The translations under genes and the position numbers were made by a program. A DNA stretch of 51,750 nucleotides, taken from the NCBI RefSeq assembly GCF_009687865.1, contig NZ_BLAE01000083.1, positions 1 to 51,750 on the forward strand, read 5' to 3'. Source of the DNA: Acrocarpospora macrocephala. GTDB taxonomy: Bacteria > Actinomycetota > Actinomycetes > Streptosporangiales > Streptosporangiaceae. The stretch's first letter is position 1, and each line of letters starts with the position of its first letter. Under the pieces are notes generated by a model, which did no database searches, was not told the DNA's origin, and worked only from the letters and a program-made list of their open reading frames with translations. This document shows, piece after piece, positions 1 to 51,750 of this stretch.

Positions 1-368
1 CACACGCACGTCCCGTACGGGAAGTGCGGCACGACCTCGCCGGGATCGGCGCGCCAGGCCAGATACCGGCCCTCGGCACCGGGCTGCTTCCCGGGCTTGC
101 GCTTACCGCCCATCTTCTGGCCTGCCCGTTTGTCCTTCGGCGGCGGCTTACCCGGCTGATCATCGCTGGAGGGCGGCATCCCCGAGTTCCCGCTGTTACG
201 CGAGATCAGCCGCTCCAACCGCGCCAGGCGCTCAGCCAGCTCGGTGTTCATGGCCGCCAGCTCGGCGCTCTGTTCTTCCAGTTCCGCGACCCGCGACACC
301 TGCTCGGCCAGCCGCGTGATCTGCCCCTGCTGAGCGCGCGCGAGCACGATCAGCTCATCGCGGGACAT
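1..368 (-). CDS. IS66 family transposase, N-terminal part
   Basis: The first about 122 residues of a DDE transposase are present and the gene leaves the window at base 1. The N-terminal 60 residues form a leucine/glutamate-rich coiled coil (AELEEQSAELAAMNTELAERL region), followed by the hallmark IS66 stretch SRNSGNSGMPPSSDD, a Lys/Gly/Pro-rich linker (KRKPGKQPGAEGR) and HFPYGTC, the beginning of the zinc-finger segment of IS66 transposases. The ATG at 368-366 has GGAGGAG almost touching it; a GTG six codons upstream at 386-384 is an equally possible start. The catalytic domain is not in the window. Confidence 0.85.
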   Translation of the reverse strand, partial: MSRDELIVLARAQQGQITRLAEQVSRVAELEEQSAELAAMNTELAERLARLERLISRNSGNSGMPPSSDDQPGKPPPKDKRAGQKMGGKRKPGKQPGAEGRYLAWRADPGEVVPHFPYGTCV

Positions 369-494
369 CTCCTCCAGAGCGGACACTCGATGATCCCACC
401 AGATCCGCCCGCACTGATCAACTTCACAGACCGTCACATCAAACAGGATGGGAGGGCGCCGTCATCACACTACGTGCCAAGCCTGAATATTTAC
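1..494 (-). mobile_element. IS66-family insertion sequence, partial
   Basis: The element runs off the left edge. It carries the first part of an IS66-type transposase gene reading leftward. I place its end at 494, where the minus strand begins GTAAATATTCAGGC; IS66-family ends characteristically start with GTAA. The same position is where the open frame of the neighbouring membrane-protein remnant breaks, so the element most likely inserted into that gene. About 108 bp lie between this end and the transposase start. The other end, any target duplication and any accessory tnp genes lie outside the window. The boundary is inferred from the end motif and the broken gene. Confidence 0.65.
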
Positions 495-832
495 GCCGGG
501 AACGCGTCGACTATTCCGACCTGCTGAATCCTCTTCGCACGTATGCCGCTCTGCTCACTCAGGCGCAGCCAGAGAAAAATGACCCAACCGCAAACACCTG
601 TCGCACTGATCGAGGTACCAACCGCAAGCCATACCGGCTCTCCTAATTGACCTATCAGGAGCCCGCCCACGAACAGCAGAACGTGGATGAGAAGATAGAT
701 CTGATGCTCTGGCCCAATCGAGAGCGGGAAACGCAGTCTCCGACGTCTTAGCCATCCAGCTCTACCCGTGAGTGCACCTCGACGGGCGACGTTAAATGTG
801 TCCTTCCGGCAAGCCGAATAGTACCCGCGATA
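495..832 (-). pseudogene. Truncated two-TM membrane protein, interrupted by the IS66 element
   Basis: One minus-strand frame stays open from the stop at 835-833 down to the IS junction and reads as a coherent membrane protein: an Arg-rich start (WLRRRRLRFPLSIGPEHQIY), a TM helix (LLIHVLLFVGGLLIGQL), a short loop, a second TM helix (VWLAVGTSISATGVCGWVIF), then an amphipathic stretch ending RIQQVGIVDAFPA, directly followed by IS sequence that supplies a TAA. No ATG, GTG or TTG start lies upstream of the first helix in this frame, so the 5' end is also damaged or uses a start I cannot see. The product family is not identified; the layout resembles small N-terminal two-helix anchors of larger actinobacterial proteins. 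Not functional as it stands. Confidence 0.5.
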
Positions 833-917
833 TCACAACGTGTCACGCGACGTGTGGTCCCACTCTAGGGTAACCGTCACCGAATTCGAAGCGTTATAGG
901 CCCGTCAAGACCCCATT

Positions 918-2030
918 TCAACAACCGTCGACGCCGGATGTGAGCACGTCCCGCCAGTCGCCCGAGCTGGTGGCCACCGCGTCGAGCACCCGCTGGACCC
1001 GCAGCCCGTCCTCGAACGACGGCGTGGGCCGCACGCCGGATCCGATCGCCTCGACGAGGTCCCGCGCCTGGTGGGTGAAGGTGTGCTCGTAGCCGATGGC
1101 GTGGGAATACCACCACGCGGGATGGGCGACCCTGATCCGCCGGAAGCCCCGCTCGGCGGGCGGGTCGGTGGCGTCCAGGAACGACACCTCGTTGGGCGAG
1201 CCGAGGTCGAAGATCACGCTGCCGAGCGAGCCGTCGAGTTCGACGCGGAGGCCTTCCGCGCGCCCGTCCGCGTAGCGGGTCGCCTCGAAGACGCCGAGGG
1301 CTCCCCGGGAGAAGCGGGCGACGAAGGCGGCCGCGTCGTCCACCGTCACGCTCCCCCGGCCGCCGCCGTCAGCCAGGGGTCGTTCGGGGACGAAGGTGCG
1401 GGTGATCCCCGACACTCCGGCGATCAGGTCGCCCGCCAGGTGCTGCGCCAGGTCGATCGCGTGCGCGCCGAGATCGCCCAAGGCCCCGCTGCCCGCCTCC
1501 TCCACGCGCAGCCGCCAGGCCATGGGCGCTTCGGGGTCGACGAGCGAGCCGTTCAGGTACGCCGCGCGGACATGCCTGATCTCGCCCGCCCGCTTCGCCA
1601 CCAGCTCCCGCGCGAACTCCACCGAGGGCAGGCGGCGGAAGTTGAACCCGGCCATCGCGAGCCCTGGCGCGTCCCGGGCCGCCCGCACCATGGCCTCGGC
1701 CTCGGCGACCGAGTTGGCGAGCGGCTTCTCGCAGAGCACGTGCTTGCCCGCGCGCAGGGCCACGATCGCGATCGGCGCGTGCGTGTCCCCGGGGGTGCAG
1801 ATGTCCACCAGGTCCACATCGTCGCGCTCGACCAGGCGCCGCCAGTCGGTCTCCCAGGCGGGGAAGCCGAGCCGTACGGCCGCCGCCCCGACCGCGGGCG
1901 AGCGTCCGCACAGCACCGACAGCCGCGGGCTCAGCGGCAGGTCGAAGAAGTGCCCCACGCTCCGCCAGGCGTGCGCGTGCGCCCTGCCCATGAAACCGTG
2001 CCCGACGACTCCCACCCGCAGGTCGGTCAT
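918..2030 (-). CDS. Gfo/Idh/MocA family oxidoreductase
   Basis: A 370-residue NAD(P)-dependent sugar or inositol dehydrogenase-like protein. The Rossmann nucleotide-binding motif VGVVGHGFMGRAHA is at residues 6-19, the family EKP motif (VLCEKPLA) at about 98-105, and the GDLGAHAIDLAQHLAG segment at about 185-200 carries the Asp/His residues usually involved in catalysis. Length is normal for the family. It is the last gene of a four-gene leftward operon and overlaps the preceding ATPase gene by 4 bp (ATGA), so it probably acts on the sugar or cyclitol brought in by that transporter. The substrate cannot be read from the sequence. myo-Inositol or an aldose are typical possibilities. Confidence 0.88.
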   Translation of the reverse strand: MTDLRVGVVGHGFMGRAHAHAWRSVGHFFDLPLSPRLSVLCGRSPAVGAAAVRLGFPAWETDWRRLVERDDVDLVDICTPGDTHAPIAIVALRAGKHVLCEKPLANSVAEAEAMVRAARDAPGLAMAGFNFRRLPSVEFARELVAKRAGEIRHVRAAYLNGSLVDPEAPMAWRLRVEEAGSGALGDLGAHAIDLAQHLAGDLIAGVSGITRTFVPERPLADGGGRGSVTVDDAAAFVARFSRGALGVFEATRYADGRAEGLRVELDGSLGSVIFDLGSPNEVSFLDATDPPAERGFRRIRVAHPAWWYSHAIGYEHTFTHQARDLVEAIGSGVRPTPSFEDGLRVQRVLDAVATSSGDWRDVLTSGVDGC

Positions 2031-2788
2031 GGCGAGCCTCCTCTCGTACGGGCCTTGCGGTACTCCGCCACGACCAGGTCGGTGAGTTCCTGGAGCGAGG
2101 TCTCCGCCGTGGGCTTGTCAAAGGTGATCGTGCCGTGCTGGAGGAGGTTGACCCGGTCGCAGACATCGAGGATCTGGGCGTAGTTGTGCGCGATGATCAC
2201 AATGGACACCTCGCCCCGCGCCTTGAGGTCCCTGACCAGGTCGAGGATCAGGGCGCCCTCCTTGGCGCCCATGGCGGCCAGCGGCTCGTCGAGCAGGAGG
2301 ATCCGCGACCGCGAGTAGACCGAGCGGGCGACGGCGATCGCCTGCCGCTGGCCGCCGGAGAGCTTGGCGACCTCGACGTCCACCGAGGGGATGCGGACGC
2401 CCATGGCGTCCAGGTGCTCGCGGGCGAGCCCGCGCATCCGGCGGTTGCTCAGCAGGCGGGCGAACCCGACGTGCTCCCGGCCGAGGAACATGTTGTGGTA
2501 GACGCTGAGCTCGTTGATCAGCGCGAGGTCCTGGTAGACGATGTCGATGCCGAGCGCCCTGGCCTGCCGTACCGACTTCAGCGTCACCTCCTCGCCGTCC
2601 AGCAGGATGTGGCCCGAGTCCGGCTGGTGGAAGCCGCACAGGAGCTTCACCAGCGTGGACTTGCCCGCGCCGTTGTCGCCGATGAGCCCGAGGACCTCGC
2701 CCGCCGCCAGGTTCAGGTTGACCTCCCGCAGCGCGGTCACCGCGCCGAACCGTTTGGCGACGCGCTCCATCTGGAGGACCGGGGTCAT
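2027..2788 (-). CDS. Ribose-type sugar ABC transporter ATP-binding protein
   Basis: A 253-residue cytoplasmic ATPase with one nucleotide-binding domain: Walker A GDNGAGKST at about 38-46, signature KLSGGQRQ, Walker B SRILLLDEP and a switch His (IIIAHN). RbsA/XylG-type ATPases usually carry two such domains (about 500 residues); this is the half-size version that pairs with carbohydrate permeases of the RbsC class. The start MTPVLQMERVAKRFG at 2788 is chosen because it gives a 4-bp ATGA overlap with the permease gene; the open frame continues upstream only as a shadow. It energises import by the neighbouring permease and binding protein. Confidence 0.9.
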   Translation of the reverse strand: MTPVLQMERVAKRFGAVTALREVNLNLAAGEVLGLIGDNGAGKSTLVKLLCGFHQPDSGHILLDGEEVTLKSVRQARALGIDIVYQDLALINELSVYHNMFLGREHVGFARLLSNRRMRGLAREHLDAMGVRIPSVDVEVAKLSGGQRQAIAVARSVYSRSRILLLDEPLAAMGAKEGALILDLVRDLKARGEVSIVIIAHNYAQILDVCDRVNLLQHGTITFDKPTAETSLQELTDLVVAEYRKARTRGGSP

Positions 2789-3753
2789 GTCCTGCCCGCC
2801 CTTCGCAGCCGGGTGAGATACACGTTGGCGATCATGGAGACGAGGATGGCGAGCCCAAGGATGAGGAAGTAAGGGTTGGCGGAGATGCCGATGAGGTTCA
2901 TCCCGTTCTGGAGCACGGCCAGCACCAGCGCGCCGAGGGCGCCACCGACGATCGTGCCCGAGCCGCCGGCGAGAGCCGTACCGCCGATGACCGCGGCCGA
3001 GACCGCGGTGAACATCAGACCGGTGCCGCCGCCGATGTTGGGGTCGATGGTGTGGATCCGGAACGCCTCGATCAGCCCGGCGAAGGCCCCCAGCGTCCCG
3101 GCAATCATGAAATTTCCTATTTTGATGCGGGCGGTGCGCACGCCCGCCTCCGCGGCGCCCAGCGGGTTGCCGCCGACCGCGACCGTGTGCAGTCCCCACC
3201 GGGTCCTGGTCAGCACGACGTGCAGGAACACCACGATGACCAGGGCCCAGCCGAGATGCGCCCAGTCGGCCGCCCCGAGCCACGCGCCGATCGCGCCGTC
3301 GACGGGTCCCGGGATCTCGGCCGGGTAGGCGTGCGAGGTGGTGAGCACCACGCCGGTGACGAAGTACAGGGTGCCCAGCGTGGTCACGAACGACGGCACC
3401 CGCAGCACCACGGTGACGAACCCGTTGCCGAACCCGATCAGGGTCCCGGTCAGTAAGGCCAGCAGTATCGCCGGGATCGCGGGCACCCCCCAGAAGTCGA
3501 TCGCGTAGTGCATCATGAACGGCGCCAGCGCGGCCACCACCCCCACCGACAGGTCGATCTCGCCGCTGACCAGCAGCAGGACCGTCCCGCACGCGACGAT
3601 CGCCGCGGGAGCCATGGCCTGGGAGATGTTGACCAGGTTGGCGGCGGACAGGAAGACGTCCGTCACCGACATGAAGTACAGCCCGAGGCCCAGCGCCACC
3701 ACCAGGACGCTGGCCTCCCGGTGCCGCAGGAACTCCTCGCGGACCCTACGCAT
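2785..3753 (-). CDS. Ribose-type sugar ABC transporter permease
   Basis: A 322-residue, very hydrophobic integral membrane protein of the BPD_transp_2 (RbsC/XylH) family. It has a short Arg/Glu-rich cytoplasmic start (MRRVREEFLRHREAS), about nine hydrophobic segments, and the family's conserved region GEIDLSVGVVAAL near residue 65 and GGTALAGGSGTIVGGALGAL near 265-285. It overlaps the upstream binding-protein gene by 8 bp and the downstream ATPase gene by 4 bp, so the three are co-translated. Together they form a complete high-affinity pentose/hexose or cyclitol importer. The exact substrate is unknown. Confidence 0.9.
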   Translation of the reverse strand: MRRVREEFLRHREASVLVVALGLGLYFMSVTDVFLSAANLVNISQAMAPAAIVACGTVLLLVSGEIDLSVGVVAALAPFMMHYAIDFWGVPAIPAILLALLTGTLIGFGNGFVTVVLRVPSFVTTLGTLYFVTGVVLTTSHAYPAEIPGPVDGAIGAWLGAADWAHLGWALVIVVFLHVVLTRTRWGLHTVAVGGNPLGAAEAGVRTARIKIGNFMIAGTLGAFAGLIEAFRIHTIDPNIGGGTGLMFTAVSAAVIGGTALAGGSGTIVGGALGALVLAVLQNGMNLIGISANPYFLILGLAILVSMIANVYLTRLRRAGRT

Positions 3754-4897
3754 GGGCGATGGCGCCGGAGCGTTCGACGACCTTCTGCGCGGTGTCGGAA
3801 CCCTCGAAGCGGGTCTTGGTCGTCTGGTACGGGCCGACGTTGTCCTTGGTCACGAAGAGCAGTCCCGTGTTGGTCTCGGAGGGGAAGAGCAGTCCTCCGG
3901 AGAGCTTGTACAGATACAGGTAGAGCACGGGCAGGAAGCCCTGCAGATAGGGCTGCTGATCGATGGTGTAGTCCAGGTCGCCGTCCTTGATGGCGGCCAG
4001 CGTCTCCGGCACCAGGTCGAAGCCGCCCGCGACCTTGAGGCCCTTGCCGCGCATGCCGTACTTCTTGACGGTCTGCCCCACCGACTGGGTGGACCCCGCG
4101 TCGACGGCGAGCATCCCGGCCAGGTCTGGATGGCCCTGGGCGTAGGCGTCGATGATGGACAGGCCCTTGGTGATGTCGGCGTTGGTGCCGATCGGGGTGA
4201 ACGTGATCGGCTTGCCCGAGTCCTTGATCGCCTGCTGGGCGCCGTCGATCCTGGGCTGGATGTTCAGCGCGCCGGGGGTGGCGATGAAGCCGGCGACCTC
4301 CCCCGAGTCCAGCTGCTGCAGGGCCCGCTGGCCCAGGGCGTACCCGGACTCGTAGAGCCCCTGCCCGACGTAGGCCAGCCGCGCGGTGCCCTTGTCGTCG
4401 CGGGCGCCGTCGGCGTTGTACGAGATGACTGGGATGCCCGCGTCGAGCGCCTTGTTCACCGGGTCCCGGAACGCGGCTTTGTCCACCACGGCCACGGCGA
4501 GCCCGTCGACCTTGGCCGAGACCGCCGTGTTACACGCGTTGACCATCTCGGCCACGATCGAGTCCCTCGAGCCCGTCCACTGGAACTCGGTGCCGAGCAG
4601 GGCGCACGCGTCCTGCGCGCCGTACTGGGTGGGGGTGAAGAACGGGTTCGTGGTGACGTGGCAGACCAGCGTGAACTTCCACCTGGGCGTGGACGGGAAG
4701 TCGCCGGCCCCTGCCGCAGCGCTTCCCGAGGCGGCGGGCCCGTTCCCGCCCGAGTCACTGGTGCACGCGCTGAGCAGCGCGGTCGCGGCGGCCGAGGCGC
4801 TGACCAGGCCGGCTCCGGTCAGGAGGCGACGACGCGCGACGCGGTTCAGGTTAAGCGTGTCGAGGGCTTCCTCGACCTTCGGATGGATGTCTTTCAT
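3746..4897 (-). CDS. Sugar ABC transporter substrate-binding lipoprotein (RbsB-like)
   Basis: A 383-residue periplasmic-binding-protein type I (PF13407-like) receptor. Residues 20-45 contain a twin-arginine-like ARRRLLTG stretch, a hydrophobic segment and a lipobox ending LLSAC (Cys45), so it is probably exported by Tat and lipid-anchored. The mature part has the two-lobe features of ribose binders: FTLVCHVTTNPFF near 75, VDGLAVAVVDKAAFRDPVNKALDAGIPV near 150 and GGFDLVPETLAAIKDGDLDYTIDQQPYLQG near 320. It is first in the leftward operon and transcribed divergently from the binding-protein gene at 5097. An AGGCAGGA ribosome site precedes the ATG. Confidence 0.9.
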   Translation of the reverse strand: MKDIHPKVEEALDTLNLNRVARRRLLTGAGLVSASAAATALLSACTSDSGGNGPAASGSAAAGAGDFPSTPRWKFTLVCHVTTNPFFTPTQYGAQDACALLGTEFQWTGSRDSIVAEMVNACNTAVSAKVDGLAVAVVDKAAFRDPVNKALDAGIPVISYNADGARDDKGTARLAYVGQGLYESGYALGQRALQQLDSGEVAGFIATPGALNIQPRIDGAQQAIKDSGKPITFTPIGTNADITKGLSIIDAYAQGHPDLAGMLAVDAGSTQSVGQTVKKYGMRGKGLKVAGGFDLVPETLAAIKDGDLDYTIDQQPYLQGFLPVLYLYLYKLSGGLLFPSETNTGLLFVTKDNVGPYQTTKTRFEGSDTAQKVVERSGAIAHA

Positions 4898-4992
4898 GAT
4901 CCTGCCTCATATGTCACCTGGCGATTGGCCGTGGTTGCGTTAACAACTCGCCGTGCGAGCGCCTGCGAGCGATACCCGGCGAGCTGGATTAC

Positions 4993-5028
4993 GAAATGAA
5001 TACGGTTGTATGCAATCGTATTCATTTC
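4993..5028. promoter_or_regulatory. Large palindromic operator between two divergent sugar operons
   Basis: Perfect 12-bp arms GAAATGAATACG (4993-5004) and CGTATTCATTTC (5017-5028) flank a 12-bp centre, GTTGTATGCAAT, that is itself nearly palindromic and resembles operators of FadR/FCD-type GntR regulators (TTGTATaCAA). The element can also be read as three GTATnC/GAATAC half-sites spaced by 4 bp. It lies 95 bp upstream of the left operon start and 68 bp upstream of the right one, suiting joint repression of both. No GntR gene is in the window; the LacI protein at 9993-11051 is the only local candidate, although LacI sites usually have a CG centre. Confidence 0.65.
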
Positions 5029-5096
5029 AGTTACGTTGCCAGCAGCAGGGGGTCATGTCAACACCGGTTCACACTCCGACGAGAGGAGCCTGGCAA

Positions 5097-6416
5097 ATGA
5101 GGAACCGTCCCAGGTGGCCTGTCCGGGCGGCCGCAGTGGCGCTGTTGCTCGCAGCCGCCGCCTGCGGCCAGGAGGAGTCGCCCCCCTCGGCCAGTCAGGC
5201 GGCGCAGGCCGCGACAACGACATGTGCCAGCAAAGGCGCCCTGACGATGTGGGAGCGCTCAGGCGGCAACAAGCAGATGGTGGACATGCTGGTCGAGGCG
5301 TGGAACACCAAGAACCCCGACTGCAAGATCAATCTGACCTACATCCCCCATACCGAGATGGTGGGGAAGATCGCCCAGGGGGTCGCCTCGGGCGATGTGC
5401 CCGATCTGATGGGCATGGACCTGATCTACGCCCCGCAGTTCGAAAAGGAACAGCAGCTGGTCGACATCACCGACCAGATCAAGGACTGGCCAGAGCTGAA
5501 GACCGCCAGCGAAGGGCACATGACGGTGGCGACCTTCCAGGACCGGCTCTTCGGGGTGCCCCTCTATGCGGATGTGTCCGCCCTCTTCTACAACAAGGAT
5601 CTTTTCACTCGGGCCGGGCTCGACCCGGACAAGCCGCCTACGAGCCTGGCCGAGCTGCGTAGCTACGCGGACAAGATCACCGCGCTGGGCGGGGGCGTCA
5701 AGGGCTACTACCTGCCCGGCAACTGCGCCGGCTGCAACATCTTCACCGTCGGTCCGCTGATGTGGGCCTCGGGGGCGACGATCGAGGCGGCAGGCCCAGG
5801 AGACGAGCCGCTGGTCGGCGATGGCGTCAAGCAGGTGCTGCAGTTCACCCGCGACATGGTCAAAGCCGGCAACGTGCCCGAAGGAAGCCGTACAGAGAAC
5901 GGGGAGACGTTCCACCTCCAGTTCGGCTCGGGCAAGGTCGGCATGATGGGCACCGGCAATTTCAACATCACGCTGGCGCGCCAGCAGAATCCCGGGATGA
6001 AGTTCGGCATCGCCCTGTTGCCTGGAGTCGCACCGAATTCTTCGGCGTCTTTCATCGGCGGCGACCTGGTGGTGATTCCCAAGGGGAGCAAGCGGGTCAA
6101 CGACGCGGTCAACGTGATGAAGTTCCTGCTCTCCGACGAGGTACAGGTCGAGGTTTACGCCAAGGCGCTCAACCTCACCACGCGAACCGACATGGTGGAC
6201 AACAAGTACTTCGAGGCCGAGCCGCTCGTGCGCGACGTGGCCAAGGCGCTCACGGTGGGGCGCACGCCGTACACGGTCACGTTCTTCGAGCAGATCAACT
6301 CGCCGCAAGGGCCGTGGCTGAAGATGCTGCAGCGCGCCTATTACAGCGACGACGATCTCGACACCGTCATCGCCGAAACCAAAACCGAGATGAAGGCCAT
6401 CGCAAGCCGGTCGTAG
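5097..6416 (+). CDS. Sugar ABC transporter substrate-binding lipoprotein (family 1)
   Basis: A 439-residue extracellular solute-binding protein of the MalE/UgpB class (SBP family 1). The signal peptide (MRNRPRWPVRAAAVALLLAAAAC) ends in a lipobox with Cys23. The mature part begins with the characteristic LTMWERSGGNKQMVDMLVEAWNTKNPDCKINLTYI and later has the hinge/ligand features GVPLYADVSALFYNKDLFTRAGLDPDKPP and FGSGKVGMMGTGNFN. The ATG at 5097 is preferred to in-frame starts as far back as 4953 because GAGAGGAG precedes it by about 8 nt and the signal peptide begins there. First gene of the rightward transporter/GH127 operon. Confidence 0.92.
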   Translation: MRNRPRWPVRAAAVALLLAAAACGQEESPPSASQAAQAATTTCASKGALTMWERSGGNKQMVDMLVEAWNTKNPDCKINLTYIPHTEMVGKIAQGVASGDVPDLMGMDLIYAPQFEKEQQLVDITDQIKDWPELKTASEGHMTVATFQDRLFGVPLYADVSALFYNKDLFTRAGLDPDKPPTSLAELRSYADKITALGGGVKGYYLPGNCAGCNIFTVGPLMWASGATIEAAGPGDEPLVGDGVKQVLQFTRDMVKAGNVPEGSRTENGETFHLQFGSGKVGMMGTGNFNITLARQQNPGMKFGIALLPGVAPNSSASFIGGDLVVIPKGSKRVNDAVNVMKFLLSDEVQVEVYAKALNLTTRTDMVDNKYFEAEPLVRDVAKALTVGRTPYTVTFFEQINSPQGPWLKMLQRAYYSDDDLDTVIAETKTEMKAIASRS

Positions 6417-6477
6417 ACCCGTGCCCGCCGGGCGGCCCATCGTCCGGCGGGCACCTTACTCCCCAGGAGGAGCTGCC

Positions 6478-7356
6478 ATGCGCCACGGCCCACGCGGCCG
6501 TCTGGTCGGATTCGCCTACCTCGCACCGGCACTGCTCTTCGTGCTCGCCTTCACCGCCTATCCCCTGGCGCAGATGGCCTGGATGTCGTTGCACAACTGG
6601 TCCCTGCTGTCCCCGCCGAGATTCGTCGGGCTGGCGAACTACGAGCGGGCTTTCAGCGACACCCAGTTCTGGGTCTCCTTCCGCTTCACCCTGCTCTACG
6701 CCGCGCTCATCACTCCGGTCCTCATCATCGGCGGCTACCTGCTGGCGCTGCTCACCGCCCGGAACACGGTCCTGCGCCGGGTCACCCGCACGGTGGTCTT
6801 CATCCCGGTCGTGATCGGTCTCGGGGTGTCGAGCCTGCTCTGGTACTGGCTTTTCAGCACCGATTTCGGTCTGGTGAACCGGGCCCTGCTCGATCTGGGG
6901 GTCATCGACAAGCCCGTGCTGTGGCTGGGCGTGGACGCCACGGTCTCCAGCGTCGCGATCAGCGCCTCCGTGGTCTGGAAGGTGATCGGCTTCGGGATGA
7001 TCCTGTTCGTCGCCGCGATCCAGGCCGTGCCGACGGACGTGGTCGAGGCCGCCCTCGTCGACGGGGTGAGCCACTGGCAGCGGGTCACCCGGGTGATCCT
7101 GCCGTTGACCCTGCGCACCGTCCTGCTGGTGACCCTGGTGAGCGTGATCGGCTCGCTGCTCGCCTTCGACCAGTTCTACATCATGACCGCCGGTCAGCCG
7201 CGCAATGAGACGGCGACCTCGGTCTTCTACATCTACCTGAATTCCTTCCCCTACCTGAAACTCGGGTACGGCGCCGCCCTGTCGATGATCCTGGCCGTCA
7301 CGATCCTCGTCTTCACCGTGATCCAGCTGCTGCTGACCCGCCGGAGCCACCAGTGA
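6478..7356 (+). CDS. Sugar ABC transporter permease (MalF/UgpA type)
   Basis: A 292-residue inner-membrane permease with six hydrophobic segments beginning LVGFAYLAPALLFVLAFTAYPLAQMAWMSLHNW, as in first permeases of CUT1 sugar importers. The EAA-type cytoplasmic loop that contacts the ATPase is visible at VPTDVVEAALVDGVSHWQRVTRVILPL near 195-220. ATG 6478 is preceded by AGGAGGAG at 6466-6473; the longer frame starting GTG at 6421 lacks such a site. It overlaps the next permease by 4 bp. No ATPase gene lies in this operon, so a shared MsiK-type ATPase encoded elsewhere probably powers it. Confidence 0.92.
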   Translation: MRHGPRGRLVGFAYLAPALLFVLAFTAYPLAQMAWMSLHNWSLLSPPRFVGLANYERAFSDTQFWVSFRFTLLYAALITPVLIIGGYLLALLTARNTVLRRVTRTVVFIPVVIGLGVSSLLWYWLFSTDFGLVNRALLDLGVIDKPVLWLGVDATVSSVAISASVVWKVIGFGMILFVAAIQAVPTDVVEAALVDGVSHWQRVTRVILPLTLRTVLLVTLVSVIGSLLAFDQFYIMTAGQPRNETATSVFYIYLNSFPYLKLGYGAALSMILAVTILVFTVIQLLLTRRSHQ

Positions 7357-8186
7357 AGGGACGCGGGAAGTACCTGGTGGCGGCGGCTTGTCTCGTCGTC
7401 TGCACCGTCATGCTGATGCCGCTGGCGATGTCGATCCTGGCCTCGGTGAAGCCGACCGAAGAGGCGGCCGCCTCCCCGCCGACCTACTTCCCGCACGGGC
7501 TCAGCTTCGACAGCTATGCGCGGCTGTGGAGCTACCAGGAGGGACTGCCGGTCTACCTCGCCAACAGTCTGGGCACGGCGTTGCTGGCCATCGTGCTCGC
7601 GCTGCTGCTGACCGTTCCCGCGGCCTACGCGTTGGCGCGCTTCCCCATCCCGGGCAAAGAGGTGATCTTCGTGGTGCTGCTGCTCGCGCTGATCATTCCC
7701 TACCAGGCTCTGCTCACGCCGATGTTCCTCATGTTCGCGAAGATCGGCCTGACCAACTCGCTGGTCGGCCTCGCGATCCTGCACACCGCCATCCAACTGC
7801 CGTTCAGCCTGTACGTGCTGCGCAACAGCTTCAGCGCCATACCCAGGGAACTGGAGGAAGCGGCCATCATGGACGGTTCCTCGTCGTGGGAGGCGTTGCG
7901 CTGGGTCTTCATCCCCTCGGCTGTGCCCGCGATCGTCACCACCGCGCTCTTCGCCTTCATCACGTCCTGGAATGAATTCCTCGGCGCGCTGGTGATGATG
8001 AGCCGCAGCTCCACATTCACCCTGCCGCTGATCCTCGCCACGTCGAGGACGGAGACCAGCCTCGGCGGCACGGACTGGGGCATGCTGCAGGCCGGCGTCA
8101 CCATCTCGATCATCCCGTGTGTCCTCGTCTACTTCCTGCTTCAGCGGTACTACGTGTCGGGTCTGATGAGCGGAGCCATCAAATGA
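7353..8186 (+). CDS. Sugar ABC transporter permease (MalG/UgpE type)
   Basis: A 277-residue second permease of the same CUT1 importer with about six TM segments; the first is YLVAAACLVVCTVMLMPLAMSILASVKP, typical of MalG/AraQ proteins. The EAA loop reads IPRELEEAAIMDGSSSWEALRWVFIPSAVPA. The GTG start at 7353 makes a GTGA overlap with the upstream permease stop, and its own stop overlaps the GH127 ATG, indicating translational coupling of transport and hydrolysis. It forms the channel with the product of 6478-7356. Confidence 0.92.
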   Translation: MKGRGKYLVAAACLVVCTVMLMPLAMSILASVKPTEEAAASPPTYFPHGLSFDSYARLWSYQEGLPVYLANSLGTALLAIVLALLLTVPAAYALARFPIPGKEVIFVVLLLALIIPYQALLTPMFLMFAKIGLTNSLVGLAILHTAIQLPFSLYVLRNSFSAIPRELEEAAIMDGSSSWEALRWVFIPSAVPAIVTTALFAFITSWNEFLGALVMMSRSSTFTLPLILATSRTETSLGGTDWGMLQAGVTISIIPCVLVYFLLQRYYVSGLMSGAIK

Positions 8187-10045
8187 ACGCAGGCAGCGTG
8201 TGGCCGACCGCGGCGGCGAAACAGCGGCTGTGCCCGATCGAAGCGGGCAATGTGGAGATCGTCGGCGGGTTCTGGGCGCGCCGGCAGCGACTCAACCGCG
8301 AAAAGACGATCATGCATGGCTTCGGCCGGCTCCAGCGATCCGGGGCGCTGGGCAATCTCCGGCTGGCCGCCGGCGGGCAGGGACGGTATCAGGCCGAGTC
8401 CGACAGCGGCGGCTCGACCTTCCCGTTTCTCGACTCCGACGTCTACAAGTGGCTCGAAGCCGTCGGCTGGGAGCTGGCTCGTGGCACGGATCCGGCTCTC
8501 ACCGCCGCGGCGGAGGAGGCGATCGGGGTGGTGGCCGCGGCGCAGCGGCCCGACGGCTATCTCAACAGCTTCGTCCAGGTGGTCAAGAATGGCGTCCCCT
8601 ATGGTGATCTGGCCTGGGGGCACGAGTTCTACTGCGTGGCGCATCTGATCCAGGCCGCGGTCGCCTGGCACCGAGGGCTCGGCGACGACCGGCTGCTCAC
8701 CGTCGCCACGCGCGCCGTGGCCCATATCGACGCCGAGTTCGGCGCGCACGGCAGGCCGGGCATCGATGGGCATCCGGGCATAGAGATGGCGCTGGTGGAG
8801 CTTGCCCGGGTCACGGGCGAGGAGCGCTACCTCACGCTCGCCGAGCGCATGCTCGGGCTGCGCGGGCACGGGCTGATCGGTCCGGGGCGCTTCGGGCCCG
8901 AGTACTGGCAGGACCACGAGCCCGTACGCGAGGCGGCGACCGTCGCCGGGCATGTCGTCCGCCAGCTCTATCTGGACTGCGGCGCGGTCGACGCCGCCGT
9001 GGAACTCGGCGACGAGGAACTGCTCGCCGCCGTACGGCGCCGCTGGAGCGAGCTGGCCCGGAGCAGGACCTACCTCACCGGCGGGATGGGCAGCCGGCAT
9101 CGCGACGAGGCCTTCGGCGACCCCTACGAGCTGCCTCCCGACCGCGCCTACACCGAGACGTGCGCGGCCATCGCGAGCGTGATGCTGGCCTGGCGCCTGC
9201 TGCTCGCCACCGGCGAGCCGGAATACGCCGACGCGATCGAGCGGGCCATGTACAACGGCGTGCTTTCCGGGATCTCGCTCTCCGGCGAGGAATTCTTCTA
9301 CACCAACCCGCTGCAGCGGCGGACTCACCGCGCCGCGGAGCCGGTCGGGCACGGCCGGCGCGCCCCGTGGTACCCGTGCGCCTGCTGCCCGCCCAATCTC
9401 ATGCGCCTGTTCAGTTCCTGGCACCACTACCTGGCCACGGGTGACGAGGGCGGCATCCAGATCCACCAGTACGCGGACGCCGACCTGACGGTCGGGGACA
9501 TCCGCCTCGCGATCCGGACGGAGTACCCGTGGCAGGGCCGTGTCACCGTCCGCGTCCTCCAGACGCCGGATCGGCCGTGGACGCTCTCGCTGCGGGTGCC
9601 GGCGTGGAGCCGCTCGGGACCAGTGGTCCAGCATTCGCGACAGTGGGACGCGGGTGACAGCGTCGTACTCGACCTCGAGCCGGTGATCCGGGTCACCATG
9701 CCCGACCGGCGCGCCGACGCGATCCGCGGGTGCGTCGCCGTCGAGCGCGGTCCACTGGTCTACTGCCTGGAAGCCGTTGACGCTCCGGCCTCGACGGAGC
9801 TGGAGGACCTGGCGTGGGCCGGCGGCCGCCGGCCCCAGGAGGTGCCACGGCCCGACATCGAGCCGGCGATGATCGGCGTCAGCGTCCCGGTCGTCGATCT
9901 GAGCTCTGGCGAGGACCTCACCGCCGGCGCGATCCCCTACTTCGCCTGGGCGAACCGGCGGGTGGCGGCGATGCGGGTCTGGATCCCGGCATTCACCTCA
10001 GAACCGGAGGTGCGGTCGAATCCCGCACGATCAACTCCGGCCTGA
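8183..10045 (+). CDS. GH127 family glycoside hydrolase (beta-L-arabinofuranosidase-like)
   Basis: A 620-residue protein of the GH127/DUF1680 family. Characterised members release beta-L-arabinofuranose from arabinooligosaccharides and glycoproteins using a zinc-bound cysteine as nucleophile. The expected residues are present: TETC (Glu325, Cys327) and YPCACCPPN (Cys399, 401, 402) followed by LMRL. An (alpha/alpha)6-barrel N-terminal part (FPFLDSDVYKWLEAVGWELA, GHEFYCVAHLIQAAVAW) and a C-terminal beta domain (FTSEPEV end) fit the family length. It has no signal peptide, so it acts in the cytoplasm on imported oligosaccharides. The ATG at 8183 overlaps the permease stop. Its last 53 bp overlap the convergent LacI gene. 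Confidence 0.92.
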   Translation: MNAGSVWPTAAAKQRLCPIEAGNVEIVGGFWARRQRLNREKTIMHGFGRLQRSGALGNLRLAAGGQGRYQAESDSGGSTFPFLDSDVYKWLEAVGWELARGTDPALTAAAEEAIGVVAAAQRPDGYLNSFVQVVKNGVPYGDLAWGHEFYCVAHLIQAAVAWHRGLGDDRLLTVATRAVAHIDAEFGAHGRPGIDGHPGIEMALVELARVTGEERYLTLAERMLGLRGHGLIGPGRFGPEYWQDHEPVREAATVAGHVVRQLYLDCGAVDAAVELGDEELLAAVRRRWSELARSRTYLTGGMGSRHRDEAFGDPYELPPDRAYTETCAAIASVMLAWRLLLATGEPEYADAIERAMYNGVLSGISLSGEEFFYTNPLQRRTHRAAEPVGHGRRAPWYPCACCPPNLMRLFSSWHHYLATGDEGGIQIHQYADADLTVGDIRLAIRTEYPWQGRVTVRVLQTPDRPWTLSLRVPAWSRSGPVVQHSRQWDAGDSVVLDLEPVIRVTMPDRRADAIRGCVAVERGPLVYCLEAVDAPASTELEDLAWAGGRRPQEVPRPDIEPAMIGVSVPVVDLSSGEDLTAGAIPYFAWANRRVAAMRVWIPAFTSEPEVRSNPARSTPA

Positions 10046-11051
10046 AGATCTCGAGAGCTGGCTGGCGCTGGACATCGGCCGGTTCCCGAGCCAGCCTGAC
10101 CGCCTGCGTGACCGCGTAGCCGACGATCTCCGATATCGGCATCCGCACGGTGGTCAGCGCCGGCACGGTGTGCGCCGCGATGAGAATGTCGTCGAAGCCG
10201 ACGACCGACAGGCGATCCGGCACGGTCACGCCCAAGCTGTGCGCGGCGTGCAGCACGCCCACGGCCACCACATCGGTCGAGGCGGCAACCGCCGTGGGCG
10301 GGTCGGGCCGGTCCATCAGGCGGCGCAGCGCGGCATCGCCGCCGGCCAAGGTGCTCGGGCTGCGCTCGGCATAGCCCGGCGGCACCGCGCCGAACCGATC
10401 GCGCATGAACTCGAGATAGGCCTCCTCCCGCGCCCGATACTCATTGGGAAGCTCCGCGTTGACGAAGGCGATCCGCTCGTGTCCCAGGGACACCAGATGG
10501 CTCAGCCCCGCCCGGATGCCGGCCCGGTCGTCGGCGTCAACGGTCGGGAACTCGCGCGGGCTCGTGCCCGGCCAGAGCGCGACCACCGGCACGATCGAGT
10601 TGCGCAGGTCGACCAGGAGCTGCGGATACTCCTGCATGTCACCGAGCAGCACCACCGCATCGGTGTGCCGGGTCTCCAGCACGGTGGTCAGCGAGACCGC
10701 CACATCGCCCAGCCGGCCCGGCGCGTGGCCCAGCACGACGTTGTAGCCGTGCGCCATCGACTCGACCACGAGCGCCTCGATCGCCCCGGCGAAGAAGGGA
10801 TCGCTGAAGTCGCGCACCACCGCGCCGATGAGGTTCGTCGAGGCGCCGCGCAGCCCGCGAGCCAGCGGGTTGGGGCGGTAGCCCAGCTCCCGGGCCGTCC
10901 GCAACACCCGCTGGCGGGTCTCCGGCGCGATGGGCACGGTGGTGGGCGCGCCGCTGAGGACACGGGACACGGTGCTCTGCGAGACAGCCGCAGCGGCGGC
11001 GATGTCACGCATGGTAGGCACCGGCCGCTTGGCCGACTGGTCTTCAGACAT
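9993..11051 (-). CDS. LacI family transcriptional regulator
   Basis: A 352-residue repressor with the N-terminal LacI helix-turn-helix TMRDIAAAAAVSQSTVSRVLSG (residues about 13-34), hinge helix (NPLARGLRGASTN) and a sugar-binding periplasmic-protein-like C-terminal domain. The start MSEDQSAKRPVP at 11051 has a TAGGCT -10 element 7 nt upstream, suiting leaderless translation; the frame stays open upstream to 11126. It is convergent with GH127 and their 3' ends overlap by 53 bp. By position it should control the adjacent transporter/GH127 operon, with an imported sugar as inducer. Confidence 0.9.
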   Translation of the reverse strand: MSEDQSAKRPVPTMRDIAAAAAVSQSTVSRVLSGAPTTVPIAPETRQRVLRTARELGYRPNPLARGLRGASTNLIGAVVRDFSDPFFAGAIEALVVESMAHGYNVVLGHAPGRLGDVAVSLTTVLETRHTDAVVLLGDMQEYPQLLVDLRNSIVPVVALWPGTSPREFPTVDADDRAGIRAGLSHLVSLGHERIAFVNAELPNEYRAREEAYLEFMRDRFGAVPPGYAERSPSTLAGGDAALRRLMDRPDPPTAVAASTDVVAVGVLHAAHSLGVTVPDRLSVVGFDDILIAAHTVPALTTVRMPISEIVGYAVTQAVRLAREPADVQRQPALEIFRPELIVRDSTAPPVLR

Positions 11052-11058
11052 CCAGTCG

Positions 11059-11064
11059 AGCCTA
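11059..11064 (-). promoter_or_regulatory. Probable -10 element for leaderless LacI transcript
   Basis: On the minus strand TAGGCT lies 7 nt before the ATG at 11051, matching the TANNNT hexamer that gives transcripts starting at or next to the start codon in actinobacteria. No Shine-Dalgarno sequence is seen before this ATG, which supports the reading. No clear -35 element was identified. Confidence 0.45.
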
Positions 11065-11072
11065 GCATCACG

Positions 11073-11276
11073 ATGCAGGCATACGATTTCGCCCACCTGA
11101 CGAGCCACGTCAATCACCGGGCTCACCCGCTAGGACCCCGCCTGCCACTGCCCCGCTTCGACCGCCTGCCCGCCGCCTCGCAGACCGCCGTCCTCGCCGT
11201 CGCCCGCACCCACTTCGCCAGGACGCCGCGTCCTTCAACCAGATCCCTGACGTCTCAGCCGCCGCAGGAGGCGTAG
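11073..11276 (+). CDS. Small open frame of unknown reality
   Basis: A 67-codon frame starting MQAYDFAHLTSHVN lies divergent from the LacI gene and runs into the 3' end of the convergent beta-propeller gene. Third positions are strongly G/C in the middle part (for example LPRFDRLPAASQTAVLAVARTHFA), so it could be a genuine small gene or a remnant. There is no ribosome site, no recognisable domain and it overlaps 22 bp of the opposite gene. I do not recognise it and assign no function. Confidence 0.22.
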   Translation: MQAYDFAHLTSHVNHRAHPLGPRLPLPRFDRLPAASQTAVLAVARTHFARTPRPSTRSLTSQPPQEA

Positions 11277-12199
11277 ACGAAGGTGTCCTTGAGCAGCTTG
11301 TACTTGTCGCGGACCGTGGTGGCGCCGGAGGTCACGTCGTGCTGCAGGACCGTCATCCGGGTCGGGGCGCTCCCGGACTCCTGCGAGACGTGCAGTGTCA
11401 CCTGGGTGCCGCCGGTCCAGTCGAGCGCCTGCGCGGTGCCGTCCTTGGGCAGCTTGATCGGCTGGTCGCCGGTGACCTGGCCGGACTCCAGGTCGTAGAG
11501 CGCGACCTTGCGGTTGGCCACCAGCACGGCGATCGTCTTGCCGTCGGCGTGCAGCCCGTACGGACCGTTGTCGGTGATCAGCTGCGGTGTCTTGCCCTGG
11601 CGCAGGAGGCGGCCGGACAGGTCGTAGACGCGCAGGGAGTCGTCAGCGCCGCTGCTGGTCAGCACCTTCTTACCGTCGCCGCTGAAGCCGACGAAGTAGC
11701 GGCCCTTGGGCAGCTGGCCGAGCCGCGTGCTGGAGGCGGTGTCGAACAGCTTCGTCCTGGCGGCGGTGACCGCGAGCACGACGCCGTCGTCGGACAGTTG
11801 CAGCGTCACGTGGTGCTGGGCGGTCTTGCTGGGCAGCGTGTTCTTGGGCAGCAGCCGGACCTTGCCGTTGAGAGTCCGTACCGCCAGCCGCCCGTCTTTC
11901 CTGAAATAGGCGATCTTCTGGCCGTTGCCGCTGACCGCCACCGGCGCGGTCATGCCGATCATCGGATTGCCCTTCGCATCGAGTGCCCTGAGCTGGGCGT
12001 CCTTCAGCAGGATCACCCTGCCGTGGTGGGTTACCAGCCGCCATGTCCCGCACGGGACGGCGCCGTTCTTCTTGACGCATCCCTTCGCCGAGGCGTAGCG
12101 AACGCTGTCGCCGTGCCCGTACTCGGCCTGCGCCGTCCCCTGCACCCCGAGCACGGCGGCCAGCATGGCCGCCAGCGCCACCAGAATCCTGATCTTCAT
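11255..12199 (-). CDS. Secreted beta-propeller-like protein, unknown function
   Basis: A 314-residue protein with a Sec signal peptide (MKIRILVALAAMLAAVLGVQG, likely cleaved after AQA at residue 25). The mature chain shows repeated four-strand blades of WD40/YVTN style: VAVSGNGQKIAYFRKDGRLAVRT, LQLSDDGVVLAVTAARTKLFDT, VGFSGDGKKVLTSSGADDSLRVYDL and LHADGKTIAVLVANRKVALYDLESG. Paired cysteines (CVKKNGAVPC near 41-50, and YASCGG at the C-terminus) suggest an extracytoplasmic disulphide. No catalytic residues are evident. It stands alone; the neighbouring LppX-like gene on the same strand is 323 bp upstream. Confidence 0.75.
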   Translation of the reverse strand: MKIRILVALAAMLAAVLGVQGTAQAEYGHGDSVRYASAKGCVKKNGAVPCGTWRLVTHHGRVILLKDAQLRALDAKGNPMIGMTAPVAVSGNGQKIAYFRKDGRLAVRTLNGKVRLLPKNTLPSKTAQHHVTLQLSDDGVVLAVTAARTKLFDTASSTRLGQLPKGRYFVGFSGDGKKVLTSSGADDSLRVYDLSGRLLRQGKTPQLITDNGPYGLHADGKTIAVLVANRKVALYDLESGQVTGDQPIKLPKDGTAQALDWTGGTQVTLHVSQESGSAPTRMTVLQHDVTSGATTVRDKYKLLKDTFVYASCGG

Positions 12200-12504
12200 C
12201 TCGTTACTCCCCCGTGCGTGTTCCCCGTCACCCCGTTGGACTCAGAAGGCGGGAGGTCAGTTGGTCACAGGTCGGACACGATGGTCAGACGCGGGCGCGC
12301 GCAACGGCTGGCAGCAAAATTGCGGGCGCCCGGACGCGGCACAGCCTCAGTAAATGCGGACGGTGGTTCCCGGATAAGCTGGGTGCTGCAGAGATCAGAG
12401 ACAGCGCCGGTACAGTCTGGTTTGAAGAGAAGTAACCGGAGCTTTCGCACCTGAAGCACTTACTACATTATCGGGTTAAGTTCCCGGGTTCATCCGAATA
12501 TTCG
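12200..12504. other. Intergenic region upstream of the propeller gene
   Basis: About 305 bp before the terminator hairpin, between two leftward genes. It should hold the promoter of the beta-propeller gene. I see a perfect CGAATATTCG palindrome at 12495-12504, just before the terminator hairpin, and no convincing gene or RNA. Confidence 0.35.
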
Positions 12505-12532
12505 GGGCCTTCTGATGACCGATCAGAAGCCC
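12505..12532 (-). terminator. Hairpin terminator of the LppX/LprG-like gene
   Basis: An inverted repeat (arms 12505-12516 and 12522-12532, 11 base pairs with one bulged C, loop of 5) overlaps the stop codon of the 12523-13359 gene. On the minus strand the stem is GGGCTTCTGAT with a CGGTC loop. There is no U tract, as is common in actinobacteria. Confidence 0.6.
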
Positions 12533-13359
12533 AGCTCAACGGGACTGGGGTCGTCGAGAGCGCCATCCGCGAGTTGCCCCTCGTCGATGACCTCACCCGC
12601 CGGCGGCGCGGAAATCACCACTTTCCCACCCCATCCGCTCACGCGACCATCCGTCGCGTACGTGAGGGGGGTGTCCACGATATGCATCGTCATCGTGGCG
12701 TACACGCGCTTGACCAGCCCGCGGGCATCCAGCCACACGGTGTAGTTCACCTTGGAGGCCTTGCCGTCAGAGGTCTTGCCGCTCCCGAAAGAGGCGCGGA
12801 ACGACGGCGAAATCTTCGCCAGGCTCGAGCTGGAGATCCAGCCCTTGAGGACGCTGCCCTGCCGCGAACCGGCCCGGTCGATGATTTTGTCCAGCGTACG
12901 CGGCTCGAACGGATTGACCAGCAGCGAACCGGGGACGGGAGCGCCGGAGAACCGCCGGACCCACGTCTTCCCTTCTGGGAGGTAATTCTTGACCCGCGCC
13001 CCCGAAATGTACGCGTACTTGGACGTCGAAATCGTCCGCGTCAATCCCAGGGTCGCCTGCAGTTCCTCCCGTTCGGCCTCCGGCAGCGCGTCGAGGAACG
13101 CCTTGCTGTACTGCGCCTTGTCCTGGATATCGGTGGCGGCGACCCCGCTCCGCCCGAAACCGACGGAGCCGACCTCGCGCAGGGTGGCCCACACCTCCCC
13201 GCCGGTGGAAACCTTCGTCAGGTTGCTGACCTTGACGCCCTTGCCGGTCGCGAACCGCGCCTTCAGCGCTTTGACCGGATCGGCTTTCGCGACGGCGGGC
13301 GCAGCGGGCACCAGCAGAACGGCCGCGCCCACGACGGCCGCGACGACTAAACGCTTCAC
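12523..13359 (-). CDS. Secreted LppX/LprAFG-like protein
   Basis: A 278-residue exported protein. It starts at GTG 13359 (AAGGGA ribosome site 5-6 nt upstream) with a signal peptide VKRLVVAAVVGAAVLLVPAA ending near AVA-KAD at residue 24; the frame is open much further upstream but that part is not protein-like. The body has the pattern of LppX/LprG relatives, which carry lipids across the actinobacterial envelope: an N-terminal VKALKARFATGKGVKVSNL, a central YISGARVKNYLPEGKTWVR and VNYTVWLDARGLVKRVYATMTM. It lacks a lipobox cysteine, so it would be soluble rather than a lipoprotein. The family assignment is tentative. Confidence 0.6.
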   Translation of the reverse strand: MKRLVVAAVVGAAVLLVPAAPAVAKADPVKALKARFATGKGVKVSNLTKVSTGGEVWATLREVGSVGFGRSGVAATDIQDKAQYSKAFLDALPEAEREELQATLGLTRTISTSKYAYISGARVKNYLPEGKTWVRRFSGAPVPGSLLVNPFEPRTLDKIIDRAGSRQGSVLKGWISSSSLAKISPSFRASFGSGKTSDGKASKVNYTVWLDARGLVKRVYATMTMHIVDTPLTYATDGRVSGWGGKVVISAPPAGEVIDEGQLADGALDDPSPVELGF

Positions 13360-13750
13360 ACGAATCCCTTCACTTGAACGGAAATTTGAGGCCCCCGGAT
13401 CACATGCCGATAACAATGGCCGCCGCGACCGAACTTTCCGGAAGATGAACAGCGTCGGTCGCGTGACCATATGAAGACGTACGGTAAATGAACGGGCGTA
13501 CACTTCACGCCGAAGGGAACACATCAACGGCGAGAGCGAAGTAGTACGGAAACCTGGGACCCCCGACGTGCTTTTCTACCACAGCGACTCGGACAAGCAA
13601 CACAAGTTTCTACGAAGTCGCCTTATGTCGGGATTTATCAGGATGAGGGTTGTGGCATAAGAGCCCATGGCGAAATGCGCCCGCAGCACTTGCGCGCCAG
13701 GCCACCAGCGTCACCCGTCAGCGCACTGCGGGGACCGTTGGCGACGCCCG
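13360..13750. other. Intergenic region with no clear gene
   Basis: About 390 bp separate the LppX-like gene start from the NUDIX gene stop, both leftward. It is noticeably lower in G+C than its surroundings and should contain the promoter of the LppX-like gene. Open frames across it are shadows without ribosome sites. I see no tRNA, hairpin or recognised operator. Confidence 0.35.
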
Positions 13751-14248
13751 TCAGGATCCGTCACTCAGGAAGATCGGGGACTGCGCGCCCACGTCCCTGA
13801 CCTTGATCGCCGCGGCGAGGCGTCTTGCCAGGGACGGCGGCGCCAGTTCGGTGACCTCGTCCGCCGTGCAGAAACGGGTCTCGGTGATCTCGCTGTCGAT
13901 GAAGCGGATTCCGCCGAGCTCCTCAGCGTGCAGGACGCCACCGTCGAAGATGAAGGCCAGCATGGGTCGCCGGTTCGAGGTGGCGGGGACCTGGTCGATG
14001 CACAGCAGCGGACCAACCTCGATGTCCAGCCCGAGTTCCTCGGCTATTTCACGGCGCGCCGCCCGGACAGGAGTCTCGCCCTTGTCCGTCTCGATGATTC
14101 CGCCGGGTATGTCCCAGTCGTCCTTATAGCTGGTGTGCACGAGCATGACCCGGCCCGCGCCGTCAAAGAACAACACCCCGGCTGAAGCGATTGTCACCGG
14201 CAGCGCGGCGTACCACTCGGGCCAGGCAGAAACGTGATCATCTCCCAC
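13751..14248 (-). CDS. NUDIX hydrolase
   Basis: A 165-residue hydrolase of nucleoside-diphosphate-linked compounds. The Nudix box is visible at about residues 48-73: GGIIETDKGE, seven residues, REIAEELGL. The loop between the GG and the first Glu is two residues longer than the usual G-x5-E spacing, but all metal-binding glutamates (REIAEE) are kept. The GTG at 14248 has no ribosome site; TACCGT lies 6 nt upstream, so the message is probably leaderless. Substrate unknown. It appears to be a single-gene unit. Confidence 0.85.
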   Translation of the reverse strand: MGDDHVSAWPEWYAALPVTIASAGVLFFDGAGRVMLVHTSYKDDWDIPGGIIETDKGETPVRAARREIAEELGLDIEVGPLLCIDQVPATSNRRPMLAFIFDGGVLHAEELGGIRFIDSEITETRFCTADEVTELAPPSLARRLAAAIKVRDVGAQSPIFLSDGS

Positions 14249-14254
14249 GACACG

Positions 14255-14260
14255 ACGGTA
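14255..14260 (-). promoter_or_regulatory. Probable -10 element for leaderless NUDIX transcript
   Basis: Minus strand TACCGT, 6 nt before the GTG at 14248, matches the TANNNT pattern of leaderless actinobacterial promoters. The start codon lacks a Shine-Dalgarno sequence. Confidence 0.45.
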
Positions 14261-14541
14261 CTCGACAAGGTTCGTGAGTAGTCACGGCTCCGACGCTGAT
14301 GTCTGGTCGGCAGGGGCGTCCATGGAGTTCCTCTCCATCGGGCGGAATCGTTCCGTTAGACGCGTCCACACGAGGCGCCGACGACCACGCACAGTTCCGA
14401 TCTTGTAACGCCAGGAGCTTGTCCCTGGTTCGTCGGCCTGCTGTGCCCTCCCGGGAGATCAAGGCCGTTCGGCCGTCCCTACATTTCTGGCTTGTTACGG
14501 GTTGACCGAGATTCGCCGTACACATTAGCGTGTGCAGCCTG

Positions 14542-14559
14542 AAGAAAACCGGTTTTCTT
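14542..14559. promoter_or_regulatory. LacI-type operator of the sugar-acid operon
   Basis: AAGAAAACCGGTTTTCTT is a perfect 18-bp palindrome with the central CG typical of LacI-family operators. It ends 39 bp before the GTG start of the first gene of the seven-gene operon, so it lies where a repressor would block transcription. The operon's last gene (21258-22286) encodes a LacI regulator and is the natural partner; the binding is inferred. Confidence 0.75.
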
Positions 14560-14598
14560 AAGTGATCACCGGAGGTCGGCAACCGACAGGGAGCTAAC

Positions 14599-15918
14599 GT
14601 GGCGAGACAACGATCCAGGCCGTGGACGACTCCGCGTAGCCGGCTCATCGCAGGGCTGGCGCTTGCGGTGAGTGCGGTGATGTTCATGGGTGCCTGCGGC
14701 GGCGGGAGCGGCGCGTCGGCCAATGAGGTGCGTCTCACGGTGTGGACGTGGAGCAACGAGGCCATGAACGCCTTCAAGAAGGCCGGCATCATCGACGCCT
14801 TCGAAAAGACCCACCCAGGTATCGCCGTCGAGGTGGTGGCTCAGCTCGACAAGAACTACGAGACGCTGCTCACCACCGGGCTGGCCGGATCGGGAAGCCC
14901 GGACATCGTGGCGCTGCGCTCCTACGGCGTGCTGTCCAGCTTCGCCGATAGTGGCAACATCGTGCCGCTCGACGACGTCGTGAAGGACTGGAGCGGTTTC
15001 AGCAAGCCGGCCCTGGCGGGCGCCAAGGGCAAGGCGAACGGGAAGTTCTACGCGGTGCCGCAGGGCATCCAGACCGCGCAGGTGTACTACAACAAGAAGA
15101 TCTTCGCTGACCTCGGCCTCGCTGTGCCGGCAAGCTGGGACGAGCTCATCGCGGCCGCCCAGAAGATCAAGGATTCCGGCGTCGCCCCCATCGTCATCCC
15201 GGGGTCCGTGGCGGCGCAGATTTCGCTGGCCGCCGAGATCCTCGGCAACGCGCGGCGCGGAGCCGGTGACTTCGAGCAGGCGTTCATCGCGGGCAGGAAG
15301 AACCTCACCGACCCGGACAACGTGGCCGCCGTCGGCTTGCTGGAGCAGATCCAGCCGTACCTGGTCGACAACGTCACCTCGGTCACCCTCGACGAGGCGG
15401 TCACCCTGTTCGCGACCGGCCGGGCGGCCATGTTCCCGTCAGGCGCCTGGCAGGTCACCACGTTCGCGAACCTCGGCGCGGAGGTCGATTACGGGACTTT
15501 CGACGTGCCGGTCAACGCGGAGTGGCCCTCGAAGGCGGTCACCGTCAGCTATGCCGACGGCGGCTGGGCCCTGGCCAAGCGCAGCGCGCACCCCACCGAG
15601 GCGGCCGTCCTGCTCAACTGGCTCGCCGGCGCCGAGTTCGCCAACCTGTACGCCAACGCCATGGGCACCATCCCCGCCCGGGACGGCGTGACGCTCAAGA
15701 ATCCCCAGCTGGCCGAGATGTACCAGCGCTACCAGTCCACGCCTTCCACCTACCTGGGCGCGGCCTACCTGCGCTACGGCTCGCCGTCGGGCACGGATCT
15801 CCTGGGCGAGCAGGTCCAGAAGATCTGGCTCGGCGAGACCACCCCCGCCCGTGCGGCCCAGAGCGTCCAGACCGGCGTCAACGCCTGGTTCCGCCCGGCC
15901 GACTTCCAGCACGAATAG
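14599..15918 (+). CDS. Sugar ABC transporter substrate-binding lipoprotein (family 1)
   Basis: A 439-residue extracellular sugar-binding protein. The leader RLIAGLALAVSAVMFMGAC ends in a lipobox with Cys33, followed by a Gly/Ser linker. Typical SBP family 1 features follow: VRLTVWTWSNEAMNAFKKAGIIDAFEKTHPGIAVEV, YAVPQGIQTAQVYYNKKIFADLGLAVPASWDELI and a C-terminal YLRYGSPSGTDLLGEQVQKIWLGETTP. The GTG start at 14599 has AGGGAG upstream. It is the first gene of the operon controlled by the palindrome at 14542-14559 and delivers sugar to the permeases at 15925-17750. Confidence 0.92.
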   Translation: MARQRSRPWTTPRSRLIAGLALAVSAVMFMGACGGGSGASANEVRLTVWTWSNEAMNAFKKAGIIDAFEKTHPGIAVEVVAQLDKNYETLLTTGLAGSGSPDIVALRSYGVLSSFADSGNIVPLDDVVKDWSGFSKPALAGAKGKANGKFYAVPQGIQTAQVYYNKKIFADLGLAVPASWDELIAAAQKIKDSGVAPIVIPGSVAAQISLAAEILGNARRGAGDFEQAFIAGRKNLTDPDNVAAVGLLEQIQPYLVDNVTSVTLDEAVTLFATGRAAMFPSGAWQVTTFANLGAEVDYGTFDVPVNAEWPSKAVTVSYADGGWALAKRSAHPTEAAVLLNWLAGAEFANLYANAMGTIPARDGVTLKNPQLAEMYQRYQSTPSTYLGAAYLRYGSPSGTDLLGEQVQKIWLGETTPARAAQSVQTGVNAWFRPADFQHE

Positions 15919-15924
15919 CACCCC

Positions 15925-16863
15925 ATGGCACAGACAACCAAGAACGCCTCCAGCGTGCAGCGCGCGCCGGCGATCGTCGTCGCCCTGTTCATCCTTCCGG
16001 CGTTCGCCCTGTTCGCGGCCGTCCTGCTCTACCCGATGGCGAGCGCCCTGGGCTACTCGCTGTTCGAGTGGCGGGGCGGCACGAACCTCGTACGCTTCAA
16101 CTGGTTCGACAACTTCGTGGTCCTGTTCACCGAGCACCCGTTCGTCGAGCAGATGCCCCGCGCCTTCCTGCACAACATCGCGATCTTCGCGGGGACGCTC
16201 GTGCTGCAGAATTCCGCCGGGTTGTTCCTGGCGGTGCAACTGCACAGACTCGGGCCCGTACGACGGCTGTTCCAGGTGCTCTACACCACCCCCTACCTGG
16301 TGAGCCCCCTCGTCGTCGGCTACCTGTGGACGTTGCTGCTCTCGCCCACCTTCGGCCCGGTCAACGCCGCGCTCGACGCGCTCGGGCTCGACTCGCTCGC
16401 GGTGTCCTGGCTCGGTGAGCCGGCCACGGCGCTGCCGGTGCTCATCCTGGTGAGCGTGTGGCAGTGGATCGGATTCCCGGTCCTGCTGTACGGCGCGGCG
16501 CTCGGCGCGATCCCGCCCGAGTTGAACGATGCCGCGAGCGTTGACGGGGCCGGCGGCTGGCGGCGCTTCCGCCACGTCACGCTGCCGCTGCTCACCCCGG
16601 TGATCGGGACCGTGTCGATCCTGACCTTCATCGGCGCGATGGAGATGTTCACGCTCCCGTACGCCTTCGGCGGCGCGACGGGCTCACCCGCCGGGGCCAC
16701 CGACGTGCTGAGCGTGCTCTTCTTCCGCGTCTCGTTCCAGTCGGGCGCGAGCAACGCGCTCGGCGTCTCCTCAGCGCTCGCGACGCTGCTCTTCCTGTTC
16801 ATTCTGGGCGGCGCGCTCCTGGGCAGGCGCGTGATCCGCGCGCAGGAGGAGAAGCTCTCATGA
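15925..16863 (+). CDS. Sugar ABC transporter permease (MalF/UgpA type)
   Basis: A 312-residue permease with six TM segments, starting IVVALFILPAFALFAAVLLYPMASALGYSLFEW. The EAA loop is IPPELNDAASVDGAGGWRRFRHVTLPLL near 195-220. It follows the binding-protein stop by 6 bp and overlaps the next permease by 4 bp. No good ribosome site precedes the ATG at 15925, so translation is probably coupled to the upstream gene. As in the first importer, no ATPase gene accompanies it. Confidence 0.91.
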   Translation: MAQTTKNASSVQRAPAIVVALFILPAFALFAAVLLYPMASALGYSLFEWRGGTNLVRFNWFDNFVVLFTEHPFVEQMPRAFLHNIAIFAGTLVLQNSAGLFLAVQLHRLGPVRRLFQVLYTTPYLVSPLVVGYLWTLLLSPTFGPVNAALDALGLDSLAVSWLGEPATALPVLILVSVWQWIGFPVLLYGAALGAIPPELNDAASVDGAGGWRRFRHVTLPLLTPVIGTVSILTFIGAMEMFTLPYAFGGATGSPAGATDVLSVLFFRVSFQSGASNALGVSSALATLLFLFILGGALLGRRVIRAQEEKLS

Positions 16864-17750
16864 CTCTTACGCTGGACACCGTCGAACGCGCTCCGGGCGG
16901 CGCGACGGCACCGGCTCGCCGGCGGCGGGGCCGGTGGAACGCGCAGGCCGTCGTCATCACCACCGTGCTGTGGCTGTACGCCGCGGTCTGCGTGCTGCCC
17001 CTGCTCACGATGATCCTCAACTCCTTCCGCACCCATCTGCAGATCGCGACCGACCCGTGGCCCATCCCCACCGACCCGACGCTCGAGAACTACGTGAGCG
17101 CGTGGGCGGACGCGTCCTTCAGCCGATACGCGCTGAACTCGATCCTGATCACGGTCTCCTCGGTGGCGATCTCCACAGCCGTGTCGCTGCCGGCGGCGTA
17201 TGCCCTCGCCCGATGGCGCTTCCGCGGCCGCGACGCCCTGGAAGGGCTGTTCATGTCCGGGTTGCTCATCCCGTTCATGCTGGCCATCCTGCCGATGTTC
17301 TACCTGATGGACTGGCTGCGGCTGATCGATTCGCCGCTGAGCCTCATCCTCATCTACTCGGCCAACGGCATCCCGTTCTCCGTCTTCGTCCTGGTCTCAT
17401 TCTTCCGGCAGCTGCCCGGCGAGCTGGAGGAGGCGGCCTTCCTGGACGGCGGCAACCATTTCACGGTCTTCCTCCGGGTCATGGTGCCGCTCGTACGGCC
17501 GGCCGTCGCGACGGTGGTGGTCTTCCGGTTCGTGCCGATCTGGAATGACTTCCTGATGCCGCTGGTCATGCTCCGTTCCCGCGACAACTACACCCTCGGC
17601 GTCGGGCTCACGACCTTCTTCGGCGAGTACCAGAACGACTGGGCGTCGCTGTTCGCGGGGCTCGTCATCACGACGCTGCCCCTGCTCGTCCTGTTCATCC
17701 TCGCGACCCGGCAGATCATCCAGGGTCTCACCGCCGGGATCGGCAAGTAG
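16860..17750 (+). CDS. Sugar ABC transporter permease (MalG/UgpE type)
   Basis: A 296-residue partner permease. An N-terminal cytoplasmic Arg-rich stretch (ARRRRGRWNAQ) precedes the first TM helix (TVLWLYAAVCVLPLLTMILNSF); six TM segments in total. The EAA loop reads LPGELEEAAFLDGGNHFTVFLRVMVPLVRPA. Its ATG overlaps the upstream stop (ATGA). It ends 33 bp before the glycoside hydrolase gene. Confidence 0.91.
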   Translation: MTLTLDTVERAPGGATAPARRRRGRWNAQAVVITTVLWLYAAVCVLPLLTMILNSFRTHLQIATDPWPIPTDPTLENYVSAWADASFSRYALNSILITVSSVAISTAVSLPAAYALARWRFRGRDALEGLFMSGLLIPFMLAILPMFYLMDWLRLIDSPLSLILIYSANGIPFSVFVLVSFFRQLPGELEEAAFLDGGNHFTVFLRVMVPLVRPAVATVVVFRFVPIWNDFLMPLVMLRSRDNYTLGVGLTTFFGEYQNDWASLFAGLVITTLPLLVLFILATRQIIQGLTAGIGK

Positions 17751-17783
17751 CCGCTCCACCGCACAAAGGACACCGGAGATCCC

Positions 17784-19277
17784 ATGACGACACCAATCGA
17801 GATCCAAGATGTCGCGTCGCTCGTGCGCGCGCAGCTTCCGCCGCTGGCCGGGGTCCGCCCCGCGGGCCGGGTCGAGATCTCCCGGACCACGGCGGAGATC
17901 ACCTCCTCCAGGCTCGGCATCGGCTTCGAAACCCTCGATCGGAGAATGTTCACCGCGGAGCGGGTCTATCCGCACCTGTCGCGGCTCGGCGCCACATGGG
18001 CACGCGTGCAGACCGGGTGGAGCCGCAGCGAGACCGAGCCGGGCAGGTACGACTTCGCCTGGCTCGACGAGATCGTCGACAGTCTCGCGGCGGCCGGCGT
18101 CGAGACGATGTTCAGCGTCACCTTCGGCAACGAGCTGTACATGCCGGGGGTCCCGCACGAGTCCGCGGTCGGCTATGTGCCGCTCTACTACGACGGCGCG
18201 GTCCCCGCGTGGACGGCGTTCGTCCGCGCTTTGGCGGAACGTTATCGCGGCAGGGTGACGCACTGGGAGGTGTGGAACGAGCCGAACATCCCCCAGTTCT
18301 GGCAGCCGCGGGAGGTCAGCGGGCGCGACTACGCCGAACTCGTGCGGGTCACCGCGCAGGCCGTACGGGCCGAGATCCCGGACGCCACGATCATCGGGGG
18401 CGCCACGTCGCTCGTCGACCCCGCCTTTCTCGTGGCCGCGCTGCGGGGCGGGCTCGCGCGGTCGATCGACGCCTTCTCGTTCCACCCGTACCAGATGGTG
18501 CCGGAGCACAACCTGCGGAACACGCACGACCTGCTGCGCCGCATCCTCGACGAGCACTCGCCGGACCGGCGCATCGCCCTCTACCAGGGCGAGAACGGAT
18601 GCCCCTCGCAGCTCGCGGGCCACCACGACGACTGGCTCGGCATGTACGCCATGGACCAGGTCGTGCAGGCCAAGTGGATCGCCCGCAGGTTCCTCGCCGA
18701 CCTCAGGGTGGGCTTCGACAAGATCTTCTACTTCCACGCGGTCGATCTCATGGAGCGCCCGTACCGGCAGGCCGGCGACAAGGTCAACGCGCCGGTGATG
18801 ATGGGCCTGATCCACGGGGGGAGCTACCAGCCGAAGTACTCCTTCGAGGTCGCGCGCCGGGTGTGCCATCTTTTCGACGACCGGACGCGGCGTACCGAGC
18901 TCATGTGCCTGTTCACCGAGCGGGATCCCTCGGCGCCGCAGCGGGCGACGCTCATGGCCGCGCCGTACGCCGCCACCTTCGAGCGGGACGGCGCGCCGCT
19001 GTTCGCGTACTGGCTCGCCGAGGACCCGCAGCAGCGGTCGGCGCAGGCGACGATCGACGTGGAGCTGTGGTGGGACGATCGGCTCAGCATGGACCATCCC
19101 GTGCTGTTCGACGTTCTCACCGGTGAGGTCTACGCGGTCGAGCAGCCGGCGGATCTCCTCACGACCGACTGGCGCACGCGCGGGACCAGATTCCGGCTTC
19201 CGCTGACGGATTATCCGCTCGTCCTCACCGACGCGTCGGTGGTGGCCGGGCTCGACGCCCAGTGGCGGGACCGATGA
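17784..19277 (+). CDS. Clan GH-A glycoside hydrolase (GH39-like)
   Basis: A 497-residue cytoplasmic (beta/alpha)8-barrel glycosidase without a signal peptide. The acid/base motif WEVWNEPN is at 161-168 (Glu166) and a likely nucleophile is Glu270 in IALYQGENG. The N-terminal LGATWARVQTGWSRSETEPGRYDFAWLDEIVDSLAAAGVETMFSVTFG is typical of retaining clan-A enzymes related to GH39 beta-xylosidases and alpha-L-iduronidases. A C-terminal beta-domain follows from about 390. It probably cleaves the oligosaccharide brought in by the upstream importer, releasing a sugar or uronic acid for the downstream dehydratase. The exact GH family is uncertain. Confidence 0.75.
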   Translation: MTTPIEIQDVASLVRAQLPPLAGVRPAGRVEISRTTAEITSSRLGIGFETLDRRMFTAERVYPHLSRLGATWARVQTGWSRSETEPGRYDFAWLDEIVDSLAAAGVETMFSVTFGNELYMPGVPHESAVGYVPLYYDGAVPAWTAFVRALAERYRGRVTHWEVWNEPNIPQFWQPREVSGRDYAELVRVTAQAVRAEIPDATIIGGATSLVDPAFLVAALRGGLARSIDAFSFHPYQMVPEHNLRNTHDLLRRILDEHSPDRRIALYQGENGCPSQLAGHHDDWLGMYAMDQVVQAKWIARRFLADLRVGFDKIFYFHAVDLMERPYRQAGDKVNAPVMMGLIHGGSYQPKYSFEVARRVCHLFDDRTRRTELMCLFTERDPSAPQRATLMAAPYAATFERDGAPLFAYWLAEDPQQRSAQATIDVELWWDDRLSMDHPVLFDVLTGEVYAVEQPADLLTTDWRTRGTRFRLPLTDYPLVLTDASVVAGLDAQWRDR

Positions 19278-20449
19278 AGCTACGGTCGCTGACCACCTAC
19301 ATCTGCGACGCGTACCGCACGAACTGGGTCTTCGTGAAGCTCGAGACCGATGACGGGATCGAGGGCTGGGGCGAGGCGACCCTGGAGTATCGCGAGCACA
19401 CGGTCGAGGCGGCGCTCCTGGCGCTGGAGCACGGGCTGGCCGGACGGGAGCTCGGCAACATCCAGGGCTGGTGGCAGGACGCCTACCGGGACGCGTACTG
19501 GCGCGGCGGCCCCGTGCTGACCAGCGCGCTCTCGGCCATCGAGATGGCGCTGTGGGACATCAAGGGCAAGGCGCTCGGGGTGCCCGTCTACGAGCTGCTC
19601 GGCGGCAAGCTGCGATCCTCCGTCGAGTGCTACGCCAACGGCTGGTTCGCCGGGGCCAGGCGCCCCGAGGAGTTCGCCGAGAAGGCGCGCGCGGCGGTCG
19701 CGTGGGGCTACCGCGCGCTCAAGTGGGACCCCTTCGGGTCGGCCTTCCGTACCCTGTCGCCCTCGGCGTTGCGCACCGCGATGGCGGCCGTCGAGGCCGT
19801 GGCCGAGGCCGTCGAGGGCGAAGCCGGCCTCATCGTCGAAGCGCACGGCCGCTTCGAACTGCCGGCGGCGGTCCAGGTCGCCGGAGCCCTCGAGCAGTTC
19901 GGCGTGCTGTGGCTGGAGGAGCCGCTCATCCCGGGGAATCTGGCGAACTACGCCGCGTTGAAGGGACGCACCTCGACGCCGATCTCGCTGGGCGAGCGGC
20001 TCTACACGCGATGGGACTTCCGGGAGGTCTTCGACCGGGGCTGCGCCGACGTCGTGCAGCCCGACGTCTCCCACGCCGGCGGCGTCTGGGAGGCGCGCAC
20101 GATCGCCTCGCTGGCCGAGCTGTGGCAGGTCTCCTTCGCTCCGCACAACCCCTCGGGCCCGGTCGCGAACGCGGCGACCCTGCAGCTCGCCGCGTGCACG
20201 CCCAACTTCACCTACCTGGAGACCATGGCGACCGACGTGCCGTGGCGTGCCGAGATCTCGTCCGAAAGCTCAGTCGTGACCGGCGGTCTGGCGCAGATCC
20301 CCGAGGAGCCGGGCCTGGGCGTACGGATCGATCCGGACGCGATCGCCCGGTATCCCTACGTCCGGCACGACCTGCGGCACTACACCGGCGCCCTCACCGA
20401 GATCCGGCCCGACGCCGAGGTGACGCTGCACGTGAAGGAGAGCCGATGA
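19274..20449 (+). CDS. Mandelate racemase/enolase-superfamily sugar-acid dehydratase
   Basis: A 391-residue enolase-superfamily protein, closest in pattern to gluconate/galactonate-type dehydratases, which remove water from an aldonate to give a 2-keto-3-deoxy acid. Visible: capping domain with GIEGWGEATLEY; a KWDP motif in the barrel (general base region); metal-ligand region IVEAHGRFELP, WLEEPLIPGN and SLGERLYTRWDF; and the catalytic His segment APHNPSGPVANAATLQLAACTPNF. The ATG at 19274 overlaps the glycosidase stop by 4 bp; an upstream in-frame GTG at 19262 is less likely. It is coupled by overlap to the SDR gene. The substrate (gluconate, galactonate, rhamnonate or fuconate) is unresolved. 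Confidence 0.85.
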   Translation: MKLRSLTTYICDAYRTNWVFVKLETDDGIEGWGEATLEYREHTVEAALLALEHGLAGRELGNIQGWWQDAYRDAYWRGGPVLTSALSAIEMALWDIKGKALGVPVYELLGGKLRSSVECYANGWFAGARRPEEFAEKARAAVAWGYRALKWDPFGSAFRTLSPSALRTAMAAVEAVAEAVEGEAGLIVEAHGRFELPAAVQVAGALEQFGVLWLEEPLIPGNLANYAALKGRTSTPISLGERLYTRWDFREVFDRGCADVVQPDVSHAGGVWEARTIASLAELWQVSFAPHNPSGPVANAATLQLAACTPNFTYLETMATDVPWRAEISSESSVVTGGLAQIPEEPGLGVRIDPDAIARYPYVRHDLRHYTGALTEIRPDAEVTLHVKESR

Positions 20450-21210
20450 GCACGGAGCGGATCGCCCTCGTCACGGGGGCGAGTCACAACCTCGGCCTGG
20501 CCATCGCCAGGCAACTCGCCCGAGACGGGGCGGTCGTGGTCGTCCACGGGATCGACGAGGCGGTCGCGGCCTCGGTCGCGGCCCGGATCGGCGCCGAGAT
20601 TCCGGGCGCCGAGGTCCATTCGATCGGCTTCGACCTTTCCGACCCCGAGGCGATCGAGGCGGGCTTCGCCGCGCTCACCGCACGCGGCCTCGCGCCGGGA
20701 ATCCTGGTGAACAACGCCGCGCATCTGGGTCTCGGCGATGACGACGTGCTGGCGGAGAAGCCGCGTTTCCTGCGCGAGGTGTTCGAGGTCAACGTCTTCG
20801 CCACGCACCTGTGCTCCATGCTCGCCGCCCGGCAGATGGCGCGCGCCGGACGGGGTGTGATCGTGAACATCTCCTCGCTCGCCGGGGAACGGGCCATTCA
20901 CGGACGGACCGCGTACAACGCCAGCAAGGCGGCCGTGGACGGCCTCACCCGCAGCATGGCGATCGACCTGGCGCCGCTGGGCATCCGGGTGAACGCCATC
21001 GCTCCCGGCTACGTCTGGAGCAGCCGCTGGGACCTGCTCAGTGATGAGGAGGCGGCGAACCGCCGCGCCCGCATCCCGGCGGGCGAGCCGACGGCGCAGG
21101 AGGAGATCGCCCACCTGGTCGGCTTCCTCGCCGCCGATCACGCGCCCACGCTCACCGGTGCGCGAATCGTCATCGACGGCGGCATCGACGCCCAGCAATC
21201 TCCGCCCTAG
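20446..21210 (+). CDS. Short-chain dehydrogenase/reductase (sugar dehydrogenase-like)
   Basis: A 254-residue classical SDR: cofactor motif TGASHNLGLAIA at about 10-21, ILVNNAAHL, catalytic Ser in VNISSLAGE, and YNASK (Tyr/Lys), followed by IRVNAIAPGYVWSS and a normal C-terminal TGARIVIDGGIDA. The start at 20446 gives an ATGA overlap with the dehydratase gene. In analogous non-phosphorylative pathways an SDR oxidises an aldose to the lactone or acid that the dehydratase uses, or reduces a later keto acid; the order here is inference from operon context. Confidence 0.88.
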   Translation: MSTERIALVTGASHNLGLAIARQLARDGAVVVVHGIDEAVAASVAARIGAEIPGAEVHSIGFDLSDPEAIEAGFAALTARGLAPGILVNNAAHLGLGDDDVLAEKPRFLREVFEVNVFATHLCSMLAARQMARAGRGVIVNISSLAGERAIHGRTAYNASKAAVDGLTRSMAIDLAPLGIRVNAIAPGYVWSSRWDLLSDEEAANRRARIPAGEPTAQEEIAHLVGFLAADHAPTLTGARIVIDGGIDAQQSPP

Positions 21211-21257
21211 GCTAGCCTTGAAGTGATCAGTCTGCCGGTCCGCGGAGGAGACTGCAG

Positions 21258-22286
21258 GTGAAAGGAGTTCAGCCCGATCGGGTGCGCCTCGTCGACGTCG
21301 CCAACGTCGCGGAGGTGACCAAGAGCATCGTCTCGCGGGTGCTGAACGCCGACCCGACTGTCGCGGTGCGGCCCGAGACGCGCCAGCGCATCCTCCAGGT
21401 GGCACACGACCTCGGCTACCAGCCGCACGCCGGGGCCAGGGCACTGGCGAAGTCGCGGACCATGGCGCTGGCCCTGATCGCGCCCTCCATCGACAACCCT
21501 CCGTACATCACGATCGCGCGCGGCGCCTACCGCCGCGCCGCCGAGCACGGCTACCTGGCGCTGCTCGCCGAGGACTTCGACGAGCAGCCGGCCGGGCGCC
21601 TGCTCATCGACGGTGGCCGGGTCGACGGGCTGCTCATGGGCTCCTCCGTGCCCGACCATCCGCTGGTGGCGCACCTGCGGGAATCGTCTTTCCCGCACGT
21701 GTTCGTCAACCGCGCGGTGGCCGGCTCCGGGCGCAACGTCACCATGAACGTCGCCAGGGCCAGCGAGCTCGCCGTCGAGCACCTCACCGGCCTCGGGCAC
21801 CGGCGCATCGCCCACCTGGCCGGGCCCGCGGAGGTGGAGAGCGGCGCGGACCGGCTCGCCGCGTTCGAGAGCGCGATCGACGCGCGGGGTCTCCCGCTGC
21901 TCCCCCCGCTGTTCGGCGACTTCACCGAGGCGACGGGCTTCGCCTCCGCCAGGACCTTGCTCGACGCGGAACCGACCGCGATCTTCACCAGCTCTCCCGG
22001 TCAGGCCATCGGCGTCATCCGATTCCTGACCAACGCGGGGCTCCGCGTCCCCGAGGAGATCTCGGTGATCGCCTATGGCGACTTCCCGGCGGCCGGCTTC
22101 ACCGTGCCCGCCGTCACCACGATCGGCCTGCCCCTCCTGGAACTGGGCGCCGCCGCCGTCGACGAGCTCGTCGCCCAGCTCGACGGAGCGCCCCCGCGCG
22201 ACCTGGTGATCCCCCAGGAGCCACGCCTGTTCGTCCGGGAGTCAACCGGCTCGGCCCTCGCGTCACCACCCACGCCGCCGCGATAA
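21258..22286 (+). CDS. LacI family transcriptional regulator
   Basis: A 342-residue regulator with an N-terminal HTH (VRLVDVANVAEVTKSIVSRVLNADPTVAVRPETRQRILQVAHDLGYQPHAGARAL) and a sugar-binding C-terminal domain (IAPSIDNPPYITIARGAYRRAAEHG; FVNRAVAGSGRNVTMNVARASELAVEHLTGLGHRRIAHLAGP; VIAYGDFPAAGFTVPAVTTI). GTG 21258 is preceded by GCGGAGGAG. It ends the seven-gene operon and is 47 bp after the SDR gene, with TAGGCT hexamers in the gap that could give it its own promoter. It most likely represses the operon through the palindrome at 14542-14559. Confidence 0.9.
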   Translation: MKGVQPDRVRLVDVANVAEVTKSIVSRVLNADPTVAVRPETRQRILQVAHDLGYQPHAGARALAKSRTMALALIAPSIDNPPYITIARGAYRRAAEHGYLALLAEDFDEQPAGRLLIDGGRVDGLLMGSSVPDHPLVAHLRESSFPHVFVNRAVAGSGRNVTMNVARASELAVEHLTGLGHRRIAHLAGPAEVESGADRLAAFESAIDARGLPLLPPLFGDFTEATGFASARTLLDAEPTAIFTSSPGQAIGVIRFLTNAGLRVPEEISVIAYGDFPAAGFTVPAVTTIGLPLLELGAAAVDELVAQLDGAPPRDLVIPQEPRLFVRESTGSALASPPTPPR

Positions 22287-22496
22287 CGCCCGTGCCGTGG
22301 GCTCTCTTGCGGCTTGAGGGGAGTGCGTGGCGGTCTATCTCCTCGCGCATATGTCACGCCTTCCCTCCGAGAGCACTGACTCTGGCGCGCGACGATCTTT
22401 CGCGAGTGTTTACGTGTCGCTCGATAGGTTAGATCCGTTGCCCAAGCGGACATTTGGGGCACTCGTCCGTCTCCCTGACAGATGGGATGTTCGTTG

Positions 22497-23438
22497 ATGA
22501 AGTTAGCAGTAGTCCTAGCGGGGTTCCTGGCCGCTCTCGTGGCGGCCCCGGTCGCGGCCGCCGAAACCGGGTCTGGTCCTGTCCAAGCGGTCTCCGCGAG
22601 CAAGACAGTCTTCCCCACTGAGTTCTCCCTCCCGGATGGTTTCCAGCCGGAAGGGATCGCCATCGGCTTGGACGCGACCGCGTACTTCGGATCGCGGGCG
22701 ACCGGTGCGATCTACCGCGCGGATCTGCGTACCGGACAGGGACAGATCATCAATCCCGGGCCGGGCACACCGTCACTCGGCCTCAAGATCGACGGGCGGG
22801 GCCGGCTCTTCGTCTCCGGCGGCACCGGCGGCGATGCCCGGGTGATCGACACGCGGACCGGCGAGGTGCTCGCGAGCTACCAACTCGCATCCGGCGTCGC
22901 GTTCATCAACGACGTCGTGCTCACCCGCCACGCGGCGTACTTCACCGACTCGACCAACCCGGTGCTGTACAAGCTGCCGTTCGGGCGCCATGGAGAGCTG
23001 CCGGCGGAGGCGGTGCAGATCCCGCTGAGCGGAGACCTCGTCTACGCGACCGGCATCAACAGCAACGGCATCGCCCCCGCCCCTGACGGCAAGGCGCTGC
23101 TCGTGATCCAGTCGAACACCGGCAAGCTTTTCCGCGTCAACCCCCAGACCGGCGTCTCCACCCTGGTGGACACCGAGTCCCTGGCCAACGGTGACGGGCT
23201 GCTTCTGGAGGACCGCACGCTCTACGTCGTGCAGAACCGCCTGAACACGGTGACCGTCCTCCACCTGGACCGCCACGCGAAGTCCGGCAAGGTGGTACGC
23301 AACCTGGTGGACGCCCGCTTCGACGTGCCCACCACCGTCGCCGCCTTCCGTGACCGCCTCTACCTGCCCAACGCCCGCTTCACCACAACCCCGACGCCGA
23401 CGACTCCGTACACCGTGGTGGCCATCAAACGCCGTTGA
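22497..23438 (+). CDS. Secreted SMP-30/NHL-like beta-propeller protein
   Basis: A 313-residue exported protein with signal peptide MKLAVVLAGFLAALVAAPVA cleaved near residue 22. The mature chain has repeated propeller strands: PDGFQPEGIAIGLDATAYFGSRATGAIYRADL, LGLKIDGRGRLFVSGGTGGDARVIDT, INDVVLTRHAAYFTDSTNPVLYKLPF and GIAPAPDGKALLVIQSNTGKLFRVNPQTG. This matches SMP-30/gluconolactonase-like proteins, which are often mis-named superoxide dismutase in actinobacteria. An in-frame ATG at 22482 adds five residues and is the alternative start. A strong hairpin terminator follows 5 bp after the stop. Biological role unknown. Confidence 0.78.
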   Translation: MKLAVVLAGFLAALVAAPVAAAETGSGPVQAVSASKTVFPTEFSLPDGFQPEGIAIGLDATAYFGSRATGAIYRADLRTGQGQIINPGPGTPSLGLKIDGRGRLFVSGGTGGDARVIDTRTGEVLASYQLASGVAFINDVVLTRHAAYFTDSTNPVLYKLPFGRHGELPAEAVQIPLSGDLVYATGINSNGIAPAPDGKALLVIQSNTGKLFRVNPQTGVSTLVDTESLANGDGLLLEDRTLYVVQNRLNTVTVLHLDRHAKSGKVVRNLVDARFDVPTTVAAFRDRLYLPNARFTTTPTPTTPYTVVAIKRR

Positions 23439-23443
23439 TCGCT

Positions 23444-23476
23444 CAGAACGCCCATCCGGGATGGATGGGCGTTCTG
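23444..23476. terminator. Bidirectional hairpin terminator between convergent genes
   Basis: Perfect 14-bp stem CAGAACGCCCATCC (23444-23457) and GGATGGGCGTTCTG (23463-23476) with a 5-nt loop, between the stop codons of the convergent genes ending at 23438 and 23483. It serves both directions. Confidence 0.9.
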
Positions 23477-23482
23477 GCGTGT

Positions 23483-24775
23483 TTAGGTCAAGTGGCGGGT
23501 GAACCAGTCCCGCGCGAGAGCCGCGACGGTCTCCAGGGCTCCAGGCTCTTCGAACAAGTGGGTGGCGCCGGGGACGATCTGGAGCAGATTCTCGCAGCGC
23601 AACCGTTCCTGCGCCGCCTTGTTGAGATCGAGCACCACCTGGTCGCGGCCGCCCACCACCAGGAGGGTCGCCGCCCGTACGGCGGAGAGCCGCGGGCCGG
23701 CCAGATCGGGGCGCCCGCCCCGGGAGACGATGGCGGCGACCCCGCTGCCCGGCTCGGCCGCCGCCCACAGCGCGGCCGCGGCTCCGGTGCTCGCCCCGAA
23801 ATAGCCGATCGGAAGACCTGCCGACCCAGGTTGATCACCCAGCCAGGCGGTGACCTGGATCAGCCTGCGAGCCAGCGACTCGATGTCGAACACGTTGGCT
23901 CGGTCGGTTTCTTCCTCCGGGGTGAGCAGGTCGAACAGCAGCGTCGCCAGACCCGCGCCGTTGAGCACCGATGCCACGTACCGGTTGCGCGGGCTGTGCC
24001 GGCTGCTGCCGCTGCCGTGCACGAACGCCACCACTCCCTCGGCGTTCGCCGGGACGACGAACCGGCCAGGCAGCCGGACCTGCCCGGCGTCCACCTGAAC
24101 CTCCTCGGCGGAGCCGGACGGATCGGATTCCGTGGTGCCTTCCTCGCGCGCCCGCCGCAGCAACTCGACTACCTGCTCGTCGGCGAGCTGGGGAAAATGG
24201 GAGTAGCAGGCGCTGATCGCGTAGAACTGGCCGGGCGTCTCAAGGCATACCACCTCATCGGCGACCTCCCGCATCGCCTCGATCGTGTCCGGCGGTCCCA
24301 CCGGAACCGCCAGCACCACTCGTGCGGCACCGCGCGCACGGGCGACCTGGCAGGCGGCGCGAGCCGTCCCGCCCGTGGCGATGCCGTCATCCACCACGAT
24401 CGCCATACGGCCAGCCGGATCCACCGGCGCGCGGTCGCCACGGAAACGGCGCACGCGACGCAGCAGCTCGGCCCGCTCCTCCTCTTCCACCATGGTCATA
24501 TTCGCCGGCGTGAGATGCGCGCGCCGGGCGATGCCGTGGTTGACCACCCGCGCTCCGCCCTCCCCGATGGCGCCGAACCCGAGTTCGGGATGGAAGGGCA
24601 CCCCGAGCTTGCGAACCACGATCACATCCATCGGAGCGCCGAGAGCGCGCGCGACCTCGAATGCCACCGGCACACCACCCCTGGGCAGCCCCAAAACGAC
24701 CGGGCTCTCGGCGCCGACCAGCCCACGCAGCCGCTCGGCCAGCCGCATGCCCGCATCATGACGATCAACGAACAC
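23483..24775 (-). CDS. Phosphoribosyltransferase / alpha-beta hydrolase fusion protein
   Basis: A 430-residue two-domain protein. Residues 1 to about 215 form a type I PRTase: VVLGLPRGGVPVAFEVARALGAPMDVIVVRKLGVP and the PRPP loop IVVDDGIATGGTA at 126-138. Residues about 225-430 are a dienelactone-hydrolase-like alpha/beta hydrolase: VAFVHGSGSSRHSPRN (oxyanion region), nucleophile elbow GYFGASTGAAAAL, an Asp in LVVGGRDQVV and His in PGATHLFEEPGAL. The same fusion occurs in mycobacteria as Rv0571c, a member of the DosR dormancy regulon. The GTG start has AGGAGG 9 nt upstream. Two DosR-box-like sequences lie upstream. Substrates of both halves are unknown. Confidence 0.88.
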   Translation of the reverse strand: MFVDRHDAGMRLAERLRGLVGAESPVVLGLPRGGVPVAFEVARALGAPMDVIVVRKLGVPFHPELGFGAIGEGGARVVNHGIARRAHLTPANMTMVEEEERAELLRRVRRFRGDRAPVDPAGRMAIVVDDGIATGGTARAACQVARARGAARVVLAVPVGPPDTIEAMREVADEVVCLETPGQFYAISACYSHFPQLADEQVVELLRRAREEGTTESDPSGSAEEVQVDAGQVRLPGRFVVPANAEGVVAFVHGSGSSRHSPRNRYVASVLNGAGLATLLFDLLTPEEETDRANVFDIESLARRLIQVTAWLGDQPGSAGLPIGYFGASTGAAAALWAAAEPGSGVAAIVSRGGRPDLAGPRLSAVRAATLLVVGGRDQVVLDLNKAAQERLRCENLLQIVPGATHLFEEPGALETVAALARDWFTRHLT

Positions 24776-24827
24776 TCCGCCTTGCCTCCTAACCCCGTTC
24801 CTCCCGGGAGGGGCGGACGATGGCGAC

Positions 24828-24911
24828 GGGCTTTGGTTCTCCCTCCATGGAACCCTGCCGGCACGACCGTGCGCTGCGGACGAACGTCACTTCCACCAGG
24901 GACCAAAGCCC
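24828..24911 (-). promoter_or_regulatory. Pair of DosR/DevR-box-like repeats upstream of the PRTase-hydrolase gene
   Basis: GGGCTTTGGT (24828-24837) and its exact inverse ACCAAAGCCC (24902-24911) are set 64 bp apart. Each lies in a G3...C3 context: GGGCTTTGGTTCTCCC and AGGGACCAAAGCCC. The second resembles the DosR box (GGGACTTTnGTCCC) but is one base short in the centre. They sit 53 and 127 bp upstream of the GTG at 24775. Placement and the known dormancy link of the gene family motivate the call; the match is imperfect. Confidence 0.35.
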
Positions 24912-25007
24912 GCGACGTAGGTAAAACCATTGCGGCTGCCGGCCGGGAAACCGCTCACACGTCCTCGGCGGTACCGACACGTTGAGCTTAGAACGGCCTC
25001 CAGAAAT

Positions 25008-25027
25008 TATCAACGGCCTTGTTGACA
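25008..25027. promoter_or_regulatory. TetR-type operator copy 1 (TATCAAC-N6-GTTGACA)
   Basis: Inverted repeat TATCAAC-GGCCTT-GTTGACA, a one-mismatch match to the shared TGTCAAC-N6-GTTGACA consensus. It lies 85 bp before the start of the acyl-CoA ligase gene at 25112. Confidence 0.75.
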
Positions 25028-25111
25028 CATGGCCGCTGGCGCGTTTCGATGCCGTTCAGACATTCACCCCCTCCCGGGTGGTGGCGCCACAACAGCAAGG
25101 AGGTGAGCGTC

Positions 25112-26647
25112 GTGCTGGACGTCAGGACCGCCATGCGTCGCTCCGCAGAGTTCCACTGGGACCGCCCCGCCATCGCCAGCGACGGCCGTCAGTTGACGTT
25201 CGGTGAGGTCTGGCGGCGCGGGACGCGGCTGGCCGGCGCGCTCCTCGCGGTCGGCCTCGAACCCGGCGACCGCGTGGCGGTCCTCGAGGACAACTGCGTC
25301 GAGGCGGCCGACTTCTACATCGGCTCCGCCGTCGCGAACCTCATCCGCGTGCCGCTCTACCGGCGCAACTCGTCGGCCGCGCACCGATACATGCTCTCGG
25401 GCACCGGGTGCAAGGCCGCCGTCGTGGCCGAGGAGTACGCCCACGAGATCAAGGACATCGCGGCCGATCTCGGCATCACGCTGATCGTCCGCGACTCAGG
25501 CTACGAGGACTGGCTCGCGTCGTTCCCCGACACCGATCCCGACCCGCGCGTCGAACTCGACGACCCCTTCATCATCCGCCACTCGGCGGGGACCACCGGC
25601 AGGGCCAAGGGCATCGCCTACACCCACCGGGCCTGGATGAACACCACCCGCGACTGGTTCTTCATGCTGCCCCCGGTCGAACCGGGGGACAGGTGCCTGC
25701 ACGTGGGCCCGATCAGCCACGGATCGGGGTACCTGTTCCTGCCCGTGTGGCTGGCGGGCGGGTGCAACGTGCTGGACCGCAGATTCCAGGCCGACGGCTT
25801 CGTCGAGCGCGTCGCGCGGGACGAGATCGGGTGGTTCTTCGCGGTCCCCACCATGATCGCCGACATCGTGGCCGCGGTCGACGGCAGAAAGCAGGACCTG
25901 CCGTCCCTCAAGGCCGTGATGATCTCCGGTGCGCCGATCAGCGTCCGCACCGCGCGGGCCGGGCACGAGGTGTTCGGGGACAGGCTGTTCCAGATGTACG
26001 GCCAGACCGAGGCCGTACCGGTCTCCTTCATGGGATCCAAAGAGTGGTTCACTGAGGTCCCCGGGTCCGAGCCGATCGTCTCGGCGGGCCGCGTGATGCC
26101 GTTCGCCGAGCTGGAGATCCGGGACCCGGACAACAACTCCCTGCCCATCGGCGAGGAGGGCGAGATCGCCATCCGCTGTGACGGACAGATGACCGGGATC
26201 TGGGGCGACCCCGAGCTGAGCGACCGCCGGCTGCGGGACGGCTGGGTGCTCACCGGCGACGTCGGCCGGCTCGACCGGAACGGCTACCTCTACGTCGTCG
26301 ACCGCGTCGACGACATGATCGTCTCCGGCGGCTTCAACATCTGGCCCGCCGAGCTGGAGCAGGCGATCCAGACGCTCCCGGACGTGCGGGAGGTCGTCGT
26401 CTTCGGCGTGCCGCACGACAAGTGGGGCGAGGCACCGATGGCCGTGGTCGTGAAGCCCGCGGACGCGGACCTGGACGAGGACACGGTCATCGAGACCTGC
26501 GCGCGCCTGCTGGGCTCCTACAAGAAGCCCCATACGGTCGTGTTCCGGGACAGTCCGCTGCCGCGTAGCCCGGTCGGCAAGATCCAGCGCAAGGTGTTGC
26601 GGGAACCGTACTGGGCCGGGGAACAGCGCCGCGTGCGCGGCGCCTGA
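25112..26647 (+). CDS. Acyl-CoA synthetase / AMP-dependent ligase
   Basis: A 511-residue ANL-superfamily enzyme that activates a carboxylic acid through an acyl-adenylate to its CoA thioester. The P-loop reads RHSAGTTGRAKGIAYTH, slightly unusual before the SGTTG core. Other motifs: MYGQTEAVPVSF, DGWVLTGDVGRLDRNGYLYVVDRVDDMIVSGGFNIWPAELE and the C-terminal catalytic lysine in SPVGKIQRKVLRE. GTG 25112 is chosen because a full AAGGAGGTGA ribosome site ends 5 nt before it; GTG 25103 and the longer frame to 25019 are less likely. It follows operator copy 1 and is probably the substrate-activating enzyme of the catabolic cluster. Confidence 0.9.
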   Translation: MLDVRTAMRRSAEFHWDRPAIASDGRQLTFGEVWRRGTRLAGALLAVGLEPGDRVAVLEDNCVEAADFYIGSAVANLIRVPLYRRNSSAAHRYMLSGTGCKAAVVAEEYAHEIKDIAADLGITLIVRDSGYEDWLASFPDTDPDPRVELDDPFIIRHSAGTTGRAKGIAYTHRAWMNTTRDWFFMLPPVEPGDRCLHVGPISHGSGYLFLPVWLAGGCNVLDRRFQADGFVERVARDEIGWFFAVPTMIADIVAAVDGRKQDLPSLKAVMISGAPISVRTARAGHEVFGDRLFQMYGQTEAVPVSFMGSKEWFTEVPGSEPIVSAGRVMPFAELEIRDPDNNSLPIGEEGEIAIRCDGQMTGIWGDPELSDRRLRDGWVLTGDVGRLDRNGYLYVVDRVDDMIVSGGFNIWPAELEQAIQTLPDVREVVVFGVPHDKWGEAPMAVVVKPADADLDEDTVIETCARLLGSYKKPHTVVFRDSPLPRSPVGKIQRKVLREPYWAGEQRRVRGA

Positions 26648-26672
26648 GGCCCGCGAGCTCCTCGATGGCGAC

Positions 26673-26692
26673 TGTCAACATACATGTTGACA
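26673..26692. promoter_or_regulatory. TetR-type operator copy 2 (TGTCAAC-N6-GTTGACA)
   Basis: TGTCAACATACATGTTGACA has 9-bp perfect arms and a 2-bp centre. It lies in the gap between the acyl-CoA ligase stop and the SDR gene, 97 bp before the chosen SDR start. Confidence 0.85.
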
Positions 26693-26789
26693 TTGGCAGA
26701 CCAAGAGGCCTATCAATAGGCCTCACATGCGCCAGGAGACGATGAAGGAGTTCGGCGATGATCATGATGTACGAGACGAGGGGCGGCCG

Positions 26790-27629
26790 GTGACCCGCCA
26801 TCTGGGCAAAGCCGTCCTTGTCACCGGGGCCGCGAGGGGGATCGGCCGTGCCGTGGCCGAGACCTTCGCCGCGGAGGGCGCCGACGTCGTCGCGTGCGAC
26901 GTCGGCGCCCCCGTCCAGGGAGCCCAGTCCACGACCGCCTGGCGGGACGACCTCGACGGGACCGCCAGTTCCGTACGCGCCCTGGGCCGGCGCTGCCTCG
27001 CCGTCCCCGTCGACGTGCGGAGCCAGGCGTCGCTGGACGAGGCGGTCGCCCGCGGTCTCGAGGAGTTCGGGCGCCTGGACGTCGTGGTCGCCAACGCCGG
27101 GATCATGCAGTCGGCGCAGTTCTGGGAGATCGCCGAGGAGACGTGGCAGGCGGTCCTCGATGTCAACCTCGGCGGGGTCTGGCGGACCGCCAAGGCGGTC
27201 GCGCCGCACATGATCGAGCGCCGCTCGGGAGTGATCCTCGCCACCGCGTCGGTCCAGGCCCGCAGCGCGCGCAAAGGGCTGGCGGCCTACACGGCGTCGA
27301 AGCACGGGCTGCTGGGCCTGATGAAGAGCCTCGCGCTGGAGCTCGGCGATCACGACGTCCGGGTCAACACCGTCCTGCCCGGCGCCGTGCACACACCGAT
27401 GATCGACAACGATGAGACGGGCCGGCTCGGCGGGGACTCGCCTCGAACCGCGTTCTTCCGGAAGATGGCGGCGCTGCGCAACCGCTCCGCTCTCCCGCCG
27501 TCCGCCGTCGCGGCGGCGATGTCGTGGCTGGCCTCGGACGAGGCCGGGCACGTCACGGGCGCGGAACTGCAGGTCGACGCGGGATCGCTGATCCTCCCGG
27601 GGCTGAACCACGCACCCGTGATCGACTGA
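26790..27629 (+). CDS. SDR family oxidoreductase, mycofactocin-type
   Basis: A 279-residue SDR with TGAARGIGRAVA cofactor motif, VVANAGIM, LATASVQA catalytic Ser and YTASK. Compared with classical SDRs it has a long insert after the second beta strand (CDVGAPVQGAQSTTAWRDDLDGTASSVRALGRR) and the segment GAVHTPMIDNDE, both hallmarks of the mycofactocin-coupled SDR subfamily, in which the NAD is bound permanently and mycofactocin takes the electrons. The start is uncertain: GTG 26790 (GAGGGG upstream) is preferred, with ATG 26742 and 26727 as alternatives. It is downstream of operator copy 2 and likely oxidises a pathway alcohol. Confidence 0.82.
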   Translation: MTRHLGKAVLVTGAARGIGRAVAETFAAEGADVVACDVGAPVQGAQSTTAWRDDLDGTASSVRALGRRCLAVPVDVRSQASLDEAVARGLEEFGRLDVVVANAGIMQSAQFWEIAEETWQAVLDVNLGGVWRTAKAVAPHMIERRSGVILATASVQARSARKGLAAYTASKHGLLGLMKSLALELGDHDVRVNTVLPGAVHTPMIDNDETGRLGGDSPRTAFFRKMAALRNRSALPPSAVAAAMSWLASDEAGHVTGAELQVDAGSLILPGLNHAPVID

Positions 27630-27705
27630 ACCGTCACGGGCGGGCCGGTCGCCCTCACCTCTCGTCGAGCTCGAGTCGCGACCGACGCTCGTCCGTGCGC
27701 GCACA

Positions 27706-27725
27706 CGTCAACGGAGTTGTTGATA
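27706..27725. promoter_or_regulatory. TetR-type operator copy 3 (CGTCAAC-N6-GTTGATA)
   Basis: CGTCAAC-GGAGTT-GTTGATA keeps the TCAAC-N6-GTTGA core of the family exactly. It lies 240 bp upstream of the importer's binding-protein gene. Confidence 0.65.
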
Positions 27726-27864
27726 ATTCAGGGCGGCATGGAATCATAGTCGGCCGCGCAGAGCCGCTGCGTCGTCCGATTGTCAAGTATTGGCCTCTAC
27801 CTGCTAGTACAGACACCGAACACCCTCACCCCAAGTTCAGAGATGCGTTATCAGGACGCGAATC

Positions 27865-27884
27865 TGTAAACAGAGGCGTTGACA
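27865..27884. promoter_or_regulatory. TetR-type operator copy 4 (TGTAAAC-N6-GTTGACA)
   Basis: TGTAAAC-AGAGGC-GTTGACA matches 13 of 14 arm positions of the consensus. It lies 81 bp before the ATG of the binding-protein gene, close to the expected promoter. Confidence 0.7.
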
Positions 27885-27964
27885 ACCCTGCGGCCGGTAA
27901 TTATCGTTCCGGGTCACATGTCCGGATCACATTGGTTTCCGGCCTTGAGACATCGGAGAGCGAC

Positions 27965-29119
27965 ATGGTCGTCTTGCGGCTTCGCCATGCCCGGATAGTG
28001 GCCGCCACCGCGGTGATGCTCGCGATGGCAGCGTGCGGCGGTGACGGCGGGACATCGTCGAACACCCCCGGCGCGCCCTCGGCGAGCACCCTGAAGCTGG
28101 GCGTCTGCGTGCCCAACGGTCCTGGCCTCGCGGGTGTCGGGGAAGGTATAGAGAAGGGCGCCGACCTGGGCGCCCAGAAGGTCTCCGCCGACGGCGGGCC
28201 GGCCGTCGAGATCGTTCCGATCGACACCGGTCAGCTGAATACCGACCTCGCCATGGAGAACGCGCAGAAGGCGGTCGAGCAGAACGGCGTGCAGGTCGTC
28301 CTGTGCTCCGGCTCCAACGTCGTCTCGGCGATCGTTCCCTATCTCGAACGCCGGGGAGTGGCCAGCCTGCTGATCTCCAGCAGCGCCACGCCGTACACCA
28401 ACGGCGCCAAGCTCGCCCAGCAGATGCAGGCGCTGCCCGCGACCGAGGCGTCGGCGATGTGGGACTTCCTCGCCTCCGGAGGGCCCGCCGCCCGCCGCGT
28501 CGGGGTGCTGTACGTCGACTACGAGTTCGGCCAGTCGATGGCCACGGCGGCGCAGGACGCGGCACGGAAAGCCGGCCAGGAGGTCGTCGCGGTCGAGTCC
28601 TACCCGCAGGGCAGCACTGACGTGCGGTCTCAGCTGGCGAAGGTCCTCGCCGCGAACCCGGACGCCATCTTCCTGGCCTCCACCTCCGGAGACGATGCCG
28701 GTCTCGCCGTGCGCCAGGGGCGCGAGCTCGGCTACTCCGGTGTCTTCCTGAGCAACTCCGGCGCGAAGACAGCGGCCCTGTCGTCCCTCCCGACCGCGCG
28801 GGACGGCGTCTACGTGTCGGGCAACGATGTGCCCGCGGCCACGCCCGGGCCGCTGTCAGACCTCGTGGCGAGGACGACCATCCACGCCCTGCTGACCTAT
28901 GACTCCGTCGTCGAGGCGGGCACCGCCGCGAGGGCGGTCGGCGGGTCGATCACTGGCCGGGCTCTGATCGACGAGATCCGCCGCGCCGGCGGCAGCGCGC
29001 CGACCGCCGGAAAGTACACCTTCCGGCCCGACGGCAGCACGGACATGGCATTCGGAGTGTTCCGCGTGTCTGCGAGCGGCTTCGAGCAGGTGCACACCTA
29101 CACGCCGTTGGCCGGCTGA
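27965..29119 (+). CDS. Branched-chain-type ABC transporter substrate-binding lipoprotein (LivK-like)
   Basis: A 384-residue periplasmic-binding-fold protein (PF13458 type). The leader RHARIVAATAVMLAMAAC ends in a lipobox with Cys24. The mature chain has LGVCVPNGPGLAGVGEGIEKGADLGAQKV, VVLCSGSNVVSAIVPYLERRGV, VGVLYVDYEFGQSMATAAQDAARKAGQEVV and a DGVYVSGNDVPAATPG segment. ATG 27965 has GGAGAG upstream; the longer frame from 27524 lies in the promoter region. In catabolic clusters such Liv-type receptors often bind aromatic or alicyclic acids rather than amino acids. First gene of a five-gene importer operon behind operators 3 and 4. Confidence 0.9.
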   Translation: MVVLRLRHARIVAATAVMLAMAACGGDGGTSSNTPGAPSASTLKLGVCVPNGPGLAGVGEGIEKGADLGAQKVSADGGPAVEIVPIDTGQLNTDLAMENAQKAVEQNGVQVVLCSGSNVVSAIVPYLERRGVASLLISSSATPYTNGAKLAQQMQALPATEASAMWDFLASGGPAARRVGVLYVDYEFGQSMATAAQDAARKAGQEVVAVESYPQGSTDVRSQLAKVLAANPDAIFLASTSGDDAGLAVRQGRELGYSGVFLSNSGAKTAALSSLPTARDGVYVSGNDVPAATPGPLSDLVARTTIHALLTYDSVVEAGTAARAVGGSITGRALIDEIRRAGGSAPTAGKYTFRPDGSTDMAFGVFRVSASGFEQVHTYTPLAG

Positions 29120-29130
29120 GAGAGACTGTC

Positions 29131-30012
29131 ATGACCGCTGTGCTGTCTCACGGGCTCTCGTCCGGTGCTCTCGCCGCGCTGTTCACGGTCGGGATCGCGC
29201 TGGCCTGGCGGGTCGTCGGCCTCATCGACTTCCATCTGCCGGCCGTCTTCGTCGTGGCCGGCTATGGGTCGGTGTCGTTCCAGGACCTCGGGCTGCCGCT
29301 GCTGCCCTCAGCCGTGCTGGGGGTCGGCGTGGCCGCGGGTTACGCCGCGCTGCTGTTCCTGCTGGTGCACCGGCCGCTGTTGCGCCGCGGAGCGAATCCG
29401 GACGTCGTACTCATCGCGACGCTCGGACTGCTCGCGATGGCACAGGCGACGCTGGGATGGGTCTACGGGCCCGTCCGCCGCTATCCCTTCTCCGGGGTGC
29501 AGGCCACGGTGGAGATCGTCGGCTTCCGTTTCAGCGCGGCCGATCTGGCCGCCATCGGACTGGCGATTCTCCTGATCCCGGCGCTGCTCACGTTCTTGCG
29601 GCGGACCTCGCTCGGCCTCTCCCTCGAGGCGCTCTCCGAGAACCGGCAACTCGCTCTGGTGACCGGAGTGAACGAACCCGCGGCACAAGTACTGACCTAC
29701 GCCCTGGTGGCGGTCTTCGCGGGCGCGGCCGGAGTCGTGTCCGGTGTCGTCGCGGGCGTCGATCCGGCTATCGGCGTCGGGCCGTTCCTCGTGGCCTTCG
29801 GCGCGGTGCTGGTCGGTGGCCACCAGTCGCTGGTGCGCCCGGTCGTGGCCGCCGTGCTGCTCCAGATCGTCGTCGCGTTGATCAGCTGGCAACTGCCCGC
29901 CCAATGGGATCGGACGGTGCTGTTCACCGCGATCGTCGCCACGTTCCTCACCCGTCGCATCGTGGTGCGCCAGGTCCAGCGCCGGCGGGTCACGCAACTG
30001 GCGGCGTCATGA
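29131..30012 (+). CDS. Branched-chain-type ABC transporter permease (LivH-like)
   Basis: A 293-residue polytopic permease of the BPD_transp_2 family. It starts LSHGLSSGALAALFTVGIALAWRVVGLIDFHLPAVFVVAGYGS, equivalent to the LivH N-terminus, though the usual NFAHG-type motif is altered to LIDFHLPAV. About eight TM segments follow, with YALVAVFAGAAGVVSGVVAGVDPAIGV and VGGHQSLVRPVVAAVLL near the end. It lies 11 bp after the receptor gene and overlaps the LivM-like gene by 4 bp. Confidence 0.9.
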   Translation: MTAVLSHGLSSGALAALFTVGIALAWRVVGLIDFHLPAVFVVAGYGSVSFQDLGLPLLPSAVLGVGVAAGYAALLFLLVHRPLLRRGANPDVVLIATLGLLAMAQATLGWVYGPVRRYPFSGVQATVEIVGFRFSAADLAAIGLAILLIPALLTFLRRTSLGLSLEALSENRQLALVTGVNEPAAQVLTYALVAVFAGAAGVVSGVVAGVDPAIGVGPFLVAFGAVLVGGHQSLVRPVVAAVLLQIVVALISWQLPAQWDRTVLFTAIVATFLTRRIVVRQVQRRRVTQLAAS

Positions 30013-30944
30013 CCTACCTGCTGGCGGTCCTGCTCACGATCTGCATCTGGACGGTCGTCGCGCAGGGACTGGTGCTCGTCTTCGGGCACGGCGGCGTGTT
30101 CTCGGTGGCCCAGATCGCGTGCATGGGCGTCGGCGGATACACCGCGGCGCTGATCGCGTCCGGCTACGAGAGCCCAGGGCTCGGGTTCCTCCTGGCGCCG
30201 GTCGTCGCCGCGGCGGTCGGGGCGGTGATCGGGCTCGCCGCTGTCGCGGGCGCGGGCGAGAGCGCCCTGCTCGTCACCTTCGCGGCGCAGTTCGTGTTCG
30301 AGGATGTGGTGACCAACCTCCGGGGGCTCACGGGAGGCGCCAACGGCATCTCCGCGATACCCCCGCTCACCGTCAGCGGCGTGGCGCTGCTCGACCCGCC
30401 CGAACTGCTCGCTCTGACGGTTCCGGTCCTGGCTGTGGTCGCGCTCGGGCTGTGGGCACTGACGTCGAGCCCGTGGGGACGCCGGCTCCGGGCCCTGCGG
30501 GACAACCGCCATGCCGCGCCGGCCTACGGCGTCCCGCGGACGGCGCCGCTCGTCCAGGCGTTCGCCGTCTCGGCCGGCGTCGCGGGGATCGGCGGCGCGC
30601 TCTATGTCGCCACCGCCGGATTCGTGTCGCCCCACTCCTTCGGCCTCGACCAGCTGGTGATGGTGCTCACCATCGTCGTGCTCGGTGGCCAGACGCGGCT
30701 CGCCGGTGCCGCCGTCGGCGCGGCCATCGTCGTCCTCCTGCAGCGGCTCCCCGCGTACGTGTCGTTCGGCGGGTCCGTGGACCAGCATCTGCCCCAGTTC
30801 CTCTTCGGTCTGCTCCTGGTGCTCGCGATGCTCCTGCTGCCCAACGGCCTGCTCCGGGAGAGACCGTCGGTACGGATCGAGCCCCGCGGTGACCGGACCT
30901 CGCAGTTCACGACCTGGTTGAGCACCTTGAGGAGAACACCATGA
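30009..30944 (+). CDS. Branched-chain-type ABC transporter permease (LivM-like)
   Basis: A 311-residue permease with the LivM features VFGHGGVFSVAQIACMGVGGYTAALIA near the start, WGRRLRALRDNRHAAPAYGV (cytoplasmic loop) and GTALYVATAGFVSPHSF-like region (here GGALYVATAGFVSPHSF). It is coupled by an ATGA overlap on both sides, to LivH-like and LivG-like genes. The C-terminal tail after the last TM helix is hydrophilic and about 35 residues long. Confidence 0.9.
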   Translation: MTYLLAVLLTICIWTVVAQGLVLVFGHGGVFSVAQIACMGVGGYTAALIASGYESPGLGFLLAPVVAAAVGAVIGLAAVAGAGESALLVTFAAQFVFEDVVTNLRGLTGGANGISAIPPLTVSGVALLDPPELLALTVPVLAVVALGLWALTSSPWGRRLRALRDNRHAAPAYGVPRTAPLVQAFAVSAGVAGIGGALYVATAGFVSPHSFGLDQLVMVLTIVVLGGQTRLAGAAVGAAIVVLLQRLPAYVSFGGSVDQHLPQFLFGLLLVLAMLLLPNGLLRERPSVRIEPRGDRTSQFTTWLSTLRRTP

Positions 30945-31702
30945 CCACTGGGGGCACGCTCGACGTGCTGGACGTCTCGAAGAGCTTCGGCGGGGTCCAG
31001 GCGCTCGACGGCTGCACGTTCTCGATGCGAGGCGGTGGCGTGACGGGGCTGATCGGCCCGAACGGCGCCGGGAAGAGCACCGTCGTCAATGTCGTGACCG
31101 GGTTCGTCCAGGCGGACCGCGGCACGGTGCGGCTGGGCGGGCACGGCCTCCATTCCCTCTCTCCGCTGGAGATCGCCCGGATCGGAGTCGGGCGAACCTT
31201 CCAGGACCTGCGGCTCTTCGACGGGATGACCGTCCTGGAGAACCTGCTCGTTGCCCGGGAGGCGAGCGCCCCCGTCGCGCGACGCGGCAGACGGCGATCG
31301 GCGCGGGGGCCGGGTCTCGACGCCGCCACGGCGGTGCTCGATCGGCTCGGCCTCAGCGACGGCGCCGATCGGTGGGTCCGAGAGCTCTCGTACGCGGAGC
31401 GCAAGCTCGTCTCGCTGGGGCGGGTCCTGATGACCGAACCGCGCGTCGTGTTCCTCGATGAGCCGAGCTCAGGAGTCGACCTTAACGCCCTTGATCACTT
31501 CGGCAACGAGATCCGGACCCTGCGCGAGCGGGGCGCGATGGTCGGGGTGATCGAACACAATGTGGAGGTAATCCGGATGTGGTGTGACGACGTCGTATTC
31601 ATGACACGCGGCCAGGTGCTCCGGCAGGGCAGCCCCGGCGAGGTCTTCGCGGACCCCACGGTGCTGTCGGAGTACGTCGGCGGAGGTGCGGCGCATGCCT
31701 GA
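30941..31702 (+). CDS. Branched-chain-type ABC transporter ATP-binding protein (LivG-like)
   Basis: A 253-residue ATPase: Walker A GPNGAGKST at about 36-44, GRTFQDLRLFDGMTVLENLLVAR after it, signature LSYAERK in place of the canonical LSGGQ (a variant seen in LivG relatives), Walker B RVVFLDEPSSGVDL and His switch VIEHNVEV. It overlaps LivM-like by 4 bp and LivF-like by 8 bp. It works with LivF-like protein as the heterodimeric ATPase of the importer. Confidence 0.9.
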   Translation: MTTGGTLDVLDVSKSFGGVQALDGCTFSMRGGGVTGLIGPNGAGKSTVVNVVTGFVQADRGTVRLGGHGLHSLSPLEIARIGVGRTFQDLRLFDGMTVLENLLVAREASAPVARRGRRRSARGPGLDAATAVLDRLGLSDGADRWVRELSYAERKLVSLGRVLMTEPRVVFLDEPSSGVDLNALDHFGNEIRTLRERGAMVGVIEHNVEVIRMWCDDVVFMTRGQVLRQGSPGEVFADPTVLSEYVGGGAAHA

Positions 31703-32399
31703 CGCGCTCGTCGTGAGGGGGGTGACCGCTGGATACGGCTCCTCCCGCGTCCTCCGCGATGTCGATCTCACCGTCCGGAGTGGTGCGATCACCTGTCTGC
31801 TCGGCGCGAACGGCGCCGGCAAGACGACGCTCGTGCGGGTGGTGTCCGGTTTGATCACCCCGGTCGCCGGAGGTGTCACCGTCGACGGGGCAGCGCTGCT
31901 CGGCACGCCGCCGTGGCATCGGGTCCGGGCCGGGCTCGGCACCTCACTGCAGGAGAACATCGTCTTCCCGGGTGTCTCCGTCCGGCAGAACCTCCTGCTC
32001 GCGGGCCGCGGCCTGCGGCGCAGGGCAAGGAATGAGCGGGCCGCGGAGCTGCTCGACCTGTTCCCGGCGCTGGCCGGCCGGGTCGACGTGCGAGCGGGCG
32101 CGCTCAGCGGCGGCGAGCAACGGATGCTCAGCGTGGCGATGGCGCTGACGCCCCGCCCCACCGTCCTGATGCTCGACGAGCCGTCGATCGGGTTGTCACC
32201 CGTCATGGTGGAAACCATCTTCGATCGCCTCCGGCACGTCCGCGACGCGACGGGCACCTCGATCCTGCTGGCGGAGCAGAACGCCATGGCCGCCCTCGCG
32301 ATCAGCGAGGAGGCCTACGTCCTGCGGTCCGGATCCGTCGTGGCCCACCGCCCGGCCGCGGAGCTACGAACGAGCGAGCAGGTCATGGCGCTGCTGTGA
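31695..32399 (+). CDS. Branched-chain-type ABC transporter ATP-binding protein (LivF-like)
   Basis: A 234-residue ATPase with Walker A GANGAGKTT, LQENIVFPGVSVRQNLLLAGRGL, signature LSGGEQRML, Walker B VLMLDEPSIGLSP and LLAEQN. ATG 31695 lies 8 bp inside the LivG-like gene; GTG 31686 in the same frame is the alternative. It is the last gene of the importer operon, with its stop almost touching the convergent DoxX-like gene stop. Confidence 0.9.
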   Translation: MPDALVVRGVTAGYGSSRVLRDVDLTVRSGAITCLLGANGAGKTTLVRVVSGLITPVAGGVTVDGAALLGTPPWHRVRAGLGTSLQENIVFPGVSVRQNLLLAGRGLRRRARNERAAELLDLFPALAGRVDVRAGALSGGEQRMLSVAMALTPRPTVLMLDEPSIGLSPVMVETIFDRLRHVRDATGTSILLAEQNAMAALAISEEAYVLRSGSVVAHRPAAELRTSEQVMALL

Positions 32400-32400
32400 A

Positions 32401-32748
32401 TCACGCGGTGAGCGTGCTGAGCGTCAGCGCCGCGATGCTCAGCACGAGCATTCCGCCGGACGAGGTGAGGCTCCAGTCGCCGACCCGCAGGTGGGACGCG
32501 ACAGCGCCGACGAAGTAGAGCACCACGCCGATCGCGGCGGCGATCCCGAGGGCGGGCACAGCGAAGCCGACCACCAGTCCCCCCGCCCCCACCAGCTCGA
32601 TCACTGCGAGGTACGGCACCAGGTTCTCCGGTACCCCGACCGTGCGCATTACTTGCATCTGCAGGTTCAGCCGGAGCAGCTTGCCTCCGGCGGAGGCGAT
32701 GAGCGCGAGGATCAGCACGGCCGACACGATGACGCTGGCGATGGCCAC
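32401..32748 (-). CDS. DoxX-like small membrane protein
   Basis: A 115-residue protein with four TM helices in the DoxX/DoxD pattern: VAIASVIVSAVLILALIASAGGKLLRLN, LVPYLAVIELVGAGGLVVGF, LGIAAAIGVVLYFVGAVASHLRVGDW and GMLVLSIAALTLSTL. The start GTG 32748 has AATGGAG about 6 nt upstream; the frame upstream of it is not protein-like. It is last in the leftward catabolic operon and its stop is one base from the convergent LivF-like stop. Possible role in redox or quinone chemistry; no function proven for this subfamily. Confidence 0.75.
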   Translation of the reverse strand: MAIASVIVSAVLILALIASAGGKLLRLNLQMQVMRTVGVPENLVPYLAVIELVGAGGLVVGFAVPALGIAAAIGVVLYFVGAVASHLRVGDWSLTSSGGMLVLSIAALTLSTLTA

Positions 32749-32902
32749 GTGTACTCCATTCTCATTCGGAAACTGATGGGACCTGTTCAGCGGAACGTCG
32801 AGTTCAGCGGTTTCCCGACGAGCACACGGCCGTAGTGCTCGTCGGTCGAATTGGGCCTCGTGTCCGCTGGGCGTACAGGAATGGCTTACTACGAAGCACC
32901 GA

Positions 32903-34897
32903 TCACGAGATGCTTCTCCCAGCGAGGTGTCCCTCGCGGATCGCAGTCTGCAGATCTCGCGGCGAAAGGGCATCGCCCACCCGGCGCACGTCCTTGTCGG
33001 CTGCGCGAAGTTCCACCGAAAGGCCATCGCACGCTGTCCGGTGCGTGAGGAGCACGACGGTATCCGCGGCCACTTCCGTTTCACCGTGGTCTACCGAGTG
33101 CACGACGCAGGATCCTGGTGAGATACGTGTCAGCAGAGCATTCGGCCGGACGTCGAAACGTCTCCCGGATTCAGCGAAACGCTTCCGCGCCGGAACAGTT
33201 CGCAACGTTCGATCGGCTACCGGAGCGAAGGACGGGAATCGCGTGACGACCGTGACGTCAAGTCCCCGGGCCAGGAGATACTCGACAATCGCCACCGACT
33301 CGTAGTGGCCGACGTCGTCATACACGACCGCCGTGCGTCCGAGTTCGCGCTTGTCATCACTAAGAAGTTCCATCGAAGAGAGCACATGCGATTCTTCGAC
33401 GCCCGCTACACGTTCGCCCGGAGCCGAGATAAGGACGCCCGACTTATCGGGAACGCTCCCAGTAGCGACGATCACGAAATCGGCATCCTGCCGCAGTACT
33501 CCCGCCGCGTCGATGGGGCTCGACTTCCGCACATCCACACCCAGCCGGCCCAGTTCGGCCTCCTGCCAGGTAACCACGTCGAAGATTCCACCGAGATTCG
33601 GCGCACGCCGAGCGAGATTCAGCGCGCCCCCGACACGAGGGGCGGCTTCGTAAAGAACAACTTCATGGCCCCGTATTGCCGCGGTTCGTGCGGCTTCCAG
33701 GCCGGCGGGCCCGCCACCGATGACGACAACCTTCCGAGGATTCGCCGTACGGCCGATCTGCGCTTCGGACAGCACATCGTCGAATCCGGCGACCGGATTC
33801 ACCACGCACCCGGTTCGCGTGTCCGTGCCTGAGATGACCCCGAGGCAGCCCTGATTACATCCGATACACGGCCTGATTTCTCCGTGACGGCCGGTTCTCG
33901 TCTTCTCCACGATATCGGGAGCGGCAAGATGCGCCCGCACCATGCTGACGATGTCCGCGGCACCCGACCGCAGGACCTCCTCGACTTCGTCCAGGGCCCG
34001 GAACCGGCCTGTGACCAGGCGTGGAACCCTGGTGACCGAGGCGGTGATCTGCCCGCTTGAGGGCAACTGGTAGCCCGCCTTCGTCTCCATTCCGCCGATC
34101 GCGATATGCGGGCCGAAGAAGTCGCCCTGCGAAACGTTCAGATAGTCGATCAGGCCGTGATCGACGAGGCTGTTCGCCACCTCGCTCAGTTCGAGCTCGT
34201 GGACTGCTCCCTTTCCCGCACCGGCGCCCACCCGGACGCCAACTGCCATATCGGGACCGACCGCGTCGCGAACGGCTCGCAGCACCTCGACCAGAAAGCG
34301 TGCCCTGTTCTCGAGGGAGCCGCCGTACTCATCGTCCCGAGTGTTGGTCATCGGCGACAGGAACTGCTGAATCAGATAGCTGTGAGCGGCGGCTATCTCG
34401 ACGCCGTCCAGACCTCCGGCGGCGACGCGCCGGGCCGCGCCGGCATATGCCGAGACCAACTCGGCGATGTCGTCCCGGTCGAGGGGAACGGGAGGCACAC
34501 CCAAGATCGGGCTCGTAATGGCAGAAACGCCCCTTGGCGGACGTCCGTCACCGGGCCCGAAATGATGGCCGCCATGCCATAGTTGTTGAAATACCCGGGT
34601 GCCATGAGGCCGAACTGCCGCCATGAGGCGCTGGTAGCCTTCGATGATCCTGTCGTCGTAGGCCGCCAGGCAGGCGGGATTGTTGCTCACCGTGCTCGAC
34701 GGATGTACCGTCGCCGCCTCGAGAATGATCAGGCCAACACCGCCCTTCGCCCTTTCCGTGTGATAGGCGACGAGAGCGTCTGTTATTATGGGCCCGTTGG
34801 CAAATCGCGTCTCGTGCGCTGCCATTGCGACGCGATTTGGAATGATCGTCTTGCGGATCGTGATCGGCTCGAACGTGCGCTCTAGTTCCATGGACAT
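32903..34897 (-). CDS. Old-yellow-enzyme / 2,4-dienoyl-CoA reductase-like flavoprotein
   Basis: A 664-residue FMN/4Fe-4S/FAD enzyme of the trimethylamine dehydrogenase and FadH family. The N-terminal TIM barrel (1 to about 370) starts FEPITIRKTIIPNRVAMAAH and contains GVEIAAAHSYLIQQFLSPMTN and NRARFLVEVLRAVRDAVG. The cluster motif CIGCNQGC followed 12 residues later by a fourth Cys (TGCVVNP) is complete. The FAD/NAD domain begins VVVIGGGPAGLEAARTAA and ends GDALSPRDLQTAIREGHLAG. ATG 34897 has GGAGAG upstream. Members reduce C=C bonds of dienoyl-CoAs or enones; this suits reduction of a ring or side-chain intermediate. Confidence 0.88.
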   Translation of the reverse strand: MSMELERTFEPITIRKTIIPNRVAMAAHETRFANGPIITDALVAYHTERAKGGVGLIILEAATVHPSSTVSNNPACLAAYDDRIIEGYQRLMAAVRPHGTRVFQQLWHGGHHFGPGDGRPPRGVSAITSPILGVPPVPLDRDDIAELVSAYAGAARRVAAGGLDGVEIAAAHSYLIQQFLSPMTNTRDDEYGGSLENRARFLVEVLRAVRDAVGPDMAVGVRVGAGAGKGAVHELELSEVANSLVDHGLIDYLNVSQGDFFGPHIAIGGMETKAGYQLPSSGQITASVTRVPRLVTGRFRALDEVEEVLRSGAADIVSMVRAHLAAPDIVEKTRTGRHGEIRPCIGCNQGCLGVISGTDTRTGCVVNPVAGFDDVLSEAQIGRTANPRKVVVIGGGPAGLEAARTAAIRGHEVVLYEAAPRVGGALNLARRAPNLGGIFDVVTWQEAELGRLGVDVRKSSPIDAAGVLRQDADFVIVATGSVPDKSGVLISAPGERVAGVEESHVLSSMELLSDDKRELGRTAVVYDDVGHYESVAIVEYLLARGLDVTVVTRFPSFAPVADRTLRTVPARKRFAESGRRFDVRPNALLTRISPGSCVVHSVDHGETEVAADTVVLLTHRTACDGLSVELRAADKDVRRVGDALSPRDLQTAIREGHLAGRSIS

Positions 34898-34954
34898 TCG
34901 ACTCTCCAGGTGATCGTTTTCATGCGACAGGGCCGCTGCGGGCGGCAATGGCTG

Positions 34955-35353
34955 TCACGAATCGTTCGAAAAAGCACCTGATAGCTTCCGCACCGGCGAA
35001 GGATCCATGAAGATCCGATACTCTGCCAGGTATTCCCCCGAGAAGCGCATCAGCGTCATCGCCGGTAGCCTGACTTGACCACCCGACTGCCCCGTATATG
35101 TAACCTCGACGAGGGTGACGATGGAATCATCTTGTTCCCATGTCTCGAGGAGCTCGTGCGAGACTCCAGAAATGCCCCGCAGATACTCCCCCATCCATCG
35201 TTCGATGGCGGCTCTACCTGTCACAGGCGAGTCGTTGGCCATCTGAAATACGGTTTCGCCGTCGAAGAAGCCCAGGAGGTGGGCTGGGTCCGCGTCACCC
35301 GCGTGCAGTAATTCCGCGGCGCGGGCAACCGCCGGTCTGGCCGGACTCGACAT
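34955..35353 (-). CDS. SnoaL/NTF2-like protein
   Basis: A 132-residue cone-fold protein: LGFFDGETVFQMANDSPVTGRAAIERWMGEYLRGI is the classic SnoaL-like segment, followed by SIVTLVEVTYT and a strand-rich C-terminus. ATG 35353 is preferred over 35374 because AAGGGA lies 8 nt before it, whereas the longer start has no ribosome site. It sits between the flavoprotein and hydroxylase genes in the leftward operon. Family members include isomerases, hydrolases and non-catalytic subunits, so the activity is open. Confidence 0.8.
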   Translation of the reverse strand: MSSPARPAVARAAELLHAGDADPAHLLGFFDGETVFQMANDSPVTGRAAIERWMGEYLRGISGVSHELLETWEQDDSIVTLVEVTYTGQSGGQVRLPAMTLMRFSGEYLAEYRIFMDPSPVRKLSGAFSNDS

Positions 35354-35427
35354 TTGAATTTCCCTTTCCGTCATTCGCGATTGGCTCGTCTGCGTCTTGT
35401 CGCCGCGTCGCCCTCATGGGCGGTTCG

Positions 35428-37200
35428 TCAGCGGTGCAGAACCGTCCCGATCGCGGCGGCCAACTCGTCGTCCGCGACGCCGGCGCAGTCGTGGGCCCGC
35501 CAGGCCACGTGGTTGTCCGGCCGGACAAGAATCGCGCCGTCGTCGGCGACCTCACGTAACCGGGCCCACGCACCGTCCGGATCGATGTAGGCCGCGCCCT
35601 CTCCGATCACCAGCGTGGAAACTGGGACCCCGAATTTGGCTGTGGCGCGTGACGCGGCGGATTCCCAGAGGGATGCCCCCGACGGACCCGTCAGGAGAAC
35701 GAACCCACCCGGGACACCGACAAGATCGTGCGTGGACAGTCGCCGCCCGTCGTGGGCGAGCCACGCGTGCGGAAGCCGGTGACCGGGCCGGGTCGTGGGC
35801 TGATAGGCGAACCCCATCGGGTCACGAGACGGCGCCTCGGAGCCGTCCGGGACAAGCGCCCCCGCCTCGTAGCCGAACCCGATCTCGATGTCGTGGGCCT
35901 GGAACTCCGTCCGCTGGGTGTCGGCGACCTCCGTGAAGCGGGCTCGAAGTGTCGCCCCGTGCGGAGTCTCGGAGAAGTGCGCGGCGTAGGCCTGCTCGAC
36001 CATCTCGGTCGGCGCTCCCGGCGGGAGCCCGAACCCGGCGTCGACCACGGCGTGGTTGGCGAAGGTGAACATCGCCCATTCGACGTTGCGGGCGCCCACC
36101 GGTCTGCGCTCGGCCTCGTACGTGCCGAGCAGCGCATCGTCGGCCCGCCCGTCGAGTACGGCGGCGAGCTTCCAGGCGAGGTTGTGCGCGTCCTGGATGG
36201 CGGTGTTCAACCCCAGACCGGTGGTCGGCGGGTGCCGGTGGGCGGCATCCCCGGCCAGCAGGACTCGGCCCACCCGATAACGATCGGCGAGCACGGCCTC
36301 GACGATCCAGTGGCTCAGATTGATCGGGATGATGTCCAGGTCGGGGACGTTGAGCAGGCTCCGGATCTTCGGGATGATCGTGGATTCGTCGAACTTCTCC
36401 GGGTCATCGGGCCGGAACCCGAAGGTGATGCTCCACTCCTCGGAATGCTTGCCCCAGGTCGGCCCCATCTGGGCCATCGCCCCGGCACCCCACGTGGAGC
36501 CGCCCGACGGGTTGTTGAAGAACGTGATCACCGCCCGGTCGTCCCACCAGGGCGACAGGTCGGCGCGAAAGTGCAGGTTGACCATGTCGACGAGACCGGT
36601 GGGGCCCCGCAGCTCCACCCCGAACATCGGTCCGACGGTCTTGCCGCCGTCCGCCGCGATCAGATACCGGGCCCGCACCGTATAGGTCTGGTCGTCGTCT
36701 CGATCGCGGATGATCGCGAGGACCCCGTCGTCGTCCTGGGTGAGGGTGACGAGCTCGTGGTGGAAGCGGATCCTGCCCGGTGCGCGACTCTCGGCATGCC
36801 GCCGTAGCAGCGGCTCCAGCCGGAGCTGGGGGTAGTTCGTCGACGGTCCTGGGCTGTCACGGTCGTAGGCCTCGGCGAGGGATCCGCCGCCGAAGGCGTC
36901 CATCTCCTGCAGGGTGCGGCGGTCGAGCGGGCCGTCACCGCCCAGCGTCGTCACCATCTTGACGGTGCCGAGGTTCGCCATCGGCGTGCCGACCGCGTAG
37001 ACCTCGTCCGCCAGGCCGTGCTGCCGGAAGATCTCCATGGTCCGCTGGTTGAGGTAATGCGCTTTCGGCAGGAGCGAGGTCGACTGGTGACGCTCCACCA
37101 GCAGATGGTCGATCCCGTGGTCGGAGAGGAAGATCGAGCTGGAGAGGCCGCAGCCTCCGCCACCGATGATCAGGACGGGCACGTCAAGACTGCCGGGCAC
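35428..37200 (-). CDS. FAD-dependent aromatic hydroxylase (PheA/MhpA/TfdB-type)
   Basis: A 590-residue class A flavin monooxygenase. FAD dinucleotide fold VLIIGGGGCGLSSSIFLSDHGI near 9-30, LRLEPLLRRHAE, YLIAADGGKTVG (DG motif) near 185 and the GD motif GRVLLAGDAAHRHPPTTGLGLNTAIQDAHNLAWKLAAVL near 305-345; a thioredoxin-like C-terminal domain follows to residue 590. Such enzymes hydroxylate phenolic rings ahead of ring cleavage. GTG 37200 has GAGGAG 7 nt upstream. It lies in the same leftward block as the VOC and FAH-family genes, suggesting hydroxylation, extradiol cleavage and C-C hydrolysis in sequence. Confidence 0.9.
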   Translation of the reverse strand: MPGSLDVPVLIIGGGGCGLSSSIFLSDHGIDHLLVERHQSTSLLPKAHYLNQRTMEIFRQHGLADEVYAVGTPMANLGTVKMVTTLGGDGPLDRRTLQEMDAFGGGSLAEAYDRDSPGPSTNYPQLRLEPLLRRHAESRAPGRIRFHHELVTLTQDDDGVLAIIRDRDDDQTYTVRARYLIAADGGKTVGPMFGVELRGPTGLVDMVNLHFRADLSPWWDDRAVITFFNNPSGGSTWGAGAMAQMGPTWGKHSEEWSITFGFRPDDPEKFDESTIIPKIRSLLNVPDLDIIPINLSHWIVEAVLADRYRVGRVLLAGDAAHRHPPTTGLGLNTAIQDAHNLAWKLAAVLDGRADDALLGTYEAERRPVGARNVEWAMFTFANHAVVDAGFGLPPGAPTEMVEQAYAAHFSETPHGATLRARFTEVADTQRTEFQAHDIEIGFGYEAGALVPDGSEAPSRDPMGFAYQPTTRPGHRLPHAWLAHDGRRLSTHDLVGVPGGFVLLTGPSGASLWESAASRATAKFGVPVSTLVIGEGAAYIDPDGAWARLREVADDGAILVRPDNHVAWRAHDCAGVADDELAAAIGTVLHR

Positions 37201-37239
37201 GGGTCAACTCCTCATTGAGTGCAGCCGAAGACGGTCAGG

Positions 37240-38097
37240 TCAGCGGACCGGACCGGCGTGGAAGTGGTGCCTCATCGTTCCGATGCCCTCGACGTGGGTC
37301 AGGAGCACGTCGCCGGGTGTGATGAGGCGTTTCGGGTCTCGTACGAAACCGACCCCGGACGGGGTGCCGGTGAAGATCAGGTCACCCGGCAGGAGCGGGA
37401 CCACCGAGGACAGGTAGGCGACGATGTCCGCGACCGAGAAGATCATGTCGCTGGTGCGCGCCTTCTGCATCTGCTCACCGTTGAGGTGACACCCGATCTC
37501 CAGGTCGGAGGGGTCGTCGAACTCGTCCGGGGTCACCACGGCCGGCCCGATCGGCGCGAACTTCGGGAACGACTTCGCCAGACTGAACTGCGGCGGATGC
37601 GGGGGCCCCGTCTGCAGCTCCCGCTCGGACAGATCCTGCCCGGCGGTCAGCCCGGCGACATGCTCCCAGGCCCGGTCAGCGGGGACGCGTTCGGCCTGCT
37701 TGCCGATGACGACCACGAGCTCCGCCTCGAAGTCGACCGAACCGGGGGGCAGGGGGACGTCATCGTACGGACCGGCCACCGAGGACGGGAACTTGGTGAA
37801 GACCATCGGCGTCGTGTCAGAGGCCTCCAGCCCGCCCTCGGCGACGTGGTCACGGTAATTGAGGCCGATCGCGAAGACCTGCCGGGGCTCCGGAACCGGA
37901 GCGGCCAGGGTGACCTCGTGCAGCGCGGGGCCGGATCGCATGCCACGCTCCTCGGCGGCCCACGCCACGAACTCCTCCCATCGGGCGTAGACCGCCTGGG
38001 GGGCGGCGTCGAACCGCCCGCCGCTGGCCCGCTCGACATCGACGACCTGGCCGTCGACGACCATCGCTAGCCGACCCTCGACACTCACCACACGCAT
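37240..38097 (-). CDS. Fumarylacetoacetate hydrolase family protein
   Basis: A 285-residue FAH-family enzyme: the metal site residues lie in SVDFEAELVVVIGK (Glu pair) and GLTAGQDLSERELQ (Asp), with the conserved LNYRDHVAEGG at about 105 and GDLIFTGTPSGVGFVRDPKRLITPGDV near the C-terminus. Family members hydrolyse or decarboxylate ring-cleavage products, or hydrate 2-oxopent-4-dienoates. It lies 39 bp after the monooxygenase in coordinate terms (upstream in transcription) and next to the VOC gene, in keeping with a meta-cleavage route. Confidence 0.88.
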   Translation of the reverse strand: MRVVSVEGRLAMVVDGQVVDVERASGGRFDAAPQAVYARWEEFVAWAAEERGMRSGPALHEVTLAAPVPEPRQVFAIGLNYRDHVAEGGLEASDTTPMVFTKFPSSVAGPYDDVPLPPGSVDFEAELVVVIGKQAERVPADRAWEHVAGLTAGQDLSERELQTGPPHPPQFSLAKSFPKFAPIGPAVVTPDEFDDPSDLEIGCHLNGEQMQKARTSDMIFSVADIVAYLSSVVPLLPGDLIFTGTPSGVGFVRDPKRLITPGDVLLTHVEGIGTMRHHFHAGPVR

Positions 38098-38137
38098 GTC
38101 ACGCTGCTCCTCACCACTCCGAGTCCGGAAACGCTGA

Positions 38138-38719
38138 TCACGCGGGCGCGAACAGGCGAGCCATCGGCTCCGCGTAGGGCGGGCCGGCGTGGACAGCCCA
38201 GCTTCGGGTCGTGAGCTCCGCAGGGGAGGTGCCGGCGCGCAGGGCCTCGGCCATCTTCCGCGGATCGAACGAGGGGCCGACGGGGTCAGCCCCGTACTCG
38301 GCTCCGGTCATGTAGGCGGTCGCGTCCTCGGGCTGGGCGAAGTTGTCGATCTGCAGCTCGACCGTGTTTCCGTCGGGGTCCCGGTAGTACAGCGAGGTCG
38401 TCACGCCGTGCTGGATGGGCACCTGCGGCTCGATCCCGGCGGCGCGGAGGTCATCGAACTTCTCCAGCAGCGTCTCGAGGCTGGGGAAGGTGAACGCGCT
38501 GTGCTGCAGGCCGACCGTGAACGGCGTCCGCTCGACCCACGGCTCGGCCGGCGACCCGACCAGCGCGATCCGGTGGTGCTCCTCGTCGAAGGTCAGGAAG
38601 CACATGCCCGGGTTCTCGTAAACGACGTCGGCGCCCAGGACGGTCCGGTACCAGTCGCGCATCTCGGCGACCCGGTTCGTCTGCAACACGACGTGCGCGA
38701 ACTTCGGGGTGGCAGTCAT
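38138..38719 (-). CDS. VOC family protein, extradiol dioxygenase-like
   Basis: A 193-residue vicinal-oxygen-chelate protein. A first module begins KFAHVVLQTNRVAEMRDWYRTVLGADVVYENPGMCFLTFDEEHHRIALV and a second has LQHSAFTFPSLETLLEKFDDLRAAGIEP and YYRDPDGNTVELQIDNF; the His of FAHVV, the His of LQHSAF and the Glu of VELQ fit the 2-His-1-Glu metal site. The size is below that of classical two-domain extradiol dioxygenases (about 300), so glyoxalase-type alternatives remain. ATG 38719 is preferred to GTG 38731, which lacks a spaced ribosome site. First gene of the leftward operon, divergent from the thiolase genes. Confidence 0.82.
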   Translation of the reverse strand: MTATPKFAHVVLQTNRVAEMRDWYRTVLGADVVYENPGMCFLTFDEEHHRIALVGSPAEPWVERTPFTVGLQHSAFTFPSLETLLEKFDDLRAAGIEPQVPIQHGVTTSLYYRDPDGNTVELQIDNFAQPEDATAYMTGAEYGADPVGPSFDPRKMAEALRAGTSPAELTTRSWAVHAGPPYAEPMARLFAPA

Positions 38720-38818
38720 CGTCGTCCCCACATCCTCGTCTGTTGGTGATCACCGGTGCAGCGCGGGCCAACGGTGACCCCGCTTTCACAAACCGGTTTC
38801 GGCCAAAATTAGAACTTA

Positions 38819-38849
38819 GTTGAGTGGAAGTCAATGAGTAGCACTCAAC
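38819..38849. repeat. Inverted repeat GTTGAGTG / CACTCAAC in the divergent promoter region
   Basis: Arms 38819-38826 and 38842-38849 are perfect and separated by 15 nt. The right part also contains a near-perfect direct repeat, TCAATGAGTA and TCAACGAGTA, with a 14-bp period. The position, between the leftward VOC gene and the rightward thiolase operon, suits a second operator or a promoter overlap. It differs from the TGTCAAC-N6-GTTGACA family in orientation and spacing. Confidence 0.5.
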
Positions 38850-38886
38850 GAGTATCTTCACAGGTGGAAGCGGCCTCGACGTGCTC

Positions 38887-38906
38887 AATCAACAACACTG
38901 TTGACA
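38887..38906. promoter_or_regulatory. TetR-type operator copy 5 (AATCAAC-N6-GTTGACA)
   Basis: AATCAAC-AACACT-GTTGACA keeps the core exactly and 12 of 14 arm positions. It sits in the 314-bp divergent gap between the VOC gene (leftward) and the thiolase operon (rightward), so it may control both. Confidence 0.72.
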
Positions 38907-39033
38907 GCGGTCCGCAGTGTCGTTACCGTCCCGGGAGAACTGGCTGGCACCCGGTTCGTCCCGCCACGGACACGTTCGGAGCGGGCTGGACTCCTCGCCG
39001 CGCCGAGATCCCTGCCACTGAAATGAGTTGATC

Positions 39034-40341
39034 GTGCCCGCTCTATCCAGACCTGCTGTGGTTGCGGCAGGCAGCTACACGCCGTCGTTCTCGGTCCGCC
39101 GTGGCCGCCGCCGCGTCCTCGTCGCCAACGGCGACGAGGACGCCGTCACCCTGGCGATCGAGGCCGCTCAGGACTGCCTCACCCGGTACGAAGGACCCGT
39201 CGACGAACTCCACCTCGCGTTCGCCCGCCCCGAACTGGTCAACGGCCCGCAGGCCGAGATCGTCCGCGAGGCGGCCGGACTCGACGCCAGCGTCACGGTG
39301 TCGGTCAGCGCCGGCGACTCGCTCGCCGGACTGGCGGCGCTCGCCGCGGCCATGAACGCCGTCCAGGCGGGCCGCGTGCGTTCGGTCCTGCTCGTCGCGG
39401 CGGAGTCCGGTGACGGGGAGCGGGTCTCGGCGGGGGCCGTCGCCGTCCTCGTGGCCGGCAGCGACGCGCCGGCGCTACGACCAGGGGCCCAGCGCAGCGC
39501 CGGCGACGTCGTCTACGGAAACTGGACCGACGGCGATGGCGTGCGGCACATCGGCGACGGCCGTTATCTCGACCGGTACGTCGCCGATCACGCGAAGGCG
39601 GCCCTGGCCGCGCTGGACGGGCCCCCGCCCGCCGCCGTGACCGGCGTGGCCGCCGCGGCGGTGGCCGCCGCCTGCGGGAGCGACCGGTCCGCCGTCCTCC
39701 CGGATCGCGGGGTGGCGGGTCCGCTCCTGGCCGTCCTCGCGGCCGGGTCCGCCGCGACGGGTTCGGCGGCCACCGTGGTCGCGACCACGGCGAGCCGCGC
39801 CGTCGCGCTGAGCATCGAGGTCGACGCGGGGGCCCGGCCCCTCCTCCCGGCCCTCCCCGGGCCCGTCCCGGAGTTGCCGGAGCCGATCGAGGTCCGCTCG
39901 TCGCCGCCGCTGTCGCTGCCGGGCGGCTCGCCCTTCTTCAGGCGGTCCGCGCGGGAGCTGCTCCGGCTGGAGGGCGCCCGCTGCGACGGCTGCGGCCACG
40001 TCGTCTTCCCGCCCTCGCAGCGCCCGGTCTGCCCGTCGTGCCACGGCTACGGCTTCACGCCGGCACCGCTGAGCCGGACCGGCCGCGTCTACACGTCCAT
40101 CGTCAACCGGTTCCTCCCCACCGGTTTCGGCGACCAGATGATCCTCGTCCTCGCCGAGCTGGACGACGGCTCGCGGTACTGGGCGCCGACGTCCGGCATG
40201 GGCCCGGACGAGGTGGAGATCGGCGCGGGCGTCGAGCTGCGGATCCGCCGGTTCACCGGCGACGGCGGCGCACCCGTCTACGCCATGAAGTTCGTCCCGC
40301 CACGCACCGCCCGCGAGACCGAGTCGAGGGATGTCGCATGA
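39034..40341 (+). CDS. Thiolase-like domain / DUF35 OB-fold fusion protein
   Basis: A 435-residue fusion. Residues 1 to about 260 resemble a degenerate HMG-CoA-synthase/thiolase fold (AIEAAQDCLTRYEGPVDELHLAF, LAGLAALAAAMNAVQAGRVRSVLLVAAESG). Where active enzymes carry the nucleophilic cysteine this protein reads SVSAGDSLAG, so the domain is probably inactive. Residues about 300-435 are a DUF35 domain: rubredoxin-like zinc ribbon with Cys-x2-Cys (CDGC) and Cys-x2-Cys (CPSC), then an OB fold (GRVYTSIVNRFLPTGFGDQMILVLAELDDGSRYW). DUF35 proteins bind and assist the thiolase encoded next to them; here that gene follows with a 4-bp overlap. GTG 39034 or TTG 39028 may be the start. Confidence 0.82.
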   Translation: MPALSRPAVVAAGSYTPSFSVRRGRRRVLVANGDEDAVTLAIEAAQDCLTRYEGPVDELHLAFARPELVNGPQAEIVREAAGLDASVTVSVSAGDSLAGLAALAAAMNAVQAGRVRSVLLVAAESGDGERVSAGAVAVLVAGSDAPALRPGAQRSAGDVVYGNWTDGDGVRHIGDGRYLDRYVADHAKAALAALDGPPPAAVTGVAAAAVAAACGSDRSAVLPDRGVAGPLLAVLAAGSAATGSAATVVATTASRAVALSIEVDAGARPLLPALPGPVPELPEPIEVRSSPPLSLPGGSPFFRRSARELLRLEGARCDGCGHVVFPPSQRPVCPSCHGYGFTPAPLSRTGRVYTSIVNRFLPTGFGDQMILVLAELDDGSRYWAPTSGMGPDEVEIGAGVELRIRRFTGDGGAPVYAMKFVPPRTARETESRDVA

Positions 40342-41507
40342 GGAACAAGGTGGCCATCGTCGGAGCGGGCATGACCCCCTTCGGCGAGCACTTCGACCGC
40401 GGGCTCGAGCAGCTCGCCGCGGACGCCTACCGGACGGCGCTCGCCGGCGTCGACAAGGGGATCGACCCCGCCGACATCGAGGCCGGGTTCTTCGCCAACG
40501 TGATGGGCAGCCTGGGCGGCAACGAGATCCCGTCCGGCGCGACGCTGGCCAACGCCATCGGGCTGCCCGGGCTCCCGGTGAGCAGGATCGAGAACGGGTG
40601 TCCGAGCGGCAGCGACTCGATCCGGATCGGCGCGATGGCCGTGGCCTCGGGCGTGCACGACGTCGTCGTGGTCGTCGGGGCGGAGAAGCTGCGCGAGCGG
40701 CCGACCAAGGAGAGCCTGCTCGAGAGCGGCCGGATGGGCCATCCCATCCTTTCCTACGCCAACACCGCGGCGACGATCTTCGCCCCGCAGGCGGCCCGGC
40801 ACATGCACGAGTACGGCACGACCCGCGAACAGCTCGCGATGGTCGCGGTCAAGGCCTGGGACAACGCCGCGCTGAACCCCAACGCCCAGCGCCAGCAGTC
40901 GATCACCGTCGACGACGTCCTGAACAGCCCCATGGTCTGTTCCCCGTTCACCGTGCTGGACTCCTGCCCGCAGTCCGACGGCGCCGCGGCGGTCGTGCTG
41001 TGCCGGGCGGACATCGCGCACCGGTTCACCGACTCCCCCGTCTACATCGCCGGGGTGGGGCTCGCGACCGAAGGGCTCTACTACCACGAGAAGACCCGGA
41101 TGACCGGCTGGGACTGCACCCGGCTCGCCTCCGCTCGCGCGTACGAGATGGCCGGGATCACCGCACGGGACCTCGACGCGGTCGAGCTGCACGACTGCTT
41201 CACCGGCACCGAGATCATGACCTACGAGGATCTCGGGCTCTGCGCGGAGGGCGCCGGGGGCAAGCTCGTCGAGTCCGGCGACACGACCCTGCACGGGCGG
41301 ATCCCGGTCAACCCCAGCGGCGGCCTGCTCGCGAAGGGACACCCCGTGGGCGCCACGGGCGTGGCCCAGGTCGTCGAGCTGTTCGGGCAGCTGCGCGAGC
41401 AGGCCGGCGCCCGGCAGGTCTCGCTGCGCCACGGCAAGGCGCTCCAGCACAACGTCGGCGGCTACTCCGTCGGCATCTCCGTCGTCACAGTCCTGTCACG
41501 GGACTGA
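40338..41507 (+). CDS. SCP2-type thiolase
   Basis: A 389-residue thiolase of the lipid-transfer (SCPx/SCP2) class. Nucleophile Cys88 is in ENGCPSGSDSIR; VELHDCFTGTEIMTYEDLG and NPSGGLLAKGHPVGATG carry the other active-site residues. The C-terminal cysteine of ordinary thiolases is missing, QHNVGGYSVG standing in its place, as is usual in this class. The ATG overlaps the DUF35 fusion stop (ATGA), so the two are made together and probably form a complex. It should carry out thiolytic or retro-aldol-like chain shortening of a CoA ester. Confidence 0.9.
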   Translation: MRNKVAIVGAGMTPFGEHFDRGLEQLAADAYRTALAGVDKGIDPADIEAGFFANVMGSLGGNEIPSGATLANAIGLPGLPVSRIENGCPSGSDSIRIGAMAVASGVHDVVVVVGAEKLRERPTKESLLESGRMGHPILSYANTAATIFAPQAARHMHEYGTTREQLAMVAVKAWDNAALNPNAQRQQSITVDDVLNSPMVCSPFTVLDSCPQSDGAAAVVLCRADIAHRFTDSPVYIAGVGLATEGLYYHEKTRMTGWDCTRLASARAYEMAGITARDLDAVELHDCFTGTEIMTYEDLGLCAEGAGGKLVESGDTTLHGRIPVNPSGGLLAKGHPVGATGVAQVVELFGQLREQAGARQVSLRHGKALQHNVGGYSVGISVVTVLSRD

Positions 41508-41522
41508 GCAGAGAGGCTAACG

Positions 41523-43148
41523 ATGGCTGAGCTCAGCACCCCGGATCTCCGCCGGCTCGTCGAGACCGACCGGGATCTCCGCCGACTCGTGGAGGACCGT
41601 GCCGAGCGGTACACCGACAGGACGTTCCTCCGGTTCGGCGGTTCCGACCTGTCCTACGGCGAGATCGACTCCCTCGCCGACCGTGCCGCCCAAGGCCTGA
41701 TCGCGGACGGAGCAGGCCGCGGCGACGCGGTGGCGATCATGATGCGGAACTCCCCCGACTGGCTGTCCGCCTGGTTCGGCGCCATCAAGATCGGCGCGAC
41801 GATCGTGCCGATCAACGTCGCGCTCCGCGGCGACGGCCTGGTCCACGTCCTGAACGACTCCCGGGCCGCCATCGTGATCGTCGACGCCGACCTGCTCCCC
41901 CAGCTGCAGGCCGTACTGGCGGAGCTCCCCCGCGTACGGCGCGTCGTCGTGCGCGCGGCCGGCGGCCAGACCGGCCACGGCACCGGGCACGCCGACATCC
42001 GGGAGTTCTTCGACCACCCCGCGGTCCGGCCGCCGGCGCTGGACCTGCGCACCAAAGACCCGGCGACCATCCTTTACACCTCCGGTACGACCGGTCCGGC
42101 CAAGGGCTGCCTGCTCCCGCACGGACAGTACGTCGCCGCCGCGCACCAGATGGCCGTCAACCTCGAGTACGACCGCTCCGACACCCTGTACTCGTGCCTG
42201 CCGTTGTTCCACATCAACGCGCAGAACTACTCCGTGCTCTCCGCCTGGACCACCGGCGCCACGCTGGCCCTGGACGCGACGTTCACCGCGTCCGGCTTCT
42301 GGCGGCGGATCATCGACACCGGCGCCACCGCGTTCAACATCATCGGTGGCATCCCGCAAATTCTCTGGAACCAGCCGCCGTCCGAGCTGGACCGGGCGCA
42401 CCAGGCCCGGGCCGCCTTCGGGGTGCCGGTGCCGCTGGAGATCTGGGAGCAGTGGGAGGAACGCTTCGGGGTGCGGATCGTGTACGCCTACGGGATGACC
42501 GAGAACGGGCTGCCGACGCTGTTTCCGTACGCCAACACCCCGGCGCCCGCGCACCTGCGCGGATCGGGCGGGCAGGCCAGCGCCAGTGCGGAGGTCGCGA
42601 TTCTGGACGAGGACGACCGGCTCGTCCCCGCCGGGACGGTCGGCGAGATCGCCACCCGGCCGAAGATCGCCCACACGATGATGCTGGAGTACTTCGGCAA
42701 CCCGGCCGCGACGGTCGCCGCGATCCGCAACAGCTGGTTCCACACCGGCGACCTCGGCTACCTGGACGAGGAGGGCTACCTCTTCTACGTCGACCGCAAG
42801 AAGGACGCCATGCGCCGCCGGGGTGAGATGGTGTCGAGCTGGGACGTCGAGTCCGTCGTGCGCAAGCACCCGTCGGTAGCGGACTGCGCCGCGTACGGGG
42901 TCCCCTCGCCGCTCGGCGAGGAAGAGATCATGATCGCCGTGGTGCCCGAGGCGAGTGGCGAGTTCGACCCCGCCGCGCTGCTGGAGTTCTGCCGCGAGCG
43001 GATGGCCTTGTTCCAGCTTCCGCGCTACGTCCGGGTCGTCGCGTCCCTCCCCAGGACCCAGACCGAGCGGATCGAGAAGTACAAGCTCCGCGCGGAGGGG
43101 ATCACGGCGGACACCTGGGACGCGACAGTGTCCCCCAGCGGACGCTGA
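41523..43148 (+). CDS. Acyl-CoA synthetase / AMP-dependent ligase (CaiC-like)
   Basis: A 541-residue ANL enzyme with canonical P-loop TILYTSGTTGPAKGCLLPH, YAYGMTENGLP, SWFHTGDLGYLDEEGYLFYVDRKKDAMRRRGEMVSSWDVE and a C-terminal lysine in TQTERIEKYKLR. It lies 15 bp after the thiolase gene in the same operon. It is the second acid-CoA ligase of the cluster and only loosely similar in motif detail to the one at 25112, so they probably activate different intermediates. Confidence 0.9.
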   Translation: MAELSTPDLRRLVETDRDLRRLVEDRAERYTDRTFLRFGGSDLSYGEIDSLADRAAQGLIADGAGRGDAVAIMMRNSPDWLSAWFGAIKIGATIVPINVALRGDGLVHVLNDSRAAIVIVDADLLPQLQAVLAELPRVRRVVVRAAGGQTGHGTGHADIREFFDHPAVRPPALDLRTKDPATILYTSGTTGPAKGCLLPHGQYVAAAHQMAVNLEYDRSDTLYSCLPLFHINAQNYSVLSAWTTGATLALDATFTASGFWRRIIDTGATAFNIIGGIPQILWNQPPSELDRAHQARAAFGVPVPLEIWEQWEERFGVRIVYAYGMTENGLPTLFPYANTPAPAHLRGSGGQASASAEVAILDEDDRLVPAGTVGEIATRPKIAHTMMLEYFGNPAATVAAIRNSWFHTGDLGYLDEEGYLFYVDRKKDAMRRRGEMVSSWDVESVVRKHPSVADCAAYGVPSPLGEEEIMIAVVPEASGEFDPAALLEFCRERMALFQLPRYVRVVASLPRTQTERIEKYKLRAEGITADTWDATVSPSGR

Positions 43149-43164
43149 GCGGGGTACTCGCGGC

Positions 43165-43170
43165 TATCGT
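43165..43170 (+). promoter_or_regulatory. Possible leaderless -10 element of the TetR gene
   Basis: TATCGT lies 6 nt before GTG 43177, the upstream candidate start of the TetR gene, matching the TANNNT leaderless pattern. It competes with a GGAG ribosome site before GTG 43210. Confidence 0.35.
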
Positions 43171-43209
43171 CGAACCGTGACAGGTAGCCGCCGAGCAGCG
43201 GGAGACGCC

Positions 43210-43884
43210 GTGGAGACCCCCGAGCCGCCTAACCCCCGCATCTCGCGGCGCCAGGCCTCGGCCGAGGAGAGCAGGCGCAAGCTTCTCGAGGCCGCCCTTT
43301 CCCACTTCTCCCGCCGGTCCTACGACGAGGTCACCGCCGCAGAGATCACCGACACCGCCGGCGTCGCGGCCGGTCTGCTGTTCCACCATTTCCAGAACAA
43401 GCGCGGCATCTACCTGGAGGCGCTGGCCGAGGCGACGCGCCGGCTCGAGGCCGCGCACGACACCGATCACGAGGCCGAGCCCGGCGTGCAGGTGCGCCAG
43501 ATGCTGCACCACCACTTCACCTATCTCATCGAGAACAGGGAACTCGCGCTCAACGTGATCCTCGCCCGCAACGCCGTCGGGCACGAGGCGTCCGACGCGT
43601 TCGAGCTCACCAGGTGGGACACCATCACCTGGGCCTGCCGGCTGCTCGACCTGGATCCCGACCATCCCGCGCTGCGCCTGATGTGGCGGACCTTTGGCGG
43701 TGCCTCGGACCAGCTGACCGTCACCCTGCTGCAGACCGGCCGGCCCTACGCCATCGACTCCCTCGTCGAGGCGCTCGTCGAGATCCTGGCAGGCGCGTTG
43801 CGGGGCGCCGCCGTACTGGACCCCGAGCTCGAGGTCGGCAAGGCGGTGGACGAGCTCAGGCGGCACAAGCCGTCGGCGAGGTAG
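43210..43884 (+). CDS. TetR family transcriptional regulator
   Basis: A 224-residue repressor. The TetR HTH is RRKLLEAALSHFSRRSYDEVTAAEITDTAGVAAGLLFHHFQNKRGIYLEAL (about residues 22-72), followed by an all-helical ligand domain with TRWDTITWACRLLDLDPDHPALRLMWRTFGG. GTG 43210 has GGAG 5 nt upstream; GTG 43177, with a leaderless-type -10, adds 11 residues. It is the only TetR gene in the window, sits at the centre of the catabolic cluster, 61 bp after the ligase gene, and is the best candidate for the protein that binds the seven TGTCAAC-N6-GTTGACA sites. The inducer would be a CoA ester or the substrate acid. Confidence 0.88.
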   Translation: METPEPPNPRISRRQASAEESRRKLLEAALSHFSRRSYDEVTAAEITDTAGVAAGLLFHHFQNKRGIYLEALAEATRRLEAAHDTDHEAEPGVQVRQMLHHHFTYLIENRELALNVILARNAVGHEASDAFELTRWDTITWACRLLDLDPDHPALRLMWRTFGGASDQLTVTLLQTGRPYAIDSLVEALVEILAGALRGAAVLDPELEVGKAVDELRRHKPSAR

Positions 43885-43896
43885 CACGCACCGCCC

Positions 43897-44103
43897 TCAG
43901 GTGTCGTCCTTCACGTCGCCGACCAGGGAGATCGCCTCCATCGGGCAGGCGTACGCGGCCTCACGCAGCTCGCTCTCGGTCCACTGCCCGGACGGCAGGA
44001 AGACCGCCTGCCCCTCGTCGTCGAAGTCGAACGCGCCCGGGGCGTGCTGCACGCACATGCCGACCCCGGCGCATCTGTCGTGGTCGACCTCGGCGGCTGT
44101 CAT
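43897..44103 (-). CDS. Ferredoxin, P450 redox partner
   Basis: A 68-residue single-cluster ferredoxin: CAGVGMC (Cys-x5-Cys) near residues 11-17 and a third Cys in ACPMEAI near the end, leaving no second cysteine in the first motif. This pattern fits the 3Fe-4S ferredoxins that feed bacterial CYPs. The charged middle section FDFDDEGQAVFLPSGQWTESELREAAYACP is typical. The ATG overlaps the P450 stop by 4 bp, so the two are co-translated. No ferredoxin reductase gene is present. Confidence 0.92.
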   Translation of the reverse strand: MTAAEVDHDRCAGVGMCVQHAPGAFDFDDEGQAVFLPSGQWTESELREAAYACPMEAISLVGDVKDDT

Positions 44104-45344
44104 GACTCGTGGAAGGTGACGTGCAGCTGGGTGAGGCTGCGGGAGACCACCGTCGGCGCGTAACGCAGCTCCTGCTCGTGGATCGTGTAGCGGGGGAACG
44201 CCTGCGACAGGCCGCGGAACGCCTCCTCCGCCTCCAGCCGGGCGAGCGGGGCCCCGAGGCAGGTGTGGATCCCCTGGCCGAACGCGGTGTGCTTGTTCGG
44301 CCTGCGCGCGATGTCGAGCCGTTCCGGGTCGGTGAAACCGGCGGGATCGCGGTTGGCGGCGTGCTGCACGAGCAGCACCCGGTCACCGGCCTCGATCCGC
44401 TGGCCGGCCAGCTCCAGCGGCTCCTTCGCCCAGCGGGCCTGGGCCCGGATCGGCCCGTCGAAGCGCAGCACCTCGTCCGCGGCGGAGCGCGCCAGCGTGG
44501 GGTCCGCGCGCAGCCGGGCCCACTGGTCGGGGAACTGGTCGAACGCGACCATGCCATTGGCCAGCAGGTTCATCGTCGTCTCGTGGCCGGCGAACACCAT
44601 CAAGATCGCGTTTGCGACCACCTCGTCGTCGGTGAACGCGTCGCCGCCGTCCGCGGCCTGCAGCATGCCCGAGATCAGGTCCTCCCGGGGATCCCGCCGC
44701 CGCTCGGCGATGACCGGCTTGAGGAACTCGGCGAGATCGTGCATCGCCTGCTCGCCCTTGCGCATCCGGTCGGTGTCGTTGCCCCGTACGAAGATCACCG
44801 CCCCCAGGTCCTCGGACCACTTCCGCACCGACTCCCGGGCCTCGGCGGGTACGCCCAGGTACTCCGCGATGACCACCACCGGGAGGGTGAACGCGAAGCG
44901 GGCGAAGAAGTCGACCTCCCGCTGTCCCCGCATCGGCTCGATGAGCGAGCTGACGAGCTCCTGGATCCGCGGCCGGAGCACCTCGACGCTGCGCGGGGTG
45001 AAGGCCTTGTTGACCAGCTTGCGCATCCGGGTGTGGTACGGCGGATCCTTCCACACGAAGATCTGCGACAGCAGTCTGAAGAGCTGCTGGTACTGGGACG
45101 ACGCCTCGCTGAGGTCCTCTCCGAACGGACCCGAGAAGCGGTCCGAGGACAGTTTCGTGTGGTTCCGGAAGCCTTCGACGACCTCCGGGTATCCGGTGAC
45201 GATCCAGCCGTTCCACCGCTTGTTCCAGTAGACGGAGCGGGTCTCCCGGAGCCGCCGGTAGTACTGGAACGGCCGGTCGATCGCCTCGGGCGACAGCAGG
45301 TCGTCGAGATCGGGTGGGTTGTCCGGCAGGACTGTCTCGCTCAC
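44100..45344 (-). CDS. Cytochrome P450
   Basis: A 414-residue soluble bacterial P450. Heme motif AFGQGIHTCLGAPLAR with Cys362, I-helix oxygen-activation motif AGHETT at 252-257, and ExxR (EVLR) at 291-294; the KDPPYHTRMRKLVNKAFTPR region near 100-118 is the usual C-helix segment. It should hydroxylate a pathway substrate, fed by the ferredoxin encoded next to it. Its start at 45344 lies 86 bp from operator copy 6, and it is divergent from the E1-like gene. Confidence 0.93.
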   Translation of the reverse strand: MSETVLPDNPPDLDDLLSPEAIDRPFQYYRRLRETRSVYWNKRWNGWIVTGYPEVVEGFRNHTKLSSDRFSGPFGEDLSEASSQYQQLFRLLSQIFVWKDPPYHTRMRKLVNKAFTPRSVEVLRPRIQELVSSLIEPMRGQREVDFFARFAFTLPVVVIAEYLGVPAEARESVRKWSEDLGAVIFVRGNDTDRMRKGEQAMHDLAEFLKPVIAERRRDPREDLISGMLQAADGGDAFTDDEVVANAILMVFAGHETTMNLLANGMVAFDQFPDQWARLRADPTLARSAADEVLRFDGPIRAQARWAKEPLELAGQRIEAGDRVLLVQHAANRDPAGFTDPERLDIARRPNKHTAFGQGIHTCLGAPLARLEAEEAFRGLSQAFPRYTIHEQELRYAPTVVSRSLTQLHVTFHES

Positions 45345-45429
45345 TGCCGCCTCCGTTCGTATCCGCTCTTACGGGCGCGTCGCCGCACCTCTGCTCGCCG
45401 GCCCGACTGTAGGCAGTGCCTCGCCGAAG

Positions 45430-45449
45430 TGTCAACACAGTCGTTGACG
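45430..45449. promoter_or_regulatory. TetR-type operator copy 6 (TGTCAAC-N6-GTTGACG)
   Basis: TGTCAAC-ACAGTC-GTTGACG, one mismatch in the last arm base. It lies 86 bp upstream of the leftward P450 gene and is centred 76 bp from copy 7. Confidence 0.78.
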
Positions 45450-45500
45450 TACCTGGAGACAGGGGGCGGACGCTGTCGCTCGTCACCCAGCGATGAGACC

Positions 45501-45530
45501 AGCTATGTCAACGGGAATGTTGACATAGCT
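45501..45530. promoter_or_regulatory. TetR-type operator copy 7, extended palindrome
   Basis: The best copy. Arms AGCTATGTCAAC (45501-45512) and GTTGACATAGCT (45519-45530) are perfectly complementary over 12 bp around a 6-bp centre, GGGAAT. It lies 55 bp before the TTG start of the E1-like gene, in the divergent gap with the P450. Confidence 0.88.
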
Positions 45531-45584
45531 GTTCAGGGACTCTCTAATGGAGCGCACCGCTTGCCTTCCTGGAAGGATTCCCCG

Positions 45585-47909
45585 TTGACCGCCGACATCA
45601 GCACGGAACACGCCATCGGGCACCTGGAGACGCTGCGCACGATCGAGCAGCGGGTGCTGTGGCTGTCGACCGCGATCGTCGACCATGCGAACCGGGTGCG
45701 GCCCAACCCGACCGGGCTGAAGGTCGGCGGGCACCAGGCTTCGTCGGCGTCGATGACCACGATCATGACCGCGCTGTGGTTCGAGCAACTGCGGGCCGGC
45801 GACCGGGTCTCGGTCAAACCGCATGCCTCCCCGGTGCTGCACGCGATCAACTACGTGCTCGGTACCCTGGACCAGTCCTACCTGACGACATTGCGGTCCT
45901 TCGGCGGGTTGCAGTCCTACCCTTCGCGGTCGAAGGACCCGGATCCGGTCGACTACTCCACCGGCTCGGTCGGGATCGGCGCCACGGCGCCGATCTGGGG
46001 TGCGCTCGCGCGCCGCTACGTCTCCACCCTGGGTGACCAGGCCGGGACAGGCCGCCAGTACTCGCTGGTCGGGGACGCCGAGCTCGACGAGGGCGCGGTG
46101 TGGGAGGCTATCTGCGACCCGATGGTCGCCGAACTCGGCGAGGTCGTGTGGATCGTCGATTTGAACCGGCAGTCCCTGGACCGGGTCGTGCCCGACATCG
46201 GCGCCCCGCGATTGCAGGGCATGTTCGACGCCGCGGGCTGGCAGGTCCTCACCGTCAAGTACGGCCACCTGCTGGAGGAGCTGTTCACCCGGCCCGGCGG
46301 GGAGCACCTGCGCCGCCGCATCGACGAGATGCCCAATCCCGAGTACCAGCGGCTGCTCCGCTGCACCCTCGCCCAGCTGCGCGAACGGCTGCCCGGCACC
46401 GGCGACGACGCCGGCGTGCCGGCCTCCCTCGTCGCCTCCCTGGACGACGCCACGCTGCACGCCGCGATCCGCAACCTCGGCGGGCACGACCTGCGCGCGA
46501 TCGGAGACGCCTTCGCCGCGATCGACGACACCCGGCCCACCGTGATCTTCGCCTACACGGTCAAGGGCTTCGGGCTCCCCTCCGAAGGACACCCGCAGAA
46601 TCACTCCTCGCTGCTGTCCGAGGAGCAGATGCGCGATCTCGCCGCCCGGTGCGGGACCTCGCTGGAGAATCCGTGGGAGCCCTTCGCGGAGGGCACCGAG
46701 GCAGCGCGGCTGTGCACGGTCACGGCACAGCGGCTGCGCCGTGACCCGATCGACCCTGTCCCGGCGCCCGCGCTACCGGCCGACATCGGCCGCACCCCTG
46801 CCGGGAAGGCCACCACCCAGGCCGCGCTCGGCCGGGCATTGCTCGACCTGACCCGCTCCGCCCCCGACGCCGCCCGCCGGATCGTGACGCTGTGCCCCGA
46901 CGTGTCGTCGTCGACGAACCTGGGCGGCTGGGTGAACAAGGTCGGCGTCTGGTCACCCGACGAGCGCCAGAACTGGTTCGAGGACGACCCCGAGACGATC
47001 CTGCACTGGCGGGAACGCCCGACCGGGCAGCACATCGAGCTCGGCATCGCCGAGGGCAACCTCGTCGGCGCGCTCGGCGAGCTCGGCGCCACCTGGTCCC
47101 GCTGGGGCCAGCCGCTGCTGCCGATCGGGGTGCTCTACGACCCGTTCGTCGAACGCGCCCTGGAACCCTGGTCGTTCGGGATCTACGCGGGCGGGCAGTC
47201 GATCCTGGTCGGTACCCCCTCCGGGGTCACCCTGGCCCCCGAGGGCGGGGCACACCAGTCGATCACCACCCCGTCCGTCGGGCTGGAACAACCCGGCTGC
47301 ATCACGTACGAACCCGCGTTCGCCCTCGACACCGAATGGACCCTGCTCGCCTCCCTCGCCCGCCTCGGTCGCCCCGACGGCAGCTCGGCCTACCTACGGC
47401 TGTCCACCCGCCCGGTCGAGCAGTCACTCGCCGCGGTCCCCGCCGACCCGGCCGCCCGGGAACGACGCCGCCGCCAGGTCGTCGCGGGCGCCTACCTACT
47501 CCGCCGGGCCGACGCCGACACCCCCGCGCTGACGATCGCCGCGATGGGCGCGACCGTGCCCGAAGCCCTCGCCGCCGCCGAACGGCTCGAATCGCTCGGC
47601 ACCCCCGTCGACGTCGTCTGCGTGACGAGCCCCGGCCTGCTCTTCGACGCCGTCCAGGCCCGCGCCGGCCGCGGCGCCGCCGAGACGTGGATCCTCGACG
47701 CCGCCTTCCCCGCCCGCCGGGCCGCGCCGCTCGTCACCCTCCTGGACGGGCACCCACACACCCTCGCCTTCCTCGCCGGGATCAACCAGATCCGCGCCAT
47801 CCACCTCGGCGTCACCCGGTTCGGCCAGTCCGGGGACCTGGAATCGGTGTACCGCTACCACGGCCTCGACACCGACAGCGTCGTCGCCGCAGGCCTCGAC
47901 CTCCTCTGA
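45585..47909 (+). CDS. Homodimeric pyruvate-dehydrogenase-E1-like (transketolase-fold) enzyme
   Basis: A 774-residue thiamine-diphosphate enzyme related to AceE. Motifs: HQASSASMTTIMTALWFEQL, STGSVGIGATAPIWGA near 126-140, ThDP motif GDAELDEG (163-170) followed by VDLNRQSLDR, and a C-terminal transketolase-like domain (LGIAEGNLVGALGELGATWSRWG; YRYHGLD at the end). It is over 100 residues shorter than AceE (about 890), and no E2 or E3 gene is near. The start is TTG 45585, with AAGGA 7 nt upstream; the frame is open far upstream but crosses operator DNA. It should decarboxylate a 2-oxo acid, possibly a cleavage product such as pyruvate. Confidence 0.82.
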   Translation: MTADISTEHAIGHLETLRTIEQRVLWLSTAIVDHANRVRPNPTGLKVGGHQASSASMTTIMTALWFEQLRAGDRVSVKPHASPVLHAINYVLGTLDQSYLTTLRSFGGLQSYPSRSKDPDPVDYSTGSVGIGATAPIWGALARRYVSTLGDQAGTGRQYSLVGDAELDEGAVWEAICDPMVAELGEVVWIVDLNRQSLDRVVPDIGAPRLQGMFDAAGWQVLTVKYGHLLEELFTRPGGEHLRRRIDEMPNPEYQRLLRCTLAQLRERLPGTGDDAGVPASLVASLDDATLHAAIRNLGGHDLRAIGDAFAAIDDTRPTVIFAYTVKGFGLPSEGHPQNHSSLLSEEQMRDLAARCGTSLENPWEPFAEGTEAARLCTVTAQRLRRDPIDPVPAPALPADIGRTPAGKATTQAALGRALLDLTRSAPDAARRIVTLCPDVSSSTNLGGWVNKVGVWSPDERQNWFEDDPETILHWRERPTGQHIELGIAEGNLVGALGELGATWSRWGQPLLPIGVLYDPFVERALEPWSFGIYAGGQSILVGTPSGVTLAPEGGAHQSITTPSVGLEQPGCITYEPAFALDTEWTLLASLARLGRPDGSSAYLRLSTRPVEQSLAAVPADPAARERRRRQVVAGAYLLRRADADTPALTIAAMGATVPEALAAAERLESLGTPVDVVCVTSPGLLFDAVQARAGRGAAETWILDAAFPARRAAPLVTLLDGHPHTLAFLAGINQIRAIHLGVTRFGQSGDLESVYRYHGLDTDSVVAAGLDLL

Positions 47910-47940
47910 ACCGACCTCCCCGACCCTGCGCTGCCAGGAT

Positions 47941-47946
47941 TAAAGT
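47941..47946 (+). promoter_or_regulatory. Probable leaderless -10 element of the LtrA-like gene
   Basis: TAAAGT ends 6 nt before GTG 47953, matching the leaderless TANNNT pattern. The gene has no Shine-Dalgarno sequence. Confidence 0.5.
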
Positions 47947-47952
47947 TGCGAC

Positions 47953-49080
47953 GTGGCAGTCCCCTCCCCGCCCGTGGCCCGCGTGAGCACGCTCGAGCTG
48001 TTCTTCGACCTGGTCTTCGTGTTCGCCGCCACCCAGCTGACCGCCACGCTGGCCAACCATCTGACCTGGGCCGGGACCGCCGAGGCGGTCCTGATGCTCG
48101 CGACCATCATGTGGATGTACAGCGCGTACGCCTGGCTGACCAACGCGATCGTGCCGAACAGCCCGGGCCGCCGGGCCCTCATGCTGGTCGGGATGGCCGG
48201 CTTCCTGATCATGGCGCAGGCGATCCCGGCCGCGTTCACCTCGGCCGGGTGGGCGTTCGGGCTCGGGTACTTCGTGGCCAACGCTGTCCACACCGGACTG
48301 TTCGCGCTGGCCGGTGGACCCGGGATGGTCCGGGCGTTCCGGACGCTGGCACCGCTGAACCTGCTGAGCGCGACGATCATCCTTGTCGGCGGGTTCACCC
48401 CGGGCGGGTGGCGGTGGGGCCTGTGGATCCTGGCGGTCCTGATTCAACGGGCCTCGCCGTATATCGATCCGGTCGACAGGTTCATCATCTCGCCGTCGCA
48501 CTTCGTCGAACGGCACGGGCTCATCATCATCGTCGCTCTCGGTGAGTCGTTGGTCGTCATCGGGGCGGGGGCCGCCGGGGTTGAGCTGGACCTGCCGCTG
48601 GTCGTGGTCGGCGTGCTCAGCCTGTCGATCGCGTACCTGATGTGGTGGATCTACTTCGGCGACGACGAGCGGGCCGAGTCGGCGCTGGAGGCGGTCGAGC
48701 CGCGCCAGCGGGCCCGGGCCGCATTCAACGCCTACGGCTGGGCCTACCTCGGGCTGCTCCTCGGCATCGTCGCGGTGGCGGCCGGCATCAAGAAGGCGGT
48801 CGGCCATGCCTCCGGGCACCTCGAACTTCCGCAGGCGGCCCTGCTAGCGGCCGGACTAGCCGTGTACCTCCTCTCCGACGTCGCATTCCGGCTGGTGTTG
48901 CGCATCGGGCCCGTCCGGTTCCGGGCCGCGGCCGCCGTGGCGGTACTCGCCACGATCCCGGCCGGGATCGCCCTCGGCCTGGCCCAGTTGGCCGCACTGC
49001 TCGCCGTACTGACCGGAATGCTCTACCTCGAGGACCGGGCCGGCGGGAGGCGCTGGTCGTACCAACGGTTGCGGCCCTAA
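47953..49080 (+). CDS. Low-temperature-requirement A (LtrA) family membrane protein
   Basis: A 375-residue integral membrane protein with about 11 hydrophobic helices. The family signature VSTLELFFDLVFVFAATQLTATL is at residues 11-33, with HFVERHGLIIIVALGESLVVIGAGAAG near 190 and YLMWWIYFGDDERAESALE near 230, all typical of the LtrA (DUF1211-type) family. Named from a cold-growth mutant in Listeria, its molecular role is unknown. The gene is a separate unit downstream of the E1-like gene and converges on the sigma-factor pair. Confidence 0.88.
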   Translation: MAVPSPPVARVSTLELFFDLVFVFAATQLTATLANHLTWAGTAEAVLMLATIMWMYSAYAWLTNAIVPNSPGRRALMLVGMAGFLIMAQAIPAAFTSAGWAFGLGYFVANAVHTGLFALAGGPGMVRAFRTLAPLNLLSATIILVGGFTPGGWRWGLWILAVLIQRASPYIDPVDRFIISPSHFVERHGLIIIVALGESLVVIGAGAAGVELDLPLVVVGVLSLSIAYLMWWIYFGDDERAESALEAVEPRQRARAAFNAYGWAYLGLLLGIVAVAAGIKKAVGHASGHLELPQAALLAAGLAVYLLSDVAFRLVLRIGPVRFRAAAAVAVLATIPAGIALGLAQLAALLAVLTGMLYLEDRAGGRRWSYQRLRP

Positions 49081-49126
49081 GACCTGCGACTTTCAGGCCG
49101 AATTTTGAGTCAGCCACGGGGGCGCT

Positions 49127-49930
49127 TCAGGAACAGGGGTCCATGTTTGAGACAGGGCCGGGCACGTCCGGGCGCTCCAGCGTGGGGCTGACCAGGAGAA
49201 GTGCCTCGCCAGGCGCTGACATGACGCCGTCGTGGACGTACCAGGAGCCTGGTGTCGGCTTCTGGGTGCGGTCGGGGCGGGCGAACTTCACGGTGGTCAC
49301 GCCGCGGGCCGCCAACAGCGCACGCACTGCGTCGACGGTCTTCCCCACGAAAGGTACGCAGTGCAGGGGCTGGCCTGAGGCGTGGATCGGTGCGATCACC
49401 TGGTAGCTCTCGCTGGGAAGAGCCTTGCGCGCCAGCACGATCGTGACCTCCTCCCGGTATCCGACCGGCACCTTCAGCCCGATCGTGCAGCTTCCCCGGC
49501 CCAGGCAGTCACCCGGCCCTTCGATGGTCTTGATCCCGTCGACGGCAGTGTCGTCATGCATCGGCAGCATGGTCCCCTCCTGCCCCGGGGTCGCGGGCTT
49601 GAGCTCCAGCCGGATGTTGAGCCCGAGCGCCCGCAGCTGCTCCTGGTACCGCTCGGGATCGGCGAAGAGGTCTTTGACCGTGATGACGTAATAGCCCCCG
49701 TCGCGTACCACGTCCAGCGCCGCGGCCGTACCGGGCACCCAGCTCACCCCCAGCGTCACCGCCACCCCCACGGCGAGCGCCAGAACGACCTTCGACCGGA
49801 TCCGCCGCCGCTCCGGCACCGGAACCGCCGTGATCTCCTCGAAGAGATCCAGCGCACCCTGGGTCATCCCCAGCTCTTGATCAGTCGTCACGGCGATCCC
49901 CGTGACCAGCCGATCGATGTCCCTTGTCAT
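49127..49930 (-). CDS. Membrane-anchored partner protein of the ECF sigma factor
   Basis: A 267-residue protein with a short cytoplasmic part (about 45 residues, MTRDIDRLVTGIAVTTDQEL, ending in Arg/Lys-rich ERRRIRSK), one TM helix (VVLALAVGVAVTLGVSW) and a long extracellular region with a strand-rich body and cysteines in GDCLGRGSCTIGL and LHCVPF. It overlaps the sigma-factor gene by 4 bp, so it probably regulates or senses for it. It lacks the HxxxCxxC motif of zinc anti-sigma factors, so its mode of action differs or its anti-sigma role is unproven. A PASTA-like segment (VPFVGKTVDAVRALLAARG) is visible near 193-211. Confidence 0.65.
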   Translation of the reverse strand: MTRDIDRLVTGIAVTTDQELGMTQGALDLFEEITAVPVPERRRIRSKVVLALAVGVAVTLGVSWVPGTAAALDVVRDGGYYVITVKDLFADPERYQEQLRALGLNIRLELKPATPGQEGTMLPMHDDTAVDGIKTIEGPGDCLGRGSCTIGLKVPVGYREEVTIVLARKALPSESYQVIAPIHASGQPLHCVPFVGKTVDAVRALLAARGVTTVKFARPDRTQKPTPGSWYVHDGVMSAPGEALLLVSPTLERPDVPGPVSNMDPCS

Positions 49931-50478
49931 GACTCTCCTTTCGCGAGGGACACGGCCCGTGAGCCGTAAGCAGACAGATCAAGTTCTGCCGAGTCGAGTT
50001 CCTTGGCGAGGCGCTTCCGCGCCCGATGCAGCCGCAGCCGCACCACACTCGGCGGCCGCCCCAGCACCTTGGCGATCTCGCTCGCGGTCAGCCCTTCCCA
50101 GCCCACCAGGCCCAGCAACTCCCGGTCCGCCGAACTCAGCCGCCCGAACGCCGTTCGCACCGCACTCGGATCCTGCTCGACGGCCGCCTCCGCGCAGGAG
50201 ACCAACTCGGCCCGGAGCTTCAGCGCCAGCGCGCTCCTGCGCCCCGTATCCCGGTGATGATTGGCCAGCACCCGCCGCGCGACGCCGTACAACCAGAGCC
50301 GCGCCTCCGCATCCGGCGGCACGTCTTCCAGCCGTCGCCAAGCTGTCATGAACGCCTCAGCCAGCACATCCGCCGCATCGTCCGCCGAGTCTGTACGCCG
50401 CCGGACATACCCCAACAGAGCCGGATAGTGAGCCCGATAAATATCCTCAAACCGCCGCTTCCGCTCAAATTGCCCCAC
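49927..50478 (-). CDS. ECF-type RNA polymerase sigma factor
   Basis: A 183-residue sigma-70 family factor with regions 2 and 4. Region 2: FEDIYRAHYPALLGYVRRRTDSADDAADVLAEAFMTAWRRLEDVP, with LWLYGVARRVLANHHR; region 4: FGRLSSADRELLGLVGWEGLTASEIAKVLGRPPSVVRLRLHRARKRL. The usual QDV/ET element appears as DVLAEAF. GTG 50478 is preferred to TTG 50493 because GGAAGG lies 7 nt before it. It is encoded directly before the membrane protein at 49127-49930 with an ATGA overlap. Target promoters are not known. Confidence 0.88.
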   Translation of the reverse strand: MGQFERKRRFEDIYRAHYPALLGYVRRRTDSADDAADVLAEAFMTAWRRLEDVPPDAEARLWLYGVARRVLANHHRDTGRRSALALKLRAELVSCAEAAVEQDPSAVRTAFGRLSSADRELLGLVGWEGLTASEIAKVLGRPPSVVRLRLHRARKRLAKELDSAELDLSAYGSRAVSLAKGES

Positions 50479-50758
50479 TTCACGCCCTTCCAAAGGGATC
50501 CCTTTGCCTCACCACATGTCAGAACTCACCGCGACGTTTCACCCCAACCCCAAGAAATCTCGCTCGGCACCCCAGGTCGTGTTCCTGCCTCCATCTGACG
50601 AACGGGAAACTCCCGAAGAGGTCGTACGCACAGCGCAACCTCGTCAAGGTCAATGAGCCGTTGTCTGTAACGGTTCGTGGCTGTAGGTAGTGCGGGCGTT
50701 GCCCGAGTCGTGCCGCGGCATACCGGTGGATGCCGCAGCCCGATGATCGAAAAGCGTA
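50479..50758. other. Intergenic region before the insertion sequences
   Basis: About 280 bp upstream of the sigma gene. It should contain the sigma promoter. The leftward 93-codon frame across 50519-50800 runs into the IS hairpin and has no coding signal. No RNA gene or further operator is seen. Confidence 0.3.
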
Positions 50759-50813
50759 AAGCCCCTGATAGAAGTGGTCTTGACTAGAGATCAACTTCAT
50801 AAATCAGAGGCTT
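50759..50813. repeat. Hairpin of a decayed insertion-sequence end
   Basis: AAGCCCCTGAT (50759-50769) pairs with ATCAGAGGCTT (50803-50813) with one mismatch, and inside it GAAGT pairs with ACTTC. A GTG just downstream (50818) opens a short frame MPTSERFSTSYRRPADHNVI that stops at about 50898. The layout copies the hairpin that precedes the intact transposase start at 50965, so this is probably the remnant 5' end of a different, truncated IS into which the IS5-like element jumped. Confidence 0.45.
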
Positions 50814-50906
50814 CACGTGCCCACCAGTGAACGTTTTTCAACCTCATATAGGCGGCCTGCCGATCACAACGTGATCGCGGAGCCGGTGTTCTCCTGACGA
50901 CGTAGA

Positions 50907-50963
50907 AAGCTCCTGGTAGATGGGTTGATCACCACAACCAAACCCGTCACAACCAGGAGCTTC
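50907..50963. repeat. Hairpin upstream of the IS5-like transposase
   Basis: AAGCTCCTGGT (about 50907-50917) pairs perfectly with ACCAGGAGCTT (about 50953-50963), ending one or two bases before the transposase GTG. A stem this close to the start could hide the start codon region in read-through transcripts entering from outside, a known way of limiting transposase expression in insertion sequences. That role is inferred. Confidence 0.6.
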
Positions 50964-50964
50964 G

Positions 50965-51738
50965 GTGCTGTTCTATCGTGCCGCCGTCGATTTGTCGCGT
51001 TCAACGCTCAACTACGTGGCCGGACTGATCCGCAGGCGGCGTAAGGCGATCGGCTCGGCCTGGCGGCGGCTCAACCCCGGGCAGCAGGCCCTTCTGGTCC
51101 TGGTCTACCTGCGCAAAGGCGAGACGTTCACCGAGGTCGGGACGGGTTTCGGGGTGTCGGCGGCCACCGCGTGGCGGTATGTGGAGGAAACCGTCGCGCT
51201 GCTGTCCGCGCGCTCGCCCAAACTGACGGCGGCGTTACGCAAGGCCAAGAAGGACGGGCTGCACCACCTGGTTCTGGACGGCACCCTCATCCGCACCGAC
51301 CGGGTGAAGGCCGACCGCCCGTACTTCTCCGGCAAGCACCGGGTACACGGCATGAACATCCAGGTCATCGCCGGTCCCGACGGCACCATCGTGTGGACGT
51401 CCGGCGCGCTGCCGGGCAAGACGCACGACCTGACCGCCGCCCGGATCTGGGGCATCCTGCGCGAACTGGACAAGGCCGGGATCATCACCCTGGCCGACAA
51501 GGCCTATCAGGGGGCGGAAGCCGAGATGGTGATCACTCCGTACAAAGGCAAGAACAAGCCCGAATCACAGAAGCGGGCCAACCGGTCCCACGCCAAGCTC
51601 CGCGGACCAGGCGAGCGTGCGAACGCCCAGCTGAAAAGCTGGCGCATCCTCCGGAAACTCCGGTGCAGCCCCAGCAAGGCCGGCCACCTGGTCAAGGCCA
51701 TCGCCGTCCTTCAAAACCACAGGGTCGCCCAAGGATGA
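50965..51738 (+). CDS. IS5-family DDE transposase (DDE_Tnp_4 type)
   Basis: A 257-residue transposase. The N-terminal helix-turn-helix region is LRKGETFTEVGTGFGVSAATAWRYVEETVALL; the DDE domain follows with LVLDGTLIRTDRV (first Asp), KTHDLTAARIWGILRELDKAGIITLADKAYQGAEAE (second Asp) and ERANAQLKSWRILRKLR (Glu). The gene appears intact and is probably active. It is preceded by the hairpin at 50907-50963 and followed by the right terminal repeat. Confidence 0.9.
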   Translation: MLFYRAAVDLSRSTLNYVAGLIRRRRKAIGSAWRRLNPGQQALLVLVYLRKGETFTEVGTGFGVSAATAWRYVEETVALLSARSPKLTAALRKAKKDGLHHLVLDGTLIRTDRVKADRPYFSGKHRVHGMNIQVIAGPDGTIVWTSGALPGKTHDLTAARIWGILRELDKAGIITLADKAYQGAEAEMVITPYKGKNKPESQKRANRSHAKLRGPGERANAQLKSWRILRKLRCSPSKAGHLVKAIAVLQNHRVAQG

Positions 51739-51750
51739 AAAAGGTTCAGT

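Follow-up and report, generated by a model that had tools for sequence, protein, structure and literature searches.

The 51,750-base stretch of DNA analysed here, hereafter the window, contains seven copies of a 20-bp inverted repeat, TGTCAAC-N6-GTTGACA, which are likely to be the operators of a single repressor of the TetR family; its gene would lie on a different contig of this draft assembly (C30), from where it would control the window in trans. Several features read from the sequences point in this direction, namely, the sites and their conservation, a second cluster of sites, the pairing of recognition helix and operator, the geometry of the −35 and −10 elements and the way in which the gene contents of both loci complement each other.

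Putative operators of the window and the genes behind them

A scan of the window with up to three mismatches yielded exactly seven matches, starting at 25008, 26673, 27706, 27865, 38887, 45430 and 45506, and no match beyond these; two are perfect, three have one mismatch and two have two. Shuffled sequences gave on average 0.74 matches and at most 4. The seven copies of the original prediction were recovered at the same positions. All seven also lie between genes, as predicted, ahead of different gene groups: the ligase, the SDR, the Liv-type importer (two sites), the divergent VOC/thiolase-type units and the divergent P450/E1-like units (two sites).

Operator 1 (TATCAACGGCCTTGTTGACA, 25008..25027), with a counterpart at C171:181431 of the related genome G106, is located upstream of an acyl-CoA ligase gene (25112..26647, + strand, the start at about 25112 being placed by tblastn), the product of which scores 361 bits against NCBIfam PRK06187, below the cut-off of 476, and is 72% identical to the core ligase of G041. 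Operator 2 (26673..26692), a perfect match, precedes the gene for a mycofactocin-coupled SDR (26727..27629, + strand, start uncertain) which passes the curated cut-off of TIGR03971 (306.1 versus 300 bits). Operators 3 (27706..27725, distal) and 4 (27865..27884, proximal) lie ahead of a Liv-type ABC importer (27965..32399, + strand) with a binding protein (Peripla_BP_6, 4.3e-39), two permeases and two ATPases, assigned by matches to Liv/Urt profiles that are all under the NCBIfam cut-offs. Operator 5 (38887..38906) separates two divergent units. The first (32401..38731, − strand) encodes, according to profile matches, a DoxX-like protein, a FadH/OYE-type oxidoreductase (matching the mycofactocin OYE_2 profile below its cut-off), a SnoaL-like protein, an aromatic-ring FAD hydroxylase, an FAA hydrolase and a VOC protein; the second (39028..43148, + strand) encodes a synthase/BbsA-like protein with weak profile matches only, a thiolase/lipid-transfer protein and a second acyl-CoA ligase. 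A TetR gene (43210..43884, + strand) is followed by genes for a single-cluster 4Fe-4S ferredoxin (43897..44103, − strand; Fer4_15 and Fer4_13) and a cytochrome P450 (44100..45344, − strand), a core gene product 63% identical to the P450 of G041. Operator 6 (45430..45449) fits the P450 promoter on the − strand. Operator 7 (45506..45525), the other perfect match, lies before the gene for a stand-alone transketolase/E1-like ThDP enzyme (45585..47909, + strand), which matches Pfam Transketolase_N and PDH_E1_M and scores 193.7 bits against aceE (cut-off 859.9). The 45506 site forms a portion of a longer palindrome.

Overlap with promoter elements

The motif TANNNT was found 17 or 18 bases past the TTGACA of the operator on 24 of 108 site-strands (14 at 17, 10 at 18), against 0.8 expected, and with the window left out, on 20 of 94 strands (P 5e-22). 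TTGACA followed by such a −10 element occurs in 17 of 42 cases within operators versus one of 37 elsewhere in the same DNA. In the window, a possible −10 element of operator 2 is TATCAA (26711-26716, spacer 18); operator 4 has TTGACA within its right arm and TATCGT at 27902-27907 (spacer 17), and operator 5 a weak TACCGT at 38924-38929 on the + strand (spacer 17). For operator 6, TACAGT is found at 45411-45406 on the − strand (spacer 18), and for operator 7, TTGACA (45520-45525) is spaced by 17 bases from TCTAAT (45543-45548). Judging by this geometry, one arm of the operator is also a predicted sigma-70 −35 box, which makes repression through blocking of RNA polymerase likely.

The presence of a −35 box in one arm at most sites would also be expected if the repeats were strong promoters, palindromic by chance. 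We consider this scarcely credible, given that the distal arm is conserved too, with 2 of 98 arm positions changed between the window and its nearest relative versus 14 of 42 spacer positions (P 6e-7), and that seven sites were attained in none of 100 shuffles. The spacer follows a trend of its own: among 54 sites in eleven sequences, 42 have a spacer that begins with a purine and ends with a pyrimidine.

A second cluster of sites and a divided gene set

The motif clusters once more in this genome, on C30, around another TetR gene (C30:74564-75208), itself located beside most other genes of the catabolic set. Within 6.5 kb there are six sites with up to three mismatches, versus 0.14 expected from their frequency across the genome; only two of the six have two mismatches or fewer, and the site 87 bp upstream of the TetR gene is weak (three mismatches). 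From the contig ends, this gene is at least about 64 kb away from the window.

Eleven genes are common to the operator clusters of three relatives; here they are split, such that the ligase and the P450 are apparently the two core genes retained by the window and the other nine are on C30. Of the 12 genes of the G041 cluster, 12 are found in G106, 11 in G011, two in the window and nine on C30, with the enoyl-CoA hydratase match being family-level only (35-37%) in all clusters and the window counterpart of LTP2 merely a 31% paralogue. The ligase, the P450 and DUF2889 are absent from the 54 kb of C30 that were searched. In G106, a single operator-bearing cluster contains both gene sets, interleaved, together with the C30-type TetR. 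Such a split of the genes of one pathway over two loci is an unusual arrangement. The boundaries predicted originally, about 25 and 48 kb, agree with the extent of the cluster, as judged from homology to the cluster of a relative (24933-47929), but do not mark the end of the regulon, which very probably continues beyond the window onto C30. No island-edge tRNA was found in the six loci in which one was sought.

Across the whole genome, 262 matches were found with up to three mismatches versus 120 for the reversed pattern. At up to two mismatches there are 25, seven in the window, two on C30 and 16 elsewhere; genome-wide, the motif is not unique to the two loci. Of the 16 stray sites, we looked at nine and at the two on C109; the remaining five lie on C44, C71, C93, C99 and C105. 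Seven fall within long open frames (C6, C3, C7, C8, C13 and, twice, C24) and one, C5:115243, where a long frame begins. The site ahead of an ftsZ-like gene (C24:78487) was rejected as a regulon member, since G027 and G079, both lacking a C30-type TetR, have it unchanged. The two C109 sites represent a different palindrome.

Sites with no more than one mismatch number eight in G000, eight in G106 and five in G127; the same-genus genomes without a C30-type TetR contain one (G027) and none (G079). Two genomes run counter to this pattern: there is no such site in G318, and three are present in G116, where our search found no C30-type TetR.

Pairing of recognition helix and operator

The C30 protein belongs to the TetR family, with phmmer matches to many solved TetRs (best 5.4e-26), and its G041 orthologue matches TetR_N and TetR_C_24. 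We set 29 TetR loci from Actinomycetota and sphingomonad plasmids that share the recognition-helix class of the C30 protein, [DE]RA[STN]-x-YYY, against 22 loci whose TetRs have a different helix, including eight of the window type, and counted an operator as paired at a distance of up to 1.5 kb from the TetR gene. In this grouping, which was drawn after the data were seen and includes several loci from one genome, two of them (G233) sharing sites, operators with up to three mismatches are found near 22 of the 29 helix-class loci versus 2 of the 22 others, and those with up to two mismatches near 18 versus none; seven helix-class loci have no site inside 1.5 kb. The reversed pattern, used as a control, gave none in all 51 loci. 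The matched TetR stretch has a site 34-224 bp upstream of it in 14 of the 29 helix-class loci. A DNA pattern representing the helix matches once each in this genome (on C30), in G106 and in G127, but in none of 16 other genomes tried; three other matches among 396 genomes of the phylum were discarded, as they are not TetRs.

The TetR encoded in the window

The idea of a single-regulator regulon fits these results well, one operator very probably implying one regulator. The regulator originally proposed, the TetR of 43210-43884, probably does not: its helix, VAAGLLFHHF, is of another type, and none of eight loci of its type (its own, that of G106 and six distant relatives) has an operator with up to two mismatches within 1.5 kb, whereas one of the eight has an operator at three mismatches. 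Indeed, no other TetR was seen in the block, but one TetR profile finds 85 TetR-like stretches in the genome, and a lone TetR in the block therefore says little. Moreover, in G127 and G041, operator clusters lie beside C30-type TetRs and the window type was not found in either genome; in G011, such a cluster also adjoins a C30-type TetR, with a distant window-type relative on another contig. Given its helix, the scarcity of operators near its relatives and the operator clusters without a window-type TetR, we rejected it as the regulator, and it is unlikely to read these operators. That it nevertheless governs the regulon, including its own gene as part of the unit behind operator 5, is doubtful, even though it accompanies the whole cluster in G106 (92% identity) and operator 6 (45430) lies 1546 bp from its gene, just beyond our 1.5 kb limit. 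Retention in G106 and this proximity suggest that it may have some role. Both TetRs might recognize the operators; alternatively, overall control might rest with the C30 TetR, the window TetR tuning one operon via another, unseen operator. Both genes are present in the G106 cluster, but their helices differ, and we regard such arrangements as quite improbable.

Proposed mechanism and implications

With the C30 TetR as the likely repressor, we suggest that its dimer binds TGTCAACR-N4-YGTTGACA, in which TTGACA of one arm would, at most sites, be the −35 box of the controlled promoter; the bound repressor would exclude RNA polymerase, acting by repression rather than activation, and would be released by a pathway acid or its CoA ester. 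The enzymes of C30 and of the window would then act on a common substrate, possibly an acid of cyclic terpenoid, steroid-like or aromatic type.

More broadly, it is about an even call whether the TetR lineage with helix [DE]RA[STN]xYYY and its fixed 20-bp operator constitute a portable regulatory label of catabolic islands in Actinomycetota and sphingomonads, a diverged copy of which can adopt operons stripped of their repressor and core enzymes. What would make such takeover possible is that the label remains unchanged even as the proteins drop to 33-48% identity. In the window cluster, the original TetR and nine further core genes would accordingly have been lost, and control would come in trans from the C30 copy, with one pathway stored as two complementary loci. 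If true, the split pathway would illustrate cleanly how a diverged repressor reading the same site takes over the control of operons. For a TetR lineage that is uncharacterised, an operator is proposed here, and the simple rule linking helix to DNA site could help in annotating the catabolic regulons of many draft genomes. A further lesson is that the TetR gene closest by should not be taken for the regulator by default. If the proposed regulation is confirmed and a ligand known, the TetR and its −35-overlapping operator could serve as a sensor.

Comparison with known systems

Among the nearest solved sequence relatives of the C30 TetR are KstR2 (4w1u/4w97, E 3.5e-17) and PfmR (3vpr, E 5.4e-26). 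A PfmR-related TetR of a Thermus plasmid (L087) has the helix LSKAALYHH, and there is no such operator in its 16.5-kb locus; we take both 3vpr and L087 to be PfmR.

No paper among the literature matches listed names this operator. The parS site of alphaproteobacterial repABC replicons, GTTGACAGCTGTCAAC (PMC9040568), has the same two 7-base arms in reversed order with 2 bases between them; given the opposite arm order and its being a ParB-type site rather than a TetR operator, it was rejected as an identity for our sites.

Binding of the sites by the mycofactocin regulator MftR or by a KstR-type steroid regulator would agree with the mycofactocin-type matches in the cluster, to an SDR profile (above its cut-off) and an OYE profile (below it). 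The published operators are unlike this one, and we consider such binding very improbable. MftR, a TetR likewise linked to mycofactocin, recognizes T-N2-GGCA-N5-TGCC-N2-A and responds to long-chain acyl-CoA (PMC8728441). Membership in its regulon was dismissed, as the operator here is not GGCA-N5-TGCC and no stretch of the genome exceeds the TIGR03968 cut-off (best 107.7 versus 224.9 bits). EdcR of Caenibius tardaugens, a TetR repressor of steroid degradation operons, has a proposed operator, TnnCnnTACnAnTnGTAnnGnnA (PMC8700777), that overlaps a promoter box as here, although the box is the −10; the described sequence differs from our sites, which were therefore not assigned to it.

KstR, the TetR repressor of lipid and cholesterol catabolism in mycobacteria (operator TnnAACnnGTTnnA; PMC1995591), resembles the present system, as described, in being a TetR with a palindromic operator that overlaps promoters and recurs in many intergenic gaps of a regulon for CoA-ester degradation. 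Its operator has a 2-bp centre and lies partly over the −10 element, whereas here AAC-N6-GTT lies over the −35; with a centre of 6 bases instead of 2, membership in the KstR regulon was rejected. Against the NCBIfam KstR profile, the window TetR scores 29.5 bits (cut-off 280), and the C30 TetR has no match at E 1e-10. KstR3 of Mycolicibacterium neoaurum (PMC10398937) resembles the present system in repressing, as a TetR, an operon that includes genes for an aldolase and a DUF35 protein.

The operator in the window and across the genome

A scan of the window allowing up to three mismatches to the arms of TGTCAAC-N6-GTTGACA recovered the seven operators of the original prediction (operators 1 to 7, starting at 25008, 26673, 27706, 27865, 38887, 45430 and 45506) and no others, against 0.74 expected, and the gene positions bear out the claim that all seven are intergenic. 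Two match the arms perfectly, three carry one mismatch and two carry two. The draft genome (12.1 Mb in 166 contigs, one of which, C83, is the entire window) contains 262 sites with up to three mismatches, compared to 120 for the reversed pattern, 25 with up to two and eight with up to one. Five of these eight are located in the window, and contigs C30, C5 and C6 carry one each; the 25 are distributed among the window (seven), C30 (two) and the rest of the genome (16). The one-mismatch site on C5 (C5:115243-115262; L003:1501-1520), located right where a long minus-strand frame begins, is possibly an extra member of the regulon or a chance match.

Outside the window and C30 clusters, the sole close pair among the sites with up to two mismatches is found on C109 and looks like a different palindrome. 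There, two palindromes with TTTCAACC-type arms (C109:4105-4170; L018:4105-4170), their starts separated by 46 bp, lie upstream of an ArsR-like gene (judged by eye), and pairs with the same step are present in G027 (C162:1741/1787) and G079 (C5:164958/165004); the pair is probably the operator of the adjoining regulator. On C24, TATCAATCCTCAGGTTGACA (C24:78487-78506; L019:8487-8506) precedes what by eye is an ftsZ-like gene, and is letter-identical in all four of the other congeneric genomes searched, two of which lack a C30-type TetR.

A second operator cluster

C30 carries six sites with up to three mismatches inside 6.5 kb, where the genome-wide rate predicts 0.14. These sites surround a TetR gene (C30:74564-75208), and the cluster, with gene names taken from the G041 orthologues, encodes a DUF35 protein, two thiolase-like proteins, an FMO-like monooxygenase, a cyclase-type protein and an acyl-CoA dehydrogenase pair. 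In DNA comparison, the right flank of C30, from 85633, shares 93-96% identity with G106 (the nearest relative in the sample) and G127, indicating that the contig belongs to the genus, and C30:26001-85633 has no match of at least 300 bases at 78% or higher identity in the compared stretches of these two genomes. The edge at 85633 (L016:19633) is sharp, as if different islands had been inserted at one place; no tRNA was found at the island edge in the loci searched.

A TetR recognition helix accompanies the operator

Relatives of the window TetR (43210-43884) are found in eight of 200 family genomes at E ≤1e-15, its own included, with a close one in G106 only (92% identity) and the remaining six at 31-40%. 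For the C30 TetR, the same threshold retrieves 116 of the 200 genomes, mostly through other TetRs; relatives are present in seven at E ≤1e-35 and, at E ≤1e-30 and with its own counted, in nine of 394 class and six of 297 order genomes, as well as on plasmids of Rhodococcus, Sphingopyxis, Sphingobium and, more distantly, Thermus.

We aligned the recognition helices of 51 TetR loci, comprising 38 genomic loci (the family best 20, 16 new from the class and two new from the order), five of 11 plasmid records and eight window-type loci. The helices form groups, and 29 share the pattern [DE]RA[STN]-x-YYY of the C30 type. Within 1.5 kb of either gene end, a site with up to three mismatches accompanies 22 of these 29 loci versus two of the 22 with other helices, and one with up to two mismatches 18 of 29 versus 0 of 22 (Fisher P 2e-6 at both limits, the helix grouping having been chosen post hoc with the data already in view, some genomes contributing several genes, two adjoining G233 genes sharing sites, some loci being cut by contig ends, and the window TetR locus ending about 50 bases before operator 6 at 45430, which lies 1546 bp from the gene). 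The reversed pattern does not occur near any of the 51. Fourteen of the 29 have a site 34-224 bp upstream of the matched TetR stretch. Seven lack a near site; some have a farther one on their own contig (G041:C771:3989, G471:C37:49405, G280:C28 and Sphingopyxis), and G318 has no site with up to one mismatch. A DNA pattern for the helix, blind to DRAN-type helices, has one match each in G000 (on C30), G106 and G127 and none in 16 other genomes tried.

Genome-wide counts of sites with up to one mismatch served as a control. Among family genomes, the seven that carry a C30-type TetR contain 8, 8, 5, 3, 3, 2 and 0, the last being G017, where the gene lies on a 4-kb contig with one three-mismatch site; among class genomes with such a TetR, seven of eight have sites. 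Fourteen of the other 193 family genomes have at least two, including G116 with three, in which a TetR of the C30 helix type was not found. Within the genus, G027 and G079, both without a C30-type TetR, have one and none, respectively.

The gene set is split between the window and C30

Using the 12 genes of the G041 operator cluster as tblastn queries, we found all 12 in G106 and 11 in G011. In the window, only the ligase and the P450 are present; a further match, at 31% identity, is to a thiolase paralogue. The 54 kb of C30 searched encode the TetR, cyclase, both dehydrogenases, both thiolase-like proteins, DUF35, FMO and enoyl-CoA hydratase, with the ligase, P450 and DUF2889 not found there. 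Eight of these nine C30 genes are firm, since the hydratase match is at family level (35-37%) everywhere. The eleven genes common to G011, G041 and G106 are thus split between the window and C30 without overlap, a division judged on the window and 54 kb of C30.

From 24933 to 47929, the window is 91-97% identical to G106 in blocks longer than 800 bases, with one 82-base block at 85%. Absent from the window are the stretch left of 24933, where the TetR gene of G106 is situated, about 1.8 kb with the FMO at 26777/26783, 1.7 kb with the cyclase and DUF2889 at 27651, and 2.9 kb with two thiolase-like genes and DUF35 at 43885/43892. The C30 core proteins share only 40-64% identity with their G106 counterparts and therefore represent a diverged set rather than the relocated missing pieces. 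The absences are explained more simply by loss in the window lineage, given that the ligase and P450 count among the core genes of both G041 and G011, although they could reflect gain in G106. Near the right contig end, the frame at 50965-51738 by eye resembles a DDE transposase.

Promoter geometry and predicted substrate

In operators 2, 4, 5, 6 and 7, the gene-proximal arm contains TTGACA, followed 17 or 18 bases on by a -10-like hexamer, from TCTAAT (5/6) at operator 7, the best in the window, to TACCGT (3/6) at operator 5, the weakest of the five. Operator 1 has TTGACA with TTCGAT (3/6) as its only -10 candidate; operator 3 lacks TTGACA. Across 54 sites with up to two mismatches from eleven sequences (108 site-strands), 14 strands carry TANNNT at spacer 17 and 10 at spacer 18, against 0.8 expected for both together; with the window excluded, the count is 20 of 94 strands versus 0.8. 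Again without the window, the geometry is seen for 17 of 42 TTGACA hexamers in operators and for one of 37 elsewhere in the same DNA. None of the six sites from Sphingobium and Sphingopyxis has it, so that in this sample it is actinobacterial. Most simply, the repressor would cover the -35 box. Between the window and G106, seven paired sites differ at two of 98 arm positions versus 14 of 42 spacer positions, a contrast drawn between arm and spacer because parts of the adjacent flanking sequence are well conserved too.

The core enzymes (CoA ligase, acyl-CoA dehydrogenase pair, thiolase-like and ChsH2-type DUF35 proteins, P450 and FMO), together with the added window genes (mycofactocin-type SDR, OYE, ring hydroxylase, FAA hydrolase and Liv importer), suggest by their family names a cyclic terpenoid, steroid-like or aromatic acid as inducer or substrate. 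Behind two operators, 45585-47909 encodes a stand-alone ThDP enzyme of the transketolase/E1-like type, which scores far below the AceE cut-off and is retained in G106 (96%).

Relationship to known systems

The operator was not among the matches listed in our literature search, and may be in print elsewhere, for instance in subscription papers. In the parts of the sources consulted, the published operators of KstR (PMC1995591), MftR (PMC8728441) and EdcR (PMC8700777) differ from it; in repABC parS, the two arms are the same but their order is swapped (PMC9040568); KstR3 of M. neoaurum is described there as controlling an aldolase/DUF35 operon, with no operator given (PMC10398937). Overall, the system is a TetR regulon of a known kind, in which the pairing of operator and helix, its spread and the split arrangement look new.
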